The notes under the pieces are model-generated. The model saw only the letters and a list, made by a program, of their open reading frames with translations, searched no databases and was not told where the DNA came from. The position numbers and the translations under genes were made by a program. This document shows positions 1 through 41,687 of a stretch of DNA of 41,687 nucleotides, one piece after another. Source of the DNA: a virus; IMG/VR virus record IMGVR_UViG_3300027805_000028, positions 1 to 41,687 of that record; one strand, written 5' to 3'. Every line of letters begins with the position of its first letter. Positions within the stretch are counted from its first letter, which is position 1.

Positions 1-351
1 GCTGAAGTTACCACCTACATGGGATGGGGCACCTTCAAGGGATGTCAGCTGGTTGTAGTTGCAGAAGAAGCCACCACCTACATGGGATGGTGCTCCTTCA
101 AGGGATGTCAACTGGTTGTCGTTGCAGCCGAAGCTACCACCTACGTGGGATGGTGCTCCTTCAAGGGAGGTCAGCTTATTGTACTGACAGCCGAAGTCAC
201 CACCTACATGGGATGGTGCTCCTTCAAGGGATGTCAGCTTGTTGTCGTCGCAGTAGAAGCTGCCACCTGTGTACTTGGTCTTAAGGTCAGCAACTGATCT
301 TTGACCTGTAATAAATTTTAAAAATGTAAAAAATGTCTGTTTTGTATTCAT
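1..351 (-). CDS. Leucine-rich-repeat protein, N-terminal part (runs off the left end)
   Basis: The ATG at 351 follows an AAGAG motif and lies 4 nt after the stop of the upstream gene. The first ~28 residues have no repeat. After that come 21-residue (63-bp) repeats of the form LTSLEGAPSHVGG followed by [D/S/G]F[x]C and an [N]K/Q pair, at least four copies before the edge. This is the short LRR pattern seen in many large-phage and bacterial surface or effector proteins. The repeats are nearly identical at the DNA level, which suggests recent expansion. The function is unknown; LRRs usually bind proteins. It is the last gene of the operon starting near 2827. A matching C-terminal half of such a protein lies at the right end of the window on the same strand, but whether the two are one gene cannot be decided here. 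Confidence 0.85.
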   Translation of the reverse strand, partial: MNTKQTFFTFLKFITGQRSVADLKTKYTGGSFYCDDNKLTSLEGAPSHVGGDFGCQYNKLTSLEGAPSHVGGSFGCNDNQLTSLEGAPSHVGGGFFCNYNQLTSLEGAPSHVGGNFS

Positions 352-355
352 ACTC

Positions 356-1294
356 TTACTTAGCGTATTCTATCCACCATTGCCCATCGTCGTCAACATT
401 AACGCTGATTAAGCTTGCGCCGGCCATATCAATTAGGTCAAAGTCTTCATTGCTACCAAACCTACCTGGCAACCAGTTTTCATGAAGCACCTTAATAACA
501 CTTTTCCCTTCTTCATCTTCAAGGCGTTCAATAGCTCGAATTTGTCTTACCGCCCCGTATTCTTTGACGTTCTTGTTTGACACCTGTAGAACAGTCTGAC
601 CATTCTCTAACAAGTTTTCCAGTATCTGAAGCTGTTCTTCTACTCTTTTTCTTGATTTAACACGAAGGATCTTTTCACCTTGTAAGTCAGTAGTTACTCT
701 GATGTCTAGACCATTAACATTAGCGGCATCTAAGGTTACTGTTGAAATCCAGCCGTCATCATCTTCAGCCCTAAAGATAAAGCAATCGTCAAGTTTCTCT
801 ATAGAAGCTAATTTTCCATTTGCTCCAACCAGCGGATTAATTCCTGTAACACTGATTTTAACTCGCCCGCCTTTATCCATCCATTTTTGAATTGTGCTGA
901 GTGCCAACTGACCTGCCATTTCAAGCTGTTTATTGGGTGATTTGTTTTTCTTGATGCTCTTTTCTTCTTCTAGTTCTAATGTTGGCTTCTTAATGAGTGT
1001 AAAGATACCATCTATCTTTTTAATAGTGAACGTCTCATCTAACATCTTAGGTGAAAGGGTCCTAAATCTGTAGTCCTTAGATCTACGATACCCGTTGTCA
1101 TCTACGGCCATGTAGCTGACATTAAACATTCCTTCTGATGTCCAGTAATTGACATTTCGTATCTCACCAGTAGCCCCATTTGGAAATCCCAAAACAATCT
1201 CAGTGGGTATAGAAATGTTTACCTGCACTCTTTTATTCAGCAGTTTGGTGAGCATGCTAAAAAGCAAGCTGTCATTGGCGCTATGTTTAATCAT
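356..1294 (-). CDS. Protein of about three divergent copies of a ~95-residue repeated module
   Basis: 312 residues. The ATG overlaps the upstream stop (ATGA), so the two genes are translationally coupled. Each module opens with an amphipathic helix of the type LLxSMLxKLLNKxxxV (residues ~9-25, ~125-145, ~220-235), followed by a beta-rich part with G-x-I/V-x-x-I and a closing FTLxKxxxGxxLxxK strand. The same module builds the next two upstream genes. I recognise no named domain and no catalytic signature. It shares a late-type operon with the LRR protein, so a structural or virion-associated role is possible but is only inference. Confidence 0.8.
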   Translation of the reverse strand: MIKHSANDSLLFSMLTKLLNKRVQVNISIPTEIVLGFPNGATGEIRNVNYWTSEGMFNVSYMAVDDNGYRRSKDYRFRTLSPKMLDETFTIKKIDGIFTLIKKPTLELEEEKSIKKNKSPNKQLEMAGQLALSTIQKWMDKGGRVKISVTGINPLVGANGKLASIEKLDDCFIFRAEDDDGWISTVTLDAANVNGLDIRVTTDLQGEKILRVKSRKRVEEQLQILENLLENGQTVLQVSNKNVKEYGAVRQIRAIERLEDEEGKSVIKVLHENWLPGRFGSNEDFDLIDMAGASLISVNVDDDGQWWIEYAK

Positions 1295-1641
1295 TCCTTA
1301 GGCTCATCAGCAGATGGTTTAGTATCAGACAGTGCCCACTCCATTCTGTCCTTGATTTTGAGTATAGTTAGATTTTCTAACTTATTCTGCGGAAGCTTGT
1401 ATTCATGGCGAACACCATTTCTTGTGTATTCAACGACATAGTGAACAACGTTTGACAAACGTCCAGTTACTGGATCTATTCCTTGTTGCCGCGTTATGAT
1501 GTTGTTGATGACGCCATAGTGCCAACGCGTAAGATCATAGCGGCGTTCCATCAAGTTTAAAGTCACAGTCTTACCAGCAGCTATCAGCTTGCGCAGCATA
1601 GATATAACCAATGGGTCACCAACAATTTCAAGTAGTTTCAC
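1291..1641 (-). CDS. Single-module relative of the neighbouring repeat proteins
   Basis: 116 residues with a GTG start, overlapping the upstream gene by 14 nt. It begins MKLLEIVGDPLV and is essentially one copy of the ~95-residue module: helix DPLVISMLRKLIAAGKTV, then GVINNI, then a closing LTILKIKDRMEWAL. The first residues resemble the MKxxxLFE leader of other late proteins in this window, but without the terminal glutamate. The function is unknown. The tandem arrangement suggests growth by in-frame module duplication followed by gene splitting. Confidence 0.75.
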   Translation of the reverse strand: MKLLEIVGDPLVISMLRKLIAAGKTVTLNLMERRYDLTRWHYGVINNIITRQQGIDPVTGRLSNVVHYVVEYTRNGVRHEYKLPQNKLENLTILKIKDRMEWALSDTKPSADEPKE

Positions 1642-2827
1642 GATTTACCAGCTTTATAGTTGGGTTGTTATTTTTGTCCTTAGCGAGCTTCAGCGTAAAC
1701 TTACTGTCCGCATCATACATTAGGTAGAAGACTTTCTTTGCGCTCGCAGGTCTGTCATTGTGCACCACAATCTTGAACATGTTAGGCGTGCGCAGCCCCA
1801 GTCCATTCATGGAACCAACCTTTTCAATAGGCTCGGTAACCCACCCCTTAAGCTTCTTTCCTACCGGAAGAACGTCGATGTCAATTGCAACCGCACCCTT
1901 TTTATTGATGCGCTGGTTCATAAGCCTTACCACCATCGGCTCAAACTGCTCCTCTTCAACAAGCTTTATTGCTGTCTTATCATAGAGAGCCCAAATTTGT
2001 TTTCCATTTTTTGTCAGCTTGGTAATCGACAGCTTGTTGATGTTGTCACCGGTCTTCCAGACTACTTCTCTGCCATTTTTGTCGTAGAACCAATATGCAA
2101 CACCACCAGTTGTTGACAGCCCCACCCGCCAATCAAACAACTGAGTTAGCTTTGCAGCCTTGTTGAGAAAATAGACGTTCTGGCCAGCGTTAATCAGCTT
2201 CTGAAACAACGAGACGACTAATGGGTCACTGGCATCCTCGTTGATCTTCTCTTCCTTTGGCTGTTCAAGCGCAACTAGCTTATGCCCATCCTTGAAGTTT
2301 TTCAACGTGAAGTTGTTAAACTTCTCCTCCCAGATTTTCAAAACAGTTTTAGAACCAGAGGGAAATTCTAGGTAGAGCTCTACCTCTCCACGCTCGGGCA
2401 GCACCTCAATACTGGTTATTCGCCCAGTGGTGCCGAGGTCGTGGTAGAACTTATGTCCTCGTGGAAGGTGTTTCTGGATGATAGTTGCCCAAAGGGGATT
2501 TTCCTGTTCTTCATTGATTTTCTTTGTGTTTTGAACCATCGTCAGCTTAAAGCCATCTTCAAACTTCTTGAGCGTCCAATCATTGAATGCCCTTTCCCAG
2601 ATGGTATAAGTCTGGCGGTCTGGTCGTCCATTCTTCTTACGCTTGACGTGTTCAAGTCGAAGGCTGACTGTCATTACTCCAGCCGCCTCCTGCGCGAAGA
2701 TGTCGTAAATGCGATTTCCAGCACCTGCAAAGTAGAACTTGACGCCCTTTTCCAAGTGGCGCTTGATTATCGATGCCCAGAGAGGCATCGAGCTATCTTC
2801 CTGCAGTAGTATGTCGCGCACAAGCAT
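1628..2827 (-). CDS. Four-module repeat protein, first gene of a late operon
   Basis: 399 residues containing four tandem modules. The clearest starts are PLWASIIKRHLEKG (~15), PLWATIIQKHLPRG (~112), PLVVSLFQKLINAG (~207) and PMVVRLMNQRINKK (~302). Each ends in a strand like FTLKKFxDGxKLV. The first ATG (2827) gives MLVRDILLQE, similar to a head-targeting leader, but it lies only ~4 nt after a CGTAAATA late-promoter-like box. A second ATG at 2788 has an AGGAAG ribosome site and starts exactly at module 1, so it may be the real start. The function is unknown. Confidence 0.8.
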   Translation of the reverse strand: MLVRDILLQEDSSMPLWASIIKRHLEKGVKFYFAGAGNRIYDIFAQEAAGVMTVSLRLEHVKRKKNGRPDRQTYTIWERAFNDWTLKKFEDGFKLTMVQNTKKINEEQENPLWATIIQKHLPRGHKFYHDLGTTGRITSIEVLPERGEVELYLEFPSGSKTVLKIWEEKFNNFTLKNFKDGHKLVALEQPKEEKINEDASDPLVVSLFQKLINAGQNVYFLNKAAKLTQLFDWRVGLSTTGGVAYWFYDKNGREVVWKTGDNINKLSITKLTKNGKQIWALYDKTAIKLVEEEQFEPMVVRLMNQRINKKGAVAIDIDVLPVGKKLKGWVTEPIEKVGSMNGLGLRTPNMFKIVVHNDRPASAKKVFYLMYDADSKFTLKLAKDKNNNPTIKLVNRETT

Positions 2828-2831
2828 CAGC

Positions 2832-2839
2832 TATTTACG
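2832..2839 (-). promoter_or_regulatory. Possible T4-type late promoter (CGTAAATA)
   Basis: Minus-strand CGTAAATA, a weaker match to TATAAATA. It sits between the terminator at 2840-2875 and the module-protein operon. Its closeness to the ATG at 2827 favours translation from 2788. Confidence 0.4.
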
Positions 2840-2875
2840 GAGAAAAAGAAAAGGCTCCCAAAAAGAGAGCCTTTC
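2840..2875 (-). terminator. Rho-independent terminator
   Basis: Minus strand: AAGGCTC stem, short T-rich loop, GAGCCTT, then a TTCTTTTT tail. It ends the VWA operon (4413 to 2898). Confidence 0.7.
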
Positions 2876-2897
2876 AAGATCTCAACAAGGAGATTGT

Positions 2898-3176
2898 TTA
2901 TGCAAGCTTGTAGATGCGACCTGAGTAGTAGGTCCGAACGGTTTCCGCTGGAATACGCAGATATTCTGCGCCCGACTCCCAGCGTCCAATTGTTCCGTCA
3001 GCGCGCTGCCAGCAGCGTTTCTCGTACTTGACACGCACCTGTGGTGTTCCACTAGAAGAAAGACCGACGTAGGTGCCCTGTCGTTCCCTGATGCTGTGGT
3101 TGTAGCCCTGCGCGATGACGAGCACTTCATCGCCTGGGTTGATGGTTTGACCAAAACTATTAGTAAAAGCTGTCAT
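2898..3176 (-). CDS. Small SH3/KOW-like phage protein, unknown function
   Basis: 92 residues. I chose the ATG at 3176 because it overlaps the upstream stop (ATGA) and has a GAGAAG site; a longer in-frame extension exists but has no such support. The middle, PGDEVLVIAQG...GTYVGLS...VRVKYEKRCW, reads like a small SH3-type barrel (GDxVxV ... GxYxG). No catalytic residues stand out. It is the third gene of the VWA operon, directly before the terminator. Confidence 0.7.
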   Translation of the reverse strand: MTAFTNSFGQTINPGDEVLVIAQGYNHSIRERQGTYVGLSSSGTPQVRVKYEKRCWQRADGTIGRWESGAEYLRIPAETVRTYYSGRIYKLA

Positions 3177-3367
3177 GATTGCTTCTCTTTGATTTCGACG
3201 GGAACTGCGACGTAGTCGGTGCAGTTCCACTTCTCGTTAAATTTACCAGCCACACTGAATGCAGCGGTCTTGCTGTAGAGCATCGGCGTTGAGCATCGAC
3301 CGTAGCCGCTCTCATAGCGTCCAGTCTTGGTGTTCTTGACGAGGTAGAGGTCGTTGAGGGCGCTCAT
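3173..3367 (-). CDS. Small hypothetical protein in the VWA operon
   Basis: 64 residues, overlapping the upstream VWA gene by 4 nt and the downstream gene by 4 nt. The sequence YLVKNTKTGRYESGYGR looks like a short beta-hairpin phage protein. No recognisable motif. The tight coupling on both sides supports it being real. Confidence 0.7.
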   Translation of the reverse strand: MSALNDLYLVKNTKTGRYESGYGRCSTPMLYSKTAAFSVAGKFNEKWNCTDYVAVPVEIKEKQS

Positions 3368-4413
3368 GCCGACTTCCCTTCGGTGAAGCGCTTGCCGACG
3401 CCAGGCCAGTACATCACGTTGGTACCAGCAGCCACCTTACGGTTAACGCTCGTTGATTGGATGAAGACGTCCCACTCGCCAAGGTTGTCAGGAGCCACCT
3501 TAGCGTCGTAGCTCGGAAGTCCAACCAGCTGCCGAGCAGCAGGGCCAGCAAACACCTCACCTGTCTTCTGATTACGAACGGCAACCAGCTTGTAGCCCTG
3601 CACCTTGAGCTCGTTCTTGGTGAGCTGATAGAAGGCAGCTCCCTTCAACATCTTGTCGCCGAGGCGGTCCTCTATGAACTCACGAATTGCCTTGTCATGC
3701 TCACGCTGTCCAACAGGTAGGAACTGCACCTCGGAGCCGATGTTGTTGAGGGTGTGCTTGACATCCTCAAGCTTGACGTCAGCCATGTTCGCGAAGAACT
3801 TCTTAGTAGAGGTCATACCCTTAGAGCGACCACTGAAGTACTCAGTGAATGCCTGAGTCGTTGCCTCTTGCGTTGCCTGGACTGACTTAGCAGACTGGTC
3901 CCAAGGAAGGATGTTTCCTTCAGGGATGCCCATCCGAAGCATGCGCTGCGCCTCGTTGTTCGGCACACGGAAGACGAAGGTCCAACGGTCAGTCCCGTTA
4001 AGCCCGTCCATCAGGTCCTGAATGGTGCGCTCGGTGTCGCGCTTGCTGTGCTCGTCACGACCGTCGGTGGTGATCATCACGCAGAAAGCAGTTGTAGGAT
4101 CGCCAGCAAGTGGGTGGCTCAGCAGGTTTTTAACAGCCCAGGAAACTGCATCCCATAGAGGGGTACCACCACGTGCTTCGTAACGCGTCAACGGTGTGAG
4201 AGCTTCAACGGGCTGGTGGCTGATGACGGTCCGAACGTCAGTGGTGCCTTCGTAACCAAGCTCACAGACAGAAACGTAGGTGGGTTGGGCGGTGGCATGA
4301 GCGGCTGCTTTGATGGCGCTGATGGTCGCGTTGTAGTCACGCATTGCGCCTGCCGCAATGCGGTTCATGGAGCCAGAGTGGTCACGAACCAAAGCGATGA
4401 GAGAAGTAGTCAT
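3364..4413 (-). CDS. VWA-domain protein with intact MIDAS
   Basis: 349 residues. A von Willebrand factor A fold occupies about residues 1-200. The metal-ion site is visible: DHSGS (D11, S13, S15), the threonine in GGTPLWDAV, and the aspartate in ITTDGRDEHS. The C-terminal 150 residues have no known domain. VWA proteins bind partners through a metal and often sit beside chaperones or cyclases; no AAA partner is seen here. The ATG follows AAAGG, and a late promoter lies about 65 nt upstream. It leads a three-gene operon ending at the terminator near 2850. Confidence 0.88.
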   Translation of the reverse strand: MTTSLIALVRDHSGSMNRIAAGAMRDYNATISAIKAAAHATAQPTYVSVCELGYEGTTDVRTVISHQPVEALTPLTRYEARGGTPLWDAVSWAVKNLLSHPLAGDPTTAFCVMITTDGRDEHSKRDTERTIQDLMDGLNGTDRWTFVFRVPNNEAQRMLRMGIPEGNILPWDQSAKSVQATQEATTQAFTEYFSGRSKGMTSTKKFFANMADVKLEDVKHTLNNIGSEVQFLPVGQREHDKAIREFIEDRLGDKMLKGAAFYQLTKNELKVQGYKLVAVRNQKTGEVFAGPAARQLVGLPSYDAKVAPDNLGEWDVFIQSTSVNRKVAAGTNVMYWPGVGKRFTEGKSA

Positions 4414-4477
4414 TTTCTAAACCTTTCAAACGAGTAAACTTTAAAAATTGCAAACGATGTTGGATTTTCCAACCATG

Positions 4478-4485
4478 TATTTATT
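4478..4485 (-). promoter_or_regulatory. T4-type late promoter (AATAAATA)
   Basis: Minus-strand CAATAAATAC upstream of the VWA operon, one base from the T4 late consensus TATAAATA. Confidence 0.6.
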
Positions 4486-4543
4486 GGTTGCTGCAGGATG
4501 ATTTTATCATCTGCATTACAGGTTGGTAACTGTTCGTACAGAA

Positions 4544-5350
4544 TTATTCAGGTTGACTACAAGAGATTTTTCTATCTGCAGCTGCATTTTTCCTTTGAGA
4601 TGGCCACAGCTGTTTTGATAAAGAGTAGTTTCTTGGAGTTGGAAGAACTAAGCCTGACCTTCTTTGAACTTCAGCAAGGCTAGTCAAAAAGGAAGATGGA
4701 GAGCCATTTTCGGCATCTGCTGGATATAGGAATGAAATTACCTCTCCGGTTTTTTGATCCACTAAGACCTTCCAAAAAGCATCAGGAACAACAACTCTTC
4801 CCTTGCCTATGGTAGATGATGAGTAGCTATAGATTGTACCAACGTAAACTAAGACCGGATTTCCTCTGTGCAGTACCCAAGCTCTGGTCTGATCTTCTAG
4901 CTGCTTCCAAGGTCCTCGATTTAAAGCTGGTTGTTGCGGGGCAGCGTTACTAAGAACGTTAGATTCAAGCTCAACCTGTCTATCCCAACGCATATCTGCA
5001 TTGCTTGCCATATGCCCTATGTCATATCTACTTTTGGCATAATCTTTCGGCGCGGCGCTGGATTCAGGTGGAACAGATGGTTCAGCGTCCCAATCTGAAG
5101 AACGTTTAAAGCACCCAAGCACTCTTTGGGGTGTTAACGAGTATGCCACCCACACTGGAATCTTTGCCTTGTTGTCATGAAGCAGCGCGTAACCTTGTCT
5201 GCATATCACAGATACTGTTCTTTTGGGGCTAGATGGTTGCCCATACGGCAGATGTTCTTGGCATCTTTCTATTGGAAGAGAAGGCCGCGGATTAGCAAAG
5301 CTAGTACCTGCTATGAAAAAGCAGATTATCGCAAGTACAGTTCTAACCAT
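4544..5350 (-). CDS. Secreted DNA/RNA non-specific endonuclease (NucA/NUC1 type)
   Basis: 268 residues. Residues 1-19 form a signal peptide (MVRTVLAIICFFIAG, then cleavage near SFA-NP). The catalytic segment YDIGHMASNADM holds the active-site histidine H113; the usual DRGH arginine is isoleucine here. It is followed by the metal-site asparagine region SNVLSNAAPQ and GPWKQLE, as in the family. Four or more cysteines suggest disulfides outside the cytoplasm. It probably degrades nucleic acid in the periplasm or outside the cell. It lies just downstream of the 250-residue leader protein (3-nt gap), in the same late operon. Confidence 0.85.
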   Translation of the reverse strand: MVRTVLAIICFFIAGTSFANPRPSLPIERCQEHLPYGQPSSPKRTVSVICRQGYALLHDNKAKIPVWVAYSLTPQRVLGCFKRSSDWDAEPSVPPESSAAPKDYAKSRYDIGHMASNADMRWDRQVELESNVLSNAAPQQPALNRGPWKQLEDQTRAWVLHRGNPVLVYVGTIYSYSSSTIGKGRVVVPDAFWKVLVDQKTGEVISFLYPADAENGSPSSFLTSLAEVQRRSGLVLPTPRNYSLSKQLWPSQRKNAAADRKISCSQPE

Positions 5351-5353
5351 CAG

Positions 5354-6106
5354 TTATCTAACTTCTGTCTTGTGTTGATCTATGACGTCCACAAGCCAGT
5401 CTGGTATACGCTCACCCTTTACCGCTCCTTTAGGAAGCAGCACTTGATATACCTTTGAGTTCTCGCCCTGAAAAGTTGCTCTTAGCTGCATTTGGGGTAT
5501 CATGCTATGAGCTTCAACATCAAACTTATCAACCTTTACAAGCTTCTCGATCTCAAGCGCTTTTTTGAAGGTTTCAGATCCTGGTGGCCATTCTTTAAAA
5601 GACGGCCTACCTATGAAGACATACAGGTCGTTTTCTTTGTCTATTTTCTTTTGAGCTGTAGTTCTGTTGTGCTTTGAAATTAGCAGCCTCAACTTTACGA
5701 CTTCTCGTTGGTGACTCGTGAGCACGCGAACTAAATCATCAACCTTTACTTTTTCAATAAAAAGCTTAGTTGCAGCTTCGCTGTCAATCGCTACAAGGGT
5801 ATTGACCAGTTGCGCCATGAAAACTCTTATACTGCTCAACGTGGCCTCGATCATCCATCTTTCACCGGTGGCGCTAAGCTCATCGTAAGCATTGATGATA
5901 GGATTTACTATAGACAGCAGATTCTCTGGGGCTGATGTACTATGTTTGTCTCTACTACGCTCAAGAATACTAGCGAGCATCTGTAGATTTTCTTCGCCTT
6001 TTTGCAGTCCTTTAACAATGTTGTCGAAGGTATCTCCACCCCAAAGAATGGAGAGGGCTTCGTAGTTAGGATTTTTTACTGCTTCGGAAAGATGGTGTAG
6101 CTTCAT
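5354..6106 (-). CDS. Late protein with capsid-targeting-like leader, unknown function
   Basis: 250 residues, starting MKLHHLSEAVK. The first eight residues match the MKxxxLxE leader shared by other late genes here and end at a possible prohead-protease site (LSE|A). The rest is mainly helical to about residue 170, then mixed. No known domain. A GATAAATA late promoter lies 23 nt upstream with no clear ribosome site. It is followed by the secreted nuclease gene. A packaged virion protein is inferred, not shown. Confidence 0.75.
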   Translation of the reverse strand: MKLHHLSEAVKNPNYEALSILWGGDTFDNIVKGLQKGEENLQMLASILERSRDKHSTSAPENLLSIVNPIINAYDELSATGERWMIEATLSSIRVFMAQLVNTLVAIDSEAATKLFIEKVKVDDLVRVLTSHQREVVKLRLLISKHNRTTAQKKIDKENDLYVFIGRPSFKEWPPGSETFKKALEIEKLVKVDKFDVEAHSMIPQMQLRATFQGENSKVYQVLLPKGAVKGERIPDWLVDVIDQHKTEVR

Positions 6107-6128
6107 TTTTAGACATTTGCTGTTTGAC

Positions 6129-6136
6129 TATTTATC
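6129..6136 (-). promoter_or_regulatory. T4-type late promoter (GATAAATA)
   Basis: Minus-strand GCTGATAAATAGTC, 23 nt before the ATG at 6106. Confidence 0.65.
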
Positions 6137-6178
6137 AGCAAACGTGTATTACTGGAACTTGGCCAAGAAGCCTGTGCT

Positions 6179-6344
6179 GGCTTTCCTAATCGAACAGTTT
6201 ATCAGCTACTCATACGGCCGATTTTGCGCTGATAGTTGCACCCTGTCAAAAGACATTATGCGTACTTTCCGCATCAAGCTATGGTTCGCGGACCGTTGCT
6301 TAAAAAGTGGAGGCGCTGTTCGATTAGGAAAGCCCTTGCGGGCT
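6179..6344 (-). ncRNA. Candidate structured RNA or attenuator closed by a perfect 19-bp stem
   Basis: Arms 6179-6197 and 6316-6334 are perfect inverse complements (19 bp). Inside are hairpins TATCAGC/GCTGATA, ATGCG/CGCAT and GGTT/GACC-type. At 6326-6344 a second hairpin (AAAGCCC...GGGCTTT, terminator-like) uses the same strand as the long stem, so the two folds exclude each other. It sits between the 73-residue gene and the late gene at 6106. The role is inferred only. Confidence 0.45.
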
Positions 6345-6353
6345 TTCACTTAA

Positions 6354-6575
6354 TTACGCTCCTTGGGCGTCGAAGCGCGTGTCTGCAGCTTGAGCAAAGT
6401 CACGCAGCAGCACAGGACGAGCCAAGAGATACTTGATGACGCCAGTGGCAAACTTCTTGCTCACTGGATCGTCTACGGCGTCGATGCCATCTGACCATGC
6501 CTGAAGCATCTCAAGCATTTCAGCGTTGCTAAGTGGAACCGTGTTTAGATTTCTGTCTGCGATTGGTAGTGCCAT
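6354..6575 (-). CDS. Small hypothetical protein
   Basis: 73 residues, helical, with a strong AAGGAGG site before the ATG. Residues 1-20 are MALPIADRNLNTVPLSNAEM, followed by a helical core containing LLARPVLLRDFAQAA. No domain recognised. Upstream are a CATAAATA late box and a 9-bp palindrome that contains an extended -10 (TGCTATCAT), suggesting both early and late expression. The stop is followed by a terminator-like hairpin. Confidence 0.75.
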   Translation of the reverse strand: MALPIADRNLNTVPLSNAEMLEMLQAWSDGIDAVDDPVSKKFATGVIKYLLARPVLLRDFAQAADTRFDAQGA

Positions 6576-6612
6576 AATAGGCCTCCTTTTAGTAGTTGTT
6601 AAGTGAATTTCT

Positions 6613-6636
6613 ATGATAGCACGTGAATGCTATCAT
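6613..6636 (-). promoter_or_regulatory. 9-bp palindrome containing an extended -10 box
   Basis: ATGATAGCA, a 6-nt loop, then TGCTATCAT. On the minus strand the second arm reads TGCTATCAT, a TGn-TATnnT promoter element. A similar palindrome precedes the 53-residue gene at 7424. Confidence 0.45.
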
Positions 6637-6641
6637 TCAGG

Positions 6642-6649
6642 TATTTATG
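6642..6649 (-). promoter_or_regulatory. T4-type late promoter (CATAAATA)
   Basis: Minus-strand ACCATAAATACC upstream of the gene at 6575. Confidence 0.5.
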
Positions 6650-6659
6650 GTGCAATCAG

Positions 6660-7097
6660 CTACGTACCAACACACACCATTACAAACTTATCTCGATCAA
6701 CCTTTGACTTGGCCCAGAGCTCAGCTGTAAAATCTACTAACCTGTGCTGTGTTTCGGCCGGAAGTAAAAAGCCTTCATCAACGAGCAAAAGCTCTATCAG
6801 CTCATTGTCACCACCGTAGCTATGATAGCTGAGATTGTGAGCGCTAAAAGCTCTAACCCCATGGGCTCGTCTCAAGTGATCGGTCATCTGAGAATTGTGA
6901 CACACTATCAGGCTCGGGTGTTTAGCCGCAAGCTCAACAATTGCTGTAGTTTTGCCCGACCTTCTTGGTAACCCCAGCTTAATGGTTCTCATCTCTGAGA
7001 TCCACTGCGCGGTGGAAACATGAATCCCATTATCAGGGACAAAGTTCTTCCTGGATTCTTTTATCAAGATTGACAAAAACAGCGCGGTTGGATTCAT
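6660..7097 (-). CDS. P-loop NTPase, short helicase-like protein
   Basis: 145 residues from the ATG at 7097. Walker A is GLPRRSGKTT (residues ~43-52) and Walker B is LLLVDEG (~104-110). The region between them (SLIVCHNSQM) resembles motif Ia of small phage helicases. It is too short for a complete helicase, so it may bind a partner or act as a compact ATPase. The gene begins 12 nt after the CCA end of tRNA-Ser(GGA) and has no clear ribosome site, so it may be translated from the processed tRNA-cluster transcript. Confidence 0.7.
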   Translation of the reverse strand: MNPTALFLSILIKESRKNFVPDNGIHVSTAQWISEMRTIKLGLPRRSGKTTAIVELAAKHPSLIVCHNSQMTDHLRRAHGVRAFSAHNLSYHSYGGDNELIELLLVDEGFLLPAETQHRLVDFTAELWAKSKVDRDKFVMVCVGT

Positions 7098-7109
7098 GCA
7101 GCACAAAGT

Positions 7110-7201
7110 TGGCGGTGACGGCGAGATTCGAACTCGCGGCCAGGTTTCCCCAGCTCCACCTTTCCAGGGTGGTGTAATAAACCGGACTCTACCACGTCAC
7201 C
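7110..7201 (-). tRNA. tRNA-Ser(GGA)
   Basis: Acceptor GGTGACG/CGTCACC, G73, encoded CCA, anticodon loop CTGGAAA, long variable arm, T-loop TTCGAAT. Reads UCC/UCU. Confidence 0.93.
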
Positions 7202-7262
7202 AAAATTAGCTGGAGCCGTCCTTAGACGGCTCCGTAACTGTTCCTACGCTTGGTAGGTCAGC

Positions 7263-7424
7263 TTAAGCTGTTGCCTGCCCGTAACCAAACAGAGTACGGG
7301 TAGGGATCTTCACGGTCTCAAAAGCTACACGCTTGCTCGGCTTGGTGCTTAGCTTGACGTAGCGACCAGTCTTGGTGTCGCGAGCAACTTGTTGAGTGAT
7401 GGTTTTGGTTCGAATGCGTGCCAT
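7263..7424 (-). CDS. Small basic protein, 53 residues
   Basis: Not a shadow frame: an AAAAGGAG site lies 9 nt before the ATG. The product (MARIRTKTITQQVARDTKTG...) is rich in Lys, Arg and Thr, with an acidic-poor C-terminus ending GYGQATA. Its size and charge suggest a nucleic-acid- or ribosome-binding peptide, but no family is recognised. A palindrome overlapping an extended -10 lies about 45 nt upstream. Confidence 0.7.
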   Translation of the reverse strand: MARIRTKTITQQVARDTKTGRYVKLSTKPSKRVAFETVKIPTRTLFGYGQATA

Positions 7425-7466
7425 TTATTTTCTCCTTTTAGGTTAGCCTGGGTAGTTATTCCCAGT

Positions 7467-7482
7467 GTGATAATAGTATCAC
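7467..7482 (-). promoter_or_regulatory. Palindrome GTGATA-N4-TATCAC over an extended -10
   Basis: Minus strand contains TGATACTAT (TGn-TAnnnT). It matches the TGATA/TATCA palindrome before the gene at 6575 and may be a shared operator. Confidence 0.4.
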
Positions 7483-7524
7483 AGCAGAAACTAACAGCAT
7501 CCTGTTTTTTGATTGATGTTCCTG

Positions 7525-7611
7525 CGGAAAGCAATGGAATCGAACCATCCTCTGTTCATCACAGAGGGCCAAGCTTTCGAAACTTGTTACGCACCTTGCG
7601 TGCTGCTTTCC
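7525..7611 (-). tRNA. tRNA-Ser(CGA)
   Basis: Acceptor GGAAAGC/GCTTTCC, anticodon loop TTCGAAA (CGA), long variable arm, T-loop TTCGATT. CCA is not encoded (GCAGG follows). Its 5' 25 nt overlap the 3' end of the NADAR coding sequence. Confidence 0.9.
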
Positions 7612-8141
7612 CTAATCTTATCCCTGATCAGCATTAGCACCTGACCTAGCATGTTCTGCCCTTTGCCATCACAGACACCCCAGAACGTGTCGTTCCAGGT
7701 GTTGGTCTCCTCAAGATAGGCGCCGCCTGTTTCAAGCAGCCAGGTTCGCAGTGGTTCCTGCTGGAACTTCTGGAGGTTGACTTCATACATGACCTCGACC
7801 TTGATTTCATCCCAATCTGGTCGGGGTGGTCTGGACCTGCCAGCCTTCATCGCGTCGCGGGGATGATGGTAGCGAGCGATCTCAGCTCTGAATTCTGGAT
7901 CAAGGTGCTTAGCTGCCTGGTAGGCGTGCTCAGTGGTTCGATACTCCTCACCATTGCACTTCACCTTGGTGTAGTGAAAGTTGGAGAGCCATCGGTATGG
8001 TCCGAAGAAACCCTTGATCTCCGCTAGAGGTTTAGGTGCTAGCGAATGCTCAATGGCAATCAATGCATTGCGGGGGTCAAACTGGTCACTGCCATTGACT
8101 CGCCTGAGAAACTCATCCATCTTCGGATTTCTGTCTCTCAT
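7587..8141 (-). CDS. NADAR family (YbiA-like, DUF1768) ADP-ribose N-glycosidase
   Basis: 184 residues. Family hallmarks are present: FFGPYRWLSNF (~45-55), YRTTEHAYQAAK (~67-78), WDEIKVEVMYEVNLQKF (~110-126), ETNTWNDTFWGV and GxNMLGxxLM near the end. NADAR proteins cleave N-glycosidic bonds of ADP-ribosylated substrates, and some remove ADP-ribose from DNA guanine. In a phage this could reverse DNA or nucleotide ADP-ribosylation by host defences. It is coupled to the Cys-rich gene upstream by a 4-nt overlap. The last codons (…STQGA) lie inside tRNA-Ser(CGA). Confidence 0.88.
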   Translation of the reverse strand: MRDRNPKMDEFLRRVNGSDQFDPRNALIAIEHSLAPKPLAEIKGFFGPYRWLSNFHYTKVKCNGEEYRTTEHAYQAAKHLDPEFRAEIARYHHPRDAMKAGRSRPPRPDWDEIKVEVMYEVNLQKFQQEPLRTWLLETGGAYLEETNTWNDTFWGVCDGKGQNMLGQVLMLIRDKIRESSTQGA

Positions 8142-8437
8142 TGTCTATCTGTAAGAGGCTGCTTGTTGTCACGGTTTCTACCAATGTGGTATCCGTCGCA
8201 GCGCATACACTTGTAAGGGTTGTAGTGGAAGTTGTTCTTCCGTTTCATGGCCTCAGCCGCCATGATCGCTGACTCTTTTGTTCGGTACTCGACTTTTGGT
8301 TTACCGCTACCTTGATTGACATGGGAGTTGAGGTGAAACAGACCCCATGCGTTTCGGGTGATGAAGAAGTTGCGGATGAACCGCTTAACAGGAAGCTGGT
8401 CGCGCAGCGCCAGTATAATGTTCCGAATCTTCATCAC
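8138..8437 (-). CDS. Small zinc-ribbon-like phage protein
   Basis: 99 residues. The C-terminal half carries KESAIMAAEAMKRKN...YKCMRCDGYHIGR, a pattern common in small phage proteins: a helix, then CxxC and a His pair probably binding zinc. The N-terminus is basic (MMKIRNIILALRDQ). AAGAGG precedes the double ATG. The function is unknown. It forms a two-gene unit with NADAR. Confidence 0.7.
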   Translation of the reverse strand: MMKIRNIILALRDQLPVKRFIRNFFITRNAWGLFHLNSHVNQGSGKPKVEYRTKESAIMAAEAMKRKNNFHYNPYKCMRCDGYHIGRNRDNKQPLTDRQ

Positions 8438-8448
8438 AGCCTCTTGAT

Positions 8449-8524
8449 TGGCTCCGGTCCCAGGATTCGAACCTGGCTTCGGGGATTAACAGTCCCTTGC
8501 CCACACCTAGTTTGCTTGACCGGA
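8449..8524 (-). tRNA. tRNA-Asn(GTT)
   Basis: Acceptor TCCGGTC/GACCGGA, G73, CCA encoded, loop CTGTTAA, T-loop TTCGAAT. Confidence 0.92.
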
Positions 8525-8535
8525 ACGAATTCGTA

Positions 8536-8620
8536 TGGTGCGTGTGAGAGGACTCGAACCTCCACCCCTTTCGAGACCAGAACCTAAATCTGGCGCGTAT
8601 ACCAATTTCGCCACACACGC
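8536..8620 (-). tRNA. tRNA-Leu(TAG)
   Basis: Acceptor GCGTGTG/CACACGC, A73, CCA encoded, stem CCAGA/TCTGG with loop TTTAGGT, long variable arm. Confidence 0.93.
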
Positions 8621-8623
8621 AAT

Positions 8624-8947
8624 GTTCACTCACTGACTTCCAACGCTGGACCATTTCAGGACCAGTTCCCCGGCCAGGGCTGCGATTTCACCTCTCTGGC
8701 TGGCCGACCAGGCTAGTCCCTTCAGAATCCATCGGGACAAAGGTTTGTTCGCTCTTCGCGCCGATTTCCAATCGACACGTTAGTTGTCAGTGACTGAACA
8801 CTTTCCAAAGACTCCAACTAGGTGCGGAGTCGGAGATTGATCAACTGGCGCCGGCCTTGATCAGTTGTTCCGAGTCGAACGGAACCGTTCTTTTTCCGAT
8901 AAGAAGATAACCAACATCCAATCGGTTAGAATCTTTGGAAGGTGTTC
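8624..8947 (-). other. 384-nt gene-free spacer in the tRNA cluster with two stem-closed elements
   Basis: No ORF or complete tRNA is seen. Arms 8624-8637 and 8786-8799 pair (13 of 14). Arms 8796-8811 and 8932-8947 pair (15 of 16 plus one G-U). The two stems share GAAC at 8796-8799, so they compete. Inside the second element is a T-arm-like hairpin (TTCCG, loop TTCGACT, CGGAA) with no surrounding tRNA body. Confidence 0.45.
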
Positions 8948-9004
8948 ATGCTGTAATTATATGCTATCTGAGATCTGGTTTAAACATTTAACCTGAAATA
9001 TTTG

Positions 9005-9081
9005 TGGTGGGACCGACAGGATTTGAACCTGCAACCTGCCCCTTATAAGGAGGCTGCTCTAACCAATTGAGCTACAGTCCC
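9005..9081 (-). tRNA. tRNA-Ile(TAT)
   Basis: Acceptor GGGACTG/CGGTCCC, A73, CCA encoded, stem GCCTC/GGGGC with loop CTTATAA. Reads the rare AUA codon. Confidence 0.9.
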
Positions 9082-9086
9082 AACAC

Positions 9087-9161
9087 TGGCCTGCCCGCCA
9101 GGATTTGAACCTGGGATAAGAGCTTAGAAGGCTCCTGTGATATCCATTTCACCACGGGCAG
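9087..9161 (-). tRNA. tRNA-Arg(TCT)
   Basis: Acceptor CTGCCCG/CGGGCAG, G73, CCA encoded, stem GGAGC/GCTCT with loop CTTCTAA. Confidence 0.92.
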
Positions 9162-9194
9162 AGAAACCTATACTATTCGCATTTTTAGTGAAAG

Positions 9195-9280
9195 TGGTGC
9201 GGGTGGCGGGACTCGAACCCGCATGGAGTTTATCCGGGAGATTTTAAGTCTCCTGCCTATACCAATTCGGCTACACCCGC
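9195..9280 (-). tRNA. tRNA-Leu(TAA)
   Basis: Acceptor GCGGGTG/CACCCGC, A73, CCA encoded, stem GGAGA/TCTCC with loop CTTAAAA, long variable arm. Confidence 0.93.
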
Positions 9281-9299
9281 TTGTTAACTGATGAAGCCA

Positions 9300-9641
9300 T
9301 TATAACACAGAAAACAAGGAGCGTACAATAGTTAGCGCTTCATCAGAAAAAACAACTGCTGCAGCGCCTAGAACCGTAACAATGAAATCGATAAAATCTA
9401 CTCCATGGGCCTTTGGTTTACCCTGCTTCACTAGCTGTTCATTTCTGTAGTAATCAACAGCTTCTTTGGCGAAAGCTGCCACGGTCACAACGGCTAAACC
9501 TAGCATATCGTGCCCAAGCAACCAAAATGGAACTGCGCCAACCGCACCAACAACAATGTGGGCAAGCTTATCCTTAGGGAGGAACTTCCAGTCTGGCATT
9601 GCTTGAATAATTTTTGCGGCAAGGGCGTAGAGCTTTTCCAT
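9300..9641 (-). CDS. Small polytopic membrane protein
   Basis: 113 residues. I chose the second ATG (9641) because AAAGGAG stands 8 nt before it; the first ATG is too close. Hydrophobic segments lie at about residues 29-47, 48-63 and 83-105. The pattern DKLAHIVVG ... KEAVDYY ... DFIDFIV resembles small membrane proteins with conserved D-K-x-x-H and K-E-x-x-D positions found in phages and bacteria. The role is unknown; a lysis or membrane-modifying role is possible. It is driven by an AATAAATA late promoter. Confidence 0.75.
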   Translation of the reverse strand: MEKLYALAAKIIQAMPDWKFLPKDKLAHIVVGAVGAVPFWLLGHDMLGLAVVTVAAFAKEAVDYYRNEQLVKQGKPKAHGVDFIDFIVTVLGAAAVVFSDEALTIVRSLFSVL

Positions 9642-9665
9642 GGACATTCTCCTTTAGTGTCCATG

Positions 9666-9673
9666 TATTTATT
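9666..9673 (-). promoter_or_regulatory. T4-type late promoter (AATAAATA)
   Basis: Starts 3 nt after the CCA end of tRNA-Thr(GGT), and the ATG of the membrane protein is 24 nt further on. Confidence 0.65.
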
Positions 9674-9676
9674 AGA

Positions 9677-9752
9677 TGGTGCTGCTGTCGGGATTCGAAC
9701 CCGAGACCTCCGCCTTACCAAGACGGTGCTCTACCGACTGAGCTACAGCAGC
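9677..9752 (-). tRNA. tRNA-Thr(GGT)
   Basis: Acceptor GCTGCTG/CAGCAGC, A73, CCA encoded, loop TTGGTAA, canonical D- and T-arms. Confidence 0.94.
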
Positions 9753-9764
9753 CAAATAGTCTCG

Positions 9765-10046
9765 TTAGGTTTGAACTTCAAGAAGCTTGTCAACAGAAAC
9801 TTCATCTTCCTCATCAGGAAGCGGGTCTTTTGGAATCTTTTTCAGCCAGCTCTGTGGCAGATGAGCTCTTCGAACTACATCACCACCAACTACCGGCATT
9901 GGTCTGTCTGCTTCGACGAGCCACATCGGGCCAAATTCATCATGAATGCCGTCCATGCTGATACAGGTTACGATCTTGCCAACTGCCTTGTTTGAATAGC
10001 TCCTCAGGACAATTGCCAGATCACCTGGCTCAAGGTTATCACTCAT
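9765..10046 (-). CDS. Small phage protein with SH3-like start (GDLAIVLRS)
   Basis: 93 residues. MSDNLEPGDLAIVLRSYSNKAVGKIV and a later VVRRAHLPQSWLKKI match a widespread family of short phage proteins with an SH3/KOW-type barrel and no assigned function. The C-terminal 20 residues are acidic (PDEEDEVSVDK). It is embedded between tRNA genes and read with them. Confidence 0.75.
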   Translation of the reverse strand: MSDNLEPGDLAIVLRSYSNKAVGKIVTCISMDGIHDEFGPMWLVEADRPMPVVGGDVVRRAHLPQSWLKKIPKDPLPDEEDEVSVDKLLEVQT

Positions 10047-10070
10047 GCTCTTAAGCTCCTAAAAATTGTG

Positions 10071-10142
10071 TCAGGGCACCGAGAGTTGAACTCGGACTGC
10101 TAGTCTCCCGAACTAACCGGCTCCCGCACGCCTCCTACCCTG
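10071..10142 (-). tRNA. tRNA-Pro(GGG), position 33 is C
   Basis: Acceptor CAGGGTA/TGCCCTG, A73, no encoded CCA. The stem TTAGT/ACTAG holds loop TCGGGAG, so the usual U33 is C. T-loop TTCAACT. Same backbone as the Pro tRNAs at 13.6-14.0 kb. Confidence 0.75.
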
Positions 10143-10264
10143 TTGTTGAATTGACTGGGCTGCCGCTCACGTCCTCTTACTCTACAGCAGCGTGACCCTT
10201 GATGCACGTACCGAAGAACGATCCGCCGTGCAGGGCTCCCTCGCTAAAGGCATCGGTCAATCTA

Positions 10265-10354
10265 TGGTATCCTCGGTCGGACTCGAACCGACATCCCCTA
10301 AAAGCGGGGCCCGCGCTCTCAACGCGGTGTGTTTACCAATTTCACCACGAGGAC
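10265..10354 (-). tRNA. tRNA-Leu(GAG)
   Basis: Acceptor GTCCTCG/CGAGGAT, A73, CCA encoded, stem CCGCG/CGCGG with loop TTGAGAG, long variable arm. Confidence 0.92.
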
Positions 10355-10364
10355 ATTGTTCAGC

Positions 10365-10445
10365 GTCGTCAGCTGGGATTCGAACCCTACTGCCAGCATC
10401 AGGCAGCGTAACCAAACCCAGGTGCTCTAGGGACTAGCTGACGAC
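10365..10445 (-). tRNA. tRNA-like gene of uncertain identity
   Basis: A perfect 9-bp terminal stem (GTCGTCAGC/GCTGACGAC) and a T-loop TTCGAAT with an imperfect stem are clear. A D-arm lacks GG. The only 5-bp internal hairpin, CTGCC/GGCAG, has loop TGATGCT, which would give anticodon ATG with G33, or may be a long variable arm. It abuts the stop codon of the kinase-like gene. It may be degenerate. Confidence 0.45.
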
Positions 10446-11030
10446 TTATAGAACTGGATCAGCGAAGACTAACTTGGGTCCACGCATCATTACGTTGGAA
10501 TTTGAAACGTCGATATCTTGCTGCCGAAACGAAGATAGAAACTTTGCAAACACACGAATGTCGTTGTCACTGGAGTGTTCTGCTATGACTTCCCAATGTG
10601 GCTTCGTTATATCATCGAAGGTTGTTGGGTTGTCTAATGGTTTCACGCGCTTGAAATGTGGTGTATCTACCGTCGAAATAACATATCTGACTGCTTTCAC
10701 CACGTCTTCGTTTGTTGCACGTTCAAGCTTTTCCAACGTGATAAGCCAAACTGAAACATCTTGCTTTCGGAACCTTGAGTCTAAGATGATACCTTTGATG
10801 CTTCTAACTTTTGGAAGCCAAGGGTTGTTCGTGTGTCTAGCACAGAACATTCGAAGGTATGCAAGATAGGCCGTGTCTTCTTTGTACAAGACCTTCAGAA
10901 CAGAGCTCTCATCACCCGGTATTGAGAACACCAACGAGTTCATACCACGCCCGATTTTTCGGTGGCCATTATTCTCTAGATGACGTAGGTAATCATCAAG
11001 AGTCTCTTCGAACAGGTGGCGTAATTTCAT
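10446..11030 (-). CDS. Protein-kinase-like phage protein with capsid-targeting-like leader
   Basis: 194 residues. The leader is MKLRHLFE (possible cleavage LFE|E). A kinase/APH-like core follows: glycine-rich IGRGMNSLVFS (~26-36), candidate ATP-site lysine in SVLKVLY (~46), catalytic-loop-like DIDVSNSNVM with its D...N pair (~172-181), and DFG-equivalent VFADP (~188-192). The chain ends right after that motif, so the C-lobe is very small. Similar short kinase-like proteins with the same leader style occur in T4-like phages. It overlaps the ART-like gene upstream by 4 nt. It may modify host proteins on entry (inference). Confidence 0.7.
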   Translation of the reverse strand: MKLRHLFEETLDDYLRHLENNGHRKIGRGMNSLVFSIPGDESSVLKVLYKEDTAYLAYLRMFCARHTNNPWLPKVRSIKGIILDSRFRKQDVSVWLITLEKLERATNEDVVKAVRYVISTVDTPHFKRVKPLDNPTTFDDITKPHWEVIAEHSSDNDIRVFAKFLSSFRQQDIDVSNSNVMMRGPKLVFADPVL

Positions 11031-11827
11031 GTTTGGCCTAAAGATTCGCTCTTAAAGTTCGAACCTGGCATCTGGAACATCTTTAATCCAGCTTTTCTGG
11101 CAAGTTTCCTGAACTTATCAACTTGCTCATCATTCAATTTCGGGTTCAGCAGCAAACCCACAGCTCCTAGATTCTTGAGCGGAATTGAACTTTTGTCAGT
11201 GAGCACAACCTCTTCGTATTCTGAAGTCTGATTCATCTTTCTTGGAATAAGCTTATTCGCCTCTCTCACAAACTGATTGAAGCGATCAAGTGCAGCTTTC
11301 TTGTTTTCTGGCGTTAGCTCAATTTGCTTCTGGTTACCGAGGAGAACCCATCGGTTGAAAAAACCGAACGCTGGCATTCCAAGTGATCTAGCTGCTTTCT
11401 TCAAGATCTCTACATTTGTTTCAGTGAAACCCGTGGTGGTAGTGAATCTAGAGTTGACGGTTGCCGAGGTATTGCTCTTGAGGAAAGCGACTAAGTTAGC
11501 CCTCATCTCATTGAATTTGCCGGTAATATCTGACACTTGAGACACGGATCTGATCTTGAAACGCTGTTTGATAACGTCAGCGTCAAATACTAGGCTTCCT
11601 GCTTTCCCAATACCGTCAGTAGCTTGACCATCGTCGTCTTTACCTGACAGGGTATATCGCCAACTTCTGGAAAACGAGATCGAGTACTTGTCTGACATGT
11701 TTCTGTCTGTGTTCTTCTTGTTAGCGTTCATTTGACCGCTTGTCAGAATTGCAGTTAGTCCTTCTACGTCTGAGCCGTGGTATAGATAACCACGACTAGC
11801 CGCTTCAAATAGTTGATTGACTTTCAT
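11027..11827 (-). CDS. ADP-ribosyltransferase-like protein with capsid-targeting-like leader
   Basis: 266 residues from the ATG at 11827, chosen because AAGGAA precedes it; the ORF can extend 7 codons into the promoter region. The leader is MKVNQLFE|A. ART-like landmarks: GYLYHGSD (~13-20, first strand), SISFSRSW (~49-56, the S-T-S-like strand) and SEYEEVVL (~205, in place of ExE). This matches the phage YHG...SxSR...EEVV family. The T4 relative in concept is Alt, an injected ART processed by the prohead protease. First gene of a late operon with the kinase-like gene. Confidence 0.7.
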   Translation of the reverse strand: MKVNQLFEAASRGYLYHGSDVEGLTAILTSGQMNANKKNTDRNMSDKYSISFSRSWRYTLSGKDDDGQATDGIGKAGSLVFDADVIKQRFKIRSVSQVSDITGKFNEMRANLVAFLKSNTSATVNSRFTTTTGFTETNVEILKKAARSLGMPAFGFFNRWVLLGNQKQIELTPENKKAALDRFNQFVREANKLIPRKMNQTSEYEEVVLTDKSSIPLKNLGAVGLLLNPKLNDEQVDKFRKLARKAGLKMFQMPGSNFKSESLGQT

Positions 11828-11849
11828 ATTTTCCTTCAGAAAGATCATC

Positions 11850-11857
11850 TATTTATT
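11850..11857 (-). promoter_or_regulatory. T4-type late promoter (AATAAATA)
   Basis: It overlaps the last base of the CCA end of tRNA-Leu(CAG) (ACCAATAAATAG) and lies 22 nt before the ART-like ATG. Confidence 0.7.
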
Positions 11858-11941
11858 GGTGCGGATAGTCGGAGTCGAACCGACACGCCTTACGGCACCA
11901 GCATCTGAAACTGGCGGGTCTCCCAATTCCCCCATATCCGC
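11857..11941 (-). tRNA. tRNA-Leu(CAG)
   Basis: Acceptor GCGGATA/TATCCGC, A73, CCA encoded, stem CCAGT/GCTGG with loop TTCAGAT, long variable arm. Confidence 0.92.
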
Positions 11942-11947
11942 GTATTA

Positions 11948-12096
11948 CTGAGCAACAAGTGTTTGGAACGGAAATTCCCTTTCGGGAAAACTAGTGCGTT
12001 TACCGATTTCGCCACAACCGCCTTACGACGGAAGGTAGGACTCGAACCTACAGCATGCCAGTGCCTTGATAACCATTACCTTTCGGTTGCTCTTGT
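11948..12096 (-). pseudogene. Degenerate tRNA remnants closed by a GAGCAAC/GTTGCTC stem
   Basis: One part holds a good T-arm (GTAGG, loop TTCGAGT, CCTAC) but no anticodon arm that pairs. The other starts like a Leu tRNA (GGCGGTTGTGGCGAAATCGG) and lacks a complementary anticodon stem. The ends pair over 7 bp. I cannot assign an isotype. Confidence 0.4.
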
Positions 12097-12097
12097 T

Positions 12098-12182
12098 TGG
12101 TGCCCCAGGAGGGACTCGAACCCTCACTCCTTTCGGAAGTGGATTTTGAGTCCACCGCGTCTACCGGTTCCGCCACCGGGGC
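12098..12182 (-). tRNA. tRNA-Leu(CAA)
   Basis: Acceptor GCCCCGG/CTGGGGC, A73, CCA encoded, stem TGGA/TCCA with loop CTCAAAA, long variable arm. Confidence 0.93.
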
Positions 12183-12316
12183 TTTGATCGGTGAAGCGTC
12201 CTTCTCACCTTGTCTGTAGGACTTTAGACGATCGACTTACCCAACAAGTCTCACCGACCGTCGCTTCAGGGATCCCAAACGGGTGGGTCTGCTTGACCGT
12301 CGTTGGGGCAATTTTG

Positions 12317-12393
12317 TGGTAGCGGGCGGAGGTAACGCTCCTCCTTTCCTAAGCCCGGCTTATGAGGCCGGTGGGGGACTATCCCAACCCGCA
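12317..12393 (-). tRNA. tRNA-Met(CAT), highly divergent, with T1-T72 mismatch
   Basis: Stem CCGGC/GCCGG with loop CTCATAA gives anticodon CAT. The acceptor pairs from position 2 (GCGGGT/GCCCGC) and leaves T1 facing T72, then A73 and an encoded CCA. An unpaired 1:72 is an initiator hallmark. The T-loop is AGCGTTA instead of TTCRANN, and the D-loop lacks GG, so the usual D-T contact is lost on both sides. The 5' part overlaps the 3' end of the GIY-YIG gene. Confidence 0.6.
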
Positions 12394-13046
12394 GTTGATT
12401 GCTTCAGAATTCTTCCTCTTGACCAACCCTGTAGTTGAAGTTCTTCAACACGGATTTTAGGTTGTGGTTTGCTGATGCCGTCTTTAGTCATCCAAACCTT
12501 GCCTGACATGGAATTCTTGGTTCCTTGCTGGTGGCCTATTGCTTCAAATGTACGTTTCCGCTTTTCTTTGGACTTTTCGCTAAGCGCGGCATTGACCATT
12601 GCTGGTTGACTTTTTTCGCGTATGGATTTGAGTAGTTTGTCTCGCGCAGTTACCCAAGTTTTCTTGCTTGAAGCACTCAAATCTTTTACCTTCATCATCG
12701 CATCATATCCAGCCCTGTGGAACTTTGCGGCGTGTTGTGCATCCCACAACTTACCACCTCCCTCTCCACCATACTACAAGTTCATGTTGAGCGGGTCGGA
12801 CAGCAGTTGTTCATTGACCATCTCCTTCTCGCGAAGTTTCAGTGCTTCGCGACTTGAACACATTTCAATGATTTCCTTTTTGTGATTTTGGTCTCCGTAT
12901 TTCTTACGCGAGTAACCCAAAATCTTTCCACTTCCGAGGTAACCATCATCAAGGTTATCGGTGCTGTGCATGCCGATATAGAACTTACCCGTCACCAAAC
13001 AAGTCGTCTTATAGATGTAGTGGTATCTTTTTGGTGGTCTTGGCAT
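12360..13046 (-). CDS. GIY-YIG homing endonuclease interrupted by an in-frame TAG
   Basis: The ATG at 13046 has AAAGGAG 5-6 nt upstream and a CATAAATA late box. The N-terminal 91 residues hold the nuclease domain: YHYIYKTT...GKFYIGMHS with GYLGSGKIL. TAG at 12774-12776 follows DPLNMNL. The same frame continues without a break as YGGEGGGKLWD and 129 more codons to TAA at 12360, with a basic C-terminal half. Relatives read NMxxGGEGG through this point, so the TAG replaces a sense codon. It is either a pseudogene, two proteins, or a client of the amber-suppressor tRNA at 25150. Full length would be about 228 residues. Confidence 0.75.
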
Positions 13047-13063
13047 ATTGTTCTCCTTTCGCT

Positions 13064-13071
13064 TATTTATG
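13064..13071 (-). promoter_or_regulatory. T4-type late promoter (CATAAATA)
   Basis: Minus-strand GCCATAAATAAG, 17 nt before the GIY-YIG ATG. Confidence 0.55.
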
Positions 13072-13098
13072 GCTAGGGAGGAACAATACAACCTGGAG

Positions 13099-13171
13099 TT
13101 GCGGGGGTCCGACTCGAACGGACGACCTTCAGCTTATGAGGCTGACGAGATACCATCTTCTCCACCCCGCA
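13099..13171 (-). tRNA. tRNA-Met(CAT), initiator-like
   Basis: The body closely follows bacterial tRNA-fMet (GCGGGGTGGAGxAG...GGTAxCTCGTC ... AGGTCGTC). Acceptor TGCGGGG/CCCCGCA, so 1:72 is only a weak T-A pair. The anticodon stem is TCAGC/GCTGA, without the three G-C pairs of true initiators. No CCA encoded. Confidence 0.85.
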
Positions 13172-13259
13172 ATTGAAAACTGTTTGGGAGATAGAGACCC
13201 CTAGTCAACTTAGGGCCGTCTCTCCCCGAGGTCGTGCTTCCGCCGCCTCTTGTAAATTC

Positions 13260-13337
13260 TGGAGCGTCTGGAGGGATTCGAACCCTGCACCTCAAGTTTG
13301 GAAGACTAGCATGCTAACCGTTAAACACCACAGACGC
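13260..13337 (-). tRNA. tRNA-Gly(TCC)
   Basis: Acceptor GCGTCTG/CAGACGC, U73 as usual for Gly, CCA encoded, loop CTTCCAA in a stem with one T-T mismatch. Upstream (13172-13259) a GAGAC/GTCTC hairpin fills the spacer. Confidence 0.85.
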
Positions 13338-13346
13338 TTTGAATTC

Positions 13347-13422
13347 TGGAGCGGGTGAGGGGGGTCGAACCCCTGACCTGAACCTTGGCAAGGTTCCGCT
13401 CTGCCAGCTGAGCTACACCCGC
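13347..13422 (-). tRNA. tRNA-Gly(GCC)
   Basis: Acceptor GCGGGTG/CACCCGC, U73, CCA encoded, stem GAACC/GGTTC with loop TTGCCAA. Confidence 0.94.
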
Positions 13423-13492
13423 ATTTGATCGACCTCAGACTTCCTATGTCGATCTGTCCAACATTATCACCGGCACGTTCCCGGTAGTTGAC

Positions 13493-13500
13493 TATTTATT
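13493..13500 (-). promoter_or_regulatory. T4-type late promoter (AATAAATA) inside the tRNA cluster
   Basis: Lies 2 nt after the CCA of tRNA-Pro at 13503 and would drive tRNA-Gly(GCC) and downstream genes late. It is followed by two small inverted repeats (GATCGAC/GTCGATC and CCGG-type). Confidence 0.5.
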
Positions 13501-13502
13501 GA

Positions 13503-13587
13503 TGGTCTCGGTGGCAGGATTCGAACCTGCGATGCTTGCGCGCCGCGCCCCAAACGCGGTGAGGTGACCTGGCTCCCCAACACCGAG
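13503..13587 (-). tRNA. tRNA-Pro(TGG) with a small extra variable arm
   Basis: Acceptor CTCGGTG/CACCGAG (C1-G72, as in Pro), A73, CCA encoded, stem CCGCG/CGCGG with loop TTTGGGG. The variable region is about 12 nt and can form GC-GCAA-GC. Confidence 0.8.
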
Positions 13588-13642
13588 AGTTTGTTATTAA
13601 CATACGCAGGTATGGGATTAAATCCTGCGCTTTGAACATTGT

Positions 13643-13717
13643 TGGTCAGGGTACTCAGAGTCGAACTGAGACTGAAGCCTTCCAAAGGCGACTGGCTACC
13701 ACACGCCTCCTACCCTG
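13643..13717 (-). tRNA. tRNA-Pro(TGG), weak anticodon stem
   Basis: Acceptor CAGGGTA/TACCCTG, A73, CCA encoded, loop TTTGGAA, but only three anticodon-stem pairs form. T-arm CTCAG/CTGAG with loop TTCGACT. Confidence 0.7.
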
Positions 13718-13724
13718 TTGTTCA

Positions 13725-13844
13725 ATGAGAAGGCGGCTGATAAGACCGTCGACGTATTCAGTTGGTGCAGTGGAAGGCCCGTTTGCATCCTTCGTTGTGG
13801 GTGGCTCCTGCTACCAACCTGTTCTCCCCTTGCGGGCTTCTCAT
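13725..13844 (-). repeat. Inter-tRNA structured element, copy 1
   Basis: ~120 nt closed by ATGAGAAG/CTTCTCAT with an inner hairpin around GGAAGG...CCTTC. A second copy is at 15986-16104, on the same side of a Pro-type tRNA. Differences between copies keep the stems paired. Confidence 0.7.
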
Positions 13845-13849
13845 GTTCG

Positions 13850-13924
13850 TGGTCAGGGCACCTGGAGTTGAACCAGGACGACTCCGCTCCAAACGGAATT
13901 GGCTACCACACGCCTCCTACCCTG
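13850..13924 (-). tRNA. tRNA-Pro(TGG)
   Basis: Acceptor CAGGGTA/TGCCCTG, A73, CCA encoded, stem TTCCG/CGGAG with loop TTTGGAG, T-loop TTCAACT. Confidence 0.85.
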
Positions 13925-13931
13925 TTGTTGG

Positions 13932-14006
13932 TGGTCAGGGACCCGAGAGTTGAACTCGGACTACGCGGCTCCGGACCGCATCGGCTGCCACACGCCTTCG
14001 TCCCTG
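13932..14006 (-). tRNA. tRNA-Pro(CGG), position 33 is C
   Basis: Acceptor CAGGGAC/GTCCCTG, A73, CCA encoded, stem TGCGG/CCGCG with loop TCCGGAG (C33 instead of U33). Confidence 0.75.
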
Positions 14007-14083
14007 TTGAAAAGATGACAACTAAAAGTCGCTTGACCGCGTTTCATGCAAAGATAACGATCATGCAGCGGTTGTCGTATTAG

Positions 14084-14156
14084 GACCGTCCCATGGAATC
14101 GAACCATGTCCTCCCAGCCTCAACGCCAGGCGTGCATCCATTACACTTGTGACAGT
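14084..14156 (-). tRNA. tRNA, possibly Thr(CGT), with G33
   Basis: Acceptor ACTGTC/GACGGT with a mismatch at position 7, D-arm GTG...CAC with GG, T-arm CATGG/CCATG with loop TTCGATT. The anticodon hairpin GCCT/AGGC has loop GGCGTTG, which would give CGT with G at 33. No CCA. It could be a decayed gene. Confidence 0.5.
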
Positions 14157-14163
14157 ATCTTGT

Positions 14164-14230
14164 TGGTGGGCAGAGGCGAGAATCGAACTCGCGGTCCTCT
14201 GTTTTACGAGAGGAGTCTCCATGCCTGCCC
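14164..14230 (-). tRNA. Short tRNA (67 nt) with reduced D-arm, isotype uncertain
   Basis: Acceptor GGGCAGG/TCTGCCC, A73, CCA encoded, good T-arm (GCGAG, TTCGATT, CTCGC). Only ~12 nt are available for the D-arm. Anticodon hairpin CCTCT/AGAGG has an 8-nt loop CGTAAAAC (GTA or TAA could be read). Confidence 0.5.
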
Positions 14231-14236
14231 ATTGTC

Positions 14237-14312
14237 TGGTGGAGGTAGACGGGATCGAACCGACGACCCCCTGCTTGCAAAGCAGGTGCTCTCCCAGCTG
14301 AGCTATACCCCC
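14237..14312 (-). tRNA. tRNA-Ala(TGC)
   Basis: Acceptor GGGGGTA/TACCTCC (G3-U70-type wobble present), A73, CCA encoded, stem CCTGC/GCAGG with loop TTTGCAA. Confidence 0.94.
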
Positions 14313-14326
14313 GTAATTCTGTAATC

Positions 14327-14403
14327 TGGTAGGCCGGGTCGGGCTCGAACCGACGACTAACCGATTATGAGTCGGCTACTCTGACCAACTGAGTTACCGG
14401 CCC
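14327..14403 (-). tRNA. tRNA(CAT), elongator Met or lysidine-type Ile2
   Basis: Acceptor GGGCCGG/CCGGCCT, A73, CCA encoded, loop CTCATAA. The segment CGACTCATAATCGGTTAGTCG resembles bacterial tRNA-Ile2 (k2CAU) more than elongator Met, so it may read AUA after modification. Confidence 0.85.
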
Positions 14404-14459
14404 AATTCTCTGAGGACGACATTTCGGCTTCAATTGCCTGGTGTGGGACCCTCATGTTT

Positions 14460-14544
14460 TGGTGCGACCGAGAGGACTCGAACCTCCACCCCTTACAGGA
14501 CCAGCACCTCAAGCTGGCGCGGCTACCAATTACGCCACGGTCGC
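14460..14544 (-). tRNA. tRNA-Leu(GAG), second copy
   Basis: Acceptor GCGACCG/CGGTCGC, A73, CCA encoded, stem CCAGC/GCTGG with loop TTGAGGT, long variable arm. Confidence 0.93.
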
Positions 14545-14609
14545 ATGAAAACTAGGACCGACGATGTAGTCAGCGCAGGGCCCATTGCCTCTACACCGCC
14601 GGTACATTC

Positions 14610-14685
14610 TGGTGGACAAGAAGGGATTCGAACCCTCGACCTCTGCCGTGCGAAAGCAGCGCTCTCCCAACTGAGCTACATGCCC
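14610..14685 (-). tRNA. tRNA-Ala(CGC)
   Basis: Acceptor GGGCATG/CTTGTCC with G3-U70 and one mismatch, A73, CCA encoded, loop TTCGCAC. Confidence 0.85.
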
Positions 14686-14761
14686 TAAATTCTTGAGGTG
14701 AATTTCACACCTCTCCTGATGTAGCCGAGGTTACGCGTCTCCTGCTACCAAGATCCTCAGG

Positions 14762-15094
14762 TTAGACCATGTTTGGAATGAACTTCTTGGCGATGGCTAC
14801 CAGCTCAGCAGCAGTTGAGCCTGTCGTCCGAACTGAAGAGTCCCAGTAGACTTTGTCGCCTTCTTTTCTACCAACCATCGTCTTCCACTTAGTGTCAGAC
14901 TTTGGTTCGAAGGTGACCATCTGGACATCTCCATCATTCTTCGTCGATGCTTGAATCTGTACCGAATTTTCAGGCTTCATGATCTTGCACTTGAAGCCAG
15001 CCTTTTCAAGGGCTGCACAAACTTCAGCAGGTGAAGCCTTTTGGGTTACAGCCTCGGTGAGGCCAGCCAGCTGGCGAAGTCGTTGGAGTTCCAT
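14762..15094 (-). CDS. Late protein with gp23-like cleavage leader, unknown function
   Basis: 110 residues. The N-terminus MELQRLRQLAGLTEAVTQ ends in LTE|A, the same residues as the T4 major-capsid cleavage site. The body alternates short strands and helices (KASPAEVCAALEKAGFKCKI...QMVTFEPKSDTKWKTMVGR), like a small alpha/beta domain. No family recognised. The ATG follows TAGGAAC, and an AATAAATA late promoter lies about 30 nt upstream. It stands alone within the tRNA cluster. Confidence 0.75.
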   Translation of the reverse strand: MELQRLRQLAGLTEAVTQKASPAEVCAALEKAGFKCKIMKPENSVQIQASTKNDGDVQMVTFEPKSDTKWKTMVGRKEGDKVYWDSSVRTTGSTAAELVAIAKKFIPNMV

Positions 15095-15124
15095 GACGTT
15101 CCTATAAAAGTAGTGAAGACCTCA

Positions 15125-15132
15125 TATTTATT
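15125..15132 (-). promoter_or_regulatory. T4-type late promoter (AATAAATA)
   Basis: Overlaps the last base of the tRNA-Cys CCA end (CCAATAAATATG) and precedes the gene at 15094. Confidence 0.65.
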
Positions 15133-15205
15133 GGAGTGCACTCCGGGAGTTGAACCCAGCTCTCTGGCTTTGCAGGCCAGCACATAACCGCTCTGTCAAG
15201 TGCAC
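15132..15205 (-). tRNA. tRNA-Cys(GCA)
   Basis: Acceptor GTGCACT/AGTGCAC, U73 as expected for Cys, CCA encoded, stem CTGGC/GCCAG with loop CTGCAAA. Confidence 0.92.
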
Positions 15206-15219
15206 ATTGAATTGGTTTT

Positions 15220-15337
15220 GGTCCATTGGGCAGGCCTCGAACCTGCATCTCCTACTCTACCGCCTACGCATCCAGACAGGATGGAGGGATTCTAACCCTC
15301 ATATTTCGGCGTTTAACCCCTTCAACTACCACGGACC
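15220..15337 (-). pseudogene. Degenerate or chimeric tRNA with two T-arms
   Basis: The ends pair like an acceptor (GGTCCGT/ATGGACC, 7 bp). Inside are two T-arm-like hairpins (GAGGG-TTAGAAT-CCCTC and GCAGG-TTCGAGG-CCTGC) and no convincing anticodon arm. A 9-bp hairpin GCACTGTAG/CTACAGTGC lies next to it at 15363-15387. Confidence 0.4.
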
Positions 15338-15398
15338 TTGGAAGGAGCGACCTCCCAATCTTGCACTGTAGCTGCAGTCTACAGTGCTTGAGCTGTTC

Positions 15399-15489
15399 TG
15401 GCGGGAAGTGTGGGAGTCGAACCCACTGGGCTGTTCATCACAACCCTACACCTTAGCAGGGTGCTGCATTACCGTCCTGCCCACTTCCC
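15399..15489 (-). tRNA. tRNA-Ser(GCT)
   Basis: Acceptor GGGAAGT/ACTTCCC, G73, CCA encoded, stem CACC/GGTG with loop CTGCTAA, long variable arm. Confidence 0.92.
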
Positions 15490-15558
15490 ATTTTGCAGTC
15501 CTTCCGTAGTTGACTGCGCGCTCACGTTATAAGCTACGGTGTTAGCGTGAGAATTGTT

Positions 15559-15634
15559 TGGTGCTGACTGTCGGATTCGAACTGACGACCTTCGCCTTAC
15601 AAGGGCGCTGCTCTACCAACTGAGCTAAGCCAGC
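15559..15634 (-). tRNA. tRNA-Thr(TGT)
   Basis: Acceptor GCTGGCT/AGTCAGC, A73, CCA encoded, loop CTTGTAA. Confidence 0.93.
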
Positions 15635-15639
15635 ATGTT

Positions 15640-15729
15640 TGGCGGGCAGGGTGGGATTCGAACCCACGGGGCCATTTCTGACCCGCTGGTTTTCAAGACC
15701 AGTCTATTAAACCGCTCTAGCACCTGCCC
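15640..15729 (-). tRNA. tRNA-Ser(TGA)
   Basis: Acceptor GGGCAGG/CCTGCCC, G73, CCA encoded, stem CTGGT/ACCAG with loop CTTGAAA, long variable arm. Confidence 0.93.
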
Positions 15730-15879
15730 ATTATTCTGCCGAGGCTTGCACTCGGACCATCGTCTTCACGACTTCGACCAGCGGTTCACTTACGCTACGC
15801 ACGGTGGCGTAAGGCTCTGTGTCGTGCTAGGAGACCAACGCTGTAGTGCCGTGCTGACCAGCGAGGTCTGTCAGTATTT

Positions 15880-15973
15880 TGGTGGACGCCGAGGGATTCC
15901 CACCCTCATTGGTGACTCCATGCTATTGAAGCCTTTCACACCGGCAGCAGGTTATCTCCCGTATGGTGCGTCC
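15880..15973 (-). tRNA. tRNA-like class II gene, T-loop TGGGAAT, isotype uncertain
   Basis: Acceptor GGACGC/GCGTCC, A73 and encoded CCA, a long variable hairpin CTTC/GGAG and T-stem GAGGG/CCCTC are clear. The T-loop lacks TTC, and the anticodon stem has only three pairs (GCC/GGC) around a 9-nt loop. Possibly decayed. Confidence 0.4.
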
Positions 15974-15985
15974 ATGTTTTGTCTA

Positions 15986-16104
15986 ATGAGAAGGCGGCTG
16001 ATAGGACCGTCGACGTATTCAGCTGGCACAATGGAAGGACCATTACCATCCTTCATTATGGGTGGCTCTGTTACCAACCTATTCTCCCCCTTCGGGCTTC
16101 TCAT
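15986..16104 (-). repeat. Inter-tRNA structured element, copy 2
   Basis: Second copy of the element at 13725-13844, with the same closing stem ATGAGAAG/CTTCTCAT. It is followed on the plus strand by a truncated Pro tRNA, as if element plus tRNA were duplicated together. Confidence 0.7.
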
Positions 16105-16109
16105 GTTCA

Positions 16110-16146
16110 TGGTCAGAGATTTGAACTCGGACTACAACGACCTATG
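16110..16146 (-). pseudogene. Truncated tRNA-Pro (3' third only)
   Basis: CCA end, an acceptor-like CTCTGACC and T-arm CGAG-TTCAAAT-CT resemble the Pro tRNAs at 13.9 kb. The sequence then departs before an anticodon arm. Confidence 0.55.
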
Positions 16147-16182
16147 AATTATTAGGTGCGGTATATTTCATTCACTACTGCT

Positions 16183-16258
16183 TGGTGGATCATGTCGGAC
16201 TCGAACCGACGCAGCCCCCACTGATGAGAGCGACCATTCCCAACATGTCTAATGACCC
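16183..16258 (-). tRNA. tRNA of uncertain anticodon (TCA or CAT register)
   Basis: Acceptor GGGTCAT/ATGATCC, A73, CCA encoded, D-arm GAC/GTC with GGG, T-arm GTCGG/CCGAC with loop TTCGAGT. The anticodon stem GCTCT/GGGGC leaves an 8-nt loop CATCAGTG, so the reading triplet is ambiguous. Confidence 0.55.
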
Positions 16259-16265
16259 ATGTTTT

Positions 16266-16341
16266 TGGTGGAGGCCGGGAGAATCGAACTCCTCTAGTCA
16301 CAGAGCTTGCAAGGCCCCGCCGGATCCCAATCACTGCCCCC
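16266..16341 (-). tRNA. tRNA-Ala(TGC), second copy
   Basis: Acceptor GGGGGC/GCCTCC with G3-U70, A73, CCA encoded, stem GGGGC/GCTCT with loop CTTGCAA. Confidence 0.85.
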
Positions 16342-16350
16342 GTAATTTTT

Positions 16351-16459
16351 ACCATTTCAAAGCGCACTAGCATCAGACAGACCATCTTAGACGCCCGCAC
16401 ACTAGATAGATGGTCTCCACTGTGGCTTGGGCGCTCTGATAAGTGCGCTTTGAAATGGT
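16351..16459 (-). other. Spacer element closed by an 18-bp perfect stem that covers the tRNA-Tyr 3' end
   Basis: Arms 16351-16368 and 16442-16459 are exact inverse complements. Nested inside is AGACCATCT/AGATGGTCT (9 bp). The right arm includes the CCA of tRNA-Tyr. The stem begins with the same ACCATTTCAAAGC as the element at 16553. Confidence 0.65.
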
Positions 16460-16542
16460 GGGTGTGGGTGGATTCGAACCACCTAAGCCATAAGGCAACG
16501 GATTTACAGTCCGCCGAGACACTCCAACGTCCCCGCACACCC
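16456..16542 (-). tRNA. tRNA-Tyr(GTA)
   Basis: Acceptor GGGTGTG/CACACCC, A73, CCA encoded, stem GCGGA/TCCGT with loop CTGTAAA, class II variable arm. Confidence 0.92.
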
Positions 16543-16552
16543 AAAGAATTTT

Positions 16553-16683
16553 ACCATTTCAAAGCATCCAAACGGGATAGGACTTGAACCTATCATTACC
16601 CGCTACCGGAATCTAACCGCTTCCAACTGGAATCTTCCAGTTGTGCACCACAGTGCTGACTCGCTTAGATGCTTTGAAATGGT
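16553..16683 (-). other. Spacer element closed by a 16-bp perfect stem that covers the tRNA-Val 3' end; contains a tRNA-like T-arm
   Basis: Arms 16553-16568 and 16668-16683 pair exactly. The right arm includes the CCA of tRNA-Val. Inside are ATAGG-TTCAAGT-CCTAT (a T-arm) and CAACTGG/CCAGTTG, but no assignable anticodon. Confidence 0.6.
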
Positions 16684-16754
16684 GGGAAGTGACGGGATCG
16701 AACCGCCGACCAACGCCTTGTAAGGGCGCCGCTCTACCGCTGAGCTAACTTCCC
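16680..16754 (-). tRNA. tRNA-Val(TAC)
   Basis: Acceptor GGGAAGT/ACTTCCC, A73, CCA encoded, stem GCGCC/GGCGT with loop CTTACAA. First tRNA of the cluster after its promoter. Confidence 0.93.
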
Positions 16755-16912
16755 GAAGAACGACGTTGATTTCTAACGTGACAGTTGGTCGTCAGACCTC
16801 TTACACGCTAGTTGCCAACGTCGTGTTGGCAAGTTCCAGATTGTATAAAGAACATCCTCTTTCGAGGTTGTAGATGAAGCATCCTTGTTGCTTTATCTAC
16901 TGCGTTGAAAGC
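16755..16912 (-). other. Leader of the tRNA-cluster transcript
   Basis: No gene. Contains hairpin TTGCCAA/TTGGCAA and a longer-range pairing ACGACGTTG/CAACGTCGT just before tRNA-Val, likely involved in folding or processing the primary transcript. Confidence 0.4.
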
Positions 16913-16942
16913 ATTATACAACACTTTCAACCTTTTGTACAA
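16913..16942 (-). promoter_or_regulatory. Sigma70-like promoter of the tRNA cluster
   Basis: Minus strand TTGTAC, 18 nt, TATAAT (-10 at 16913-16918). A second candidate, TTGTGT-16-TATGAT, lies just upstream at 17019-17046. Confidence 0.7.
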
Positions 16943-17079
16943 CATCTTTTGAAGAGAATTTTCGGTTTAGTCTCAAGGACTTTAGCGAACTCTTTTCTTC
17001 AGAAGATGTTGCTATCATATCATACTTTTAAGCTTTGTACACACAAATTTTGTAGCAAACTCAAAAATTGTAACATCTA

Positions 17080-17121
17080 AAACGACCGAAGGCAGCCTTT
17101 GTTTCCTCTGGCTGCCTTCGG
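17080..17121 (-). terminator. Strong Rho-independent terminator
   Basis: 12-bp stem CCGAAGGCAGCC/GGCTGCCTTCGG followed on the minus strand by TCGTTTT. Confidence 0.85.
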
Positions 17122-17275
17122 GGTAGTCTTGAATTTGACTTTATCCCTGAGCAGCCTCCTTGGAGGGATACGCTGGGGCAGCTGACACTAAGCTACCCAG
17201 CCCCGATGGGCTAGAGAGTCTTGTTGTCGATGCTATCAGCGTGAACATTGAAGGAGGTTTCCTAAGTTTGAAGTA
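17086..17275 (-). ncRNA. Candidate late-expressed structured RNA, ~190 nt
   Basis: It lies between a perfect TATAAATA late promoter (17282) and a strong terminator (17086-17121). Predicted hairpins: AGCCC/GGGCT, GCTGGG...AGCT/AGCT...CCCAGC, and ATCCCT/AGGGAT enclosing CCTC/GAGG. A 35-codon ORF (MFTLIASTTRLSS...) exists, but its AGGA site is 11 nt away and overlaps the hairpins, so coding is doubtful. Confidence 0.55.
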
Positions 17276-17281
17276 TGAACT

Positions 17282-17289
17282 TATTTATA
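17282..17289 (-). promoter_or_regulatory. Perfect T4-type late promoter (TATAAATA)
   Basis: Exact consensus on the minus strand, directed at the candidate structured RNA. Confidence 0.75.
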
Positions 17290-17323
17290 TGAAACCGGGA
17301 AAATGAAGAATGTCAGGTTAAAT

Positions 17324-17722
17324 TCAATCGCGCTTTACACTCATGATTTCCTTCAACTCCTCAAGCATGTAGTCAGGATAATCGATGTCAATAACAGTGG
17401 CAAAGTGCTCGCTTTTTGAAAGGCCTCCAGGTTCAGGCTTGAGTTTCTTGGCATAGAAGTAGCTCACGACGTCCTTGTTGCGGCCCTTGGAGTGCTTTTC
17501 AGGGGGAACAAGGCGGTGCTTACCAGTGACATCGGTGCCCTTGATGAAGTCGCAAAAAGATGGGCCAACATTGAAAGCCCAGCCGTCTTTGAACAGCTCA
17601 GCGGCAAACTTTTGCAGGTGCTCCTTGTCAGTCTTCTTGCAGGGGCATCGGTCATTTAAGTAGTCAAGAAACTGCATCACCTGCTGACCACGGGTATTTT
17701 CAAATAGTTCAACAACCTTCAT
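17324..17722 (-). CDS. Leader-bearing late protein, tandem paralogue 3
   Basis: 132 residues. Leader MKVVELFE|N, then TRGQQVMQFLDYLNDR, a helix shared with the two upstream genes, followed by [A/G]xELFKDGWxF and a strand-rich C-terminus ending DYMLEELKEIMSVKRD. CPC (~26-28) is unique to this copy. It overlaps the upstream gene by 4 nt. No known domain. It is the last gene before the late promoter at 17282, which drives the next unit. Confidence 0.75.
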   Translation of the reverse strand: MKVVELFENTRGQQVMQFLDYLNDRCPCKKTDKEHLQKFAAELFKDGWAFNVGPSFCDFIKGTDVTGKHRLVPPEKHSKGRNKDVVSYFYAKKLKPEPGGLSKSEHFATVIDIDYPDYMLEELKEIMSVKRD

Positions 17723-18099
17723 TTCACTTTCCTCGCTGCCTTCTTCATCAGGTCCAGAAAGACCGGCACCGCGTACCTTTCAATCTCTTTAACGCTCATC
17801 AGCCTGTCGTACTCGAACTTTTCACTGTTGTTCCAGTTGTAGTAGTTAACTCTTATATCTCCACGCTTAATGGCTTCCTTGTTGTTGAATATAGGAAGGT
17901 AGATCTCATACACACCACCCTCTTCAGGCAACTTGTGAAAGAGGGTGTCCTCATAGGTGAAGCCCTCTTTGAAAAGCTCAATCCCAATCTTCTTGTAGCG
18001 CTCAGCGGAAACAGGTGAGACCTCTGCCATCCTGTTGACATAGTCATTGAAGGCTAAGACCTGAGCTCCACGACCCTCAAAAAGCTGATATACCTTCAT
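17719..18099 (-). CDS. Leader-bearing late protein, tandem paralogue 2
   Basis: 126 residues. Leader MKVYQLFE|G, then RGAQVLAFNDYVNRM and GIELFKEGFTY, aligned with both neighbours without gaps over about 50 residues. It overlaps both neighbours by 4 nt (ATGA), so all three paralogues are translated as one coupled unit. The function is unknown; the leader suggests packaging in the head. Confidence 0.75.
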   Translation of the reverse strand: MKVYQLFEGRGAQVLAFNDYVNRMAEVSPVSAERYKKIGIELFKEGFTYEDTLFHKLPEEGGVYEIYLPIFNNKEAIKRGDIRVNYYNWNNSEKFEYDRLMSVKEIERYAVPVFLDLMKKAARKVK

Positions 18100-18941
18100 G
18101 ATGCTTTAGCCTTTGCCTCTAGAATTTCCAAATACGCGTCTATTCCTACATCTACAATGAATTCAGCATTAATGAACTTATTGTGTCGATGCGTCAGGGT
18201 TCCACTTCTAACGGCGCAAGATGTCAAAATTAGTGATCCATTAAGTAGATGTTTTTCTTCATCATCTGGAAAATCGAAGTTAAAAACTGCTTCACCAATA
18301 CTTTTTTCAAATGTTGAAAATTGTGGTTCAAACTTGAATCCGCTCTTGAACAGCAGCGCACCTACTTTCTTGTACTGCTCTTGAGCGCCTGTTGAAATAT
18401 CACCAATTTTTGAGATATAGTCAGCAAACTGCAGAACCTGTTGGCCACGGCCTTCTGTGATTGGTTGTTTCCTCCTTAGCTGATCTTCAGTGTAGTCAAA
18501 TATGACAGGATCCAAATTGGGCGACTTGAAGACCCAAAGATCCTGCTTAAGGCCGAGCGTCGCAAGTGCTTTTTCGCCTGCAGCACGTGCTCCTTTTTCA
18601 GATAGACCGATAGCAAGAATTGGTAAAGTTCGCTTGCCCAGAAACTGCTGCGGCCATTCGAACGCGTCATTGGTCTCATTGCCTCTAACAAACACCACCG
18701 CGTTAGTACCGCTGAAAGCTTTAACGGAAACCGGATAGCTGACCGACGCAGTCCTATGCAAGAACTTAATAGCTGGGCTTTCAAGCGCGCTCTGAGCTTC
18801 TTGAAACGTTTTAACTATCCAAAGACCATTGATTGCACTTAGCCATAGAGTCCCCTTAGGTACTGCAACCCAGGAATATGGAAACATGTCTGAGCGTCTT
18901 TTAGAAAGTAGATCTGACGCGGTAATTTCTGATAGCAGCAT
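18096..18941 (-). CDS. Two-part late protein with an internal leader-like cleavage site, paralogue 1
   Basis: 281 residues. The first ~165 residues (MLLSEITASD...) form an alpha/beta domain with no recognised family. At ~169-173 comes QPITEGRGQQVLQF, which aligns with the N-terminus of the next two genes just after their LFE. The second half (~173-281) is a third copy of their domain. PITE|G looks like an internal prohead-protease site, as if a leader-domain gene was fused behind another. First gene of the trio, 4-nt overlap downstream. Confidence 0.75.
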   Translation of the reverse strand: MLLSEITASDLLSKRRSDMFPYSWVAVPKGTLWLSAINGLWIVKTFQEAQSALESPAIKFLHRTASVSYPVSVKAFSGTNAVVFVRGNETNDAFEWPQQFLGKRTLPILAIGLSEKGARAAGEKALATLGLKQDLWVFKSPNLDPVIFDYTEDQLRRKQPITEGRGQQVLQFADYISKIGDISTGAQEQYKKVGALLFKSGFKFEPQFSTFEKSIGEAVFNFDFPDDEEKHLLNGSLILTSCAVRSGTLTHRHNKFINAEFIVDVGIDAYLEILEAKAKAS

Positions 18942-18945
18942 TTGA

Positions 18946-19557
18946 TTACAGCTTTATTACGTCCATGCGATCAATGGTGCTAGACACGCCCTTGAAAAAT
19001 CCCTTTTCGGCTTCATATTGCACTTCATACATTGGCTTCATGCCGTCGTAGCCGCAGGAGATCAGCAGACCAAACATTCCTACTCTGCTGAACTCTCGCG
19101 CCGCAATGCGAAACGCGAGCTCGTGCTCCTCATTTTCGTAGTCAAAGACCTCCCCAGTTTCTTCCTCAAACAACCTTTCAAATACTTGACCAAAATCCTC
19201 ATCGTCAACCCACGCGTCATAACCAAGAAGAATACTATCATATCTGACATCGTAAAACACCGCGACAAGATTGGCTTCGCTTATTGGAACCATTTCGCTG
19301 TAGGTCGATGACAGCTTAAAATCTACCTCCACATCTACCATTTTTTTCTTAACTTTTTCCGCGAAATAGTGTTTGAGACCATCAATGGCTGGGCCAAATC
19401 CACTCTCATCATAGATGTCAAAACCTCTAAACTTGAGATAGTGCGGCTTCCCAATAAGGCGGTCGACCATTTTTCTCCAGGTATTGGGAAAGGTTTTTGC
19501 TAGAACCCGCAGCTCTCCGGGCGCAGCATCTTCATCAAAGATTTCTTGTAGAAGCAT
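18946..19557 (-). CDS. Acidic late protein with leader-like N-terminus
   Basis: 203 residues starting MLLQEIFDE|DAAPGELRVL; the N-terminus resembles the Alt-type leader of T4 (MELITELFDE-like). The middle is strongly acidic (YDAWVDDEDFGQVFERLFEEETGEVFDYENEEHE, described by residues ~125-160). No domain recognised. The ATG has an AAGGA site that lies in the loop of a 7-bp hairpin, GGACTAT/ATAGTCC, just behind the late promoter. Confidence 0.75.
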   Translation of the reverse strand: MLLQEIFDEDAAPGELRVLAKTFPNTWRKMVDRLIGKPHYLKFRGFDIYDESGFGPAIDGLKHYFAEKVKKKMVDVEVDFKLSSTYSEMVPISEANLVAVFYDVRYDSILLGYDAWVDDEDFGQVFERLFEEETGEVFDYENEEHELAFRIAAREFSRVGMFGLLISCGYDGMKPMYEVQYEAEKGFFKGVSSTIDRMDVIKL

Positions 19558-19562
19558 AAAAG

Positions 19563-19583
19563 GACTATCCTTACGAATAGTCC
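19563..19583 (-). promoter_or_regulatory. 5'-UTR hairpin presenting the ribosome site
   Basis: GGACTAT-8 nt-ATAGTCC between the late promoter and the ATG at 19557. AAGG is in the loop and the A after it starts the stem, so folding could tune translation. Confidence 0.5.
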
Positions 19584-19591
19584 TATTTATT
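19584..19591 (-). promoter_or_regulatory. T4-type late promoter (AATAAATA)
   Basis: Minus-strand TCAATAAATAGG, about 26 nt before the ATG at 19557. Confidence 0.65.
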
Positions 19592-19631
19592 GATGCTAAG
19601 TTAAACCTGCTGTTATGTGCCAGCTAGAAGG

Positions 19632-19943
19632 TTAACCAGTCAAGATACGGCTTGAAGGTGGTGTCGGAAGGGCAATTCCTGTGACTTGCTCCATGTAGCT
19701 CTTAGCCACTTCATCAACTAGATCAGCTGGCTTTGCGATTAGGCCATGGTCAAAGATTTCAACTGGTTGAGAGGCGTCCTGCACCATAGACCACTGCGCA
19801 AAGGCAAGATGCCCACCCCCATCTGGCCCGCGTAAAACATGGACCGCCAATGGATTGTTCACTAGATACCCCTGACCAGTTTCTGAAATAAGCTCGGCTA
19901 CAAGCTCTTGGCCATCCATCAGCTTAAACGACTTAACATTCAT
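19632..19943 (-). CDS. Small phage protein of the KLxDGQELVAE type
   Basis: 103 residues from the ATG at 19943, which has AGGGG in front; a TTG 7 codons upstream is less likely. FKLMDGQELVAELI...YLVNNPLAVHVLRG matches a family of short T4-like phage proteins with an LSM/SH3-like barrel and no assigned role. The C-terminus (GIALPTPPSSRILTG) is proline-rich. Confidence 0.75.
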   Translation of the reverse strand: MNVKSFKLMDGQELVAELISETGQGYLVNNPLAVHVLRGPDGGGHLAFAQWSMVQDASQPVEIFDHGLIAKPADLVDEVAKSYMEQVTGIALPTPPSSRILTG

Positions 19944-19966
19944 GTTTTCCCCTAGAGTTTTCAAAT

Positions 19967-20329
19967 TTACAGATGTTCAGGTTTTTGGTAAAACCGAGTA
20001 ACGTTTAGCACCTTGAAGGACCGCCAACCATTCCTATCAACCGCGTAGACCCTCAGTACCGTTGGATTTTCAATTGCTGTGGTTGATGCGGTTTGTGCGT
20101 CACTTGGCGGAACATAACGTGCGTCAAGCGTGCACTCCATTGCCGTTGGTGTCCCATCTACCTTTGTAAATTCCACCATCCAAATACCGTTCTTAAGACG
20201 AGACTTGTATTCATTCTTCTTAATCTGAGCTTCCCGCAGCACCTCTGCTGGCGTGTCAGTAAAGTCAACGGCTTTTGGGATGGTATCACCGCTGATGATA
20301 CCGTTAAGAACATCTATTGTCGATTTCAT
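19967..20329 (-). CDS. DUF2693/WYL-like small phage protein
   Basis: 120 residues. The core GIWMVEFTKVDGTPTAMECTL ... LRVYAVDRNGWRSFKVLNV is the recognisable phage pattern (VxFTKxDGTxRxMxCTL ... GWRSFRxxxI), a small SH3-like beta barrel that may bind nucleic acid. The first 35 residues are variable. It is preceded by the 30-residue membrane ORF and followed closely by the KLxDGQ gene. Confidence 0.8.
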   Translation of the reverse strand: MKSTIDVLNGIISGDTIPKAVDFTDTPAEVLREAQIKKNEYKSRLKNGIWMVEFTKVDGTPTAMECTLDARYVPPSDAQTASTTAIENPTVLRVYAVDRNGWRSFKVLNVTRFYQKPEHL

Positions 20330-20332
20330 ATC

Positions 20333-20425
20333 TTAATCCATAAAGTACATGATAATCCAAACAATGAACGCAAGTAAAGAAGCTCCCGCACCAATGATTG
20401 CAAGAAGTGTCCAAAAAAGGTCTAT
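20333..20425 (-). CDS. Possible 30-residue membrane peptide with ATA start
   Basis: An open frame of one transmembrane helix (IDLFWTLLAIIGAG...LAFIVWIIMYFMD). AAGGA stands 7 nt before an ATA codon, and no ATG, GTG or TTG is available in frame. It fits neatly between the stop at 20435 and the next ATG. Initiation at ATA would be unusual, so this is tentative. Confidence 0.4.
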   Translation of the reverse strand: MDLFWTLLAIIGAGASLLAFIVWIIMYFMD

Positions 20426-20434
20426 TGCATTTCC

Positions 20435-20866
20435 TTACTTTGTGAATCGTGTCTTGAGGATTGACGATGCCTGCGCGCCATCATACTGGCCATTGTACTG
20501 GGTCTTGAGAATCTTCATGGTGTCGCCAACGTTGGTACATCCAGCAGCAATGAAGCCTTCAATAATTTCCTTGAGTTCATACTCCGAAAGCTGCTTTGGG
20601 AGGTACTTCTCAAGCAAGTCCTTTTCAGCAAGAAGCTTGTCAACCCTGCTATCGTTGGACAGCTCAAGAGTCTTCAAGGTCTCATCAATGTTCTTGATGG
20701 TCTTCTTCAGAAAAGTCACAACATCAGCATCAGTTGTCTCATGCCCAGCGTTCTTAGCGTGGGTCTCAAGCTCACCAATAAGAGTTGTGAGAGTGGTGGC
20801 AGCAGAGGTGAACCTCTGCTTGCGTGCCTCTAGGGCATCACTTTTGATTAGGCGTAGAAGGCTCAT
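20435..20866 (-). CDS. GatB/YqeY-family protein
   Basis: 143 residues. The C-terminal half, YLPKQLSEYELKEII ... GDTMKILKTQYNGQYDG ... SSILKTRF, is the typical YqeY tail found also in GatB, proposed to touch tRNA. The N-terminal half is helical (LIGELETHAKNAGHETTDADVVTFLKK by position ~28-55). YqeY-like genes are common in large phages; their role is unproven. It overlaps the HAD gene by 4 nt. Confidence 0.85.
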   Translation of the reverse strand: MSLLRLIKSDALEARKQRFTSAATTLTTLIGELETHAKNAGHETTDADVVTFLKKTIKNIDETLKTLELSNDSRVDKLLAEKDLLEKYLPKQLSEYELKEIIEGFIAAGCTNVGDTMKILKTQYNGQYDGAQASSILKTRFTK

Positions 20867-21441
20867 AGTTGGTCGATGTTACGTTGTTCAACGGTGGTCT
20901 GAATGTCAGGCCACACTAGGCGTTCATTGAACACCACGTCGTCTAGAAGTAAAACATGTAGCGGTAAGCTTGGGCTATTCCTGCGATGATTAACAGCATG
21001 GTGCCGCATGCACAACCTGAAAGCACCTTGCTTACCCCAGAAGCTGCTCATCTCTTGAAAGTCAACGCTCTGTATTGACATCCCCATCTCCTTACAGCAA
21101 ATAGGAGTGATGTCATCATCAACGGTTAACACAAGGTTGAACTGCATCCCAAGCATCTTCTCAAGATGGGGTCGACAATGCGTATTGAAGAGGTTACGTT
21201 GGTGCTGGTCCCAGATAGCAAATGAGAATACGTTCACCGTATGAGGCTCAAATGCCGTCAAGACGCGCTTAATCTTGTCAAGATTAATAATCTCAAAGTT
21301 ACCCCAACCATTTACGATTGGGGTAACTAGCGTATCTTCAAGGTCAAGGAAAAGTTCGCGTCTTACAGCTTGAGGTTTACCGTTAAGCTGTCCAGTTGCT
21401 GCATCTCTGCCCGAGTTGCTTTCGTCAATGGTATCAAACAT
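20863..21441 (-). CDS. HAD-like phosphatase
   Basis: 192 residues. Motif I FLDLEDTLVTP (~31-41) keeps the two aspartate-class acids as DxE-D. NVFSFAIWD provides the motif II region and HVLLLDDVV (~163-171) the acidic motif IV. Phage HAD proteins include polynucleotide phosphatases and nucleotidases; the substrate is unknown. AGGAG lies 12 nt before the ATG. The first 26 codons overlap the 3' end of the upstream ORF in another frame, so a later start is possible, though no start codon is available. Confidence 0.75.
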   Translation of the reverse strand: MFDTIDESNSGRDAATGQLNGKPQAVRRELFLDLEDTLVTPIVNGWGNFEIINLDKIKRVLTAFEPHTVNVFSFAIWDQHQRNLFNTHCRPHLEKMLGMQFNLVLTVDDDITPICCKEMGMSIQSVDFQEMSSFWGKQGAFRLCMRHHAVNHRRNSPSLPLHVLLLDDVVFNERLVWPDIQTTVEQRNIDQL

Positions 21442-21668
21442 GCTTGCGCTAGCTCCTGTGTCATAAGTCTAATTCCTGCCTCTGACATTTTAGAAGCAAC
21501 AATTACTTTTCTTGCTGATGGAGTTATGTCTTCCTGTGTAAAGTACACGTACTGGGCACCGGAACCCCGCTTTGGGGTTGGGTAGAAGGCATCGGTAAAG
21601 ATGCCTTGTGCTACCGGAGTTAAAGATGCTTTGTACCAAATTCTATTTGCTATTTTTTCAGATGTCAT
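21363..21668 (-). CDS. Small hypothetical protein overlapping the HAD gene
   Basis: 101 residues (MTSEKIANRIWYKASLTPVA...YVYFTQEDITPSARKVI). The composition looks like a real protein. It overlaps the HAD start by 79 nt. A hairpin GGAGCC/GGCTCC sits between an AGGAG and the ATG, and an extended -10 (TGATATAAT) lies ~45 nt upstream. No family recognised. Confidence 0.6.
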   Translation of the reverse strand: MTSEKIANRIWYKASLTPVAQGIFTDAFYPTPKRGSGAQYVYFTQEDITPSARKVIVASKMSEAGIRLMTQELAQACLIPLTKATRAEMQQLDSLTVNLKL

Positions 21669-21744
21669 GTGGAGCCAAGTAAGTTATAAGGCTCCTAAAA
21701 TCATAAAAAATTATATCATAAAACGCGCACGCACCAAAGTAAAT

Positions 21745-22248
21745 TCAGGTTATAGATGAGACCTTTGCCACTGCAGATATAACTGCAGCAATTCTTCCAA
21801 CATCTTGCAGCTGTTTAGTTGTCCAGCCATGTTGTTTCAAAAGATCATAGTGGGACTTGACACAGAAATGACACTTGCCAACAATCGAAGCTGCGAGCGC
21901 GTAGGCTTCAAATCTATCCTTTGTAGTTCCACCGGAAGTTGAGTAGGACGTCATACGAAGCCCGGCAGGAAGACCCTTCAGTTCAGTGTCCTCAGCCATT
22001 TCTACGTATGGATACCAGGTGTTGTTCATGCTCATTAGCGCTGCTGCCGTAAGCGCGGCTTGAAATTCCTGCTGAGTGATTTTTTCAAGGAACGCGTTAG
22101 GATCCAAGCCGGCGGCAACTGCAGCAGCAGTTGCTACTCCACCTGCAACTTCAGGAGCAAGTGACGAGCGAAGGACAACTGCGTCAAGATTTAACTTGAT
22201 GTCCTTCGCAAAATCCGGGATTGATTGCTTTAGTTGCTCATAGCTCAC
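21745..22248 (-). CDS. ahpD: AhpD-like alkylhydroperoxidase
   Basis: 167 residues. I chose the GTG at 22248 because it overlaps the ahpC stop (GTGA) and GGAGG stands 9 nt upstream. The signature is EAYALAASIVGKCHFCVKSH by position (~115-135), a CxxC followed by His, the proton-relay site of AhpD in the carboxymuconolactone-decarboxylase superfamily. AhpD re-reduces AhpC, so the pair can clear peroxides in the infected cell. Bacterial pairs of this type are known; in a phage this is unusual. Confidence 0.88.
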   Translation of the reverse strand: MSYEQLKQSIPDFAKDIKLNLDAVVLRSSLAPEVAGGVATAAAVAAGLDPNAFLEKITQQEFQAALTAAALMSMNNTWYPYVEMAEDTELKGLPAGLRMTSYSTSGGTTKDRFEAYALAASIVGKCHFCVKSHYDLLKQHGWTTKQLQDVGRIAAVISAVAKVSSIT

Positions 22249-22790
22249 AGCGTCGCTCCTCCAACTTGACGGTTGCATGGGCAGAGCTCACCGGTCTGAA
22301 GAGCATCCAGTACGCGAAGAGCTTCCTGTGCTGAGCGGCCAACGTCGAGGTTATTGACCGTGACGTGTTGGATGACGTTCCAAGGATCAACGATGAAGGT
22401 TGCACGAAGAGCAGCGCCTCTTTCTTTATTGAACACGCCAAGAACCTCAGACAGAGATCCTTCACCACGCAGAACGTCGGCGAACATCCAGTGCTTGGTT
22501 GCCTTAAGGCCCTCATGAGCTGCCCTCCAGGCCAGCTTACAGAACTCATTGTCGGTCGAGCCAGTCATAAGGACGGCATCACGGTCCTCAAAATCTTGAA
22601 CAAGCTTGTCGTACTCAACGATTTCGGTGGGGCACACGAACGTAAAGTCCTTTGGGTAGAAAACAATAATCTTCCACTTTCCCTGGAAACTGTCCTGGGT
22701 AATTTCTTCAAACGCGTCGTCTGGTGTAGTTTTTCCAGGCTTTACACCAAGAACTTGGAACTGTGGAAGGGTGTCGTATACGGTCTTCAT
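22245..22790 (-). CDS. ahpC: AhpC-type peroxiredoxin
   Basis: 181 residues. Peroxidatic cysteine C53 in DFTFVCPTE, the conserved FIVDP and the C-terminal resolving pair ELCPCN with QVGG. Full length for the AhpC/Prx1-like group that works with AhpD. It reduces H2O2, alkyl peroxides or peroxynitrite. It has its own TTGACA-16-TATACT promoter and a palindrome downstream of the -10, unlike the late genes around it, so it is likely expressed early and perhaps regulated. Confidence 0.93.
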   Translation of the reverse strand: MKTVYDTLPQFQVLGVKPGKTTPDDAFEEITQDSFQGKWKIIVFYPKDFTFVCPTEIVEYDKLVQDFEDRDAVLMTGSTDNEFCKLAWRAAHEGLKATKHWMFADVLRGEGSLSEVLGVFNKERGAALRATFIVDPWNVIQHVTVNNLDVGRSAQEALRVLDALQTGELCPCNRQVGGATL

Positions 22791-22839
22791 AGTTAGATCC
22801 TTTATTGTGATTAATGTAATTTACTAACTTACTTCTGTT

Positions 22840-22867
22840 AGTATAAGTATTGTATTACATCTGTCAA
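22840..22867 (-). promoter_or_regulatory. Sigma70 promoter of ahpCD with downstream palindrome
   Basis: TTGACA (22862-22867), 16-nt spacer, TATACT (22840-22845). Between the -10 and the gene (22823-22842) is ACTAAC-8-GTTAGT, a possible operator. Confidence 0.75.
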
Positions 22868-22919
22868 CCTCTGTTGATTATGTTGCTGTATCTCATCAAT
22901 TATCAAACTATATTGATGA

Positions 22920-23546
22920 TTATACCCGATAAAGTTGACGACAGATAAGAGCTCCAATTTTTGAAAGGTTCTTCCACTTGATCTTAAACGACGTGCTATC
23001 AATGCCACCAAACATATCCGCGTTCGCGTGCAGTTCTGATAGAGCTGTTAGCAGCAGCGCGGGCGCAAGGTCATAGCGGGTAAAGGCTTCAATAGTGGAA
23101 GGCTTCAATAGATGGAGGTCCATGTCGTGTTGAATGAGATCAGCGATGAGACCATCATCACAGTGTGCCTGCCACACAGATGCCGAGATTACAGCGTGAT
23201 TTGGAAAGTGTTGCTTTCCATCTTCATCAACTTGACAGCAATAAACTTTTCCAACATCGTGAAACTCATGGTAAAGCCACATTAAAGCTGCTGGTGGCTG
23301 GTCGCACAGCAGCTTTTCACGATATGAAATAAACCAGTCCGGTAGTTTCCAACCTGCTATTTGACCTGCGATGAGGTCCTGATACTTTTGCGCGACTGCA
23401 AGACCATGCTGGTGAATAGTCTGCTTCTCGTTTTGGTTGCACTGCTGCATCTTCTCACGAAGATCATATAGTGGTGAACCTGGGCGCGCGCCTATTTTGC
23501 AACTAATGCTAATGGGTGGTGCGCAGAGCGTGTTGTTCTATTGCAT
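22920..23546 (-). CDS. HD-domain phosphohydrolase-like protein with in-frame TAG at codon 3
   Basis: The ATG at 23546 has AAAGGAG 7 nt upstream; the third codon is TAG (23538-23540). The frame then runs open through NNTLCAPP...GSPLYDLREKMQQ to the stop. A shorter start at 23450 gives 176 residues but only a weak ribosome site. HD hallmarks: QHGLAVAQKY, LYHEFHDVGK (HD pair), FPNHAVISASVW and IADLIQHDMD. Such proteins hydrolyse phosphate bonds of nucleotides or RNA; the substrate is unknown. Full-length product probably needs the amber suppressor encoded 1.7 kb upstream. Confidence 0.8.
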
Positions 23547-23550
23547 GATG

Positions 23551-24117
23551 TTACTCCTTTGAAAAGTGGGTGTTGCGGTAATTGATGAGGTACTCACAGG
23601 CAGTCTTCGAGTTGGCTAGTTTCTCGATAGCAGCATCTAACGTAACCTCAGGTCGGTCGTGCTGCTTGGTCTCAGGGTTCCAGCGTGAGAACGCTGATTG
23701 GATCTCGTGGAGGGCGTGCTTGCCGGGATAGGGATGGAGGGTGTTGATACCGACAACATCTTCAGCGTGACACTTGGAGCAGGACATCGGGATGCAGGTG
23801 CAGTCACCGACGTGCTCTCCCCTGAGCTCTTCCAGGTAGTGCTGCAGAAGTTCTTCGACTCGCTTCTCGATAGGTGACTGTCCATCAGCGCACCAGCGAT
23901 CAGGATCAAGCTCACTCTTTGCCTCAGTAACTGCGTCTTCAAGTGCCATTGGCGGCACGCTACCAAAGCCCTTCACCTTTGAAGTAAGGGCGAAGTGGGC
24001 GCCGAAGATAAGCTCCTCATACTGCTCAATCTTCAGCTTGAGGCGCAGCACTTCGACTTCATGCTCGTCAAGCTCAACGATGGTTGCAAGCGGGTTTGGT
24101 GTGTGGGTGATCTTCAT
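23551..24117 (-). CDS. Cys-rich phage protein (CTC...CSKCHAE)
   Basis: 188 residues. N-terminal helical region with EVEVLRLKLKIEQYEE; the middle VGDCTCIPMSCSKCHAEDV (~107-125) has four cysteines and a His, a likely zinc site. It is followed by LHPYPGKHALHEIQSAF and TLDAAIEKL, a combination repeated in many phage hypothetical proteins. Function unknown. Coupled by ATGA to the 49-residue gene upstream. Its last codons supply the AAAGGAG ribosome site of the HD gene. Confidence 0.75.
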   Translation of the reverse strand: MKITHTPNPLATIVELDEHEVEVLRLKLKIEQYEELIFGAHFALTSKVKGFGSVPPMALEDAVTEAKSELDPDRWCADGQSPIEKRVEELLQHYLEELRGEHVGDCTCIPMSCSKCHAEDVVGINTLHPYPGKHALHEIQSAFSRWNPETKQHDRPEVTLDAAIEKLANSKTACEYLINYRNTHFSKE

Positions 24118-24263
24118 TCCGTGTCCTCCTGGTAGTATTGATCACTCAGCGCAACTAGTTGCTCCCTGACATCCATCTCAAGGTGGTAGTCACCACGGTC
24201 TTCAGCGTCCTTCAGCACCTCGCGCAGCCGTTGGCTCTCCTGTTGGTAGTACTCGTTGGTCAT
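24114..24263 (-). CDS. Small acidic protein, 49 residues
   Basis: MTNEYYQQESQRLREVL..., helical, acidic. The ATG shares one base with the upstream stop (TGATG), and the stop overlaps the next ATG, so it fits perfectly in the operon. No function assigned. Confidence 0.7.
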   Translation of the reverse strand: MTNEYYQQESQRLREVLKDAEDRGDYHLEMDVREQLVALSDQYYQEDTE

Positions 24264-24682
24264 CACTTCACTCCCAGCTTCTTCTGAAGAGCCTCAAGCT
24301 GGGCCAGATCGCGGGCACGCTGCTCAGCCTCGATCTTGCGGGCCTTTGCCAGTGCAGCCTCTGCAGCAGCGTCCTTGCGGATCTTCTCAGCCGCCTCGTG
24401 CTCGGCAGAAATGATCGGCAGCACCTCACGCATCTCATCGTTCAGTGCATCGAACTGCTCATACTCCTCGCTGGCCATCTTGTCTTCGGGAATGCCGTTG
24501 ATCAGAATGAGCAGGTCTTCGTACGTGCGGTGGAAGGTGTGGAAAGCCCACTCACGAAGAAACTCAGCCTTCTGCTCTTCGCGGAAGAAATACGTTTCGA
24601 ACTTGCCGGGCTGGGAGATGTAATCACCGCAGCGGTCGTGGTACGATTGGTCTTCGGTGTGGCCAATGATGGTGAAGTTCAT
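24263..24682 (-). CDS. Hypothetical protein with C-terminal coiled coil
   Basis: 139 residues. The N-terminal half (MNFTIIGHTEDQSYHDRCGD) looks globular. From ~90 onward it is a charged, alanine-rich coiled coil (AEHEAAEKIRKDAAAEAALAKARK by position). Overlaps the Pth2-like gene by 4 nt. No known family. Confidence 0.7.
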   Translation of the reverse strand: MNFTIIGHTEDQSYHDRCGDYISQPGKFETYFFREEQKAEFLREWAFHTFHRTYEDLLILINGIPEDKMASEEYEQFDALNDEMREVLPIISAEHEAAEKIRKDAAAEAALAKARKIEAEQRARDLAQLEALQKKLGVK

Positions 24683-25017
24683 TTCGTGCTCCAGAGTTGA
24701 AGTGACTTGAGGTGGTGGCGCTGCTCTTCGGTGAGCAGGCAGGAGATTGCCGTCAAGCCCCAGTCCATGTAGGGCTCGTGAAACTCGGCAGTGGGTATGC
24801 CGACGTGGTTGAGCCTGGAGCGAATGTGCTCAAGCTCCTGCTTGTTTCGACAGGTTAGAAAGATGAGAGATGGGTGGTGGTCAGGTGGTCGACCATATTC
24901 CAGCGCATACTCAAGACAGGCGTGGCCTGCTTGGATGGCTTGTTGAGACGTGGGAATGTCTCGGCGGGCAATGCCATAAAGGCGGGTTTTTGTAATCTAC
25001 ACTTTAGCTCCTTTCAT
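24679..25017 (-). CDS. Peptidyl-tRNA hydrolase 2-like protein with in-frame TAG at codon 7
   Basis: The frame after TAG (24997-24999) is ITKTRLYGIARRDIPTSQQ AIQAGHACLEYA..., matching the Pth2 pattern (R/K-D-L/I...GQ.A.QAGHA) followed by LIFLTC, a central helix and GIPTAEFHEPYMDWGLTA. The ATG at 25017 (MKGAKV, then TAG) has GGAAG 9 nt upstream; alternatively GTG-TAG follows a perfect AAAGGAG. Without readthrough the only start after TAG is ATT. Pth2 enzymes free tRNA from stalled peptidyl-tRNA. The amber-suppressor tRNA gene lies 130 bp upstream. Confidence 0.75.
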
Positions 25018-25019
25018 AG

Positions 25020-25145
25020 TTAAGGTCTTCCGGGAAATCCGTCTTCTGTGTCAAACATGAAGATGTGCGCACCAATGACCAGCAAAATTGACGTCACCAA
25101 AATAGCTGTACAGATCTTGATAGCAATGTCAAATGCTCTTCTCAT
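25020..25145 (-). CDS. Small single-pass membrane protein, 41 residues
   Basis: MRRAFDIAIKICTAILVTSILLVIGAHIFMF is a positive-inside N-terminus followed by one transmembrane helix and a short polar tail. It starts 5 nt after the CCA of the suppressor tRNA, without a clear ribosome site, and ends 3 nt before the ATG of the Pth2-like frame. Confidence 0.6.
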   Translation of the reverse strand: MRRAFDIAIKICTAILVTSILLVIGAHIFMFDTEDGFPGRP

Positions 25146-25149
25146 ATAC

Positions 25150-25225
25150 TGGTGGCCACGATGGGAATCGAACCCATGACACGGGAATTTAGAGTTCCCT
25201 GTTCTAACCACTGAACTACATGGCC
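25150..25225 (-). tRNA. Amber-suppressor tRNA, anticodon CTA
   Basis: Acceptor GGCCATG/CGTGGCC, A73, CCA encoded, D-arm TAGTTCAGTGGTTAGAAC, stem GGGAA/TTCCC with loop CTCTAAA (U33, anticodon CTA), T-loop TTCGATT. Every tRNA feature is canonical. The loop equals that of the classic su7-type Trp suppressor, but the amino acid cannot be deduced. It has its own -10 box 9 nt upstream. Confidence 0.92.
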
Positions 25226-25233
25226 GATGATGC

Positions 25234-25239
25234 ATTATA
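25234..25239 (-). promoter_or_regulatory. Extended -10 promoter of the suppressor tRNA
   Basis: Minus-strand TGTATAATGC; transcription would begin at or just before the tRNA 5' end. Confidence 0.65.
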
Positions 25240-25252
25240 CACTAAAACTCAG

Positions 25253-25711
25253 CTAGATCCACTTCGAGGCGCTATTTTTATCTTGCTTGTTGATTTTCCC
25301 TTTGCATAGCACTTGGTAGATAACAGTGAGAGGCGCTTCGGGGTGCTCGATTGGTACGGCTTTGAGTTCATCCATGATTCTAAAGGCAGTTCCATCCTGT
25401 TTGTACATCTCGGCTCTAGCGACAAGCACCCCATTGTGTCCACATACCGCAATTACAGAATAGATGAATGAGGTAACTGCAGTTCCTTCTACATTTACTG
25501 GCTTAGTTGGATCAACTTTGAACACAGCACCAGAAAGAGTGTCACCATCTTGATCTACCACTTCATGCTTCGTAGAAGGGTCAATGCTTAAACTGAAAAG
25601 TGGGGCGCTATAGATGCTTGCAAATCTTGGGTTTGACTTTGGCGAGGTTTGGGCACCTATTGAAACAACTGCACTGGTAAGTAATACTAGAAAAACGGTC
25701 CTCAAGCGCAT
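25253..25711 (-). CDS. Exported protein of unknown function
   Basis: 152 residues from the ATG at 25711 (GGAGA upstream); a longer ORF exists but has no ribosome site. Signal peptide MRLRTVFLVLLTSAVVSIGA, then a mature beta-rich domain (LSGAVFKVDP...SFIYSVIAVCGHNGVLVARAEMY by position). Ends with TAG followed by TAA after five codons. Driven by a perfect late promoter. Probably periplasmic. Confidence 0.75.
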   Translation of the reverse strand: MRLRTVFLVLLTSAVVSIGAQTSPKSNPRFASIYSAPLFSLSIDPSTKHEVVDQDGDTLSGAVFKVDPTKPVNVEGTAVTSFIYSVIAVCGHNGVLVARAEMYKQDGTAFRIMDELKAVPIEHPEAPLTVIYQVLCKGKINKQDKNSASKWI

Positions 25712-25795
25712 GGTAATCTCCACAGCTTGAGCCGGAGCGGCCAGCAGCTCGAGCAAATGAAAAATGGCCGTTTACGAATCTAGTAACCCGCAAAG

Positions 25796-25803
25796 TATTT
25801 ATA
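25796..25803 (-). promoter_or_regulatory. Perfect T4-type late promoter (TATAAATA)
   Basis: Minus-strand CTTATAAATACT about 85 nt before the exported-protein ATG, partly overlapping the stop region of the gene at 25811. Confidence 0.7.
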
Positions 25804-25810
25804 AGCTAAG

Positions 25811-26020
25811 TTATTCTCTGCCAAACCAACCTGCATCTAAAATTCTGCCTATATCCTCGAGCTGTTTTCTTAGATCACGTATTGCCTCTTCAGCTCTACG
25901 AACCTCTTCTGGAGTCATGGCGTGAGAATCTACTATGATTATGCCGAATGAGTCAAAATCGAAGTCAAGCTGCTTGACTTCAACTTCTTTCTTTTTTCCG
26001 CGCTTTGAAACTATCTTCAT
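25811..26020 (-). CDS. Small coiled-coil protein, 69 residues
   Basis: Basic start (MKIVSKRGKKKEVEVKQ), then FDFDSFGIIIVDS and a helix MTPEEVRRAEEAIRDLRKQL. No known family. A GTAAATAG box lies just 6 nt before the ATG with no room for a ribosome site, so the true 5' signal is unclear. Confidence 0.65.
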   Translation of the reverse strand: MKIVSKRGKKKEVEVKQLDFDFDSFGIIIVDSHAMTPEEVRRAEEAIRDLRKQLEDIGRILDAGWFGRE

Positions 26021-26043
26021 GCATCTATTTACCTAAATCTAAA

Positions 26044-26068
26044 CGACTACGGCCCCGAAGGGCCGTAG
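26044..26068 (-). terminator. UUCG-capped terminator after the tmRNA
   Basis: Minus-strand CTACGGCCC-TTCG-GGGCCGTAG then TCGTTT. Confidence 0.8.
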
Positions 26069-26111
26069 GACTATTTGGTTACAAGGTGGTCAACCCCGTG
26101 CCGGCAGGTTC

Positions 26112-26144
26112 TTAAGCTGCGATGGCAAAACGCGAGTCGTTTGC
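26112..26144 (-). other. tmRNA tag frame, ANDSRFAIAA-stop
   Basis: Resume codon GCA through TAA. The ending FAIAA fits the ClpXP/ClpAP degron pattern (…LAA/…AA). Closest in form to betaproteobacterial tags such as ANDERFALAA. Confidence 0.9.
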
Positions 26145-26427
26145 GTTTGATTTATTTTCGCCGATTACGTCGGTCGACTCTCGTGTCGCGTATGATCATC
26201 TCCGCAGCCCAATCGAAACCTGGTCGGCCCCATTAGGGAAAGCACCGGTAGGTCTAGCGCGAGATTCGCATACACGGCTATCCTAATCCTGTATAGTGCG
26301 ACCTATACGTTTAGATGCTCTTCCTGGTGGAGCCGGGGGGAATCGAACCCCCGTCTTGAACTCTTCAAGTCACTCCGAATTACGACAATACCACAGAACT
26401 GCTGTGGCGCCAGTTTTATATTTACGG

Positions 26428-26970
26428 TTAAAGCTTTATCTCGCTTTTAAATCTGTTAGCTCGCATTTCCTTGTGCTTGTTACAGAGAACCTTAATCCAA
26501 CCTGTACTAGTAGGTTCTCCTGGCTGTCCGCACGTTTCGCACTTGAACTCAGTTGCAGCTTCTAGCTTTCTGACTATGTCATAAACCTCTTTTTGCAGAT
26601 CTAAAAGAACCTCGTCCTTTTGACGCTCATCTGTCCAATCTTCATCGTGTTCTTCAACGTCAGCATCTTCTGTACGCCTGTTAATATCGTAGTAGAAACG
26701 AATTCCACCAAATTTTTCCTTGATCTGTCTGATGCTTAATTGGTAGTCTTGGTGCTTTGCCATCAAAGCGTTAACTTGTTCCATTGCGGAAAGTAGATCA
26801 GGCCACCAACCAGGACCAACTGTATCCCCAAGACAGTAACCGCTATAAAGATGATCATAGGGTTTCCTGAGCTGTGTCCAGATCTCGTCAATTCGCGCAC
26901 TTACAGCTCCATCCCACTTAATATACAGCTGTTCTTCAAGCTCTACAGCTTCATCGATTAGAGCATTCAT
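26428..26970 (-). CDS. Phage protein with zinc-ribbon-like C-terminus
   Basis: 180 residues. The middle IRQIKEKFGGIRFYYDI and the end FKCETCGQPGE...GWIKVLCNKH are typical of a common phage family: a helical body and a CxxC...C...H metal site. Acidic stretch at ~115-130. Function unknown. GGAGATGCT precedes the ATG. Overlaps the upstream gene by 4 nt. Confidence 0.75.
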   Translation of the reverse strand: MNALIDEAVELEEQLYIKWDGAVSARIDEIWTQLRKPYDHLYSGYCLGDTVGPGWWPDLLSAMEQVNALMAKHQDYQLSIRQIKEKFGGIRFYYDINRRTEDADVEEHDEDWTDERQKDEVLLDLQKEVYDIVRKLEAATEFKCETCGQPGEPTSTGWIKVLCNKHKEMRANRFKSEIKL

Positions 26971-27281
26971 AGCATCTCCAGCAGAATGTAGTACTTGTCT
27001 ATCTTTTGCAGTGTTCCTGAGCCCGTTGTGTCAGAGAGCGCGCTTAGCAAAACAAATTTTCCCTCAATCCGAACCAGTTTGGGGACTGTAAACGCCCAAT
27101 GCTTATGCAGTGTTTGCACCACAAGCCCTGTAGGCTGTTCATCGAGCCCACTATCTTGTAGAGTGTGGGCCGTTCCCAAGTTTGTGCGAATCAGATACCC
27201 CAGTGGAAGATCTGAAAAATCCCACTTGCTGTGAACAAGTTGATTACCAACTTTCTCTGAATAGATAGCAACGTTGATCAT
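26967..27281 (-). CDS. Hypothetical protein, 104 residues
   Basis: Predicted all-beta (MINVAIYSEKVGNQLVHSKWDFSDLPLGYLI by position), with repeated hydrophobic alternation. No motif recognised. Coupled to both neighbours by 4-nt overlaps, which supports it being real. Confidence 0.65.
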   Translation of the reverse strand: MINVAIYSEKVGNQLVHSKWDFSDLPLGYLIRTNLGTAHTLQDSGLDEQPTGLVVQTLHKHWAFTVPKLVRIEGKFVLLSALSDTTGSGTLQKIDKYYILLEML

Positions 27282-27550
27282 ACTACGTACCTATCCTTGA
27301 GCAGCATGATTACCGCATCTTTTAGCTTAAGAGGAATGTCACGCTCAATTGCTGAAATTAGGTCTTCAACTTCACCTGACTGCCACTTAATGCGTGCCAA
27401 ACGCTGCATCAAGGTTGCATTATGTCCATTCTCCCTACCCCAACTTACACACTCCCCGATGTAGTCAGCTTTATTTTTAATGCACCTCACGTCATAAGAC
27501 GCATTAGGCAACGCATCAAGAATTTGGTGTTCAAGATTAGATAGGTCCAT
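27278..27550 (-). CDS. Hypothetical protein, 90 residues, possibly leaderless mRNA
   Basis: Helical (LEHQILDALPNASYDVRCIKN...). An extended -10 (TGTGTAAAAT) ends 6 nt before the ATG, so transcription would start at the ATG itself and leave no ribosome site. First gene of the three-gene unit ending with the zinc-ribbon protein. No family recognised. Confidence 0.65.
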   Translation of the reverse strand: MDLSNLEHQILDALPNASYDVRCIKNKADYIGECVSWGRENGHNATLMQRLARIKWQSGEVEDLISAIERDIPLKLKDAVIMLLKDRYVV

Positions 27551-27615
27551 AGTGGTATTTTACACAGGTAAAAGTTTCTTGCTAATTTAGAACAGGTTAA
27601 GTCGTTGCAGTGAAC

Positions 27616-27948
27616 TCATCGACGCTTCTTTTCTTGGAGGCGGATGCGCAGGGCTTCCATGGTTTGCTCTAGCCGTTCAAAGGCATGGTCGTTCATTGGA
27701 ACGTCTCGCCAAGCGAACTCGCAGAACTCCAATGCCTGCCGCATCAACTCCTCGTCGGCCTCAAGTTGCGCGATCGCCTCATCAATTAGCGGGTTGTTTG
27801 CTAGAAGCTGACGTTCTAGTGCCTCGATTCTGTTGGCAGCTTCAACTTGAAGGGGTGGTGCTGGATAGTAGCGCACCAACATGTCGCCGCTGTAGTGGCC
27901 TTCCCACTGTTCAATGTCTGCACGCAGTCGTTGCACTAAGTCACTCAT
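27616..27948 (-). CDS. Coiled-coil phage protein
   Basis: 110 residues from the ATG at 27948 (GAGGGGG upstream). N-terminus MSDLVQRLRADIEQWEGHYSGDMLV, then EAANRIEALERQL, the pattern of many short phage Lar-like accessory proteins. The C-terminal half is a basic-ended coiled coil (RLEQTMEALRIRLQEKKRR). Function unknown. It follows nadV by 18 nt in the same operon. Confidence 0.7.
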   Translation of the reverse strand: MSDLVQRLRADIEQWEGHYSGDMLVRYYPAPPLQVEAANRIEALERQLLANNPLIDEAIAQLEADEELMRQALEFCEFAWRDVPMNDHAFERLEQTMEALRIRLQEKKRR

Positions 27949-27966
27949 CAAACCCCCTCAAGAATG

Positions 27967-29373
27967 TTAAAACGAGGCGCGGGTCCGAACTTCGTCCAGC
28001 GTCGTCTTGTTGAAGATGGTGCCATTTACGTAGACAACTTGCATCACATCTTCAAACCCAGCATCTAGCCCCTTGCCAATGTCATAGGTACGAAACTCAC
28101 CAGTTAGTAGCGACTTAGCAAGCGACAGTCTGCCCTCCTTGCTGCGCTTACCAGGATCGGTGACAGGGTTCTTTGAGATACCAACCCATTGCCCATCAAC
28201 AAGAACTGCAGAAGCCTTTTGGGCAAACTTAAAGCTGTCCCTGTTTACCTTCTGGAGCAGAGCACCGCCACTTCCGAAGATCACGCAGTCGGCGCTGTAG
28301 CCCATCGCCATGATGTTGCCGAGCAGGGTCTTGATGGCCATGTGGTCGACGCCGTCGCCTTGGATGATACCAACGTTGTTGATCTTCTTATAGCCCTTGC
28401 TGGTGAGCGTCGTACCGAACGCGGCTTCCTGCATGCGCAGGATCTGCGGCACGATCTCCATCATGTCACCGCTGTCAGGACGGAAGACGATCTTGGCTTG
28501 ACTGGCGATGATCTCGTCCTTCAGCTCGGTGCACAGTAGCTTGGATGCACGGATCACATCATAGCCATCAATGACGATCGAGACGATACCACCTGGCTTG
28601 GCGAGGTTCTTGATCTGGTGACGCAGGTACTCAAGATCGCCACCGCCCTTTTCATCTCGCAGACTGAACGCGCACTGTACGCTGTGCTCGGTGGCAGGCA
28701 CTGAGAACGCGGCCATTGCCGACTTGTAGTAGAAGTTTGCAGCACGAACACCTTCGATGGTGTCGGAACCCATGAAGTTGACGAGGTGGGCAGCACCACC
28801 AATCTCGGCCTGCTCGGCGCAGGTGACGCCACGACCACCGAAGTCGTGCAGCGCGAAGGGCAGAAGACCCATATCGGCACCCGAGAGCTCATAGAAGCGC
28901 TTGATCTCACGCTTGATCTCGTAGTCCATCGAAGCGATTGTCGTCGGGTACCAGAAGCCGCGCTGCAGGGCGGTCTCGAGATAGCTCGACAGCCAGAAGA
29001 GGTCGGGATCAGTGCACTCGATGGTCACGAGGGCATTGCCACTGGGTACCGGCATGCCTTCAGGCACCGCGCGGATGGTGACGGGCAGGTAGCCGCCGTA
29101 CTGAGCGATGACCTTCTCCCAGCCAGCCCTGTTGAAGGGCTCACCGTGCGCCGCCGCAAATGCTTCAGCTTCGTCGATGTGTTCCATCGTGACCTTCTCG
29201 GTCAGGAACTTCTCGATAAACATCTGAAGGCCAAAGGGCACGATGATGTGCCGACCAGCCGTACGGGCTTCGATGTAGGAGTGCATGCCTACCACGTTGC
29301 TCGGGTACGAGAAGGCGTGGCTAAGCTTGTACGAATCCGACGCTAGGATGGGGGTGAAAGAAAGACGTGCCAT
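27967..29373 (-). CDS. nadV: Nicotinamide phosphoribosyltransferase (NadV/NAMPT)
   Basis: 468 residues, full length for the family. The ATG at 29373 has AAGGAG 8 nt upstream. Conserved segments: ASDSYKLSH (N-terminal), FALHDFGGRGV, VIDGYDV, IVFRPDSGD and IQGDGVD, which hold the PRPP and nicotinamide site. Converts nicotinamide and PRPP to NMN. With the NadM-Nudix gene in the same operon it can rebuild NAD from nicotinamide released by NADase defences (the NARP2-type pathway reported in phages). Confidence 0.95.
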   Translation of the reverse strand: MARLSFTPILASDSYKLSHAFSYPSNVVGMHSYIEARTAGRHIIVPFGLQMFIEKFLTEKVTMEHIDEAEAFAAAHGEPFNRAGWEKVIAQYGGYLPVTIRAVPEGMPVPSGNALVTIECTDPDLFWLSSYLETALQRGFWYPTTIASMDYEIKREIKRFYELSGADMGLLPFALHDFGGRGVTCAEQAEIGGAAHLVNFMGSDTIEGVRAANFYYKSAMAAFSVPATEHSVQCAFSLRDEKGGGDLEYLRHQIKNLAKPGGIVSIVIDGYDVIRASKLLCTELKDEIIASQAKIVFRPDSGDMMEIVPQILRMQEAAFGTTLTSKGYKKINNVGIIQGDGVDHMAIKTLLGNIMAMGYSADCVIFGSGGALLQKVNRDSFKFAQKASAVLVDGQWVGISKNPVTDPGKRSKEGRLSLAKSLLTGEFRTYDIGKGLDAGFEDVMQVVYVNGTIFNKTTLDEVRTRASF

Positions 29374-29386
29374 GATAAGCTCCTTG

Positions 29387-29593
29387 TCAATGGCTGGACT
29401 TGGCGTCTGTCGCCGTATCCGTTTTGGCACCAGTTGTGGTCGGTACCTTCACCCACAGGCTCCAATGAACAGAGGAGCCCGAATTGAAACTGTATCTGCA
29501 CTTACAGATGGGAGGATGTTTTGCGGCGACCATCATATGATTATAGAACTGATCGCTAATTTTTACTCCACACCCGTGATAGCACTCGTACAT
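29387..29593 (-). CDS. Small Cys-rich protein, 68 residues
   Basis: MYECYHGCGVKISDQFYNHM...CKCRYSF has CxxxC and CxC with histidines, a possible zinc knuckle. It fits between the 118-residue gene (10-nt gap) and nadV (14-nt gap). Ribosome site weak. No family recognised. Confidence 0.6.
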   Translation of the reverse strand: MYECYHGCGVKISDQFYNHMMVAAKHPPICKCRYSFNSGSSVHWSLWVKVPTTTGAKTDTATDAKSSH

Positions 29594-29602
29594 GATATTG
29601 CT

Positions 29603-29959
29603 TTAAGGCTTGGCCTTAAGCTTTGCTTGAACTTCTTCAAGCTGCTTCTTAAGCTCTGCCTCAAGCTTAATCAATCGATTGCGGTTCTTCACGCTTTCAG
29701 CATCTACCTTTTGAACAGCAACAGGGTTGATGTTTCCTCCGGCACCCCAAGCCCAGAAACCACTCATCTCAGTTGCCATCTCCAGAATGTCTCGCAGCTT
29801 TCCTTGGTAAATCCCAAGGCGCGGCTGGTAGTGGTGACCGCCGAGGTCACAGTTAGGATCTTCTCCCAGAACTTCCCAGGTGCCAGTGTCATCAAGACTG
29901 TGCTGCTTCAGCAGCTCTCGACCAGCGTAGGTCTGCAGGTAGTTTTCGTACTTGCTCAT
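29603..29959 (-). CDS. Hypothetical protein inside the NAD operon
   Basis: 118 residues from the ATG at 29959 (AAGGA upstream). YENYLQTYAGRELLKQHSLDDTGTWEVLGEDPNCDLGGHH (by position) is followed by GKLRDILEMAT and a C-terminal coiled coil (LEAELKKQLEEVQAK). Similar short proteins occur beside phage nudix genes, but no activity is known to me. Its placement between nadM and nadV suggests a link to NAD salvage. Confidence 0.7.
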   Translation of the reverse strand: MSKYENYLQTYAGRELLKQHSLDDTGTWEVLGEDPNCDLGGHHYQPRLGIYQGKLRDILEMATEMSGFWAWGAGGNINPVAVQKVDAESVKNRNRLIKLEAELKKQLEEVQAKLKAKP

Positions 29960-29960
29960 G

Positions 29961-31106
29961 TTAGATGTCCTTGTAGGCAATGAGGGTTTCAAGAATTGCA
30001 TGGTGATCAGCGTACCACTTGTCAGTCATTTCAAGAGCGTCGCTGATGGGAACCCAAAACGCGTCAGCTGCATCGTCCATTCCCTTGACCTTCGGCAGCG
30101 GCTTCGTATCATCGAGCCGAATGAGGAAGGCGGTGGTGATGGTCCGACCACGAAGATCACGATCAGGCTTGTCGAACGTCTCGCTCTCGCGCACCGACCC
30201 GTTGAGGATCTGCTCAGTGAGCTCTTTTGCCTTCTTGCCTTCAGCCAGTCGGATGCCAGTCTCTTCAACCAGCTCTCGAATGGCGGCGGTTCGCAGCTTC
30301 TCGCTCTGGTTGACGAAGCCACCAGGCAGCGCCCAAAGTCCCCTACCAGGCTCTGCGCCACGCTTCACTACCAGCACGTGTCCAGATTGAACAACGACGC
30401 TGTCAACGGTAACGAAGGTCGGCGCGTAGGGGGCGTTCGCCCAGGAGGCCTTGTACTTCTTGAGGAACTCGTATTCGTAGACCAGCTCGGCGTATTCCTT
30501 CGTCTCGCTGAAGGCGTTCAGAAAGCGAAGGGTGCTGGCCGGCACCATCTTGTTCATTTTGCCCGCCGCCTCAAGGTCGTACTCCTTCGAGAAGAGCCAC
30601 TTACGGATCTCGGTAGCGCTGACGCTCAGGCTGCTGTCTTGAACGTACGGCTCAACAAGCGACTGCTTCCACTGTGGGAAGGCCTTCAGGTACCACGTGC
30701 TCTCGTCACGATCGGAACCAGTGATGTAGACCGTCGGCTTGTCGTCGAGGCTGAAGTTGTCCAGGATCTGGCGCTTGACGATGCGCTGCACCTGACGAAT
30801 CCAGAGAGCGTCGTTGTACGGGTAGTCTCGGATTGGCAGAATGCGAATGGCGCCAAATGCGCCGTCTTGGAGGCCTTGGCCTCCAATGACTTGGCCTCCA
30901 AGGACTTGGCTGCCCAACCACTTCTGGATCATGTCAGCCCTTTCATGGAACGTGAAGGGGTTCTTGAGGGAGCGGGCTTGACCGCTGCTACCTACGAGAA
31001 CAATCACCAGCTTGCTCGTCTCGAGAGCTTGCCGAAGAACGTGGGCGTGACCGTTGTGGAAGGGGCTGAACCGGCCGATGTAGACCGTAACGTCTTTAGA
31101 TGCCAT
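29961..31106 (-). CDS. nadM: Bifunctional NMN adenylyltransferase (NadM) - Nudix hydrolase
   Basis: 381 residues. Domain 1 (~1-190): nucleotidyltransferase GRFSPFHNGH with HxGH (17-20) and the SATEIRKWL motif (~163). Domain 2 (~225-370): Nudix box GGFVNQSEKLRTAAIREL-type with the REL-x-EE-x-G core at 276-284. NadM makes NAD from NMN; the Nudix half probably cleaves ADP-ribose. A glycine-glutamine repeat (LGGQVIGGQGLQ, ~69-80) is inserted in domain 1. GGAG precedes the ATG. Early and late promoter boxes lie upstream. Confidence 0.95.
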   Translation of the reverse strand: MASKDVTVYIGRFSPFHNGHAHVLRQALETSKLVIVLVGSSGQARSLKNPFTFHERADMIQKWLGSQVLGGQVIGGQGLQDGAFGAIRILPIRDYPYNDALWIRQVQRIVKRQILDNFSLDDKPTVYITGSDRDESTWYLKAFPQWKQSLVEPYVQDSSLSVSATEIRKWLFSKEYDLEAAGKMNKMVPASTLRFLNAFSETKEYAELVYEYEFLKKYKASWANAPYAPTFVTVDSVVVQSGHVLVVKRGAEPGRGLWALPGGFVNQSEKLRTAAIRELVEETGIRLAEGKKAKELTEQILNGSVRESETFDKPDRDLRGRTITTAFLIRLDDTKPLPKVKGMDDAADAFWVPISDALEMTDKWYADHHAILETLIAYKDI

Positions 31107-31165
31107 TCGGAACTCTCCGTTTGGTTAGTTGATACCTTGAGGTCTATCCTCTTGGTTTGCTTGTT

Positions 31166-31182
31166 TATTTATTGCTATTATA
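31166..31182 (-). promoter_or_regulatory. Tandem early (TATAAT) and late (AATAAATA) promoters of the NAD operon
   Basis: Minus strand GATGTATAATAGCAATAAATAAAC: -10 at 31177-31182, late box at 31166-31173. Confidence 0.6.
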
Positions 31183-31211
31183 CATCATTCTGCCAAAAAG
31201 TAAATAACTTT

Positions 31212-31529
31212 TTAGGATGAATTTTTGATTTGCAGAGCCTGCTTAGCCTCAAAAAGCAGATCAAGTTCATCTGCGTCTGTCGGTTTTTCTGGTAGAACGA
31301 CGAAGTCAAATGGGAAAACGATATCGTGCTGAGTTTCAATTCGCTCAAAGCAAGTTCCCAACATGAACATCTCTTCGCCAAGCTCGTTTACATCGAGAGG
31401 TCCTATCACCGTGAAACGATCCAGCAGGACTGGTTCTTCTTCACGGGTAGTTCTCATTTCGTCCAACAGCACCTCAAGCTCTTCTTCGGTGGCTGGCTGC
31501 AGATCAACAACAAGATAGAAGCTGTTCAC
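31212..31529 (-). CDS. Hypothetical protein, 105 residues
   Basis: GTG start overlapping the upstream stop (GTGA). Acidic, mixed alpha/beta (MNSFYLVVDLQPATEEELEVLL...FDFVVLPEKPTDADELDLL by position). No motif recognised. Last gene of a three-gene early operon, ending shortly before the NAD-operon promoters. Confidence 0.7.
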   Translation of the reverse strand: MNSFYLVVDLQPATEEELEVLLDEMRTTREEEPVLLDRFTVIGPLDVNELGEEMFMLGTCFERIETQHDIVFPFDFVVLPEKPTDADELDLLFEAKQALQIKNSS

Positions 31530-31699
31530 AGACTTTTTCCAGCCATTTCGAATAGGCGCTGAGTGAATTCTTCTGCAAGGTCAGAAAGCTGCTGTTCAGA
31601 AAGCTCCTCGATGGGAACTTCTACCCACTGCTTCCCCACCCTGACTTGAACCCCAGGAGGAATGGGCAGCGGCGAGATTTCACTTTGGAAAGTTGCCAT
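31526..31699 (-). CDS. Small protein, 57 residues
   Basis: MATFQSEISPLPIPPGVQVRVGKQ... then a helix (ELSEQQLSDLAEEFTQRLFEM by position). GGGG lies about 9 nt before the ATG, which starts 1 nt after the upstream stop; the stop is shared with the next GTG. This phage-common layout (short beta hairpin plus helix) has no known role. Confidence 0.7.
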   Translation of the reverse strand: MATFQSEISPLPIPPGVQVRVGKQWVEVPIEELSEQQLSDLAEEFTQRLFEMAGKSL

Positions 31700-31700
31700 T

Positions 31701-32243
31701 TTAAGCCCCGACCTTCACACGTCGAACGGTAGCACCGCTGGAGGTCTTGATGACTTCCACGTTTCCGTCGACTTCTTTCTTCTTGACCGCCGTCTTCTTC
31801 ACGTTGGCAACGGCTTCCTGCACCGCGGTTTTTGCCTTTTGGACGGCTTCAGCGGAACTGGGCTTGTTGGTTCCACGATTGGCTTTAGTTCGAATACCAC
31901 TCTTGGTAGTCAGTCGACCACCAACGATCCACGAAAGCTCGATAAGCTCCTTCTTGATGGAGCGAAAGTTGCTGTTAGATTTCACCGCCTGGGCGGTTTC
32001 AATCAGCAGGCGCTCATTAAGCTTGACGAATTCCGGGTTGATGAAGTTGTAGAGACGCGGCATCTTCCACCCATCAACTCCAAGCTGATCGGTGTCACTC
32101 ACTACAATCTCGACGCCTTCCCACTCCTTATAGTGGCCAGCGGGCCGGTGATCTTTCCAAAAACCGTCCTTCATTTGCGGAATGAGAACATTGGTGAGCA
32201 GCTTTGCTTGAACCACAGAAGAAACAAAAAGACGCTTAGACAT
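31701..32243 (-). CDS. T4-like conserved protein of unknown function (MSKRLFVS...PQMKDGFW)
   Basis: 180 residues. The segment LLTNVLIPQMKDGFWKDHRP ... GVEIVVSDTDQLGV ... YNFINPEF is shared by many T4-like phage hypothetical proteins. The C-terminal third is lysine- and alanine-rich (AVQKAKTAVQEAVANVKK), likely flexible or nucleic-acid-binding. AAGGAG precedes the ATG and a TATAAT box lies 44 nt upstream. Confidence 0.75.
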   Translation of the reverse strand: MSKRLFVSSVVQAKLLTNVLIPQMKDGFWKDHRPAGHYKEWEGVEIVVSDTDQLGVDGWKMPRLYNFINPEFVKLNERLLIETAQAVKSNSNFRSIKKELIELSWIVGGRLTTKSGIRTKANRGTNKPSSAEAVQKAKTAVQEAVANVKKTAVKKKEVDGNVEVIKTSSGATVRRVKVGA

Positions 32244-32286
32244 TTGATTAAACTCCTTAAAACAAGGTAGTGGTTGATTTGATGAT

Positions 32287-32292
32287 ATTATA
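32287..32292 (-). promoter_or_regulatory. Extended -10 early promoter
   Basis: Minus-strand AGTGTATAATATC with TTGCAT 18 nt upstream. Confidence 0.6.
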
Positions 32293-32320
32293 CACTGCAG
32301 GTTGCTACAAATGCAACAAG

Positions 32321-32647
32321 TTATTCTTCAAAAATGTGAATGAAAACAGGATCCTTGCTAGTGGTCACACTCATCATTGCAAGATGGTCAATTGTGACAC
32401 GACACCAGTGACCGTCAATGATTGGGTTACCATTTTCATCTGCCTGTTTAATGATGATCTTAAGAAAGTGATCATGAATCTCAACAAGCAGAACTGCCTT
32501 CTTAAATGGGTTAACGTCTAGTTCAGTTCGCTCAATCAGCTGCTTAAGGCTATTGACCCTATCCAACTGCGCCTGTGTTGCCCCTAGATTTTCTGCAGCA
32601 GAAAGAGCTTTAGCGAAAACGTCATCGACGGTTACGGTATATTCCAT
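32321..32647 (-). CDS. Hypothetical protein, 108 residues
   Basis: N-terminal helical part (VDDVFAKALSAAENLGATQAQ by position), C-terminal beta part (HWCRVTIDHLAMMSV). No motif recognised. Located 17 nt after the LemA-like gene. Confidence 0.65.
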   Translation of the reverse strand: MEYTVTVDDVFAKALSAAENLGATQAQLDRVNSLKQLIERTELDVNPFKKAVLLVEIHDHFLKIIIKQADENGNPIIDGHWCRVTIDHLAMMSVTTSKDPVFIHIFEE

Positions 32648-32664
32648 GTCTGTTTTTCACCAAA

Positions 32665-33222
32665 TTAGTTGCCGTGGCGGAGCTGAATACCACCATCACG
32701 CTTGGTTTCAAACGTCTGGCGCGCTTTGTCGGTGGTGACGATGGTGCACATCTTCTCGATGTCCATCTTAGGGTAACCGGTGATACGAAGCCACAGACCA
32801 GACCAAACATTTCCGCGAGCAGTTTCGTAGCTCCGGCACTGGTCAAGCAGCGCAGTCTGCGCGTTCTTGAACTCGTTACGGAAGCTCTCCATCACCTGTT
32901 GGATCTTGGTGTACATTCCGCTGTCAAGCTGTGGGTTTTGTTCCTTCAGCCACTGAAAGGTTGCTTGGGATCCATTTTCACCATAGCGACCTTGAATGGC
33001 TGCAGTAAAGACACTCTTCAGATCGTCTCGATACATGGCCGGAACTTGGGCAATTTCCATTACCTTTTGCGTGCCATTTGCATAGACGTTTTCATTGTCT
33101 TGGTACTTTGCCTTGATGGCAACCTCAGTCCTGTTTCCATAGTTGGCATACGAGATGTAGCTTCCTGCGACACCCGCAGCCAAAGCGCCAATGGCGATCA
33201 ACGCGACGACAGCAACCTTCAT
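32665..33222 (-). CDS. LemA-like membrane-anchored protein
   Basis: 185 residues. One N-terminal transmembrane helix (MKVAVVALIAIGALAAGVAG), then long helices with FTAAIQGRYGENGS and WLKEQNPQLDS...SFRNEFKNAQTALLDQC, the LemA-family layout common in T4-like phages. Probably inner-membrane anchored with a soluble helical domain outside; the role is unknown. AAGGAG precedes the ATG. Confidence 0.8.
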   Translation of the reverse strand: MKVAVVALIAIGALAAGVAGSYISYANYGNRTEVAIKAKYQDNENVYANGTQKVMEIAQVPAMYRDDLKSVFTAAIQGRYGENGSQATFQWLKEQNPQLDSGMYTKIQQVMESFRNEFKNAQTALLDQCRSYETARGNVWSGLWLRITGYPKMDIEKMCTIVTTDKARQTFETKRDGGIQLRHGN

Positions 33223-33310
33223 TTTGGGGGCTCCTTAGTTAACGAAAATACTTTAGTATTGTAGAACAAAACCTAGGTTAAGAACACCGCATATTGCAGG
33301 TTGAATGTTC

Positions 33311-33796
33311 CTAAACACCAATTAGCTCATCAAGCGCCTGCAAGCCGGCTTCAAGTGAACTGTGAACTTCTACTCCATAGCGCGTGCAAGTTACGTGGAT
33401 GTTCACTTCTCTCCAAAAATCGGGTTCACAGACCACTACTGAAGAACTCTTGTTAAGATGCAGTCCAAGCTCCATCATTGAGATTGGAGAAAGAGTTCCA
33501 GCCTGAAGGTACAAAAATATGTAGTCAGCACGATCGAGCATCGTTAGTTCCCAATCAATTTGCTGAACAAGATTCTTGTTGCTCAGAGATTGTTCCCACG
33601 ACGCGTCCCAGTCTTTCCTACGTGGGTTGAAGATGGTTAGATTTTCGACGCTTTGGTATCTATCAATTACCTCCTGTTGCCATTCACGCGCCTTGCCCAT
33701 CTCAATCGACCCCGCGAGGAAAATCTCAGTGGTGCGTAGGCTCTCAAATAACCCCATGCGTCGTGGTTCATCTGGAGCGGTAATAACTTTGAACAT
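33311..33796 (-). CDS. Nucleoside 2-deoxyribosyltransferase-like protein
   Basis: 161 residues. IFLAGSIEMGKAREWQ (~25-40), FNPRRKDWDASWEQS (~56-70), QIDWELTMLDRADYIFLYL and GTLSPISMMELGLH (~101-114) with the family glutamate. These enzymes move deoxyribose between bases or hydrolyse nucleoside links, so it may remodel nucleotide pools or degrade signals. GGAGG precedes the ATG. Stop is TAG with a backup TAA ten codons later. Confidence 0.85.
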   Translation of the reverse strand: MFKVITAPDEPRRMGLFESLRTTEIFLAGSIEMGKAREWQQEVIDRYQSVENLTIFNPRRKDWDASWEQSLSNKNLVQQIDWELTMLDRADYIFLYLQAGTLSPISMMELGLHLNKSSSVVVCEPDFWREVNIHVTCTRYGVEVHSSLEAGLQALDELIGV

Positions 33797-33797
33797 T

Positions 33798-34949
33798 CTA
33801 GTACCTCCTAAGCGGGCGGCCGTTAGAAATAGCTGTCCTGGGTGTCCAACTTTTGCCGTTAAAAAAGTAGATTTGAACAGGAACAGCTGCGATCATGAGC
33901 GTCAGGAGAAAAAGCAGCAACCAAGTGGGAGGATCAATTTCTGCCTGCAGATACTCAAACTCCCTCATTCGCCTGCGTTCAAAGTTGGTGTCGATCTGAT
34001 GGGCAAGAACTTTCAGAATTGGTTCACGCTCAATAGCCCCGATAGCCATTACCTCATCACGCAGCTGTACCTTAAACAGCTCACGTTTAGTCCAGCTGAT
34101 GACTTCAACGAAATCAATCTTTGGCCACTGGGCGCTGCCAATGACAAGAACTACGTCGTTTTTGTTAGCTCCCTCCCATGCGTCTTGCAGAGCATGCACG
34201 TAACTTGGGTCATCGGTCTTAGCGACAACTACGATGGCATTTACCTGCTTGCGTGGCCCACGCTCCTTAAGAAGCTCGCTAATTGCAGAGTTCCACTCAC
34301 CAGCTTCAGTGGAACTATAGCCTGGGGTCAAGAACCTGTCAAGCTTATAGAAGTCGTATACACCATCAGGATACGGAGGAATTAGACTTACAAAACGTGC
34401 CCTGACACTAGGTGCGGCAGTCGCGAAAAGTGACTGGGGAACAGCTTGAACGTAGTTCGTGTAGGTGCTGCGCTTTGAAACTGGATCACCAATTTTGATA
34501 ACGCTGTAGCGAGCGGGATCCGGCGTTGCGTAGACCGACCTGCTTGTGGTATCTAGATGCTGAATGGTGTAGGTGCCGATTGTAGTATAGCAGGACCATG
34601 TCACGGTGTAACGATCCTCCCAACACGTATCGCATACCCTGTCTGAGGTGCAGGAGCGAGAGGAACCAGAACCAGAGCATCGCGACACGCTCCTGCAGTT
34701 GCAGTCATACGGGCGCTTATAGGAGTCGTGCTGTCTGTTCTTACTTGTTACCTGTCCATTCCAAATTTCAACGTCAGCTGTAGCAACTCCCTTAGAGATG
34801 AAGAAGCAGAAAGTTACAATGACACATGAAATGACAGCATAAAGCGCCGCGGGCGCAAGGTTCTCTTTCTTGTGTCCGGTAAACCACCATACTGCTACTG
34901 CCCCAAGAATTGGAACAATCAGCAACCAAATGAGAGTGTCATTAATCAT
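33798..34949 (-). CDS. Cys-rich membrane protein of large phages
   Basis: 383 residues. Transmembrane helices at ~4-23, ~33-52 and ~342-362. Between them a cysteine-rich stretch (CNCRSVSRCSGSG...CDTCWEDRYTVTW, ~82-117) and a large soluble domain containing NAIVVVAKTDDPSYVHAL. This layout recurs in hypothetical membrane proteins of large phages; the function is unknown. Ends with TAG followed by TGA nine codons on; the next gene starts 1 nt later. Confidence 0.8.
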   Translation of the reverse strand: MINDTLIWLLIVPILGAVAVWWFTGHKKENLAPAALYAVISCVIVTFCFFISKGVATADVEIWNGQVTSKNRQHDSYKRPYDCNCRSVSRCSGSGSSRSCTSDRVCDTCWEDRYTVTWSCYTTIGTYTIQHLDTTSRSVYATPDPARYSVIKIGDPVSKRSTYTNYVQAVPQSLFATAAPSVRARFVSLIPPYPDGVYDFYKLDRFLTPGYSSTEAGEWNSAISELLKERGPRKQVNAIVVVAKTDDPSYVHALQDAWEGANKNDVVLVIGSAQWPKIDFVEVISWTKRELFKVQLRDEVMAIGAIEREPILKVLAHQIDTNFERRRMREFEYLQAEIDPPTWLLLFLLTLMIAAVPVQIYFFNGKSWTPRTAISNGRPLRRY

Positions 34950-35097
34950 CTGAATTGTTCTTTCTGAACAGCATGAAAACTCCGTACAAAGTTACCATTT
35001 CAACAGGATTTACTTCAAACCCAGCTTTGATGGACATGAGGCTCACACCAGCAGTCGCTACGACTGCGATGAAGTTGTCAATTGAGAAGAATTTCAT
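34942..35097 (-). CDS. Small membrane protein, 51 residues
   Basis: MKFFSIDNFIAVVATAGVSLMS... with one or two hydrophobic helices. ATG overlaps the upstream stop (ATGA) and the stop overlaps the next gene by 8 nt. Real by context; function unknown. Confidence 0.7.
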   Translation of the reverse strand: MKFFSIDNFIAVVATAGVSLMSIKAGFEVNPVEMVTLYGVFMLFRKNNSDD

Positions 35098-35291
35098 TTG
35101 ATCACCAACGTGATTTCGCCAGTTTTGATATCGTGCACCACACGGATAATCTCTGCGTATCCGTCCCCGCTTTTAAGGAAGTCCCCAGGCTTTGGCAACA
35201 CCTGCAGTTTGATCTGCTCACCATGCATTTTTCGAGGGGGTAATGCGAGAGCATACTCAACGCACTGCAACGTGACGGTGATCTTAGCCAT
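35094..35291 (-). CDS. Small beta-rich protein, 65 residues
   Basis: MAKITVTLQCVEYALALPPRKMHGEQIKL then PGDFLKSGDGYAEIIRVVHD: an SH3-like small barrel by pattern. Start and stop overlap neighbours. No function known. Confidence 0.65.
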   Translation of the reverse strand: MAKITVTLQCVEYALALPPRKMHGEQIKLQVLPKPGDFLKSGDGYAEIIRVVHDIKTGEITLVIK

Positions 35292-35464
35292 TACACGCGT
35301 CCTAGCTTCTTGTCAATAGTGAGGATCTTCTTGGCAAGAGCAATCAGGTCCTCCTCGAAGAACTTGAGAGAAGCCGCGGACTTGCTGTCAGGTCCCTTAG
35401 CCTTACGAGCCTCAACCTGACTAACAAGCTTTTCCCTTTCAGCGAGTAGTTTTTCTTTGTCCAT
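35291..35464 (-). CDS. Small basic coiled-coil protein, 57 residues
   Basis: MDKEKLLAEREKLVSQVEARKAKG... heptad-like, ending DKKLGRV. Its stop shares a base with the next ATG (TAATG) and its ATG follows the previous stop directly. Confidence 0.65.
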   Translation of the reverse strand: MDKEKLLAEREKLVSQVEARKAKGPDSKSAASLKFFEEDLIALAKKILTIDKKLGRV

Positions 35465-35608
35465 TTAGAGTCCAAATGTTGGCTTCAGAACAAGATGATA
35501 GAAAATCAGTCCAGCGCATCCCCCAACCACTCCACCCCATCCTGAAAATTTGAATGTGAGGGCCCCCATGATTGCCCAGATCAAAGAAGAGAATAGCTCA
35601 TACGTCAT
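35465..35608 (-). CDS. Small membrane protein, 47 residues
   Basis: MTYELFSSLIWAIMGALTFKFSGWGGVV...LIFYHLVLK: two hydrophobic helices with a glycine-rich turn. First gene of the chain of four small genes before the Cys-rich membrane protein. Confidence 0.65.
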   Translation of the reverse strand: MTYELFSSLIWAIMGALTFKFSGWGGVVGGCAGLIFYHLVLKPTFGL

Positions 35609-35671
35609 TTTGCATTCCTATAGAAATCAGTTATTTTCCTTGGCGAGGAACGCGTTGCTGATGGCTTGTGC

Positions 35672-35679
35672 TATAAATA
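35672..35679 (+). promoter_or_regulatory. Perfect T4-type late promoter (TATAAATA), plus strand
   Basis: CTATAAATAGT, 18 nt before the plus-strand GIY-YIG frame; the only plus-strand late box tied to a gene here. Confidence 0.7.
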
Positions 35680-35689
35680 GTCGTAGGAG

Positions 35690-36367
35690 GTGAAGATCAT
35701 CTACCTGTACATTAAGACACACAGACAAACCGGATTGAAGTACTTTGGTAAAACGACGAAGGACCCATTCAAATACCATGGTTCCGGAAAGCGTTGGAAA
35801 GCGCACCTTAGGAAGCACGGCGCAGATGTAGAGACAGAGATCCTTGGAGCTTTTGATGACATTGAAGTTGCCAAGACTGCTGCTTTGAAGTTCTCGCGTG
35901 AGCACCGCATTGTTCATGATCCAGGGTGGGCTAATCTTATCGAGGAGAACGCACTTGACGGTGCACCTGTTGGGCACCCGGGACACAAATTTACTGACGA
36001 ACAACTGAAGAAGCTTTCTGCAGCAAGTAAGAAGAACTGGGAAGATCCTGCATTCAGAGAACGTCTTCAGCGAAGCCAGAGCGCAAGTTGGACTGATGAG
36101 CGGCGTGCCGCTCATCAGCGATGGCTTGAAGAGCATTGGACTGATGAGCGGCGCAAACATCAGCGCATGAAGTTAAAAGGAAGGGCCAACCCACTAGTCG
36201 GAAGACCTGGTGTCCCAAAGTCCCCCACACATGCCGCAGCCATAGCGTCTGCGCTCAGAGGAATACCAAAGGTTCGATGCTGTCGCATAGAAGACAAACG
36301 CGAAATGTCAGTTGGTGAGTTCACGAAATGGCTCAATCGCGTTCGGCCATCAGATACTTCTGGCTGA
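35690..36367 (+). CDS. GIY-YIG homing endonuclease, only plus-strand gene
   Basis: 225 residues if read from GTG at 35690. GIY-YIG core IYLYIKTHRQTGLKYFGKT with YHGSGKRW, a conserved arginine/glutamate region and HPGHKFTDEQLKKLS plus repeated WTDERR modules (NUMOD-like) for DNA binding. AGGAGG overlaps the GTG but is ideally spaced (5 nt) before ATC at 35696, so the start is unusual. Its 3' end overlaps the RNA ligase gene tail-to-tail by 35 nt. It looks like a mobile insertion against the local strand. Confidence 0.85.
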   Translation: MKIIYLYIKTHRQTGLKYFGKTTKDPFKYHGSGKRWKAHLRKHGADVETEILGAFDDIEVAKTAALKFSREHRIVHDPGWANLIEENALDGAPVGHPGHKFTDEQLKKLSAASKKNWEDPAFRERLQRSQSASWTDERRAAHQRWLEEHWTDERRKHQRMKLKGRANPLVGRPGVPKSPTHAAAIASALRGIPKVRCCRIEDKREMSVGEFTKWLNRVRPSDTSG

Positions 36368-37550
36368 TGGCCTTGAAGCTGAACTGGCCGTCTACCCGCT
36401 TGAAGACTAGACCCTCACGAACTTGGTGCGCCAAGCTCGGGCCCTCAGCGAATGCCAGCAGCTCCTTGGCGTTGGTGATGCCAAGCTCGTCGAGCGTTAC
36501 GTTGTCATGCAGCACTGGCACGTGCTTGACCAGGTAAGGATTCACACCATTGCTGTACAGAAAAAACATGAACTCGGCTCGCTGCGCCGGTGTCATGTAT
36601 GTCTGCTTGTCGATGTTCTGTACGTCAAAAATGAACAGTTGGTGGACCTTCAGATTCTCACGGTTGCCTTGAATGCCAGGACCCATCAGCTCACCCTGCA
36701 CCGCGAAGTTACCTTCACTGTTGCGAGCAATCTGCTCGAGAGCACCAAGCAGGCCGCTTTGAAGCGCCACCTTGACGAACGTGTTGTCGGCGTTGGCCCC
36801 GTTGACCTTGAGCTGCAGGTTGCGGCTGCATACCCCTGTCTCCACCTCGTTGATGCCGGCTCGCGCGAAGACGGTGCAGCTGCTGCCGTCCATCTTTAGG
36901 GTTACCTCGTAGCGAGCGTTGCGGTCGGCCTTGGCACGCTGCACCTTGACCCATCCAGAGGTAGGCACAAACTTAATGACACCATTCCGCTCAAGCTGAT
37001 CAATTACGCTCTGCTGCATCCCGGTAACATCAAACTCTACGAGCATTTCATCGTAACTGAAGATTTCCTGCACCAGGTTCTGGCAGCGCTCCTGATCCGT
37101 CCGACGGATGAAGCTCGGGAAGAGGCCTTCCGCTTGGCCAGCCAGCTCAGCGGGAAGGGGCTGTTCCCACTTGACGATGTCGAGAGCCGCAGCGATGTCG
37201 TACTCAGGGTCGGCCTTGGCACCGTCGCGCACGACCGGGAAGGCATCGAGTGGCAGAACAAACCCCTGGCTAATTTGGCCGCGAAGCCTGACAGTGCGAA
37301 GGCGGTGTCCGCGAACTCCATTAAATTCCCGACCCTGCTTGTCGACCAGAAACTGCCAGGCAGGAACTCCTTCCGGCAGAAAGCTGTCAATCTCAAAGTA
37401 GAAGACCTCGTCCCCAGGGACAAACTCTCCACGCTTGACTACGACAGTCCATCCACCGATAACGGCGCACTCGATAGCATCAGCCCCAGCGATAGGCTGA
37501 ATGGAGTCAATGGTTCGAATGGTAACAAGCTTACGATTGATGGTGCTCAT
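36333..37550 (-). CDS. Rnl2-like RNA ligase with N-terminal OB domain
   Basis: 405 residues. N-terminal OB-like region (SIQPIAGADAIECAVIGGW...RGHRLRTVRLRGQISQGFVLP by position ~15-100), then the ligase core: motif I VTLKMDGSS with the AMP-accepting lysine K219, motif IV REGLVFKR and motif V SFKAISQKYL. The domain order matches the DraRnl/Rnl5 type that seals nicks with a 3'-OH RNA end. Probably repairs tRNAs cut by host anticodon nucleases. Extended -10 promoter 25 nt upstream. Confidence 0.88.
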   Translation of the reverse strand: MSTINRKLVTIRTIDSIQPIAGADAIECAVIGGWTVVVKRGEFVPGDEVFYFEIDSFLPEGVPAWQFLVDKQGREFNGVRGHRLRTVRLRGQISQGFVLPLDAFPVVRDGAKADPEYDIAAALDIVKWEQPLPAELAGQAEGLFPSFIRRTDQERCQNLVQEIFSYDEMLVEFDVTGMQQSVIDQLERNGVIKFVPTSGWVKVQRAKADRNARYEVTLKMDGSSCTVFARAGINEVETGVCSRNLQLKVNGANADNTFVKVALQSGLLGALEQIARNSEGNFAVQGELMGPGIQGNRENLKVHQLFIFDVQNIDKQTYMTPAQRAEFMFFLYSNGVNPYLVKHVPVLHDNVTLDELGITNAKELLAFAEGPSLAHQVREGLVFKRVDGQFSFKAISQKYLMAERD

Positions 37551-37574
37551 GTGTGTTTCTCCGTGCGATGATGC

Positions 37575-37580
37575 ATTATA
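37575..37580 (-). promoter_or_regulatory. -10 early promoter of the ligase gene
   Basis: Minus-strand CTGTGTTATAATGC ending 24 nt before the ATG at 37550. Confidence 0.6.
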
Positions 37581-37616
37581 ACACAGGTTTGGTCAAAAGA
37601 GCCAAAAAAATGTAAC

Positions 37617-37865
37617 TTATGCAGACAAGACAAGTTGAACTGCCGGCGTAAACTCGAACCATGTGCCGTCATCGAACTGTACGGGCTCTTCCTCAGTAAT
37701 GATTACGTGGCCCTTCTTGGCGAGCTTCTTGAAGATGGTCATTCCCGGTTCCATACCGAAAACGCCACGGTTATTCTTCTCCGGAATGGACGTCACGAGG
37801 ACAGACCCTCCTTGCCCCTTAAGCCATTCGAGGGCCTCTTGCTCCATCGCAGTGAGGTCACTCAT
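37617..37865 (-). CDS. Small winged-helix-like protein, 82 residues
   Basis: MSDLTAMEQEALEWLKGQGGSVLVTSIP ... FKKLAKKGHVIITEEEP: the spacing of helix, turn, helix and beta hairpin (LxxKGHVxxTEE) resembles a winged helix. The upstream 54 codons of the frame are a shadow. ATG shares a base with the previous stop (TGATG). Confidence 0.7.
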   Translation of the reverse strand: MSDLTAMEQEALEWLKGQGGSVLVTSIPEKNNRGVFGMEPGMTIFKKLAKKGHVIITEEEPVQFDDGTWFEFTPAVQLVLSA

Positions 37866-38065
37866 CAACGTGATTCCGCATTGTAGAGGGCGTGAGCTGA
37901 CTGCACAGCTTCCCATGCGGTTGTGCCGTAACCAACGACGTGTTCGCCGATGGCGTTGCACCACATCCGTGCTGACCACTCCCGCTTGCCATTGATGATC
38001 ATGGTGGCCATTTGGCACACGGCGCACATCTCAGCGACGCGCTCACGTTCTTCGACGATGTTCAT
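37865..38065 (-). CDS. Small Cys/Trp-containing protein, 66 residues
   Basis: ATG at 38065 preferred (TGATG overlap); a GTG four codons earlier is possible. MNIVEERERVAEMCAVCQMATM..., then WSARMWCNAIGEHVVGYG. CxxC may bind metal. Function unknown. Confidence 0.65.
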   Translation of the reverse strand: MNIVEERERVAEMCAVCQMATMIINGKREWSARMWCNAIGEHVVGYGTTAWEAVQSAHALYNAESR

Positions 38066-38298
38066 CAGCGGATCCACTCATCGGCAATGTGGCCGTAGCG
38101 CACTTGGAAATCCCAACCACCTTTCTGGGCGAGGGTACCGTCGGACTGTAGGTAGTCGATCAGATAGTCGAACTTGCCATCACCGATCTTGGTGACACCA
38201 GCGATCGTCACCTTGCACTTCCCGCCGTGGCTGATCCAGTGCTCACCTATCGCAAAAGCGGGGCCGTTGGGCTTGTGAAACTTGATATTGCCGTTCAT
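38065..38298 (-). CDS. Small beta-rich protein, 77 residues
   Basis: GGAGAAG before the ATG, extended -10 promoter upstream. FAIGEHWISHGGKCKVTIAGVTKIGDGKFDYLIDYL suggests an SH3-like fold. First gene of a three-gene early operon. Confidence 0.7.
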   Translation of the reverse strand: MNGNIKFHKPNGPAFAIGEHWISHGGKCKVTIAGVTKIGDGKFDYLIDYLQSDGTLAQKGGWDFQVRYGHIADEWIR

Positions 38299-38321
38299 GA
38301 TCTTCTCCGTTTGATGAAGCT

Positions 38322-38327
38322 ATTATA
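38322..38327 (-). promoter_or_regulatory. Early promoter TTGTAC-17-TATAAT
   Basis: Minus-strand TTGTAC, 17-nt spacer containing GGTTGATG, then TATAAT; ATG 24 nt later. Confidence 0.7.
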
Positions 38328-38363
38328 CATCAACCTGCAGAAAAGTACAACGTTTTATCGTTG

Positions 38364-38912
38364 TTACAAGTAGCCCATGTCTTGATACGGTTTCAAGATG
38401 CGTGAAATTTCAGCTTCGTTCTGCTTTCCATTACGCCTGAGGCTTTCAATGTGGTTCTGGAGACTCTCCAGTCCCTTGATGATGCGCTCTTTATTTACCA
38501 GCTCCGGGTGCTCCTGAGCGAACCTGATGACCTCTGGAGATACATCATTAGAGCGCTGCTCATTGCAAGGACCGCATGCCGGCCGCAGGTTGGCAACTGC
38601 ATCAACCCCGCCAAGTGACCTTGGGATGATGTGGTCCCTCGTCATCAGCACGACATGCCCCTGTGAGTTGGTAGCAAAGAGGTTGAGAACGGGGTGCCCC
38701 TGGTGATCCTTGCGACCTTTCTCGGCTACCCACTGGTCGGCCTGACAGCCACAGAAGTGACATCGGATAGGCTGGCCTTTCATGTGGTGAAACAGCGTCC
38801 ACCCAGAGGGTCGGTCTACCCGCTTTCCGCGGACCAACCGGTCATGCTTGGTCGGCTGCTCGAGAACCTCGAAGCCATCCTCAAGCGTTACGCTGGCATG
38901 GTAGATCTGCAT
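38364..38912 (-). CDS. HNH endonuclease
   Basis: 182 residues from ATG at 38912 (TAATG overlap). CHFCGC (~54-59), then RDHIIPRSLGG (~93-103) and NLRPACGPCNEQRSND (~108-123): a complete HNH with two CxxC zinc pairs. The C-terminal 60 residues are helical. Could be a homing nuclease or packaging or DNA-processing enzyme; its early operon and lack of DNA-binding modules leave this open. Confidence 0.85.
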   Translation of the reverse strand: MQIYHASVTLEDGFEVLEQPTKHDRLVRGKRVDRPSGWTLFHHMKGQPIRCHFCGCQADQWVAEKGRKDHQGHPVLNLFATNSQGHVVLMTRDHIIPRSLGGVDAVANLRPACGPCNEQRSNDVSPEVIRFAQEHPELVNKERIIKGLESLQNHIESLRRNGKQNEAEISRILKPYQDMGYL

Positions 38913-39208
38913 TACACACAAGGTGGCAGGTGAACAAAGATGGTATCACCCTCAGCTCTGAACTTAAGGCTGCGGCACTCTCCAGCGGTGAGAGTTTCAG
39001 CGCCCCGGGTATGCACAAGGCTGTAGTAACCGGGAACGTAGTCCCGCTCCAGGTTGCTCTTATAACTGCCGAAAGCAGGCTGAATCCTGCGGACCTGCGC
39101 CGTCGCCTGGCAGCAGCCCAGCTGTCCTTTGGAGAACATGACAGTGTGGCCCTGCTTGAGCTTTCGCTCAATCATACACACCGAAAAGGGATCGTCTTGG
39201 GTAAACAT
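38912..39208 (-). CDS. Hypothetical protein, 98 residues
   Basis: MFTQDDPFSVCMIERKLKQGHTVMFSKGQLGCC..., with a possible beta barrel and C-terminal strand DTIFVHLPPC. Overlaps both neighbours by a few bases. No family recognised. Confidence 0.65.
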   Translation of the reverse strand: MFTQDDPFSVCMIERKLKQGHTVMFSKGQLGCCQATAQVRRIQPAFGSYKSNLERDYVPGYYSLVHTRGAETLTAGECRSLKFRAEGDTIFVHLPPCV

Positions 39209-39420
39209 TAGACGCGCACGATGAACTGGAGACGTCCAAGCGCCGGCTCTCCGGTGCGAGCATCGTTGATCTCCAGATCAAACTCCGTAGTTTGGGAAGA
39301 GATACCAGGACCAACAGCCATGGCAACCGCTTTCGCCAATGCGGCCATCAGTTTGCACGCCTCAACTTCAGAGAGTTCGATGGTGTGAGACAGCCCAGAG
39401 ATAGTGACTTGATGCTTCAT
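39208..39420 (-). CDS. Small hypothetical protein, 70 residues
   Basis: GGAGAAA lies 8 nt before the ATG at 39420; the earlier in-frame ATG lies inside the promoter. MKHQVTISGLSHTIELSEVEACKLMAAL... helix-rich core and C-terminal strand LGRLQFIVRV. Leads the early operon with the HNH gene. Confidence 0.7.
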   Translation of the reverse strand: MKHQVTISGLSHTIELSEVEACKLMAALAKAVAMAVGPGISSQTTEFDLEINDARTGEPALGRLQFIVRV

Positions 39421-39444
39421 GGCGATTTCTCCGTTGATGGTGCT

Positions 39445-39450
39445 ATTATA
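39445..39450 (-). promoter_or_regulatory. Extended -10 early promoter
   Basis: Minus-strand GGTTGATGTATAATAGC, nearly identical to the promoter at 38322. Confidence 0.65.
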
Positions 39451-39488
39451 CATCAACCTAGAAATATGTACATCTAAAGTTGTAACTG

Positions 39489-39899
39489 TTACAACTCGTC
39501 TGCGTAGCCGTGCTGTACTAGATCGCGTTTCAATTTTAGAAATAGAATGATATTAAAGCACCTAGCGTATGTTTCAAACGGCATGTCAGGTGTTGTTATC
39601 ATTGAACTTTTAGTCGGAAAAGAAGCTCTCCATCCAAGATTTGATTGGAAAGGAGATCTAACGATGATAGACATTCCTAGTTTCTGTTCAATTTCTGATA
39701 TTGCTGTTAAATCAGACATGTAGGAAATACTATTATCAGCCCAAATTCCAGCTTTTTGAAGAAAATATTCATTCAATCTATTCAGTCTGGCAAATTTTTC
39801 CCATTCAATCGAAGTTAATTCAACAGCATTATCTATTAGATACTGCAAAGAAGGTTGTTCTTTTTTTCGCCGGTCACTGAGCTTAATTATTTCAGCCAT
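39489..39899 (-). CDS. Hypothetical protein, 136 residues, AT-rich
   Basis: MAEIIKLSDRRKKEQPSLQ..., mostly helical with YARCFNIILFLKLKRDLVQ near the C-terminus. Its base composition is visibly more AT-rich than the neighbours, suggesting separate acquisition. It overlaps the upstream gene by 8 nt. Confidence 0.65.
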   Translation of the reverse strand: MAEIIKLSDRRKKEQPSLQYLIDNAVELTSIEWEKFARLNRLNEYFLQKAGIWADNSISYMSDLTAISEIEQKLGMSIIVRSPFQSNLGWRASFPTKSSMITTPDMPFETYARCFNIILFLKLKRDLVQHGYADEL

Positions 39900-40122
39900 T
39901 TGCTATGTATGTGTGGGAAATTAATGGCCAATGGGGGTAAATGATAGTCGTGGTACGACTTCCAATTGGTATTGTTTGTAATGTGTAAAGGGTAGGTTTA
40001 GCACCAAACTTTCTCATTCTGCTATCTGGAATCCAGAGAAATTTATCGCCCACCTTCATCGCGTCAATAACTTCACGATCTGGAAAATCACCGTAATACG
40101 TTTTAATTGAGGTATCTGGCAT
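39892..40122 (-). CDS. Hypothetical protein, 76 residues
   Basis: MPDTSIKTYYGDFPDREVIDAMKVGDKFLWI, then a beta-rich tail. Follows a terminator and a TTAAATAG box (weak late-type) about 22 nt upstream. No motif recognised. Confidence 0.6.
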   Translation of the reverse strand: MPDTSIKTYYGDFPDREVIDAMKVGDKFLWIPDSRMRKFGAKPTLYTLQTIPIGSRTTTIIYPHWPLISHTYIANG

Positions 40123-40160
40123 TTTGTTTAGCAGCTTTTAACTATTTAACGTAAACAAAA

Positions 40161-40184
40161 CGATGGGGCCAATTGGCCCCATCG
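40161..40184 (-). terminator. Rho-independent terminator, perfect 24-nt palindrome
   Basis: CGATGGGGCCAA/TTGGCCCCATCG followed on the minus strand by TTTTGTTT. Confidence 0.85.
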
Positions 40185-40206
40185 AATATAAACAAGAGAA
40201 TTTGCT

Positions 40207-41100
40207 TTAGCAAACTTCAAGACTGTCAAGATCAACAAACACTGGAACAGTTTCACGCTGTCCGTTATCTCCAGGTTGCATAAAGCTGTTGTGTTTGGAC
40301 ATCCATTCCCCACGATATCCAGCTGGGTTGCAGACAACTCTAGTGTTCCACAGCGTGGTGTTGATTGTGTCGTGGGTGTGCCCGTGAATCCACAGCGCGG
40401 GAGCAATCTCAGTCCTTGCAAGAATATCGTCGCAGTTTCCAACGAAACCGCCATTGGCGCCATCAGAACCATCACCAGGCCAGAAACGCGCAGATACCAG
40501 CCTACGAGACGGAAGATGGTGAGTTACCACGATTTTCTTCCCAGCGAATGGAGCGCTCAGTGCACTCTCAATTCCGAACTTGGCCCTCTTGTACTGGGTG
40601 ATCATGTCTTGCACAGTAAACCTGACAAAGCCGTCACCAGCTCTAATGAGGCGAAAATCGTTGAGATAAAACCCCGTCTTGGCCTGATCCTCTAAGGTAG
40701 GTCCTCCGTCACCCCACAACGTACCAAAGATGAAGCGAATCCCACCAATGTCAGCGTACTGTACGCTATCAGTTGCAAAGTATAGATGCTTACCATCTTT
40801 CAAGTGAGCCTGGTGCAGTGCAACTAAGTCCGTCTCCGTGTCGATATTCCACTGGTGAAAGTGGTGGCGGTAATATTCGTGGTTTCCGGGAACAAAGATA
40901 ACGTCCCAAAACCTCTGCATACATGCAGACAGAAATCTGATAAGCTGTTCAGGTGATGACGAAACGTCTCCTGCTAGGATGAGGATGCTCTGATCATCAC
41001 GCGCATCTTTTGGGAGGAAGTCCAAAGCTAGAGTTTCTGCATCACGCCCAATGAACCCTTCGAGGTGGAGATCAGAAGCAATACGAAGATATTTTTTCAT
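40207..41100 (-). CDS. Calcineurin-like metallophosphoesterase
   Basis: 297 residues from the ATG at 41100. Metal motifs in order: IASDLHLEG (DxH), ILAGDVSS (GD), VPGNHEYY (GNHE), VVTHHLPS (HH) and WIHGHTHDT (GHTH). This is a complete active site for a phosphodiesterase or phosphatase; the substrate could be nucleotides or cyclic nucleotides. A TATAAT box ends 6 nt before the ATG, so the transcript may be leaderless. Followed by a strong terminator. Confidence 0.92.
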   Translation of the reverse strand: MKKYLRIASDLHLEGFIGRDAETLALDFLPKDARDDQSILILAGDVSSSPEQLIRFLSACMQRFWDVIFVPGNHEYYRHHFHQWNIDTETDLVALHQAHLKDGKHLYFATDSVQYADIGGIRFIFGTLWGDGGPTLEDQAKTGFYLNDFRLIRAGDGFVRFTVQDMITQYKRAKFGIESALSAPFAGKKIVVTHHLPSRRLVSARFWPGDGSDGANGGFVGNCDDILARTEIAPALWIHGHTHDTINTTLWNTRVVCNPAGYRGEWMSKHNSFMQPGDNGQRETVPVFVDLDSLEVC

Positions 41101-41106
41101 AGTTCT

Positions 41107-41112
41107 ATTATA
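41107..41112 (-). promoter_or_regulatory. Extended -10 promoter adjoining an ATG
   Basis: Minus-strand AGTGTATAATAG; start expected at or next to the ATG at 41100. Confidence 0.5.
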
Positions 41113-41114
41113 CA

Positions 41115-41288
41115 CTAAGCCGATAACTTAGAAACTTCTTTGTGCAGGTTAAACCAGTGTGAAACTTTATTCTTTAATTCAATAACTGACCCTGGCTCGT
41201 GCAGCTTCTCAGCAGTATCTGCAACCTCTTGGGCTGCTTTTCTTTCAGCTCTTTTTTGAGCAAACGCGCTGAAGTCATAGAGCTTCAT
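41115..41288 (-). CDS. Small helical protein, 57 residues
   Basis: MKLYDFSAFAQKRAERKAAQEV..., begins like the late-leader proteins but has no [L/I]xE. ATG overlaps the LRR stop (ATGA). Stop is TAG with TGA five codons later. Function unknown. Confidence 0.65.
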   Translation of the reverse strand: MKLYDFSAFAQKRAERKAAQEVADTAEKLHEPGSVIELKNKVSHWFNLHKEVSKLSA

Positions 41289-41687
41289 CTTGGATACTCC
41301 ACGTTCGCGTCTGAGAGCAGCTGCTGCACATCTAAAGCTGCTCTAATTGAGCCAGATGGGTTTGTCTTAAGGTACTCGTTGATGATCTCATCTGCGTCTG
41401 GGCAAGTAGTTCTTACTGCTGTTACCCCCTTTATAAGCAGGATGTACAGCAGACCTTCTTTGATTGGGTTGCTGTGGCACCAAAATCTACCATTTATCTC
41501 CTTGATGATCTTGTGGATGTTCTTGAGGGAGGTCAGCTTATTGCTGCTGCAGCTGAAGTTACCACCTACATGGGGCGGTGCACCCTCAAGGGATGTCAGC
41601 TTGTTGAGACTGCAGAAGAAGTCACCACCTACATGGGATGGTGCACCTTCAAGGGATGTCAGCTTGTTGTGGTAGCAGGAAAAGTCA
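41285..41687 (-). CDS. Leucine-rich-repeat protein, C-terminal part (runs off the right end)
   Basis: At least two full 21-residue repeats (LTSLEGAPSHVGG, LTSLEGAPPHVGG), a final LTSLKNIHKII, then a unique ~90-residue cap (INGRFWCHSNPIKEGLLYILLI...LSDANVEYPR). The repeats match those at the left edge in sequence, period and strand. A protein-binding role is likely, nothing more specific. Coupled to the 57-residue gene downstream. Confidence 0.85.
   Translation of the reverse strand, partial: DFSCYHNKLTSLEGAPSHVGGDFFCSLNKLTSLEGAPPHVGGNFSCSSNKLTSLKNIHKIIKEINGRFWCHSNPIKEGLLYILLIKGVTAVRTTCPDADEIINEYLKTNPSGSIRAALDVQQLLSDANVEYPR

Follow-up and report, generated by a model that had tools for sequence, protein, structure and literature searches.

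Why do proteins that otherwise have little in common begin with the same short peptide, ending in [LI]xE? The question is raised by a 41.7 kb stretch of viral DNA, hereafter the window, which is a fragment from a tRNA-rich jumbo phage lineage. The main relatives compared with it were six genomes of 257-350 kb (G008-G013), with G001, G004 and G015 as further ones; the relatives' genes were called by a simple script. G002 was dropped as a relative because its match was merely short and its gene content is unrelated, and it was kept as a negative control. A match to BcepSauron, at window positions 15587-15644, falls mainly on a tRNA-Thr and was set aside as trivial.

An earlier note on this DNA had quoted seven leaders, and the ORF translations confirm that all of them begin at an ATG on the minus strand. 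MLLQEIFDE, followed by DAAP, opens a 203-residue ORF at 18946-19557 (leader codons 19531-19557), a conserved leader protein of the lineage with homologs in G001, G008, G010, G011 and G012. MKVYQLFE, followed by GRGAQVL, begins the 126-residue ORF at 17719-18099, which overlaps the ORF starting at 18096, and MKVVELFE, followed by NTRGQQV, begins the 132-residue ORF at 17324-17722, which overlaps the 17719 ORF in turn. A longer leader, MELQRLRQLAGLTE, precedes AVTQ in the translation of the 110-residue ORF at 14762-15094. The 266-residue ORF at 11027-11827 has MKVNQLFE then AASR; we took its start at 11827, and an in-frame start also lies upstream at 11848 (seven more residues). MKLRHLFE then ETLD opens a protein-kinase-like ORF of 194 residues (10446-11030), and MKLHHLSE then AVKN one of 250 residues (5354-6106) with a 39% match to a G001 leader protein, MRVAQLLE. 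The set exceeds the quoted list, since three further minus-strand ORFs are also members: a fused ORF of 281 residues with the leader MLLSE (18096-18941), a fused ORF of 399 residues with MLVRDILLQE (1628-2827) and an ORF of 116 residues with a GTG start and MKLLE then IVGD (1291-1641). The leaders thus extend to 1291-2827, beyond the span first considered, and number about 10 in 41.7 kb. The description of their carriers as otherwise unrelated holds in part, as 17324 and 17719 are paralogous to each other and to the C-terminal portion of 18096.

The leaders are real. The pattern M[KR][LVI]xxLxE occurs 5 times among the window's 185 ATG starts, against 0.03 expected from codon shuffles (200 shuffles, highest count 1). 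Observed (expected) counts at ATG starts in the relatives, which include paralogs and so are not independent events, are 7 (0.07) in G001, 8 (0.15) in G008, 11 (0.20) in G009, 25 (0.17) in G010, 9 (0.15) in G011, 4 (0.23) in G012 and 3 (0.15) in G013; the unrelated contig G002 has none, and G004 has no strict leaders. The looser criterion of any [LI]xE at residues 5-12 gives no significant excess in the 77 called window genes (9 vs 6.4, P=0.2), a count whose start-picker missed the start of 5354. It is enriched 1.7-2.5 fold in all six main relatives (observed/expected 84/38.0 in G008, 81/39.7 in G009, 86/34.3 in G010, 79/41.0 in G011, 67/35.7 in G012 and 45/26.5 in G013; P 6e-4 to 9e-14) and also in G001 (51/13.4), weakly in G004 (18/11.0) and not in G015 (6/7.4). 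Controls with D, K or Q in place of E, or with [AGST]xE, show no excess comparable to that of E in any of the six large relatives, a few K or Q values reaching P 0.003-0.04.

Such a shared N-terminus could be a translation-initiation or expression feature of late genes, an A-rich start context with no part in targeting, and the Lys codons AAA and AAG do prevail at position 2 (68 of 74 leaders). Yet Leu-6 is written with all six of its codons across the same 74 leaders, which indicates that selection acts on the protein; the motif occupies residues 5-10, not just 2-3, and is missing from the unrelated G002. In the jumbo phage PA5oct, M[KR] alone does not separate virion proteins (15/93) from others (54/295). 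We regard this explanation as most improbable.

The earlier note had also placed most of the leader genes behind TATAAATA, which proved too strong. The motif [AG]ATAAATA lies within 70 nt of 4 of the 10 leader ORFs (5354, 11027, 14762 and 18946, in the last case 34 nt upstream), and most of the remaining ones overlap with, or directly adjoin, another leader ORF upstream of them. Across the window, the coding strand has 12 copies of NATAAATA and the opposite strand a single one, with 2.0 expected per strand; the literal TATAAATA occurs just twice on the coding strand.

Could the N-terminus merely have been inherited, through repeated duplication of one leader gene? Paralog arrays are present in the window (17324/17719/18096), in G001 (54-60 kb) and in Atu_ph07 (39-51 kb). 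Against this, 97 leader proteins, a set chosen for having the leader, keep the consensus MKLxELxE while their remainders share almost nothing, and members include kinase-like, ADP-ribosyltransferase (ART)-like and amidoligase-like proteins. Common descent alone is therefore very unlikely. These three are the only members with profile support: ORF 10446 is kinase-like (phrog_15752, E=1.2e-5) and has leader-bearing homologs in G011, and the ART-like and amidoligase-like proteins, one of each, are in relatives.

Several other identities were tried for the mature parts and rejected. ORF 11027 has a YHG motif suggestive of an ADP-ribosyltransferase, but no profile match; its AlphaFold model, built without an alignment, is uninformative (pLDDT 36.8), and a scan against viral sequences was unproductive. 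A PDB profile search gave nothing credible for a trio of G008 proteins with YRG as ARTs. The anti-CBASS protein Acb1 (G011 111546-111971, 79 bits) was considered as packaged cargo and dropped: its N-terminus is like that of ordinary Acb1, T4's included, and four of the five Acb1 proteins of relatives have no leader-type LxE. Nothing useful came from tblastn with ORFs 1628, 18096 and 18946 in named phages, from a search for leader family A2 in 21 further records or from PDB profile searches with A9 and A12. No Alt or IP family appears among the Pfam and PHROG matches shown for the mature parts.

What, then, would the leader do? In T4, propeptides are cleaved after L/I-X-E and serve in targeting (PMC9026906, in part), and the likeness to T4 capsid targeting that the earlier note had drawn was upheld in most tests. 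An S77 prohead protease above the cut-off and a gp23-type capsid protein are present in all six relatives of 257-350 kb, and in all six the capsid propeptide ends in a conserved LxE|TA, as the gp23 propeptide of T4 ends in LxE. The relatives' protease has the motifs GELNHP and GVSSRG in common with T4 gp21 and an LxE near its N-terminus. In three of these relatives, G008, G010 and G011, leader ORFs lie within or adjoining the cluster of head genes. No protease, capsid or other head genes were seen inside the window, and a search for an S77 protease found nothing in G001 or G004. The window's leaders resemble the N-termini of T4 Alt (MELITELFDEDTT) and gp24 (MAKINELLREST), the leader of 18946, MLLQEIFDED, being close to MELITELFDED of Alt. 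In the AlphaFold model of ORF 1291 (pLDDT 87.1), residues 1-6 fall below 50, placing a disordered leader outside the fold.

We consider it likely that the leaders serve as capsid-targeting propeptides of the T4 type, which an S77 protease encoded by the phage itself cuts from cargo that is packaged and ejected; that the window's phage encodes such a protease is suggested by its relatives. Late in infection, proteins would be made with an N-terminal M[KR][LV]xxLxE, MKLxE[IL] or longer LxE-ending peptide, which would dock them onto the prohead scaffold core. The S77 prohead protease would then cut after [LI]xE to free the mature protein within the head, and this cargo would leave for the host together with the DNA. 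The tag would be modular, carried by several unrelated, fast-changing families. For the window's phage, docking, cutting, packaging and injection are each predicted from these likenesses, and the proteins may, as first proposed, be injected and form an effector arsenal.

Alternatively, the leader might dock to the head or another virion part and stay uncut, with LxE lying in a scaffold-binding amphipathic helix. Many members have just a short leader of the MKLxE[IV]S type, in which a second LxE is absent, and in T4 the residues for targeting can be separated from those for processing (PMC9026906, in part). However, E is enriched where D, K and Q are not comparably so, the major capsid protein and protease bear LxE sites of the cut type, and LxE recurs at internal junctions, where a docking N-terminus is not needed. 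Docking without cutting is thus unlikely.

Packaging of leader proteins into heads has indirect support, from related phages rather than from the window's phage. Atu_ph07 has 11 tandem leader genes, CDS 53-63, inside the cluster CDS 31-76; published proteomics detected the products of 29 genes of this cluster in virions, which contained 131 proteins altogether (PMC6102473, in part). The CDS numbers were obtained by feature counting and are consistent with the published gp2 and gp4-5. In PA5oct, where virion proteins are the records marked ESI-MS/MS, leaders matching a post hoc pattern occur in 8/93 virion proteins and 4/295 others (P=0.002); a pattern fixed beforehand is not enriched (5/93 vs 8/295, P=0.18), nor is bare [LI]xE (16/93 vs 40/295, P=0.24).

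The internal junctions belong to the fused ORFs. ORF 18096 consists of two domains joined at residue 164 by QPITE|GRGQQVLQF. Its domain 2 is paralogous to 17719 and 17324, whereas domain 1 has a stand-alone leader gene as its counterpart in G001 (77737-78186). This one window ORF corresponds to two separate G001 leader genes, with ITE exactly at the junction. ORF 1628 has four tandem copies of a domain of about 100 residues, with KINE, KINE and KLVE before copies 2, 3 and 4; ORF 1291 is a single copy. Overall, [LI]xE stands at 10 of 15 junctions, picked from domain starts as read in alignments, against 1.5 expected. A counter-example is the three-domain minus-strand ORF at 356-1294, probably of the same domain family as 1628 and 1291, which has no recognisable leader and no [LI]xE at either of its two junctions. 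Foldseek gave no assignment for the tandem domain fold (best E 0.034 for viral matches and 0.058 in the PDB, the latter to ribosomal proteins). With its cut motif between domains, one such precursor would probably give several cargo proteins. In a tentative 'string of beads' proposal, to which we give slightly less than even chances, a multi-domain polyprotein of a jumbo phage would need a single leader for entry into the prohead, where the head protease would divide it at its [LI]xE junctions into separate injection-ready proteins. No description of a processed multi-domain precursor of this design was found in the literature searched.

The principle is known from T4; the scale and architecture are new. 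As with T4 IPI-III and Alt, a short N-terminal propeptide ending in [LI]xE precedes diverse mature parts. T4 has a handful of such proteins (PMC9026906, in part), whereas single relatives of the window have more than 20; unlike T4, the window and its relatives have paralog arrays and fused multi-domain precursors, and the T4 IP and Alt profiles gave no match to any mature part. Polyvalent proteins (Iyer et al. 2017, PMC5512222; PMC9503650; PMC7824862; each in part) likewise have several effector domains per polypeptide, ART domains among them, and are predicted to be virion-embedded and injected. The accounts of them are of large multi-domain proteins, whereas here candidate protease sites separate the domains, and the same domains also occur as single leader genes. 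In phiKZ and SPN3US the prohead protease cuts after xxE and strips the propeptides of packaged proteins; SPN3US has A-x-E and mostly long propeptides (20 to 254 residues), in contrast to the T4-like [LI]xE and roughly 5-14 residues of the window (PMC10052503, in part). Atu_ph07 (host Agrobacterium), PA5oct (Pseudomonas), XacN1 (Xanthomonas) and RsoM2USA (Ralstonia) are also jumbo phages with T4-like heads, but have different leader families; the G008 protease is 41-50% identical to those of the first three. The available parts of PMC6102473 and PMC8504454 yielded no description of the leaders.

If polyproteins are cut at their junctions, ORF fusion and fission would be nearly neutral, and one-domain arrays and polyproteins would interconvert, which would explain why two G001 genes correspond to one window ORF with the motif at the seam. 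The design would then be that of a processed precursor. A direct prediction of the targeting reading is that virion proteins have new N-termini after the Glu. Jumbo phage genomes encode mostly proteins of unknown role, and the head-delivered class of T4 includes anti-restriction and host-takeover proteins. If the tag marks head-packaged proteins, tens of unknown genes per genome would be sorted as 'delivered at time zero'.

Ten minus-strand ORFs of the window (1291, 1628, 5354, 10446, 11027, 14762, 17324, 17719, 18096 and 18946, named by their low coordinate) begin with [LI]xE within the first 14 residues, in a short leader that we read as a T4-type capsid-targeting propeptide. These ORFs were picked for the leader feature itself, and therefore the statistical tests draw on other data.

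The window, a complete virus record, is 41,687 bases long; its genes lie densely on the minus strand, and it carries 30 tRNA genes plus one tmRNA at 7110-16754, 25150-25225 and 26021-26417. Apart from a short match at a tRNA, positions 5001-20000 had no near DNA match in 50,697 named phage records. A conserved neighbour led to two collinear contigs, G001 of 106 kb and G004 of 86 kb, and two further proteins led to records of 257-350 kb, including the six large relatives G008-G013; the window is therefore a fragment of a jumbo phage, probably of more than 300 kb. The G008 protease shares 50% identity with its XacN1 counterpart and 47% with its PA5oct counterpart. ARAGORN calls one window tRNA as tRNA-Pyl with a CTA anticodon, a possible amber suppressor, and marks the tmRNA call with an asterisk; both calls were found again in G001. 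Other genes include a 487-aa ORF and an adjoining ORF (29961-31106) within 27967-31106, conserved in G001 at 52% and 46%, which we take to resemble the NAD salvage pair of nicotinamide phosphoribosyltransferase and NadM-type adenylyltransferase. A DNA/RNA non-specific endonuclease (4544-5350; PF01223, 137 bits) with a secretion-signal-like N-terminus adjoins leader gene 5354 and is conserved in G001 and G004, and an RNA ligase of the phrog_968 family (36333-37550) has its best named relative in a cyanophage.

Of the window's 185 ATG starts, 5 have the strict leader form, M[KR][LVI]xxLxE, against 0.03 expected. It begins 7 ORFs in G001, 8 in G008, 11 in G009, 25 in G010, 9 in G011, 4 in G012 and 3 in G013 (0.07-0.23 expected), and is absent from G004 and from the unrelated contig G002. 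A looser count, of [LI]xE ending at residues 5-12 with no regular expression on the remaining leader, gave 1.7-2.5 times background in each of G008-G013, and for G001 the factor was 3.8; the window alone showed no significant excess (9 vs 6.4 expected), and a further compared record, G015, showed none. Among controls in the six large relatives, [LI]xD and [AGST]xE had no excess, and [LI]xK and [LI]xQ were mostly flat, with mild excesses in G010 (K, P=0.02; Q, P=0.003) and G011 (K, P=0.02; Q, P=0.04). Since Leu-6 is encoded by all six Leu codons across 74 strict leaders, the constraint acts on the leader peptide.

According to PMC9026906, T4 gp21 cleaves behind the Glu of L/I-X-E, propeptides are between 7 (Alt) and 65 (gp23) residues long, and IPIII needs no more than its first 10 residues to be packaged. 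The N-termini of T4 Alt (MELITELFDED) and gp24 (MAKINELLRES) resemble the leaders of the window lineage. Profile searches placed the S77 protease (PF03420) above cut-off in all six large relatives (84.7-99.5 bits), together with gp23 (PF07068; best match 279-312 bits), and GELNHP and GVSSRG of T4 gp21 are kept in the aligned proteases. Directly ahead of the conserved mature part, all the relatives' capsid proteins read LxE/TA (the slash marks the proposed cut point); T4 gp23 reads LTE/AE there. Leader ORFs lie inside or adjoin the portal-protease-scaffold-capsid cluster in G008, G010 and G011. Weak S77 matches within open frames of ~700-770 aa in the 634-642 kb phages LR756502, LR756504 and LR745206 suggest a fused prohead protease.

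Leader genes also occur in arrays and as candidate fused precursors. G001 carries a run of some ten single-domain leader genes at 54-60 kb, with more at 24-29, 32-37 and 76-79 kb. Window ORF 1628-2827 holds four copies of a domain found singly in this array, and its linkers KINEEQENP, KINEDASDP and KLVEEEQFEP align to the leaders of the single-domain genes. Window ORF 18096-18941 fuses two proteins encoded as separate leader genes in G001; its seam reads QPITE/GRGQQVLQF, and from the Glu onward it is 51% identical to ORF 17719, which reads MKVYQLFE/GRGAQVLAF. G001 ORF 76677 has a seam of its own, APIRE/GLGSDVLAF. When the 14 residues upstream of each of 15 junctions in nine fused ORFs were examined, [LI]xE preceded 10 (1.5 expected), or 13 with V allowed (2.1 expected); ORF 356-1294 had no site at either of its two junctions. 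A single-domain model (pLDDT 87.1) has residues 1-6 disordered and gave no confident match to a known fold.

We take NATAAATA to be a T4-late-like box. Its coding-strand count is 12, against one on the opposite strand and 2.0 expected for each, and four of the ten window leader ORFs have it upstream; ORFs 10446, 17324, 17719, 18096 and 1291 each have a leader ORF upstream that they overlap or adjoin.

A MAFFT alignment of 97 leader proteins, eight from the window and the others from G001, G008, G010 and G011, has the consensus MKLxELxE, beyond which only a single further residue reaches a majority. Profile searches left most mature parts without assignment; matches were to the kinase-like phrog_15752 (four members, including window ORF 10446, E 1.2e-5), ART-PolyVal (two), Amidoligase_2 (one) and DUF3175 (two). 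An Acb1 match in one protein was rejected as packaged cargo. Leader protein 18946 is conserved, with homologs in G001, G008, G010, G011 and G012. A second leader type of ~50-60 aa, sharing an EQSTG stretch and ending in VNE or VSE (G010 136568-137272, G001 24858-25520, G004 67390-68169), is common to a kinase-like protein and unrelated helical-looking proteins, and looks like a longer propeptide module. The G004 homolog of ORF 17324 (11966-12352) seemingly has no leader, its likely start being MGSQLSDFF; its relatives have a leader and then the same domain.

Evidence from virions comes from two related phages. PA5oct is more distant and has fewer leaders; its 93 CDS marked by ESI-MS/MS were compared with 295 unmarked CDS of at least ~60 residues, shorter unmarked ones being omitted. 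[LI]xE at residues 5-12 was found in 16/93 marked and 40/295 unmarked CDS (P=0.24), and leader patterns fixed beforehand in 5/93 and 8/295 (P=0.18); a post hoc pattern, composed after inspection of the list, gave 8/93 and 4/295 (P=0.002). Some PA5oct virion proteins thus bear such leaders, with no clean confirmation of a leader-virion association. For Atu_ph07, PMC6102473 gives 131 virion proteins, 29 of them from CDS 31-76 with just two predicted structural, a figure for the whole 46-CDS cluster and not per gene. By feature count, consistent with that paper's gp2 and gp4-5, CDS 53-63 (MF403008 39484-50592) are eleven tandem leader genes (e.g. MRWEQLTE, MKWHQLTE, MRWHQLIE) homologous to G008 leader proteins. 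A DNA pattern for the leader has 43 matches in Atu_ph07, against 14 with a reversed control; 15 of the 43 lie within CDS 31-76. Most of the eleven genes have a YRG(M/I) motif, and are ADP-ribosyltransferase-like on that motif alone.

Neither leader arrays nor LxE-separated precursors were found described for this lineage in a mostly open-access literature collection searched on jumbo-phage capsid targeting, on phage polyproteins with prohead protease and capsid targeting, or on jumbo phages with ADP-ribosyltransferase/Alt and prohead protease, nor by term searches of PMC7824862, PMC9503650 and PMC13282480. The principle that underlies them is that of T4.

Follow-up and report, generated by a model that had tools for sequence, protein, structure and literature searches.

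Early in-frame stop codons in phage genes for tRNA-recycling enzymes point to control by phage-encoded suppressor tRNAs

Why should a virus encode an amber suppressor tRNA beside genes that carry TAG codons within a few residues of their start? The question is raised by the 41.7 kb piece of an IMG/VR virus record analysed here (the window), which encodes 29 ordinary tRNAs, a permuted tmRNA and one tRNA with the anticodon CTA. As an earlier note on this DNA proposed, the latter is a canonical tRNA (Table 1) and, with its CUA anticodon, a candidate amber suppressor; its nearest counterpart in the window, by a crude global alignment, is tRNA Ala(cgc). The note also gave the tRNA a promoter of its own. 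A sigma-70 scan found none at the tRNA, although a TATAAT is present just upstream. The RNA ligase of the window is similar to those of Burkholderia, Aeromonas and cyanobacterial phages, so the source is, on this comparison, a large phage that is only distant kin to named phages.

A blind scan of both window strands for a Shine-Dalgarno sequence, a start codon, up to eight codons, TAG and then at least 80 open codons returned exactly two genes, encoding a PTH2-like peptidyl-tRNA hydrolase and an HD-domain protein. As these two genes alone were returned, the early TAGs in the window are more than chance; such a stop is termed a gate here. The HD gene opens with AAAGGAGTAACATC-ATG-CAA-TAG, as expected from the earlier claim of a TAG at codon 3 behind a good ribosome site. 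The true start of this gene lies upstream of the first conserved methionine, since its five nearest relatives all keep the residues LR(E/S/Q)K ahead of that methionine. The PTH2 gene reads AAAGGAG-CTAAA-GTG-TAG-ATT, with an ATG five codons further upstream. The in-frame TAG reported for it is present, but its placement at codon 7, which counts from that ATG, does not stand: codon 2 is more likely because AAAGGAG fits the GTG directly ahead of TAG.

Table 1. Coordinates of the gated genes and their surroundings in the window.
Feature	Position	Strand	Evidence or remarks
HD-domain gene, phrog_14850 family	22920..23546	(-)	AlphaFold pLDDT 96.8; nearest folds 3wfo to 3wfs
In-frame TAG gate of HD gene	23538..23540	(-)	codon 3, next codon AAC
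Ribosome-binding site AAAGGAG of HD gene	23554..23560	(-)	sequence; 7 nt 5' of ATG 23546
Three small genes between PTH2 and HD (23551-24117, 24114-24266, 24263-24682)	23551..24682	(-)	operon context, ungated
PTH2-like peptidyl-tRNA hydrolase gene	24679..25017	(-)	start GTG 25002 (ribosome site fits) or ATG 25017
In-frame TAG gate of PTH2 gene	24997..24999	(-)	next codon ATT
Ribosome-binding site AAAGGAG of PTH2 gene	25008..25014	(-)	sequence; 5 nt 5' of GTG 25002
tRNA(CUA), putative amber suppressor tRNA, CCA end encoded	25150..25225	(-)	ARAGORN; Rfam RF00005 70.3 bits

A role in tRNA metabolism is suggested for both gated products, for PTH2 by its predicted fold and for HD by a weak resemblance to a tRNA-processing enzyme. 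The model of the PTH2-like protein (AlphaFold pLDDT 94.2) has a PTH2 fold; its best PDB match in Foldseek has an E value of 1.6e-5 and a TM score of 0.74, and the top 14 matches include the PTH2 enzymes of M. jannaschii, P. horikoshii and A. fulgidus together with human Bit1. The protein matches the phrog_3668 hydrolase and scores 16.2 bits against PF01981, below the cut-off of 23, and is thus, by sequence, a divergent member or subfamily; the gated PTH2 copies of XacN1, pT24 and LR756511 exceed this cut-off. The HD protein displays the metal-binding pattern H..HD..D, with H15, H64, D65, H85, D109 and H113 invariant in 42 sequences. A profile match to 3wfo/3wfp (E 1.5e-4), which represent the HD part of tRNA-processing poly(A) polymerase, weakly suggests a likeness to the HD domain of CCA- or A-adding enzymes, and the top 15 Foldseek matches are all 3wf entries, but with E about 0.01 and TM about 0.6.

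The early TAG is not peculiar to the window. IMG/VR was searched with PTH2 and HD alignments that start downstream of the TAG and, as the queries begin past it, the TAG could not bias the matches; when the window HD protein by itself, or an exact tRNA pattern, served as the query, no relative was found in IMG/VR. A gate was scored when the first stop met on going upstream from the domain is a TAG and an ATG precedes it by no more than eight codons. On this definition 49 of the 57 distinct PTH2 loci and 50 of the 71 distinct HD loci are gated, with TAG most commonly at codon 3. After clustering at 70% protein identity these numbers become 32/40 groups for PTH2 and 36/49 for HD; the census loci are not mutually independent, and Fisher values are descriptive only. 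Among neighbouring ORFs, which served as control, ATG..TAG occurs in 32 of 1056 (3%), and the convincing cases are again PTH2 or HD. If internal TAGs, TGA, and a gated PTH2 that adjoins or is fused to HD are counted, 69/71 HD loci have a nonsense gate. TAA was never seen in the early-stop arrangement in either family across the census loci.

The same pattern extends to named phages. HD relatives with about 40% identity carry the stop as MNT[TAG] in LR745206 and as MK[TAG] in Stenotrophomonas RAS14 and Xanthomonas XacN1, where HD is fused to PTH2, while Tenacibaculum pT24 has the fusion in the order PTH2-HD, likewise behind MK[TAG]. In CBB and ME3 the gene beside HD is PTH2, itself gated as MAQ[TAG] in the former and MT[TAG] in the latter. 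Salmonella phage Arash has ML[TAG] with a CTA tRNA 1 kb off, and LR756500 combines MK[TAG] with a CTA tRNA. XacN1 and LR756511 have a second, canonical PTH2 that is ungated, so only certain PTH2 genes are gated. The comparison with relatives that the earlier note called for reveals an early TAG that recurs in PTH2 and HD homologues.

The 3' context of the gate suits suppression. A purine after UAG, above all A, favours suppression. The base after the gate TAG is A in 78 cases, G in 17, C in 4 and T in none, compared with 29 A, 27 T, 21 G and 16 C after the terminal TAGs of the same loci, and in 47 of 99 cases the whole codon after the gate is ATT.

Candidate suppressor tRNAs commonly accompany the gated genes. 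All CTA tRNA calls were rechecked with ARAGORN, because a tighter tRNA pattern also caught Arg(TCT) tRNAs; a first, loose pattern gave matches only at control level. Of the 128 loci, 72 have a tRNA(CUA) no further than about 5 kb away, which makes CUA the commonest nearby anticodon (the next occurs in 33), and all 80 CTA tRNAs near the loci are on the strand of the PTH2 or HD gene. No CTA tRNA was found within 5 kb of about 40% of the gated loci, several of which have one elsewhere in the record; distant CTA tRNAs were confirmed in CBB, RAS14, XbC2, BF, LR756511, LR756501 and six IMG/VR contigs, and XacN1 has two in each terminal repeat. Some gated records contain only a divergent tRNA-like sequence (25-26 bits), and in L050 and LR745206 nothing was found. 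L125 has TAG gates, yet the parts searched gave only an odd tRNA(UCA)-like match. The acceptor ends and discriminator bases of the CTA tRNAs examined vary widely, too much to name the amino acid that they would carry.

Where the gate is missing the suppressor tends to be missing too. Only one of eight PTH2 loci without an early TAG has a CTA tRNA, and that locus has an internal TAG. In Hallingskeid the frame is without TAG, in RaK2 an ATG follows the upstream TAG, and a pattern search found no CTA tRNA in either; in the HD of the Pseudomonas serbica megaplasmid and a Crocinitomicaceae assembly there is no early TAG and no CTA tRNA in the 6.5 kb seen. The earlier note held that relatives with a sense codon and no suppressor would speak against readthrough, and in form RaK2, Hallingskeid and the P. 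serbica copy are such relatives. Taken with the remaining evidence, however, the sequences of relatives that lack both suppressor and early TAG show coupling, not refutation.

In a few phages the codon has changed. The Agrobacterium phage Atu_ph07 was reported to encode an opal suppressor tRNA(UCA) (PMC6102473), which was also seen in this analysis, and its PTH2 gene near 198.5 kb begins ATG-ATT-GGC-GAA-CAC-TTT-TGA-ATT behind a good ribosome site (MIGEHF[TGA]). The nearest relative of Atu_ph07, Sinorhizobium phage Phosso (72% identical), has ATG-AAG-TAT-TAG (MKY[TAG]) instead, together with two tRNA(CUA). The HD genes of L141, L151 and L169 have TGA at the gate position, from which a tRNA(UCA) and no tRNA(CUA) were predicted; this was found in 3/3 and in Atu_ph07 as well, in the parts of the genomes searched. 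The opal cases number only four, of which L151 and L169 are alike, and L107, with two tRNA(UCA) and an unclear PTH2 start, was left out of the count. As the codon is UGA in the phages whose suppressor is tRNA(UCA), selection appears to keep codon and suppressor as a pair.

For PTH2 and HD there is strong support for the earlier note's proposal that TAG is read through in selected genes: the early TAG recurs, its 3' context suits suppression, a CTA tRNA adjoins it, and it gives way to TGA when the suppressor has the anticodon UCA. We strongly infer readthrough of the gate from this combination. These loci very probably contain a dedicated suppressor-tRNA switch on the putative tRNA-recycling enzymes PTH2 and HD. 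The gate UAG follows the start codon of PTH2, HD or both by one to about six codons; in some phages the two are fused. With RF1 alone, ribosomes would terminate within the first few residues, leaving no enzyme. After the phage tRNA(CUA) gene has been transcribed and its product processed and aminoacylated, UAG would be read, in a context made favourable by the A or G that comes next (often as AUU), and full-length PTH2 and HD would result. An early stop would waste little translation and the residue inserted would be of no importance, in line with the diversity seen among CTA tRNAs.

Since a tRNA would thus gate enzymes that recycle or process tRNAs, the amount of enzyme would be tied to the supply of usable phage tRNA. 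The purpose of such a switch may be timing or feedback. Timing of expression by suppressor accumulation, as the earlier note suggested, is plausible. That the tRNA pool and the enzymes which recycle it form a loop is an attractive possibility because drop-off of peptidyl-tRNA in early elongation is frequent and is cleared by Pth (PMC10192219; PMC8012679). It is also quite possible, if somewhat less likely than not, that the loci represent a general class of circuit with a viral tRNA as regulator, in which usable suppressor sets PTH2 and HD and so closes the loop with the tRNA pool. Such a class would be of ancient origin, would occur in phages from several bacterial phyla, and could pass from UAG to UGA or back whenever codon and anticodon change together.

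Two alternatives retain the switch and differ in what it is for. In the first it acts as a release-factor sensor that raises PTH2 when RF1 is weak and peptidyl-tRNA accumulates, much as RF2 governs its own gene. The occurrence of both UAG and UGA forms would suit a sensor, as would the role of PTH2 in failed or aborted translation, the products of early drop-off being recycled by Pth (PMC10192219). A pure sensor needs no suppressor, yet a suppressor that corresponds to the codon is conserved next to the genes, and this reading appears unlikely. The second, to which we give the same low standing, views the switch as a lock: away from the phage, or inside competitors that have no suppressor, the genes would stay silent, and the tRNA would thereby be preserved. 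It is in keeping with the absence of a gate from genomes without a detected suppressor (L378, L381, RaK2, Hallingskeid), but offers no clear reason for locking tRNA-recycling genes alone.

The early stop might instead end a leader minigene, ATG-x-TAG, with re-initiation just past TAG and no need of a suppressor. Minigenes are a known control device (PMC8708949; the lambda bar minigenes cited in PMC8012679), and the frequent ATT after TAG could be viewed as a restart codon. The PTH2 genes of mycobacteriophages C1 and C2 fit this model: they read ATG/GTG-TAG-GTG with a CTA tRNA next door, and the GTG after TAG is the annotated start. The gate in these phages is ambiguous, as the ribosome site, well spaced from that GTG, fits it better than the start before TAG. 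Elsewhere the ribosome sites, where present, peak 5-9 nt upstream of the ATG that precedes the gate TAG, and about half of the codons that follow it (AAC, GTA, GTT, ACG and others) cannot initiate. The HD TAG is at codon 47 in the CBB/GAP32/BF group and at residues 34, 41 and 104 in others, positions that a minigene does not explain, and neither does it account for the LREK kept before the next ATG in relatives of the window gene or for a stop codon that switches along with the suppressor anticodon. A leader minigene is thus improbable as the general explanation.

Less probable still is a general reassignment of TAG (genetic code 15) of which PTH2 and HD are merely examples. A phage-encoded tRNA(CUA) is indeed present, and further internal TAGs occur in the PTH2 genes of L069, L087, L106 and LR756501. 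TAG is not spread over many genes, however, and still terminates genes, for which code 15 was rejected: the 61 genes of the window end in TAA (33), TGA (23) or TAG (5), and TAG terminates 93 of 1098 neighbouring ORFs. In complete genomes, with mechanical ORF sets of at least 100 codons, TAG ends 40/426 ORFs in XacN1, 15/329 in RAS14 and 20/237 in ME3; the XacN1 paper counts 18 amber stops (PMC5852040). The TAGs occur at the very beginning of the same pair of genes and are absent from others. In complete XacN1 the fused HD-PTH2 gene was the sole match in the set to the TAG scan, and RAS14 gave two, the HD-PTH2 fusion and one dubious frame. ME3 gave one unrelated frame; the scan is not exhaustive, as it missed the ME3 PTH2 gate, which has no recognised ribosome site. 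Control scans for TAA and TGA returned 0 to 2 unrelated matches each.

That the genes are pseudogenes or sequencing errors, as premature stops usually signal decay, is in effect refuted by recurrence of the same site in some 100 distinct loci from separate assemblies, mostly as a single early stop ahead of conserved, confidently folded domains, and deserves almost no weight.

Not every in-frame TAG of the window is a gate. The TAG that splits a GIY-YIG gene is present (12774-12776, in the frame 12360-13091), but the suggestion that it too is a regulated readthrough site is unsupported, as it is mid-gene, is followed by T and belongs to a mobile endonuclease; it probably reflects decay. Nor do backup stops add much. 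Four genes ending in TAG were said to have a second stop within ten codons, of which 25253, 33311 and 33798 do or nearly do (6, 11 and 10 codons on), whereas gene 40207-41115 does not terminate in TAG. Five such genes were counted; gene 6660 has its backup stop at 5 codons and the split GIY-YIG gene at 138. Since chance alone gives a stop within ten codons in an estimated 30% or so of cases, four backup stops are weak evidence.

The proposed suppressor switch has partial parallels. In prfB, which encodes RF2, an early in-frame stop in a translation-factor gene also controls synthesis, through frameshifting and in response to its own product; at the loci described here a suppressor tRNA would decode the stop. 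In code 15 phages (crAss-like and Lak phages; PMC9523058, PMC13037316) a phage tRNA(CUA) likewise decodes UAG as an amino acid, whereas here TAG is an ordinary terminator and the gate is at the start of one or two genes. A synthetic leak dampener (PMC7969014) similarly combines an amber codon with a controlled suppressor tRNA for low-leak expression; it was engineered, while the present switch would be natural and widespread, with tRNA-recycling genes as its output. Suppressor tRNAs were reported from XacN1 (PMC5852040), RsoM2USA (PMC8504454) and Atu_ph07 (PMC6102473), with no target identified, and those of XacN1 and Atu_ph07 are among the tRNAs considered here; indeed the target genes of the CUA tRNAs of XacN1 could not be identified (PMC5852040). 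Phage peptidyl-tRNA hydrolases also appear in the reports on XacN1 and Atu_ph07 (PMC5852040, PMC6102473), and we propose XacN1 ORF364 and the Atu_ph07 PTH2 described above as candidate suppressor targets. A jumbo-phage survey treats PTH2 and leaves the stop unmentioned, and a 2026 survey considers suppressors only as genome-wide recoding. In the literature searched, to which subscription journals and preprints mostly did not belong, no description of an early-stop gate with a suppressor tRNA was found.

As a whole, the arrangement resembles a lock and its key of natural origin, undescribed in the literature searched. The suppressor tRNAs that have been listed for large phages for years now have a concrete candidate target, which can be named in the cultured phages XacN1, CBB, GAP32, ME3, Atu_ph07 and Arash, the mycobacteriophage case being ambiguous. 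The gate also accounts for split or truncated annotations of the genes concerned (CBB_407/408), the paired change of codon and anticodon constitutes a natural experiment, and a naturally evolved low-leak switch would be on offer. More broadly, these data suggest that nonsense suppression may serve phages as a means of gene control while the genetic code remains unchanged.

TAG codons also occur away from gene starts. The mid-gene TAG that splits the GIY-YIG homing endonuclease gene is followed by T, and probably represents decay that is tolerated in a suppressor phage. TAG is likewise internal to the HD-domain protein at several surveyed loci (L125, L164, L186, L189-L194 and L197), at codon 47 in the CBB group (phages CBB, GAP32 and BF) and at residues 34, 41 and 104 of the match outside it. 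In every internal case found within HD genes the stop was TAG.

Copies without an early TAG, a few codons after the start, were also identified. XacN1 (L199), Atu_ph07 (L200) and LR756511 (L201) contain a second, canonical peptidyl-tRNA hydrolase 2 (PTH2) gene of this type, and a 1.06 Mb plasmid of Pseudomonas serbica (L381) carries such an HD gene, with no CTA tRNA found within the stretch seen around it.

The tRNA genes with anticodon CTA are often arranged as adjacent pairs (L123, L126, L127, L129, L130, L139, L195 and XacN1 L334). In genomes whose PTH2 or HD gene carries a gating stop codon (L360, L361 and L368) no canonical CTA tRNA was found, only degenerate tRNA-like sequences with this anticodon, which have a poor 5' half and score 25-26 bits. 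In the window, the suppressor tRNA of this phage adjoins a permuted (two-piece) tmRNA of the beta-proteobacterial type (Rfam RF01850, 144 bits; RF04321, 126 bits).

Coordinates of further features in the window
Feature	Position	Strand	Detail
GIY-YIG homing endonuclease	12360-13091	(-)	TAG at 12774-12776
Peroxiredoxin (AhpC/TSA) and carboxymuconolactone-decarboxylase (AhpD-like)	21745-22790	(-)	adjoining genes
tmRNA	26044-26433	(-)	
NAD salvage pair	27967-31106	(-)	
Nicotinamide phosphoribosyltransferase	27967-29430	(-)	NAD salvage gene, phosphoribosyltransferase of the pair
Cytidylyltransferase-Nudix fusion	29961-31106	(-)	NAD salvage gene, fusion gene of the pair

The NAD salvage genes of the window constitute the same kind of gene pair as that of phage NAD-restoring pathways.

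Follow-up and report, generated by a model that had tools for sequence, protein, structure and literature searches.

A circularly permuted tmRNA gene of the beta type in a tailed-phage genome fragment, with a comparison of viral copies

We describe a complete, circularly permuted tmRNA (ssrA) gene on the minus strand (26407-26044) of a 41,687-bp virus fragment from IMG/VR, the whole of which we call the window. The gene is very probably best explained as specifying a functional-looking, phage-encoded, two-piece tmRNA of the beta type, which would act by the mechanism proposed below. Two-piece tmRNAs of phages are an already known, little-studied kind, to which the window adds a well-formed beta-type case. 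The value of the analysis lies mostly in the comparison across copies and less in the single gene of the window; what is new is a shared covarying stem with a URAU leader, the distribution of the GGTTTCGATTGG motif, an HNH insert in the related phage G002 and a class of tags of 28-31 aa.

ARAGORN reports a permuted tmRNA (tmRNA*) at 26021-26417 on the minus strand and reads its tag as ANDSRFAIAA. With Rfam cmscan, beta_tmRNA (RF01850) matches over the full model at 26433-26044 with 144.3 bits (gathering score 84, E 2.5e-44), and tmRNA_permuted (RF04321) matches at 26387-26112 with 126 bits (gathering score 47, E 2.1e-24), both far beyond chance. The layout is permuted, with the T-arm/CCA piece upstream of the piece carrying the 5' acceptor strand and the tag, on the same strand, and the whole precursor folds with a z of -3.7 against shuffles. 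A sequence-only reading of this DNA had already proposed a circularly permuted phage tmRNA here, an identity now borne out by two covariance models, by ARAGORN and by the boundaries named for the two pieces (26325 and 26231), which are the CCA end and G1, respectively, as read from the sequence; homologues add compensatory changes in the acceptor stem. The acceptor strands that it had paired across a G3-U70 wobble match at seven of seven positions (GGGGCCG/CGGCUCC), and the clean frame that it had described, ANDSRFAIAA followed by a stop, is recovered by ARAGORN at 26144-26112. Both kinds of search that it had proposed, ARAGORN and the permuted covariance models, detect the gene, RF01850 and RF04321 above their gathering scores. 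The observation holds in all particulars that it gave. Its coordinates came with no strand, and the novelty that it implied does not stand, as two-piece tmRNAs of phages have been in print since 2022 (PMC9004378) and IMG/VR contains many more. As judged from its sequence, the gene is real and well formed and is probably functional (Table 1).

Table 1. Features of the permuted tmRNA gene, its neighbours in the window and the insert in a related phage
Feature	Position	Strand	Evidence or remark
Whole permuted tmRNA (ssrA) gene	26044..26407	-	ARAGORN, RF01850, RF04321, fold z -3.7
5' leader hairpin CCACAG-CAGUU-CUGUGG, directly upstream of acceptor piece	26391..26407	-	Sequence and fold; putative function
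Acceptor piece	26325..26390	-	CM alignment, coordinates
5' strand of long P2 helix	within 26325..26390 (acceptor piece)	-	CM alignment
T-arm	26352-26336	-	CM alignment, coordinates
3' acceptor strand CGGCUCC	26335-26329	-	CM alignment, coordinates
A, then encoded CCA	CCA 26327-26325	-	CM alignment, coordinates
Intervening segment, 93 nt, predicted to be removed in processing	26232..26324	-	Fold, covariation
Closing stem of intervening segment, GGAAGAGCAU/GGUGCUUUCC; 4-nt leader UAAU preceding G1		-	Fold
mRNA-like (coding) piece	26044..26231	-	CM alignment, coordinates; predicted mature 3' end
5' acceptor strand GGGGCCG, start of coding piece	26231-26225	-	CM alignment, coordinates
Tag frame ANDSRFAIAA and UAA stop	26112..26144	-	ARAGORN, coordinates
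3' terminal hairpin CUACGGCCCUUCGGGGCCGUAG	26047..26068	-	CM alignment, fold
NADAR, NAMPT, NMN adenylyltransferase-Nudix	7587-8141, 27967-29430, 29961-31106	-	Phage NAD+ rebuilding set
RNA ligase	36333-37550		
tRNA with CUA anticodon (amber suppressor type)	25150-25225	-	
HNH gene in G002	L226:2218-1629 (G002:C1, about 45.1-46.0 kb)		

The tag opens on a GCA resume codon (Ala), has a hydrophobic end in AA before its UAA stop, and differs from the common beta tag ANDERFALAA only conservatively. The alanine identity pair G3-U70 lies within the 7-bp acceptor stem. When the two mature pieces were folded together as unconstrained strands, the full acceptor stem formed, and the interaction energy of -3.4 kcal/mol, against -5.0 +/- 2.2 for shuffled partners, indicates no extra affinity and is uninformative as proof of a complex; P2 pairing is mostly visible through the CM alignment only. 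A promoter scan found no sigma-70-like promoter above shuffles, and expression therefore probably depends on an upstream phage promoter.

The window is a fragment of a tailed-phage genome. Neighbouring genes match PHROGs and Pfam families for nicotinamide phosphoribosyltransferase (NAMPT), NMN adenylyltransferase-Nudix, NADAR, RNA ligase, a virion structural protein and an HNH endonuclease; the first five identify phage DNA with a set of genes for translation, RNA and NAD maintenance. ARAGORN finds 29 canonical tRNAs and one with a CUA anticodon. TAG terminates only three of the 39 genes of the window, and in each of these a further stop follows 5-10 codons on. Relatives of the NAMPT in phage isolates all share less than 60% identity with it, which places the phage far from cultured ones, and a near-identity search of the window among phage isolates gave no match. 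The beta type of the tmRNA hints at a betaproteobacterial host.

Permuted tmRNAs were found in well over a hundred IMG/VR viral contigs, sampled by a tag-pattern scan and a gene-layout scan. A parser that demanded a T-arm and acceptor pairing retained 182 permuted loci, overlapping copies of one gene being counted. Position 3-70 is G-U in all 182 and in all 68 non-redundant viral copies; the parser contained nothing singling out this pair, part of the sample came from a pattern fixing CTCCACCA and GGGG and is thus biased towards the usual acceptor, and the tag-pattern set carries no such bias. Compensatory changes occur among the 68 copies at pairs 2-71, 4-69, 5-68 and 6-67. Among Burkholderiales genomes, only 9 of 250 had a permuted gene above the cut-off. 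Two phage copies (L132 and L136) have tags that end in ANA (ANDSHFLQAANA and ANDSSFLMTANA) rather than AA.

What the phage copies have in common is a covarying 10-bp stem and a URAU leader, which flank an intervening segment of usually greater length. Pairing at the first ten positions of the closing stem stands at 93% across the 68 non-redundant viral copies, compared with 62% +/- 1.4% if each sequence is given its partner from another and 33-57% if the register is slid; in the window, nine of the ten pairs form around a segment of 93 nt. The four bases preceding G1 are UGAU or UAAU in 62 of the 68. In the viral tag-pattern set, where length was unrestricted, most segments measure 58-181 nt and a few 20-39 nt, whereas the six Burkholderiales copies parsed have 24-33 nt. 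UGAU also ends three of these six bacterial segments, so the architecture is common to both and the phage versions are mainly longer. Stem and leader are consistent with a processing signature, in which cleavage by RNase P before G1 would be expected by analogy with tRNAs.

In G002, a relative of the window phage, the intervening segment is filled by an HNH endonuclease gene of 195 codons (phrog_2255, E 9.4e-26), which begins 3 nt past the CCA, leaves the closing stem intact and occupies the segment that normal processing removes. The alternative that the G002 tmRNA has no coding piece, suggested by a 129-bp partial match, was rejected, as its halves lie a 589-nt insert apart and the tag frame is intact. 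No second relative of this HNH protein was found in IMG/VR; a homing endonuclease as a general feature of the intervening segment was also rejected, G002 being a single case. The accessible part of the tmRNA database paper mentions endonuclease genes for tmRNA T-loop introns only (PMC11915505). In three other contigs (L143, L146 and L171), the 5' part of the coding piece of the tmRNA is followed by an inserted gene for a GIY-YIG homing endonuclease, and downstream of this gene lies a second, altered tmRNA-like stretch of T-arm, acceptor and tag (ANDELFALAA).

A further group of 33 viral contigs in IMG/VR (L282-L310, L145, L168, L198 and L210) has permuted tmRNAs with tags of 28-31 aa, the usual tag for comparison being the 10-aa ANDxxxALAA. 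The long tags share a core, GEVTVS(A)[GS]KG[VI][KR]FSAR, and end in LAV or FAV; their codons vary synonymously. Neither the 399 genomes searched in the order nor the phage isolates contained a match to the motif, and its interpretation as a homologue of a phage protein was rejected, since isolates and order gave no match and all 33 viral matches are tmRNA-like. The long tag is possibly a non-degron tag or one with a new function.

Does the gene of the window belong to phages or to a host? Its nearest relatives are viral copies, a jumbo contig (L200, 69% identity) and then G002. In a tree of 80 copies it joins L200, G002 and the phages Axy11 and CcrPW (98/98 for this 5-row set), and the group stands beside the bacterial one, not within it; given long branches and a sample with few permuted copies from bacteria, this grouping is suggestive only. 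The 5' motif GGGGNNGA..GGTTTCGATTGG is present in 22 viral contigs and, by a pattern search run without a positive control, in none of the 369 genomes searched from the bacterial class. We put forward tentatively, at somewhat less than even confidence, that phages maintain a tmRNA lineage separate from bacterial ssrA and passed on among large phages, which has a precursor architecture of its own and phage-chosen tags. Its architecture would be the long intervening segment, the covarying stem, the URAU leader and the GGTTTCGATTGG start, and its use would be ribosome rescue with tags chosen by the phage, in other lineages even of 28-31 aa, in place of borrowing from the host. On the opposing view, a host ssrA was captured recently, or an integration site left a remnant, and the gene is useless to the phage. 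Integration of phages into ssrA is common. Such integration is also discussed in PMC9004378. The tag of the window is similar to those of betaproteobacteria, and the best-matching family is beta_tmRNA. However, a prophage attachment-site remnant would be a partial 3' ssrA beside an integrase, while the gene here is complete and internal and the ORFs scanned include no integrase; the closeness to other viral copies, the distribution of GGTTTCGATTGG and a precursor stem kept under covariation also speak against capture, which we consider improbable.

The sequence-only reading had seen no smpB, and a search for SmpB was indeed negative in the window, in G001-G003 and in the complete phages CcrPW and Axy11, the same search being positive in 10 of 14 control genomes. 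The RNA, if it works, must use the SmpB of the host. For the phage-encoded two-piece tmRNA that we favour, we infer processing, charging, SmpB use and benefit to the phage along the following lines. The operon transcript would fold so that the 7-bp acceptor stem, the UAAU leader and the 10-bp stem of the intervening segment stack; RNase P would cut in front of G1 (26231), and the machinery that processes tRNA 3' ends would free the encoded CCA (26325). The two products, an acceptor piece and a coding piece, would stay together through the acceptor stem and the P2 helix. The RNA would be charged by host AlaRS via G3-U70, and with host SmpB it would enter ribosomes stalled on broken phage or host mRNAs, add ANDSRFAIAA and recycle the ribosome, the product passing to host proteases of the ClpXP type. 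The phage may thereby gain its own control of ribosome rescue while host mRNA is degraded or cleaved. The sequence-only reading had envisaged that the RNA may rescue ribosomes on cleaved mRNAs or change the tag, and such a role would be plausible. It could also be argued that the RNA is a decoy that would titrate host SmpB or AlaRS and thereby inhibit trans-translation in the host. An action of this kind has been proposed for the form of mycobacteriophage DS6A that has only a tRNA-like domain (PMC4131195, PMC11915505), and the phage fragment with no SmpB of its own would suit such a decoy. In the window, though, the tag frame, the stop codon and the mRNA-like domain are intact, whereas DS6A, as described there, keeps little beyond the tRNA-like domain, and we give the decoy very little credence.

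If the phage copies work in infection, they would show phages taking over ribosome rescue and protein tagging. The comparison yields testable points: a conserved stem and leader in the precursor, from which the cleavage sites can be predicted; reliance on the SmpB of the host; and a subgroup specific to phages.

Among known systems, one of the closest precedents is that of Melnitz, a phage of OM43, described in a study in which 53 of 133 unique phage tmRNA structures were two-piece, 50 of them aquatic (PMC9004378). The tmRNA database of 2025 counts 79 phage sequences and 11,946 permuted ones (PMC11915505). Melnitz and the other aquatic phages (PMC9004378) resemble the window in that the tmRNA is phage-encoded and circularly permuted, has a complete tag frame and presumably relies on the SmpB of the host. 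The Melnitz copy, however, clusters with the ssrA of alphaproteobacteria and is joined to a glutamine riboswitch (PMC9004378), whereas that of the window fits the beta model, and in the cmscan of the window no riboswitch family reached its gathering score.

The bacterial ssrA of Burkholderiales (RF01850/RF04321) shares with the window the gene order, the acceptor and T-arm, G3-U70, a tag of the ANDxRFAxAA kind and the terminal hairpin. It differs in its shorter intervening segment, given above, in the 5' piece, which reads TTTCGACAGGG in these bacteria and TTTCGATTGGG in the window, and in the encoded 3' end, which is a full CCA in the window and CCC or CCT in the three top-scoring bacterial copies. 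The Caulobacter phage CcrPW and the Achromobacter phage Axy11 have permuted tmRNA genes that are unannotated in their complete records (L003, CcrPW 140753-141047; L004, Axy11 15628-15917). Like the window, they have the GGGGCCG/CGGCUCC acceptor and the TTTCGATTGG motif and, as complete genomes, are without SmpB; unlike it, they have the tags VNDNDAPVMEQRLAA and ANDDYIRVAA, and their branches in the tree are long. The Streptomyces phage Faust has its tmRNA inside a tRNA array, much as the window has phage tRNAs, but in the standard gene order. In the Bxz1 group of mycobacteriophages the tmRNA is a one-piece molecule. Published lists of phage tmRNAs include those of mycobacteriophages, Bxz1 among them, and that of Bacillus phage G, and the ssrA of the Bxz1 group is, like that of the window, phage-encoded (PMC4131195).
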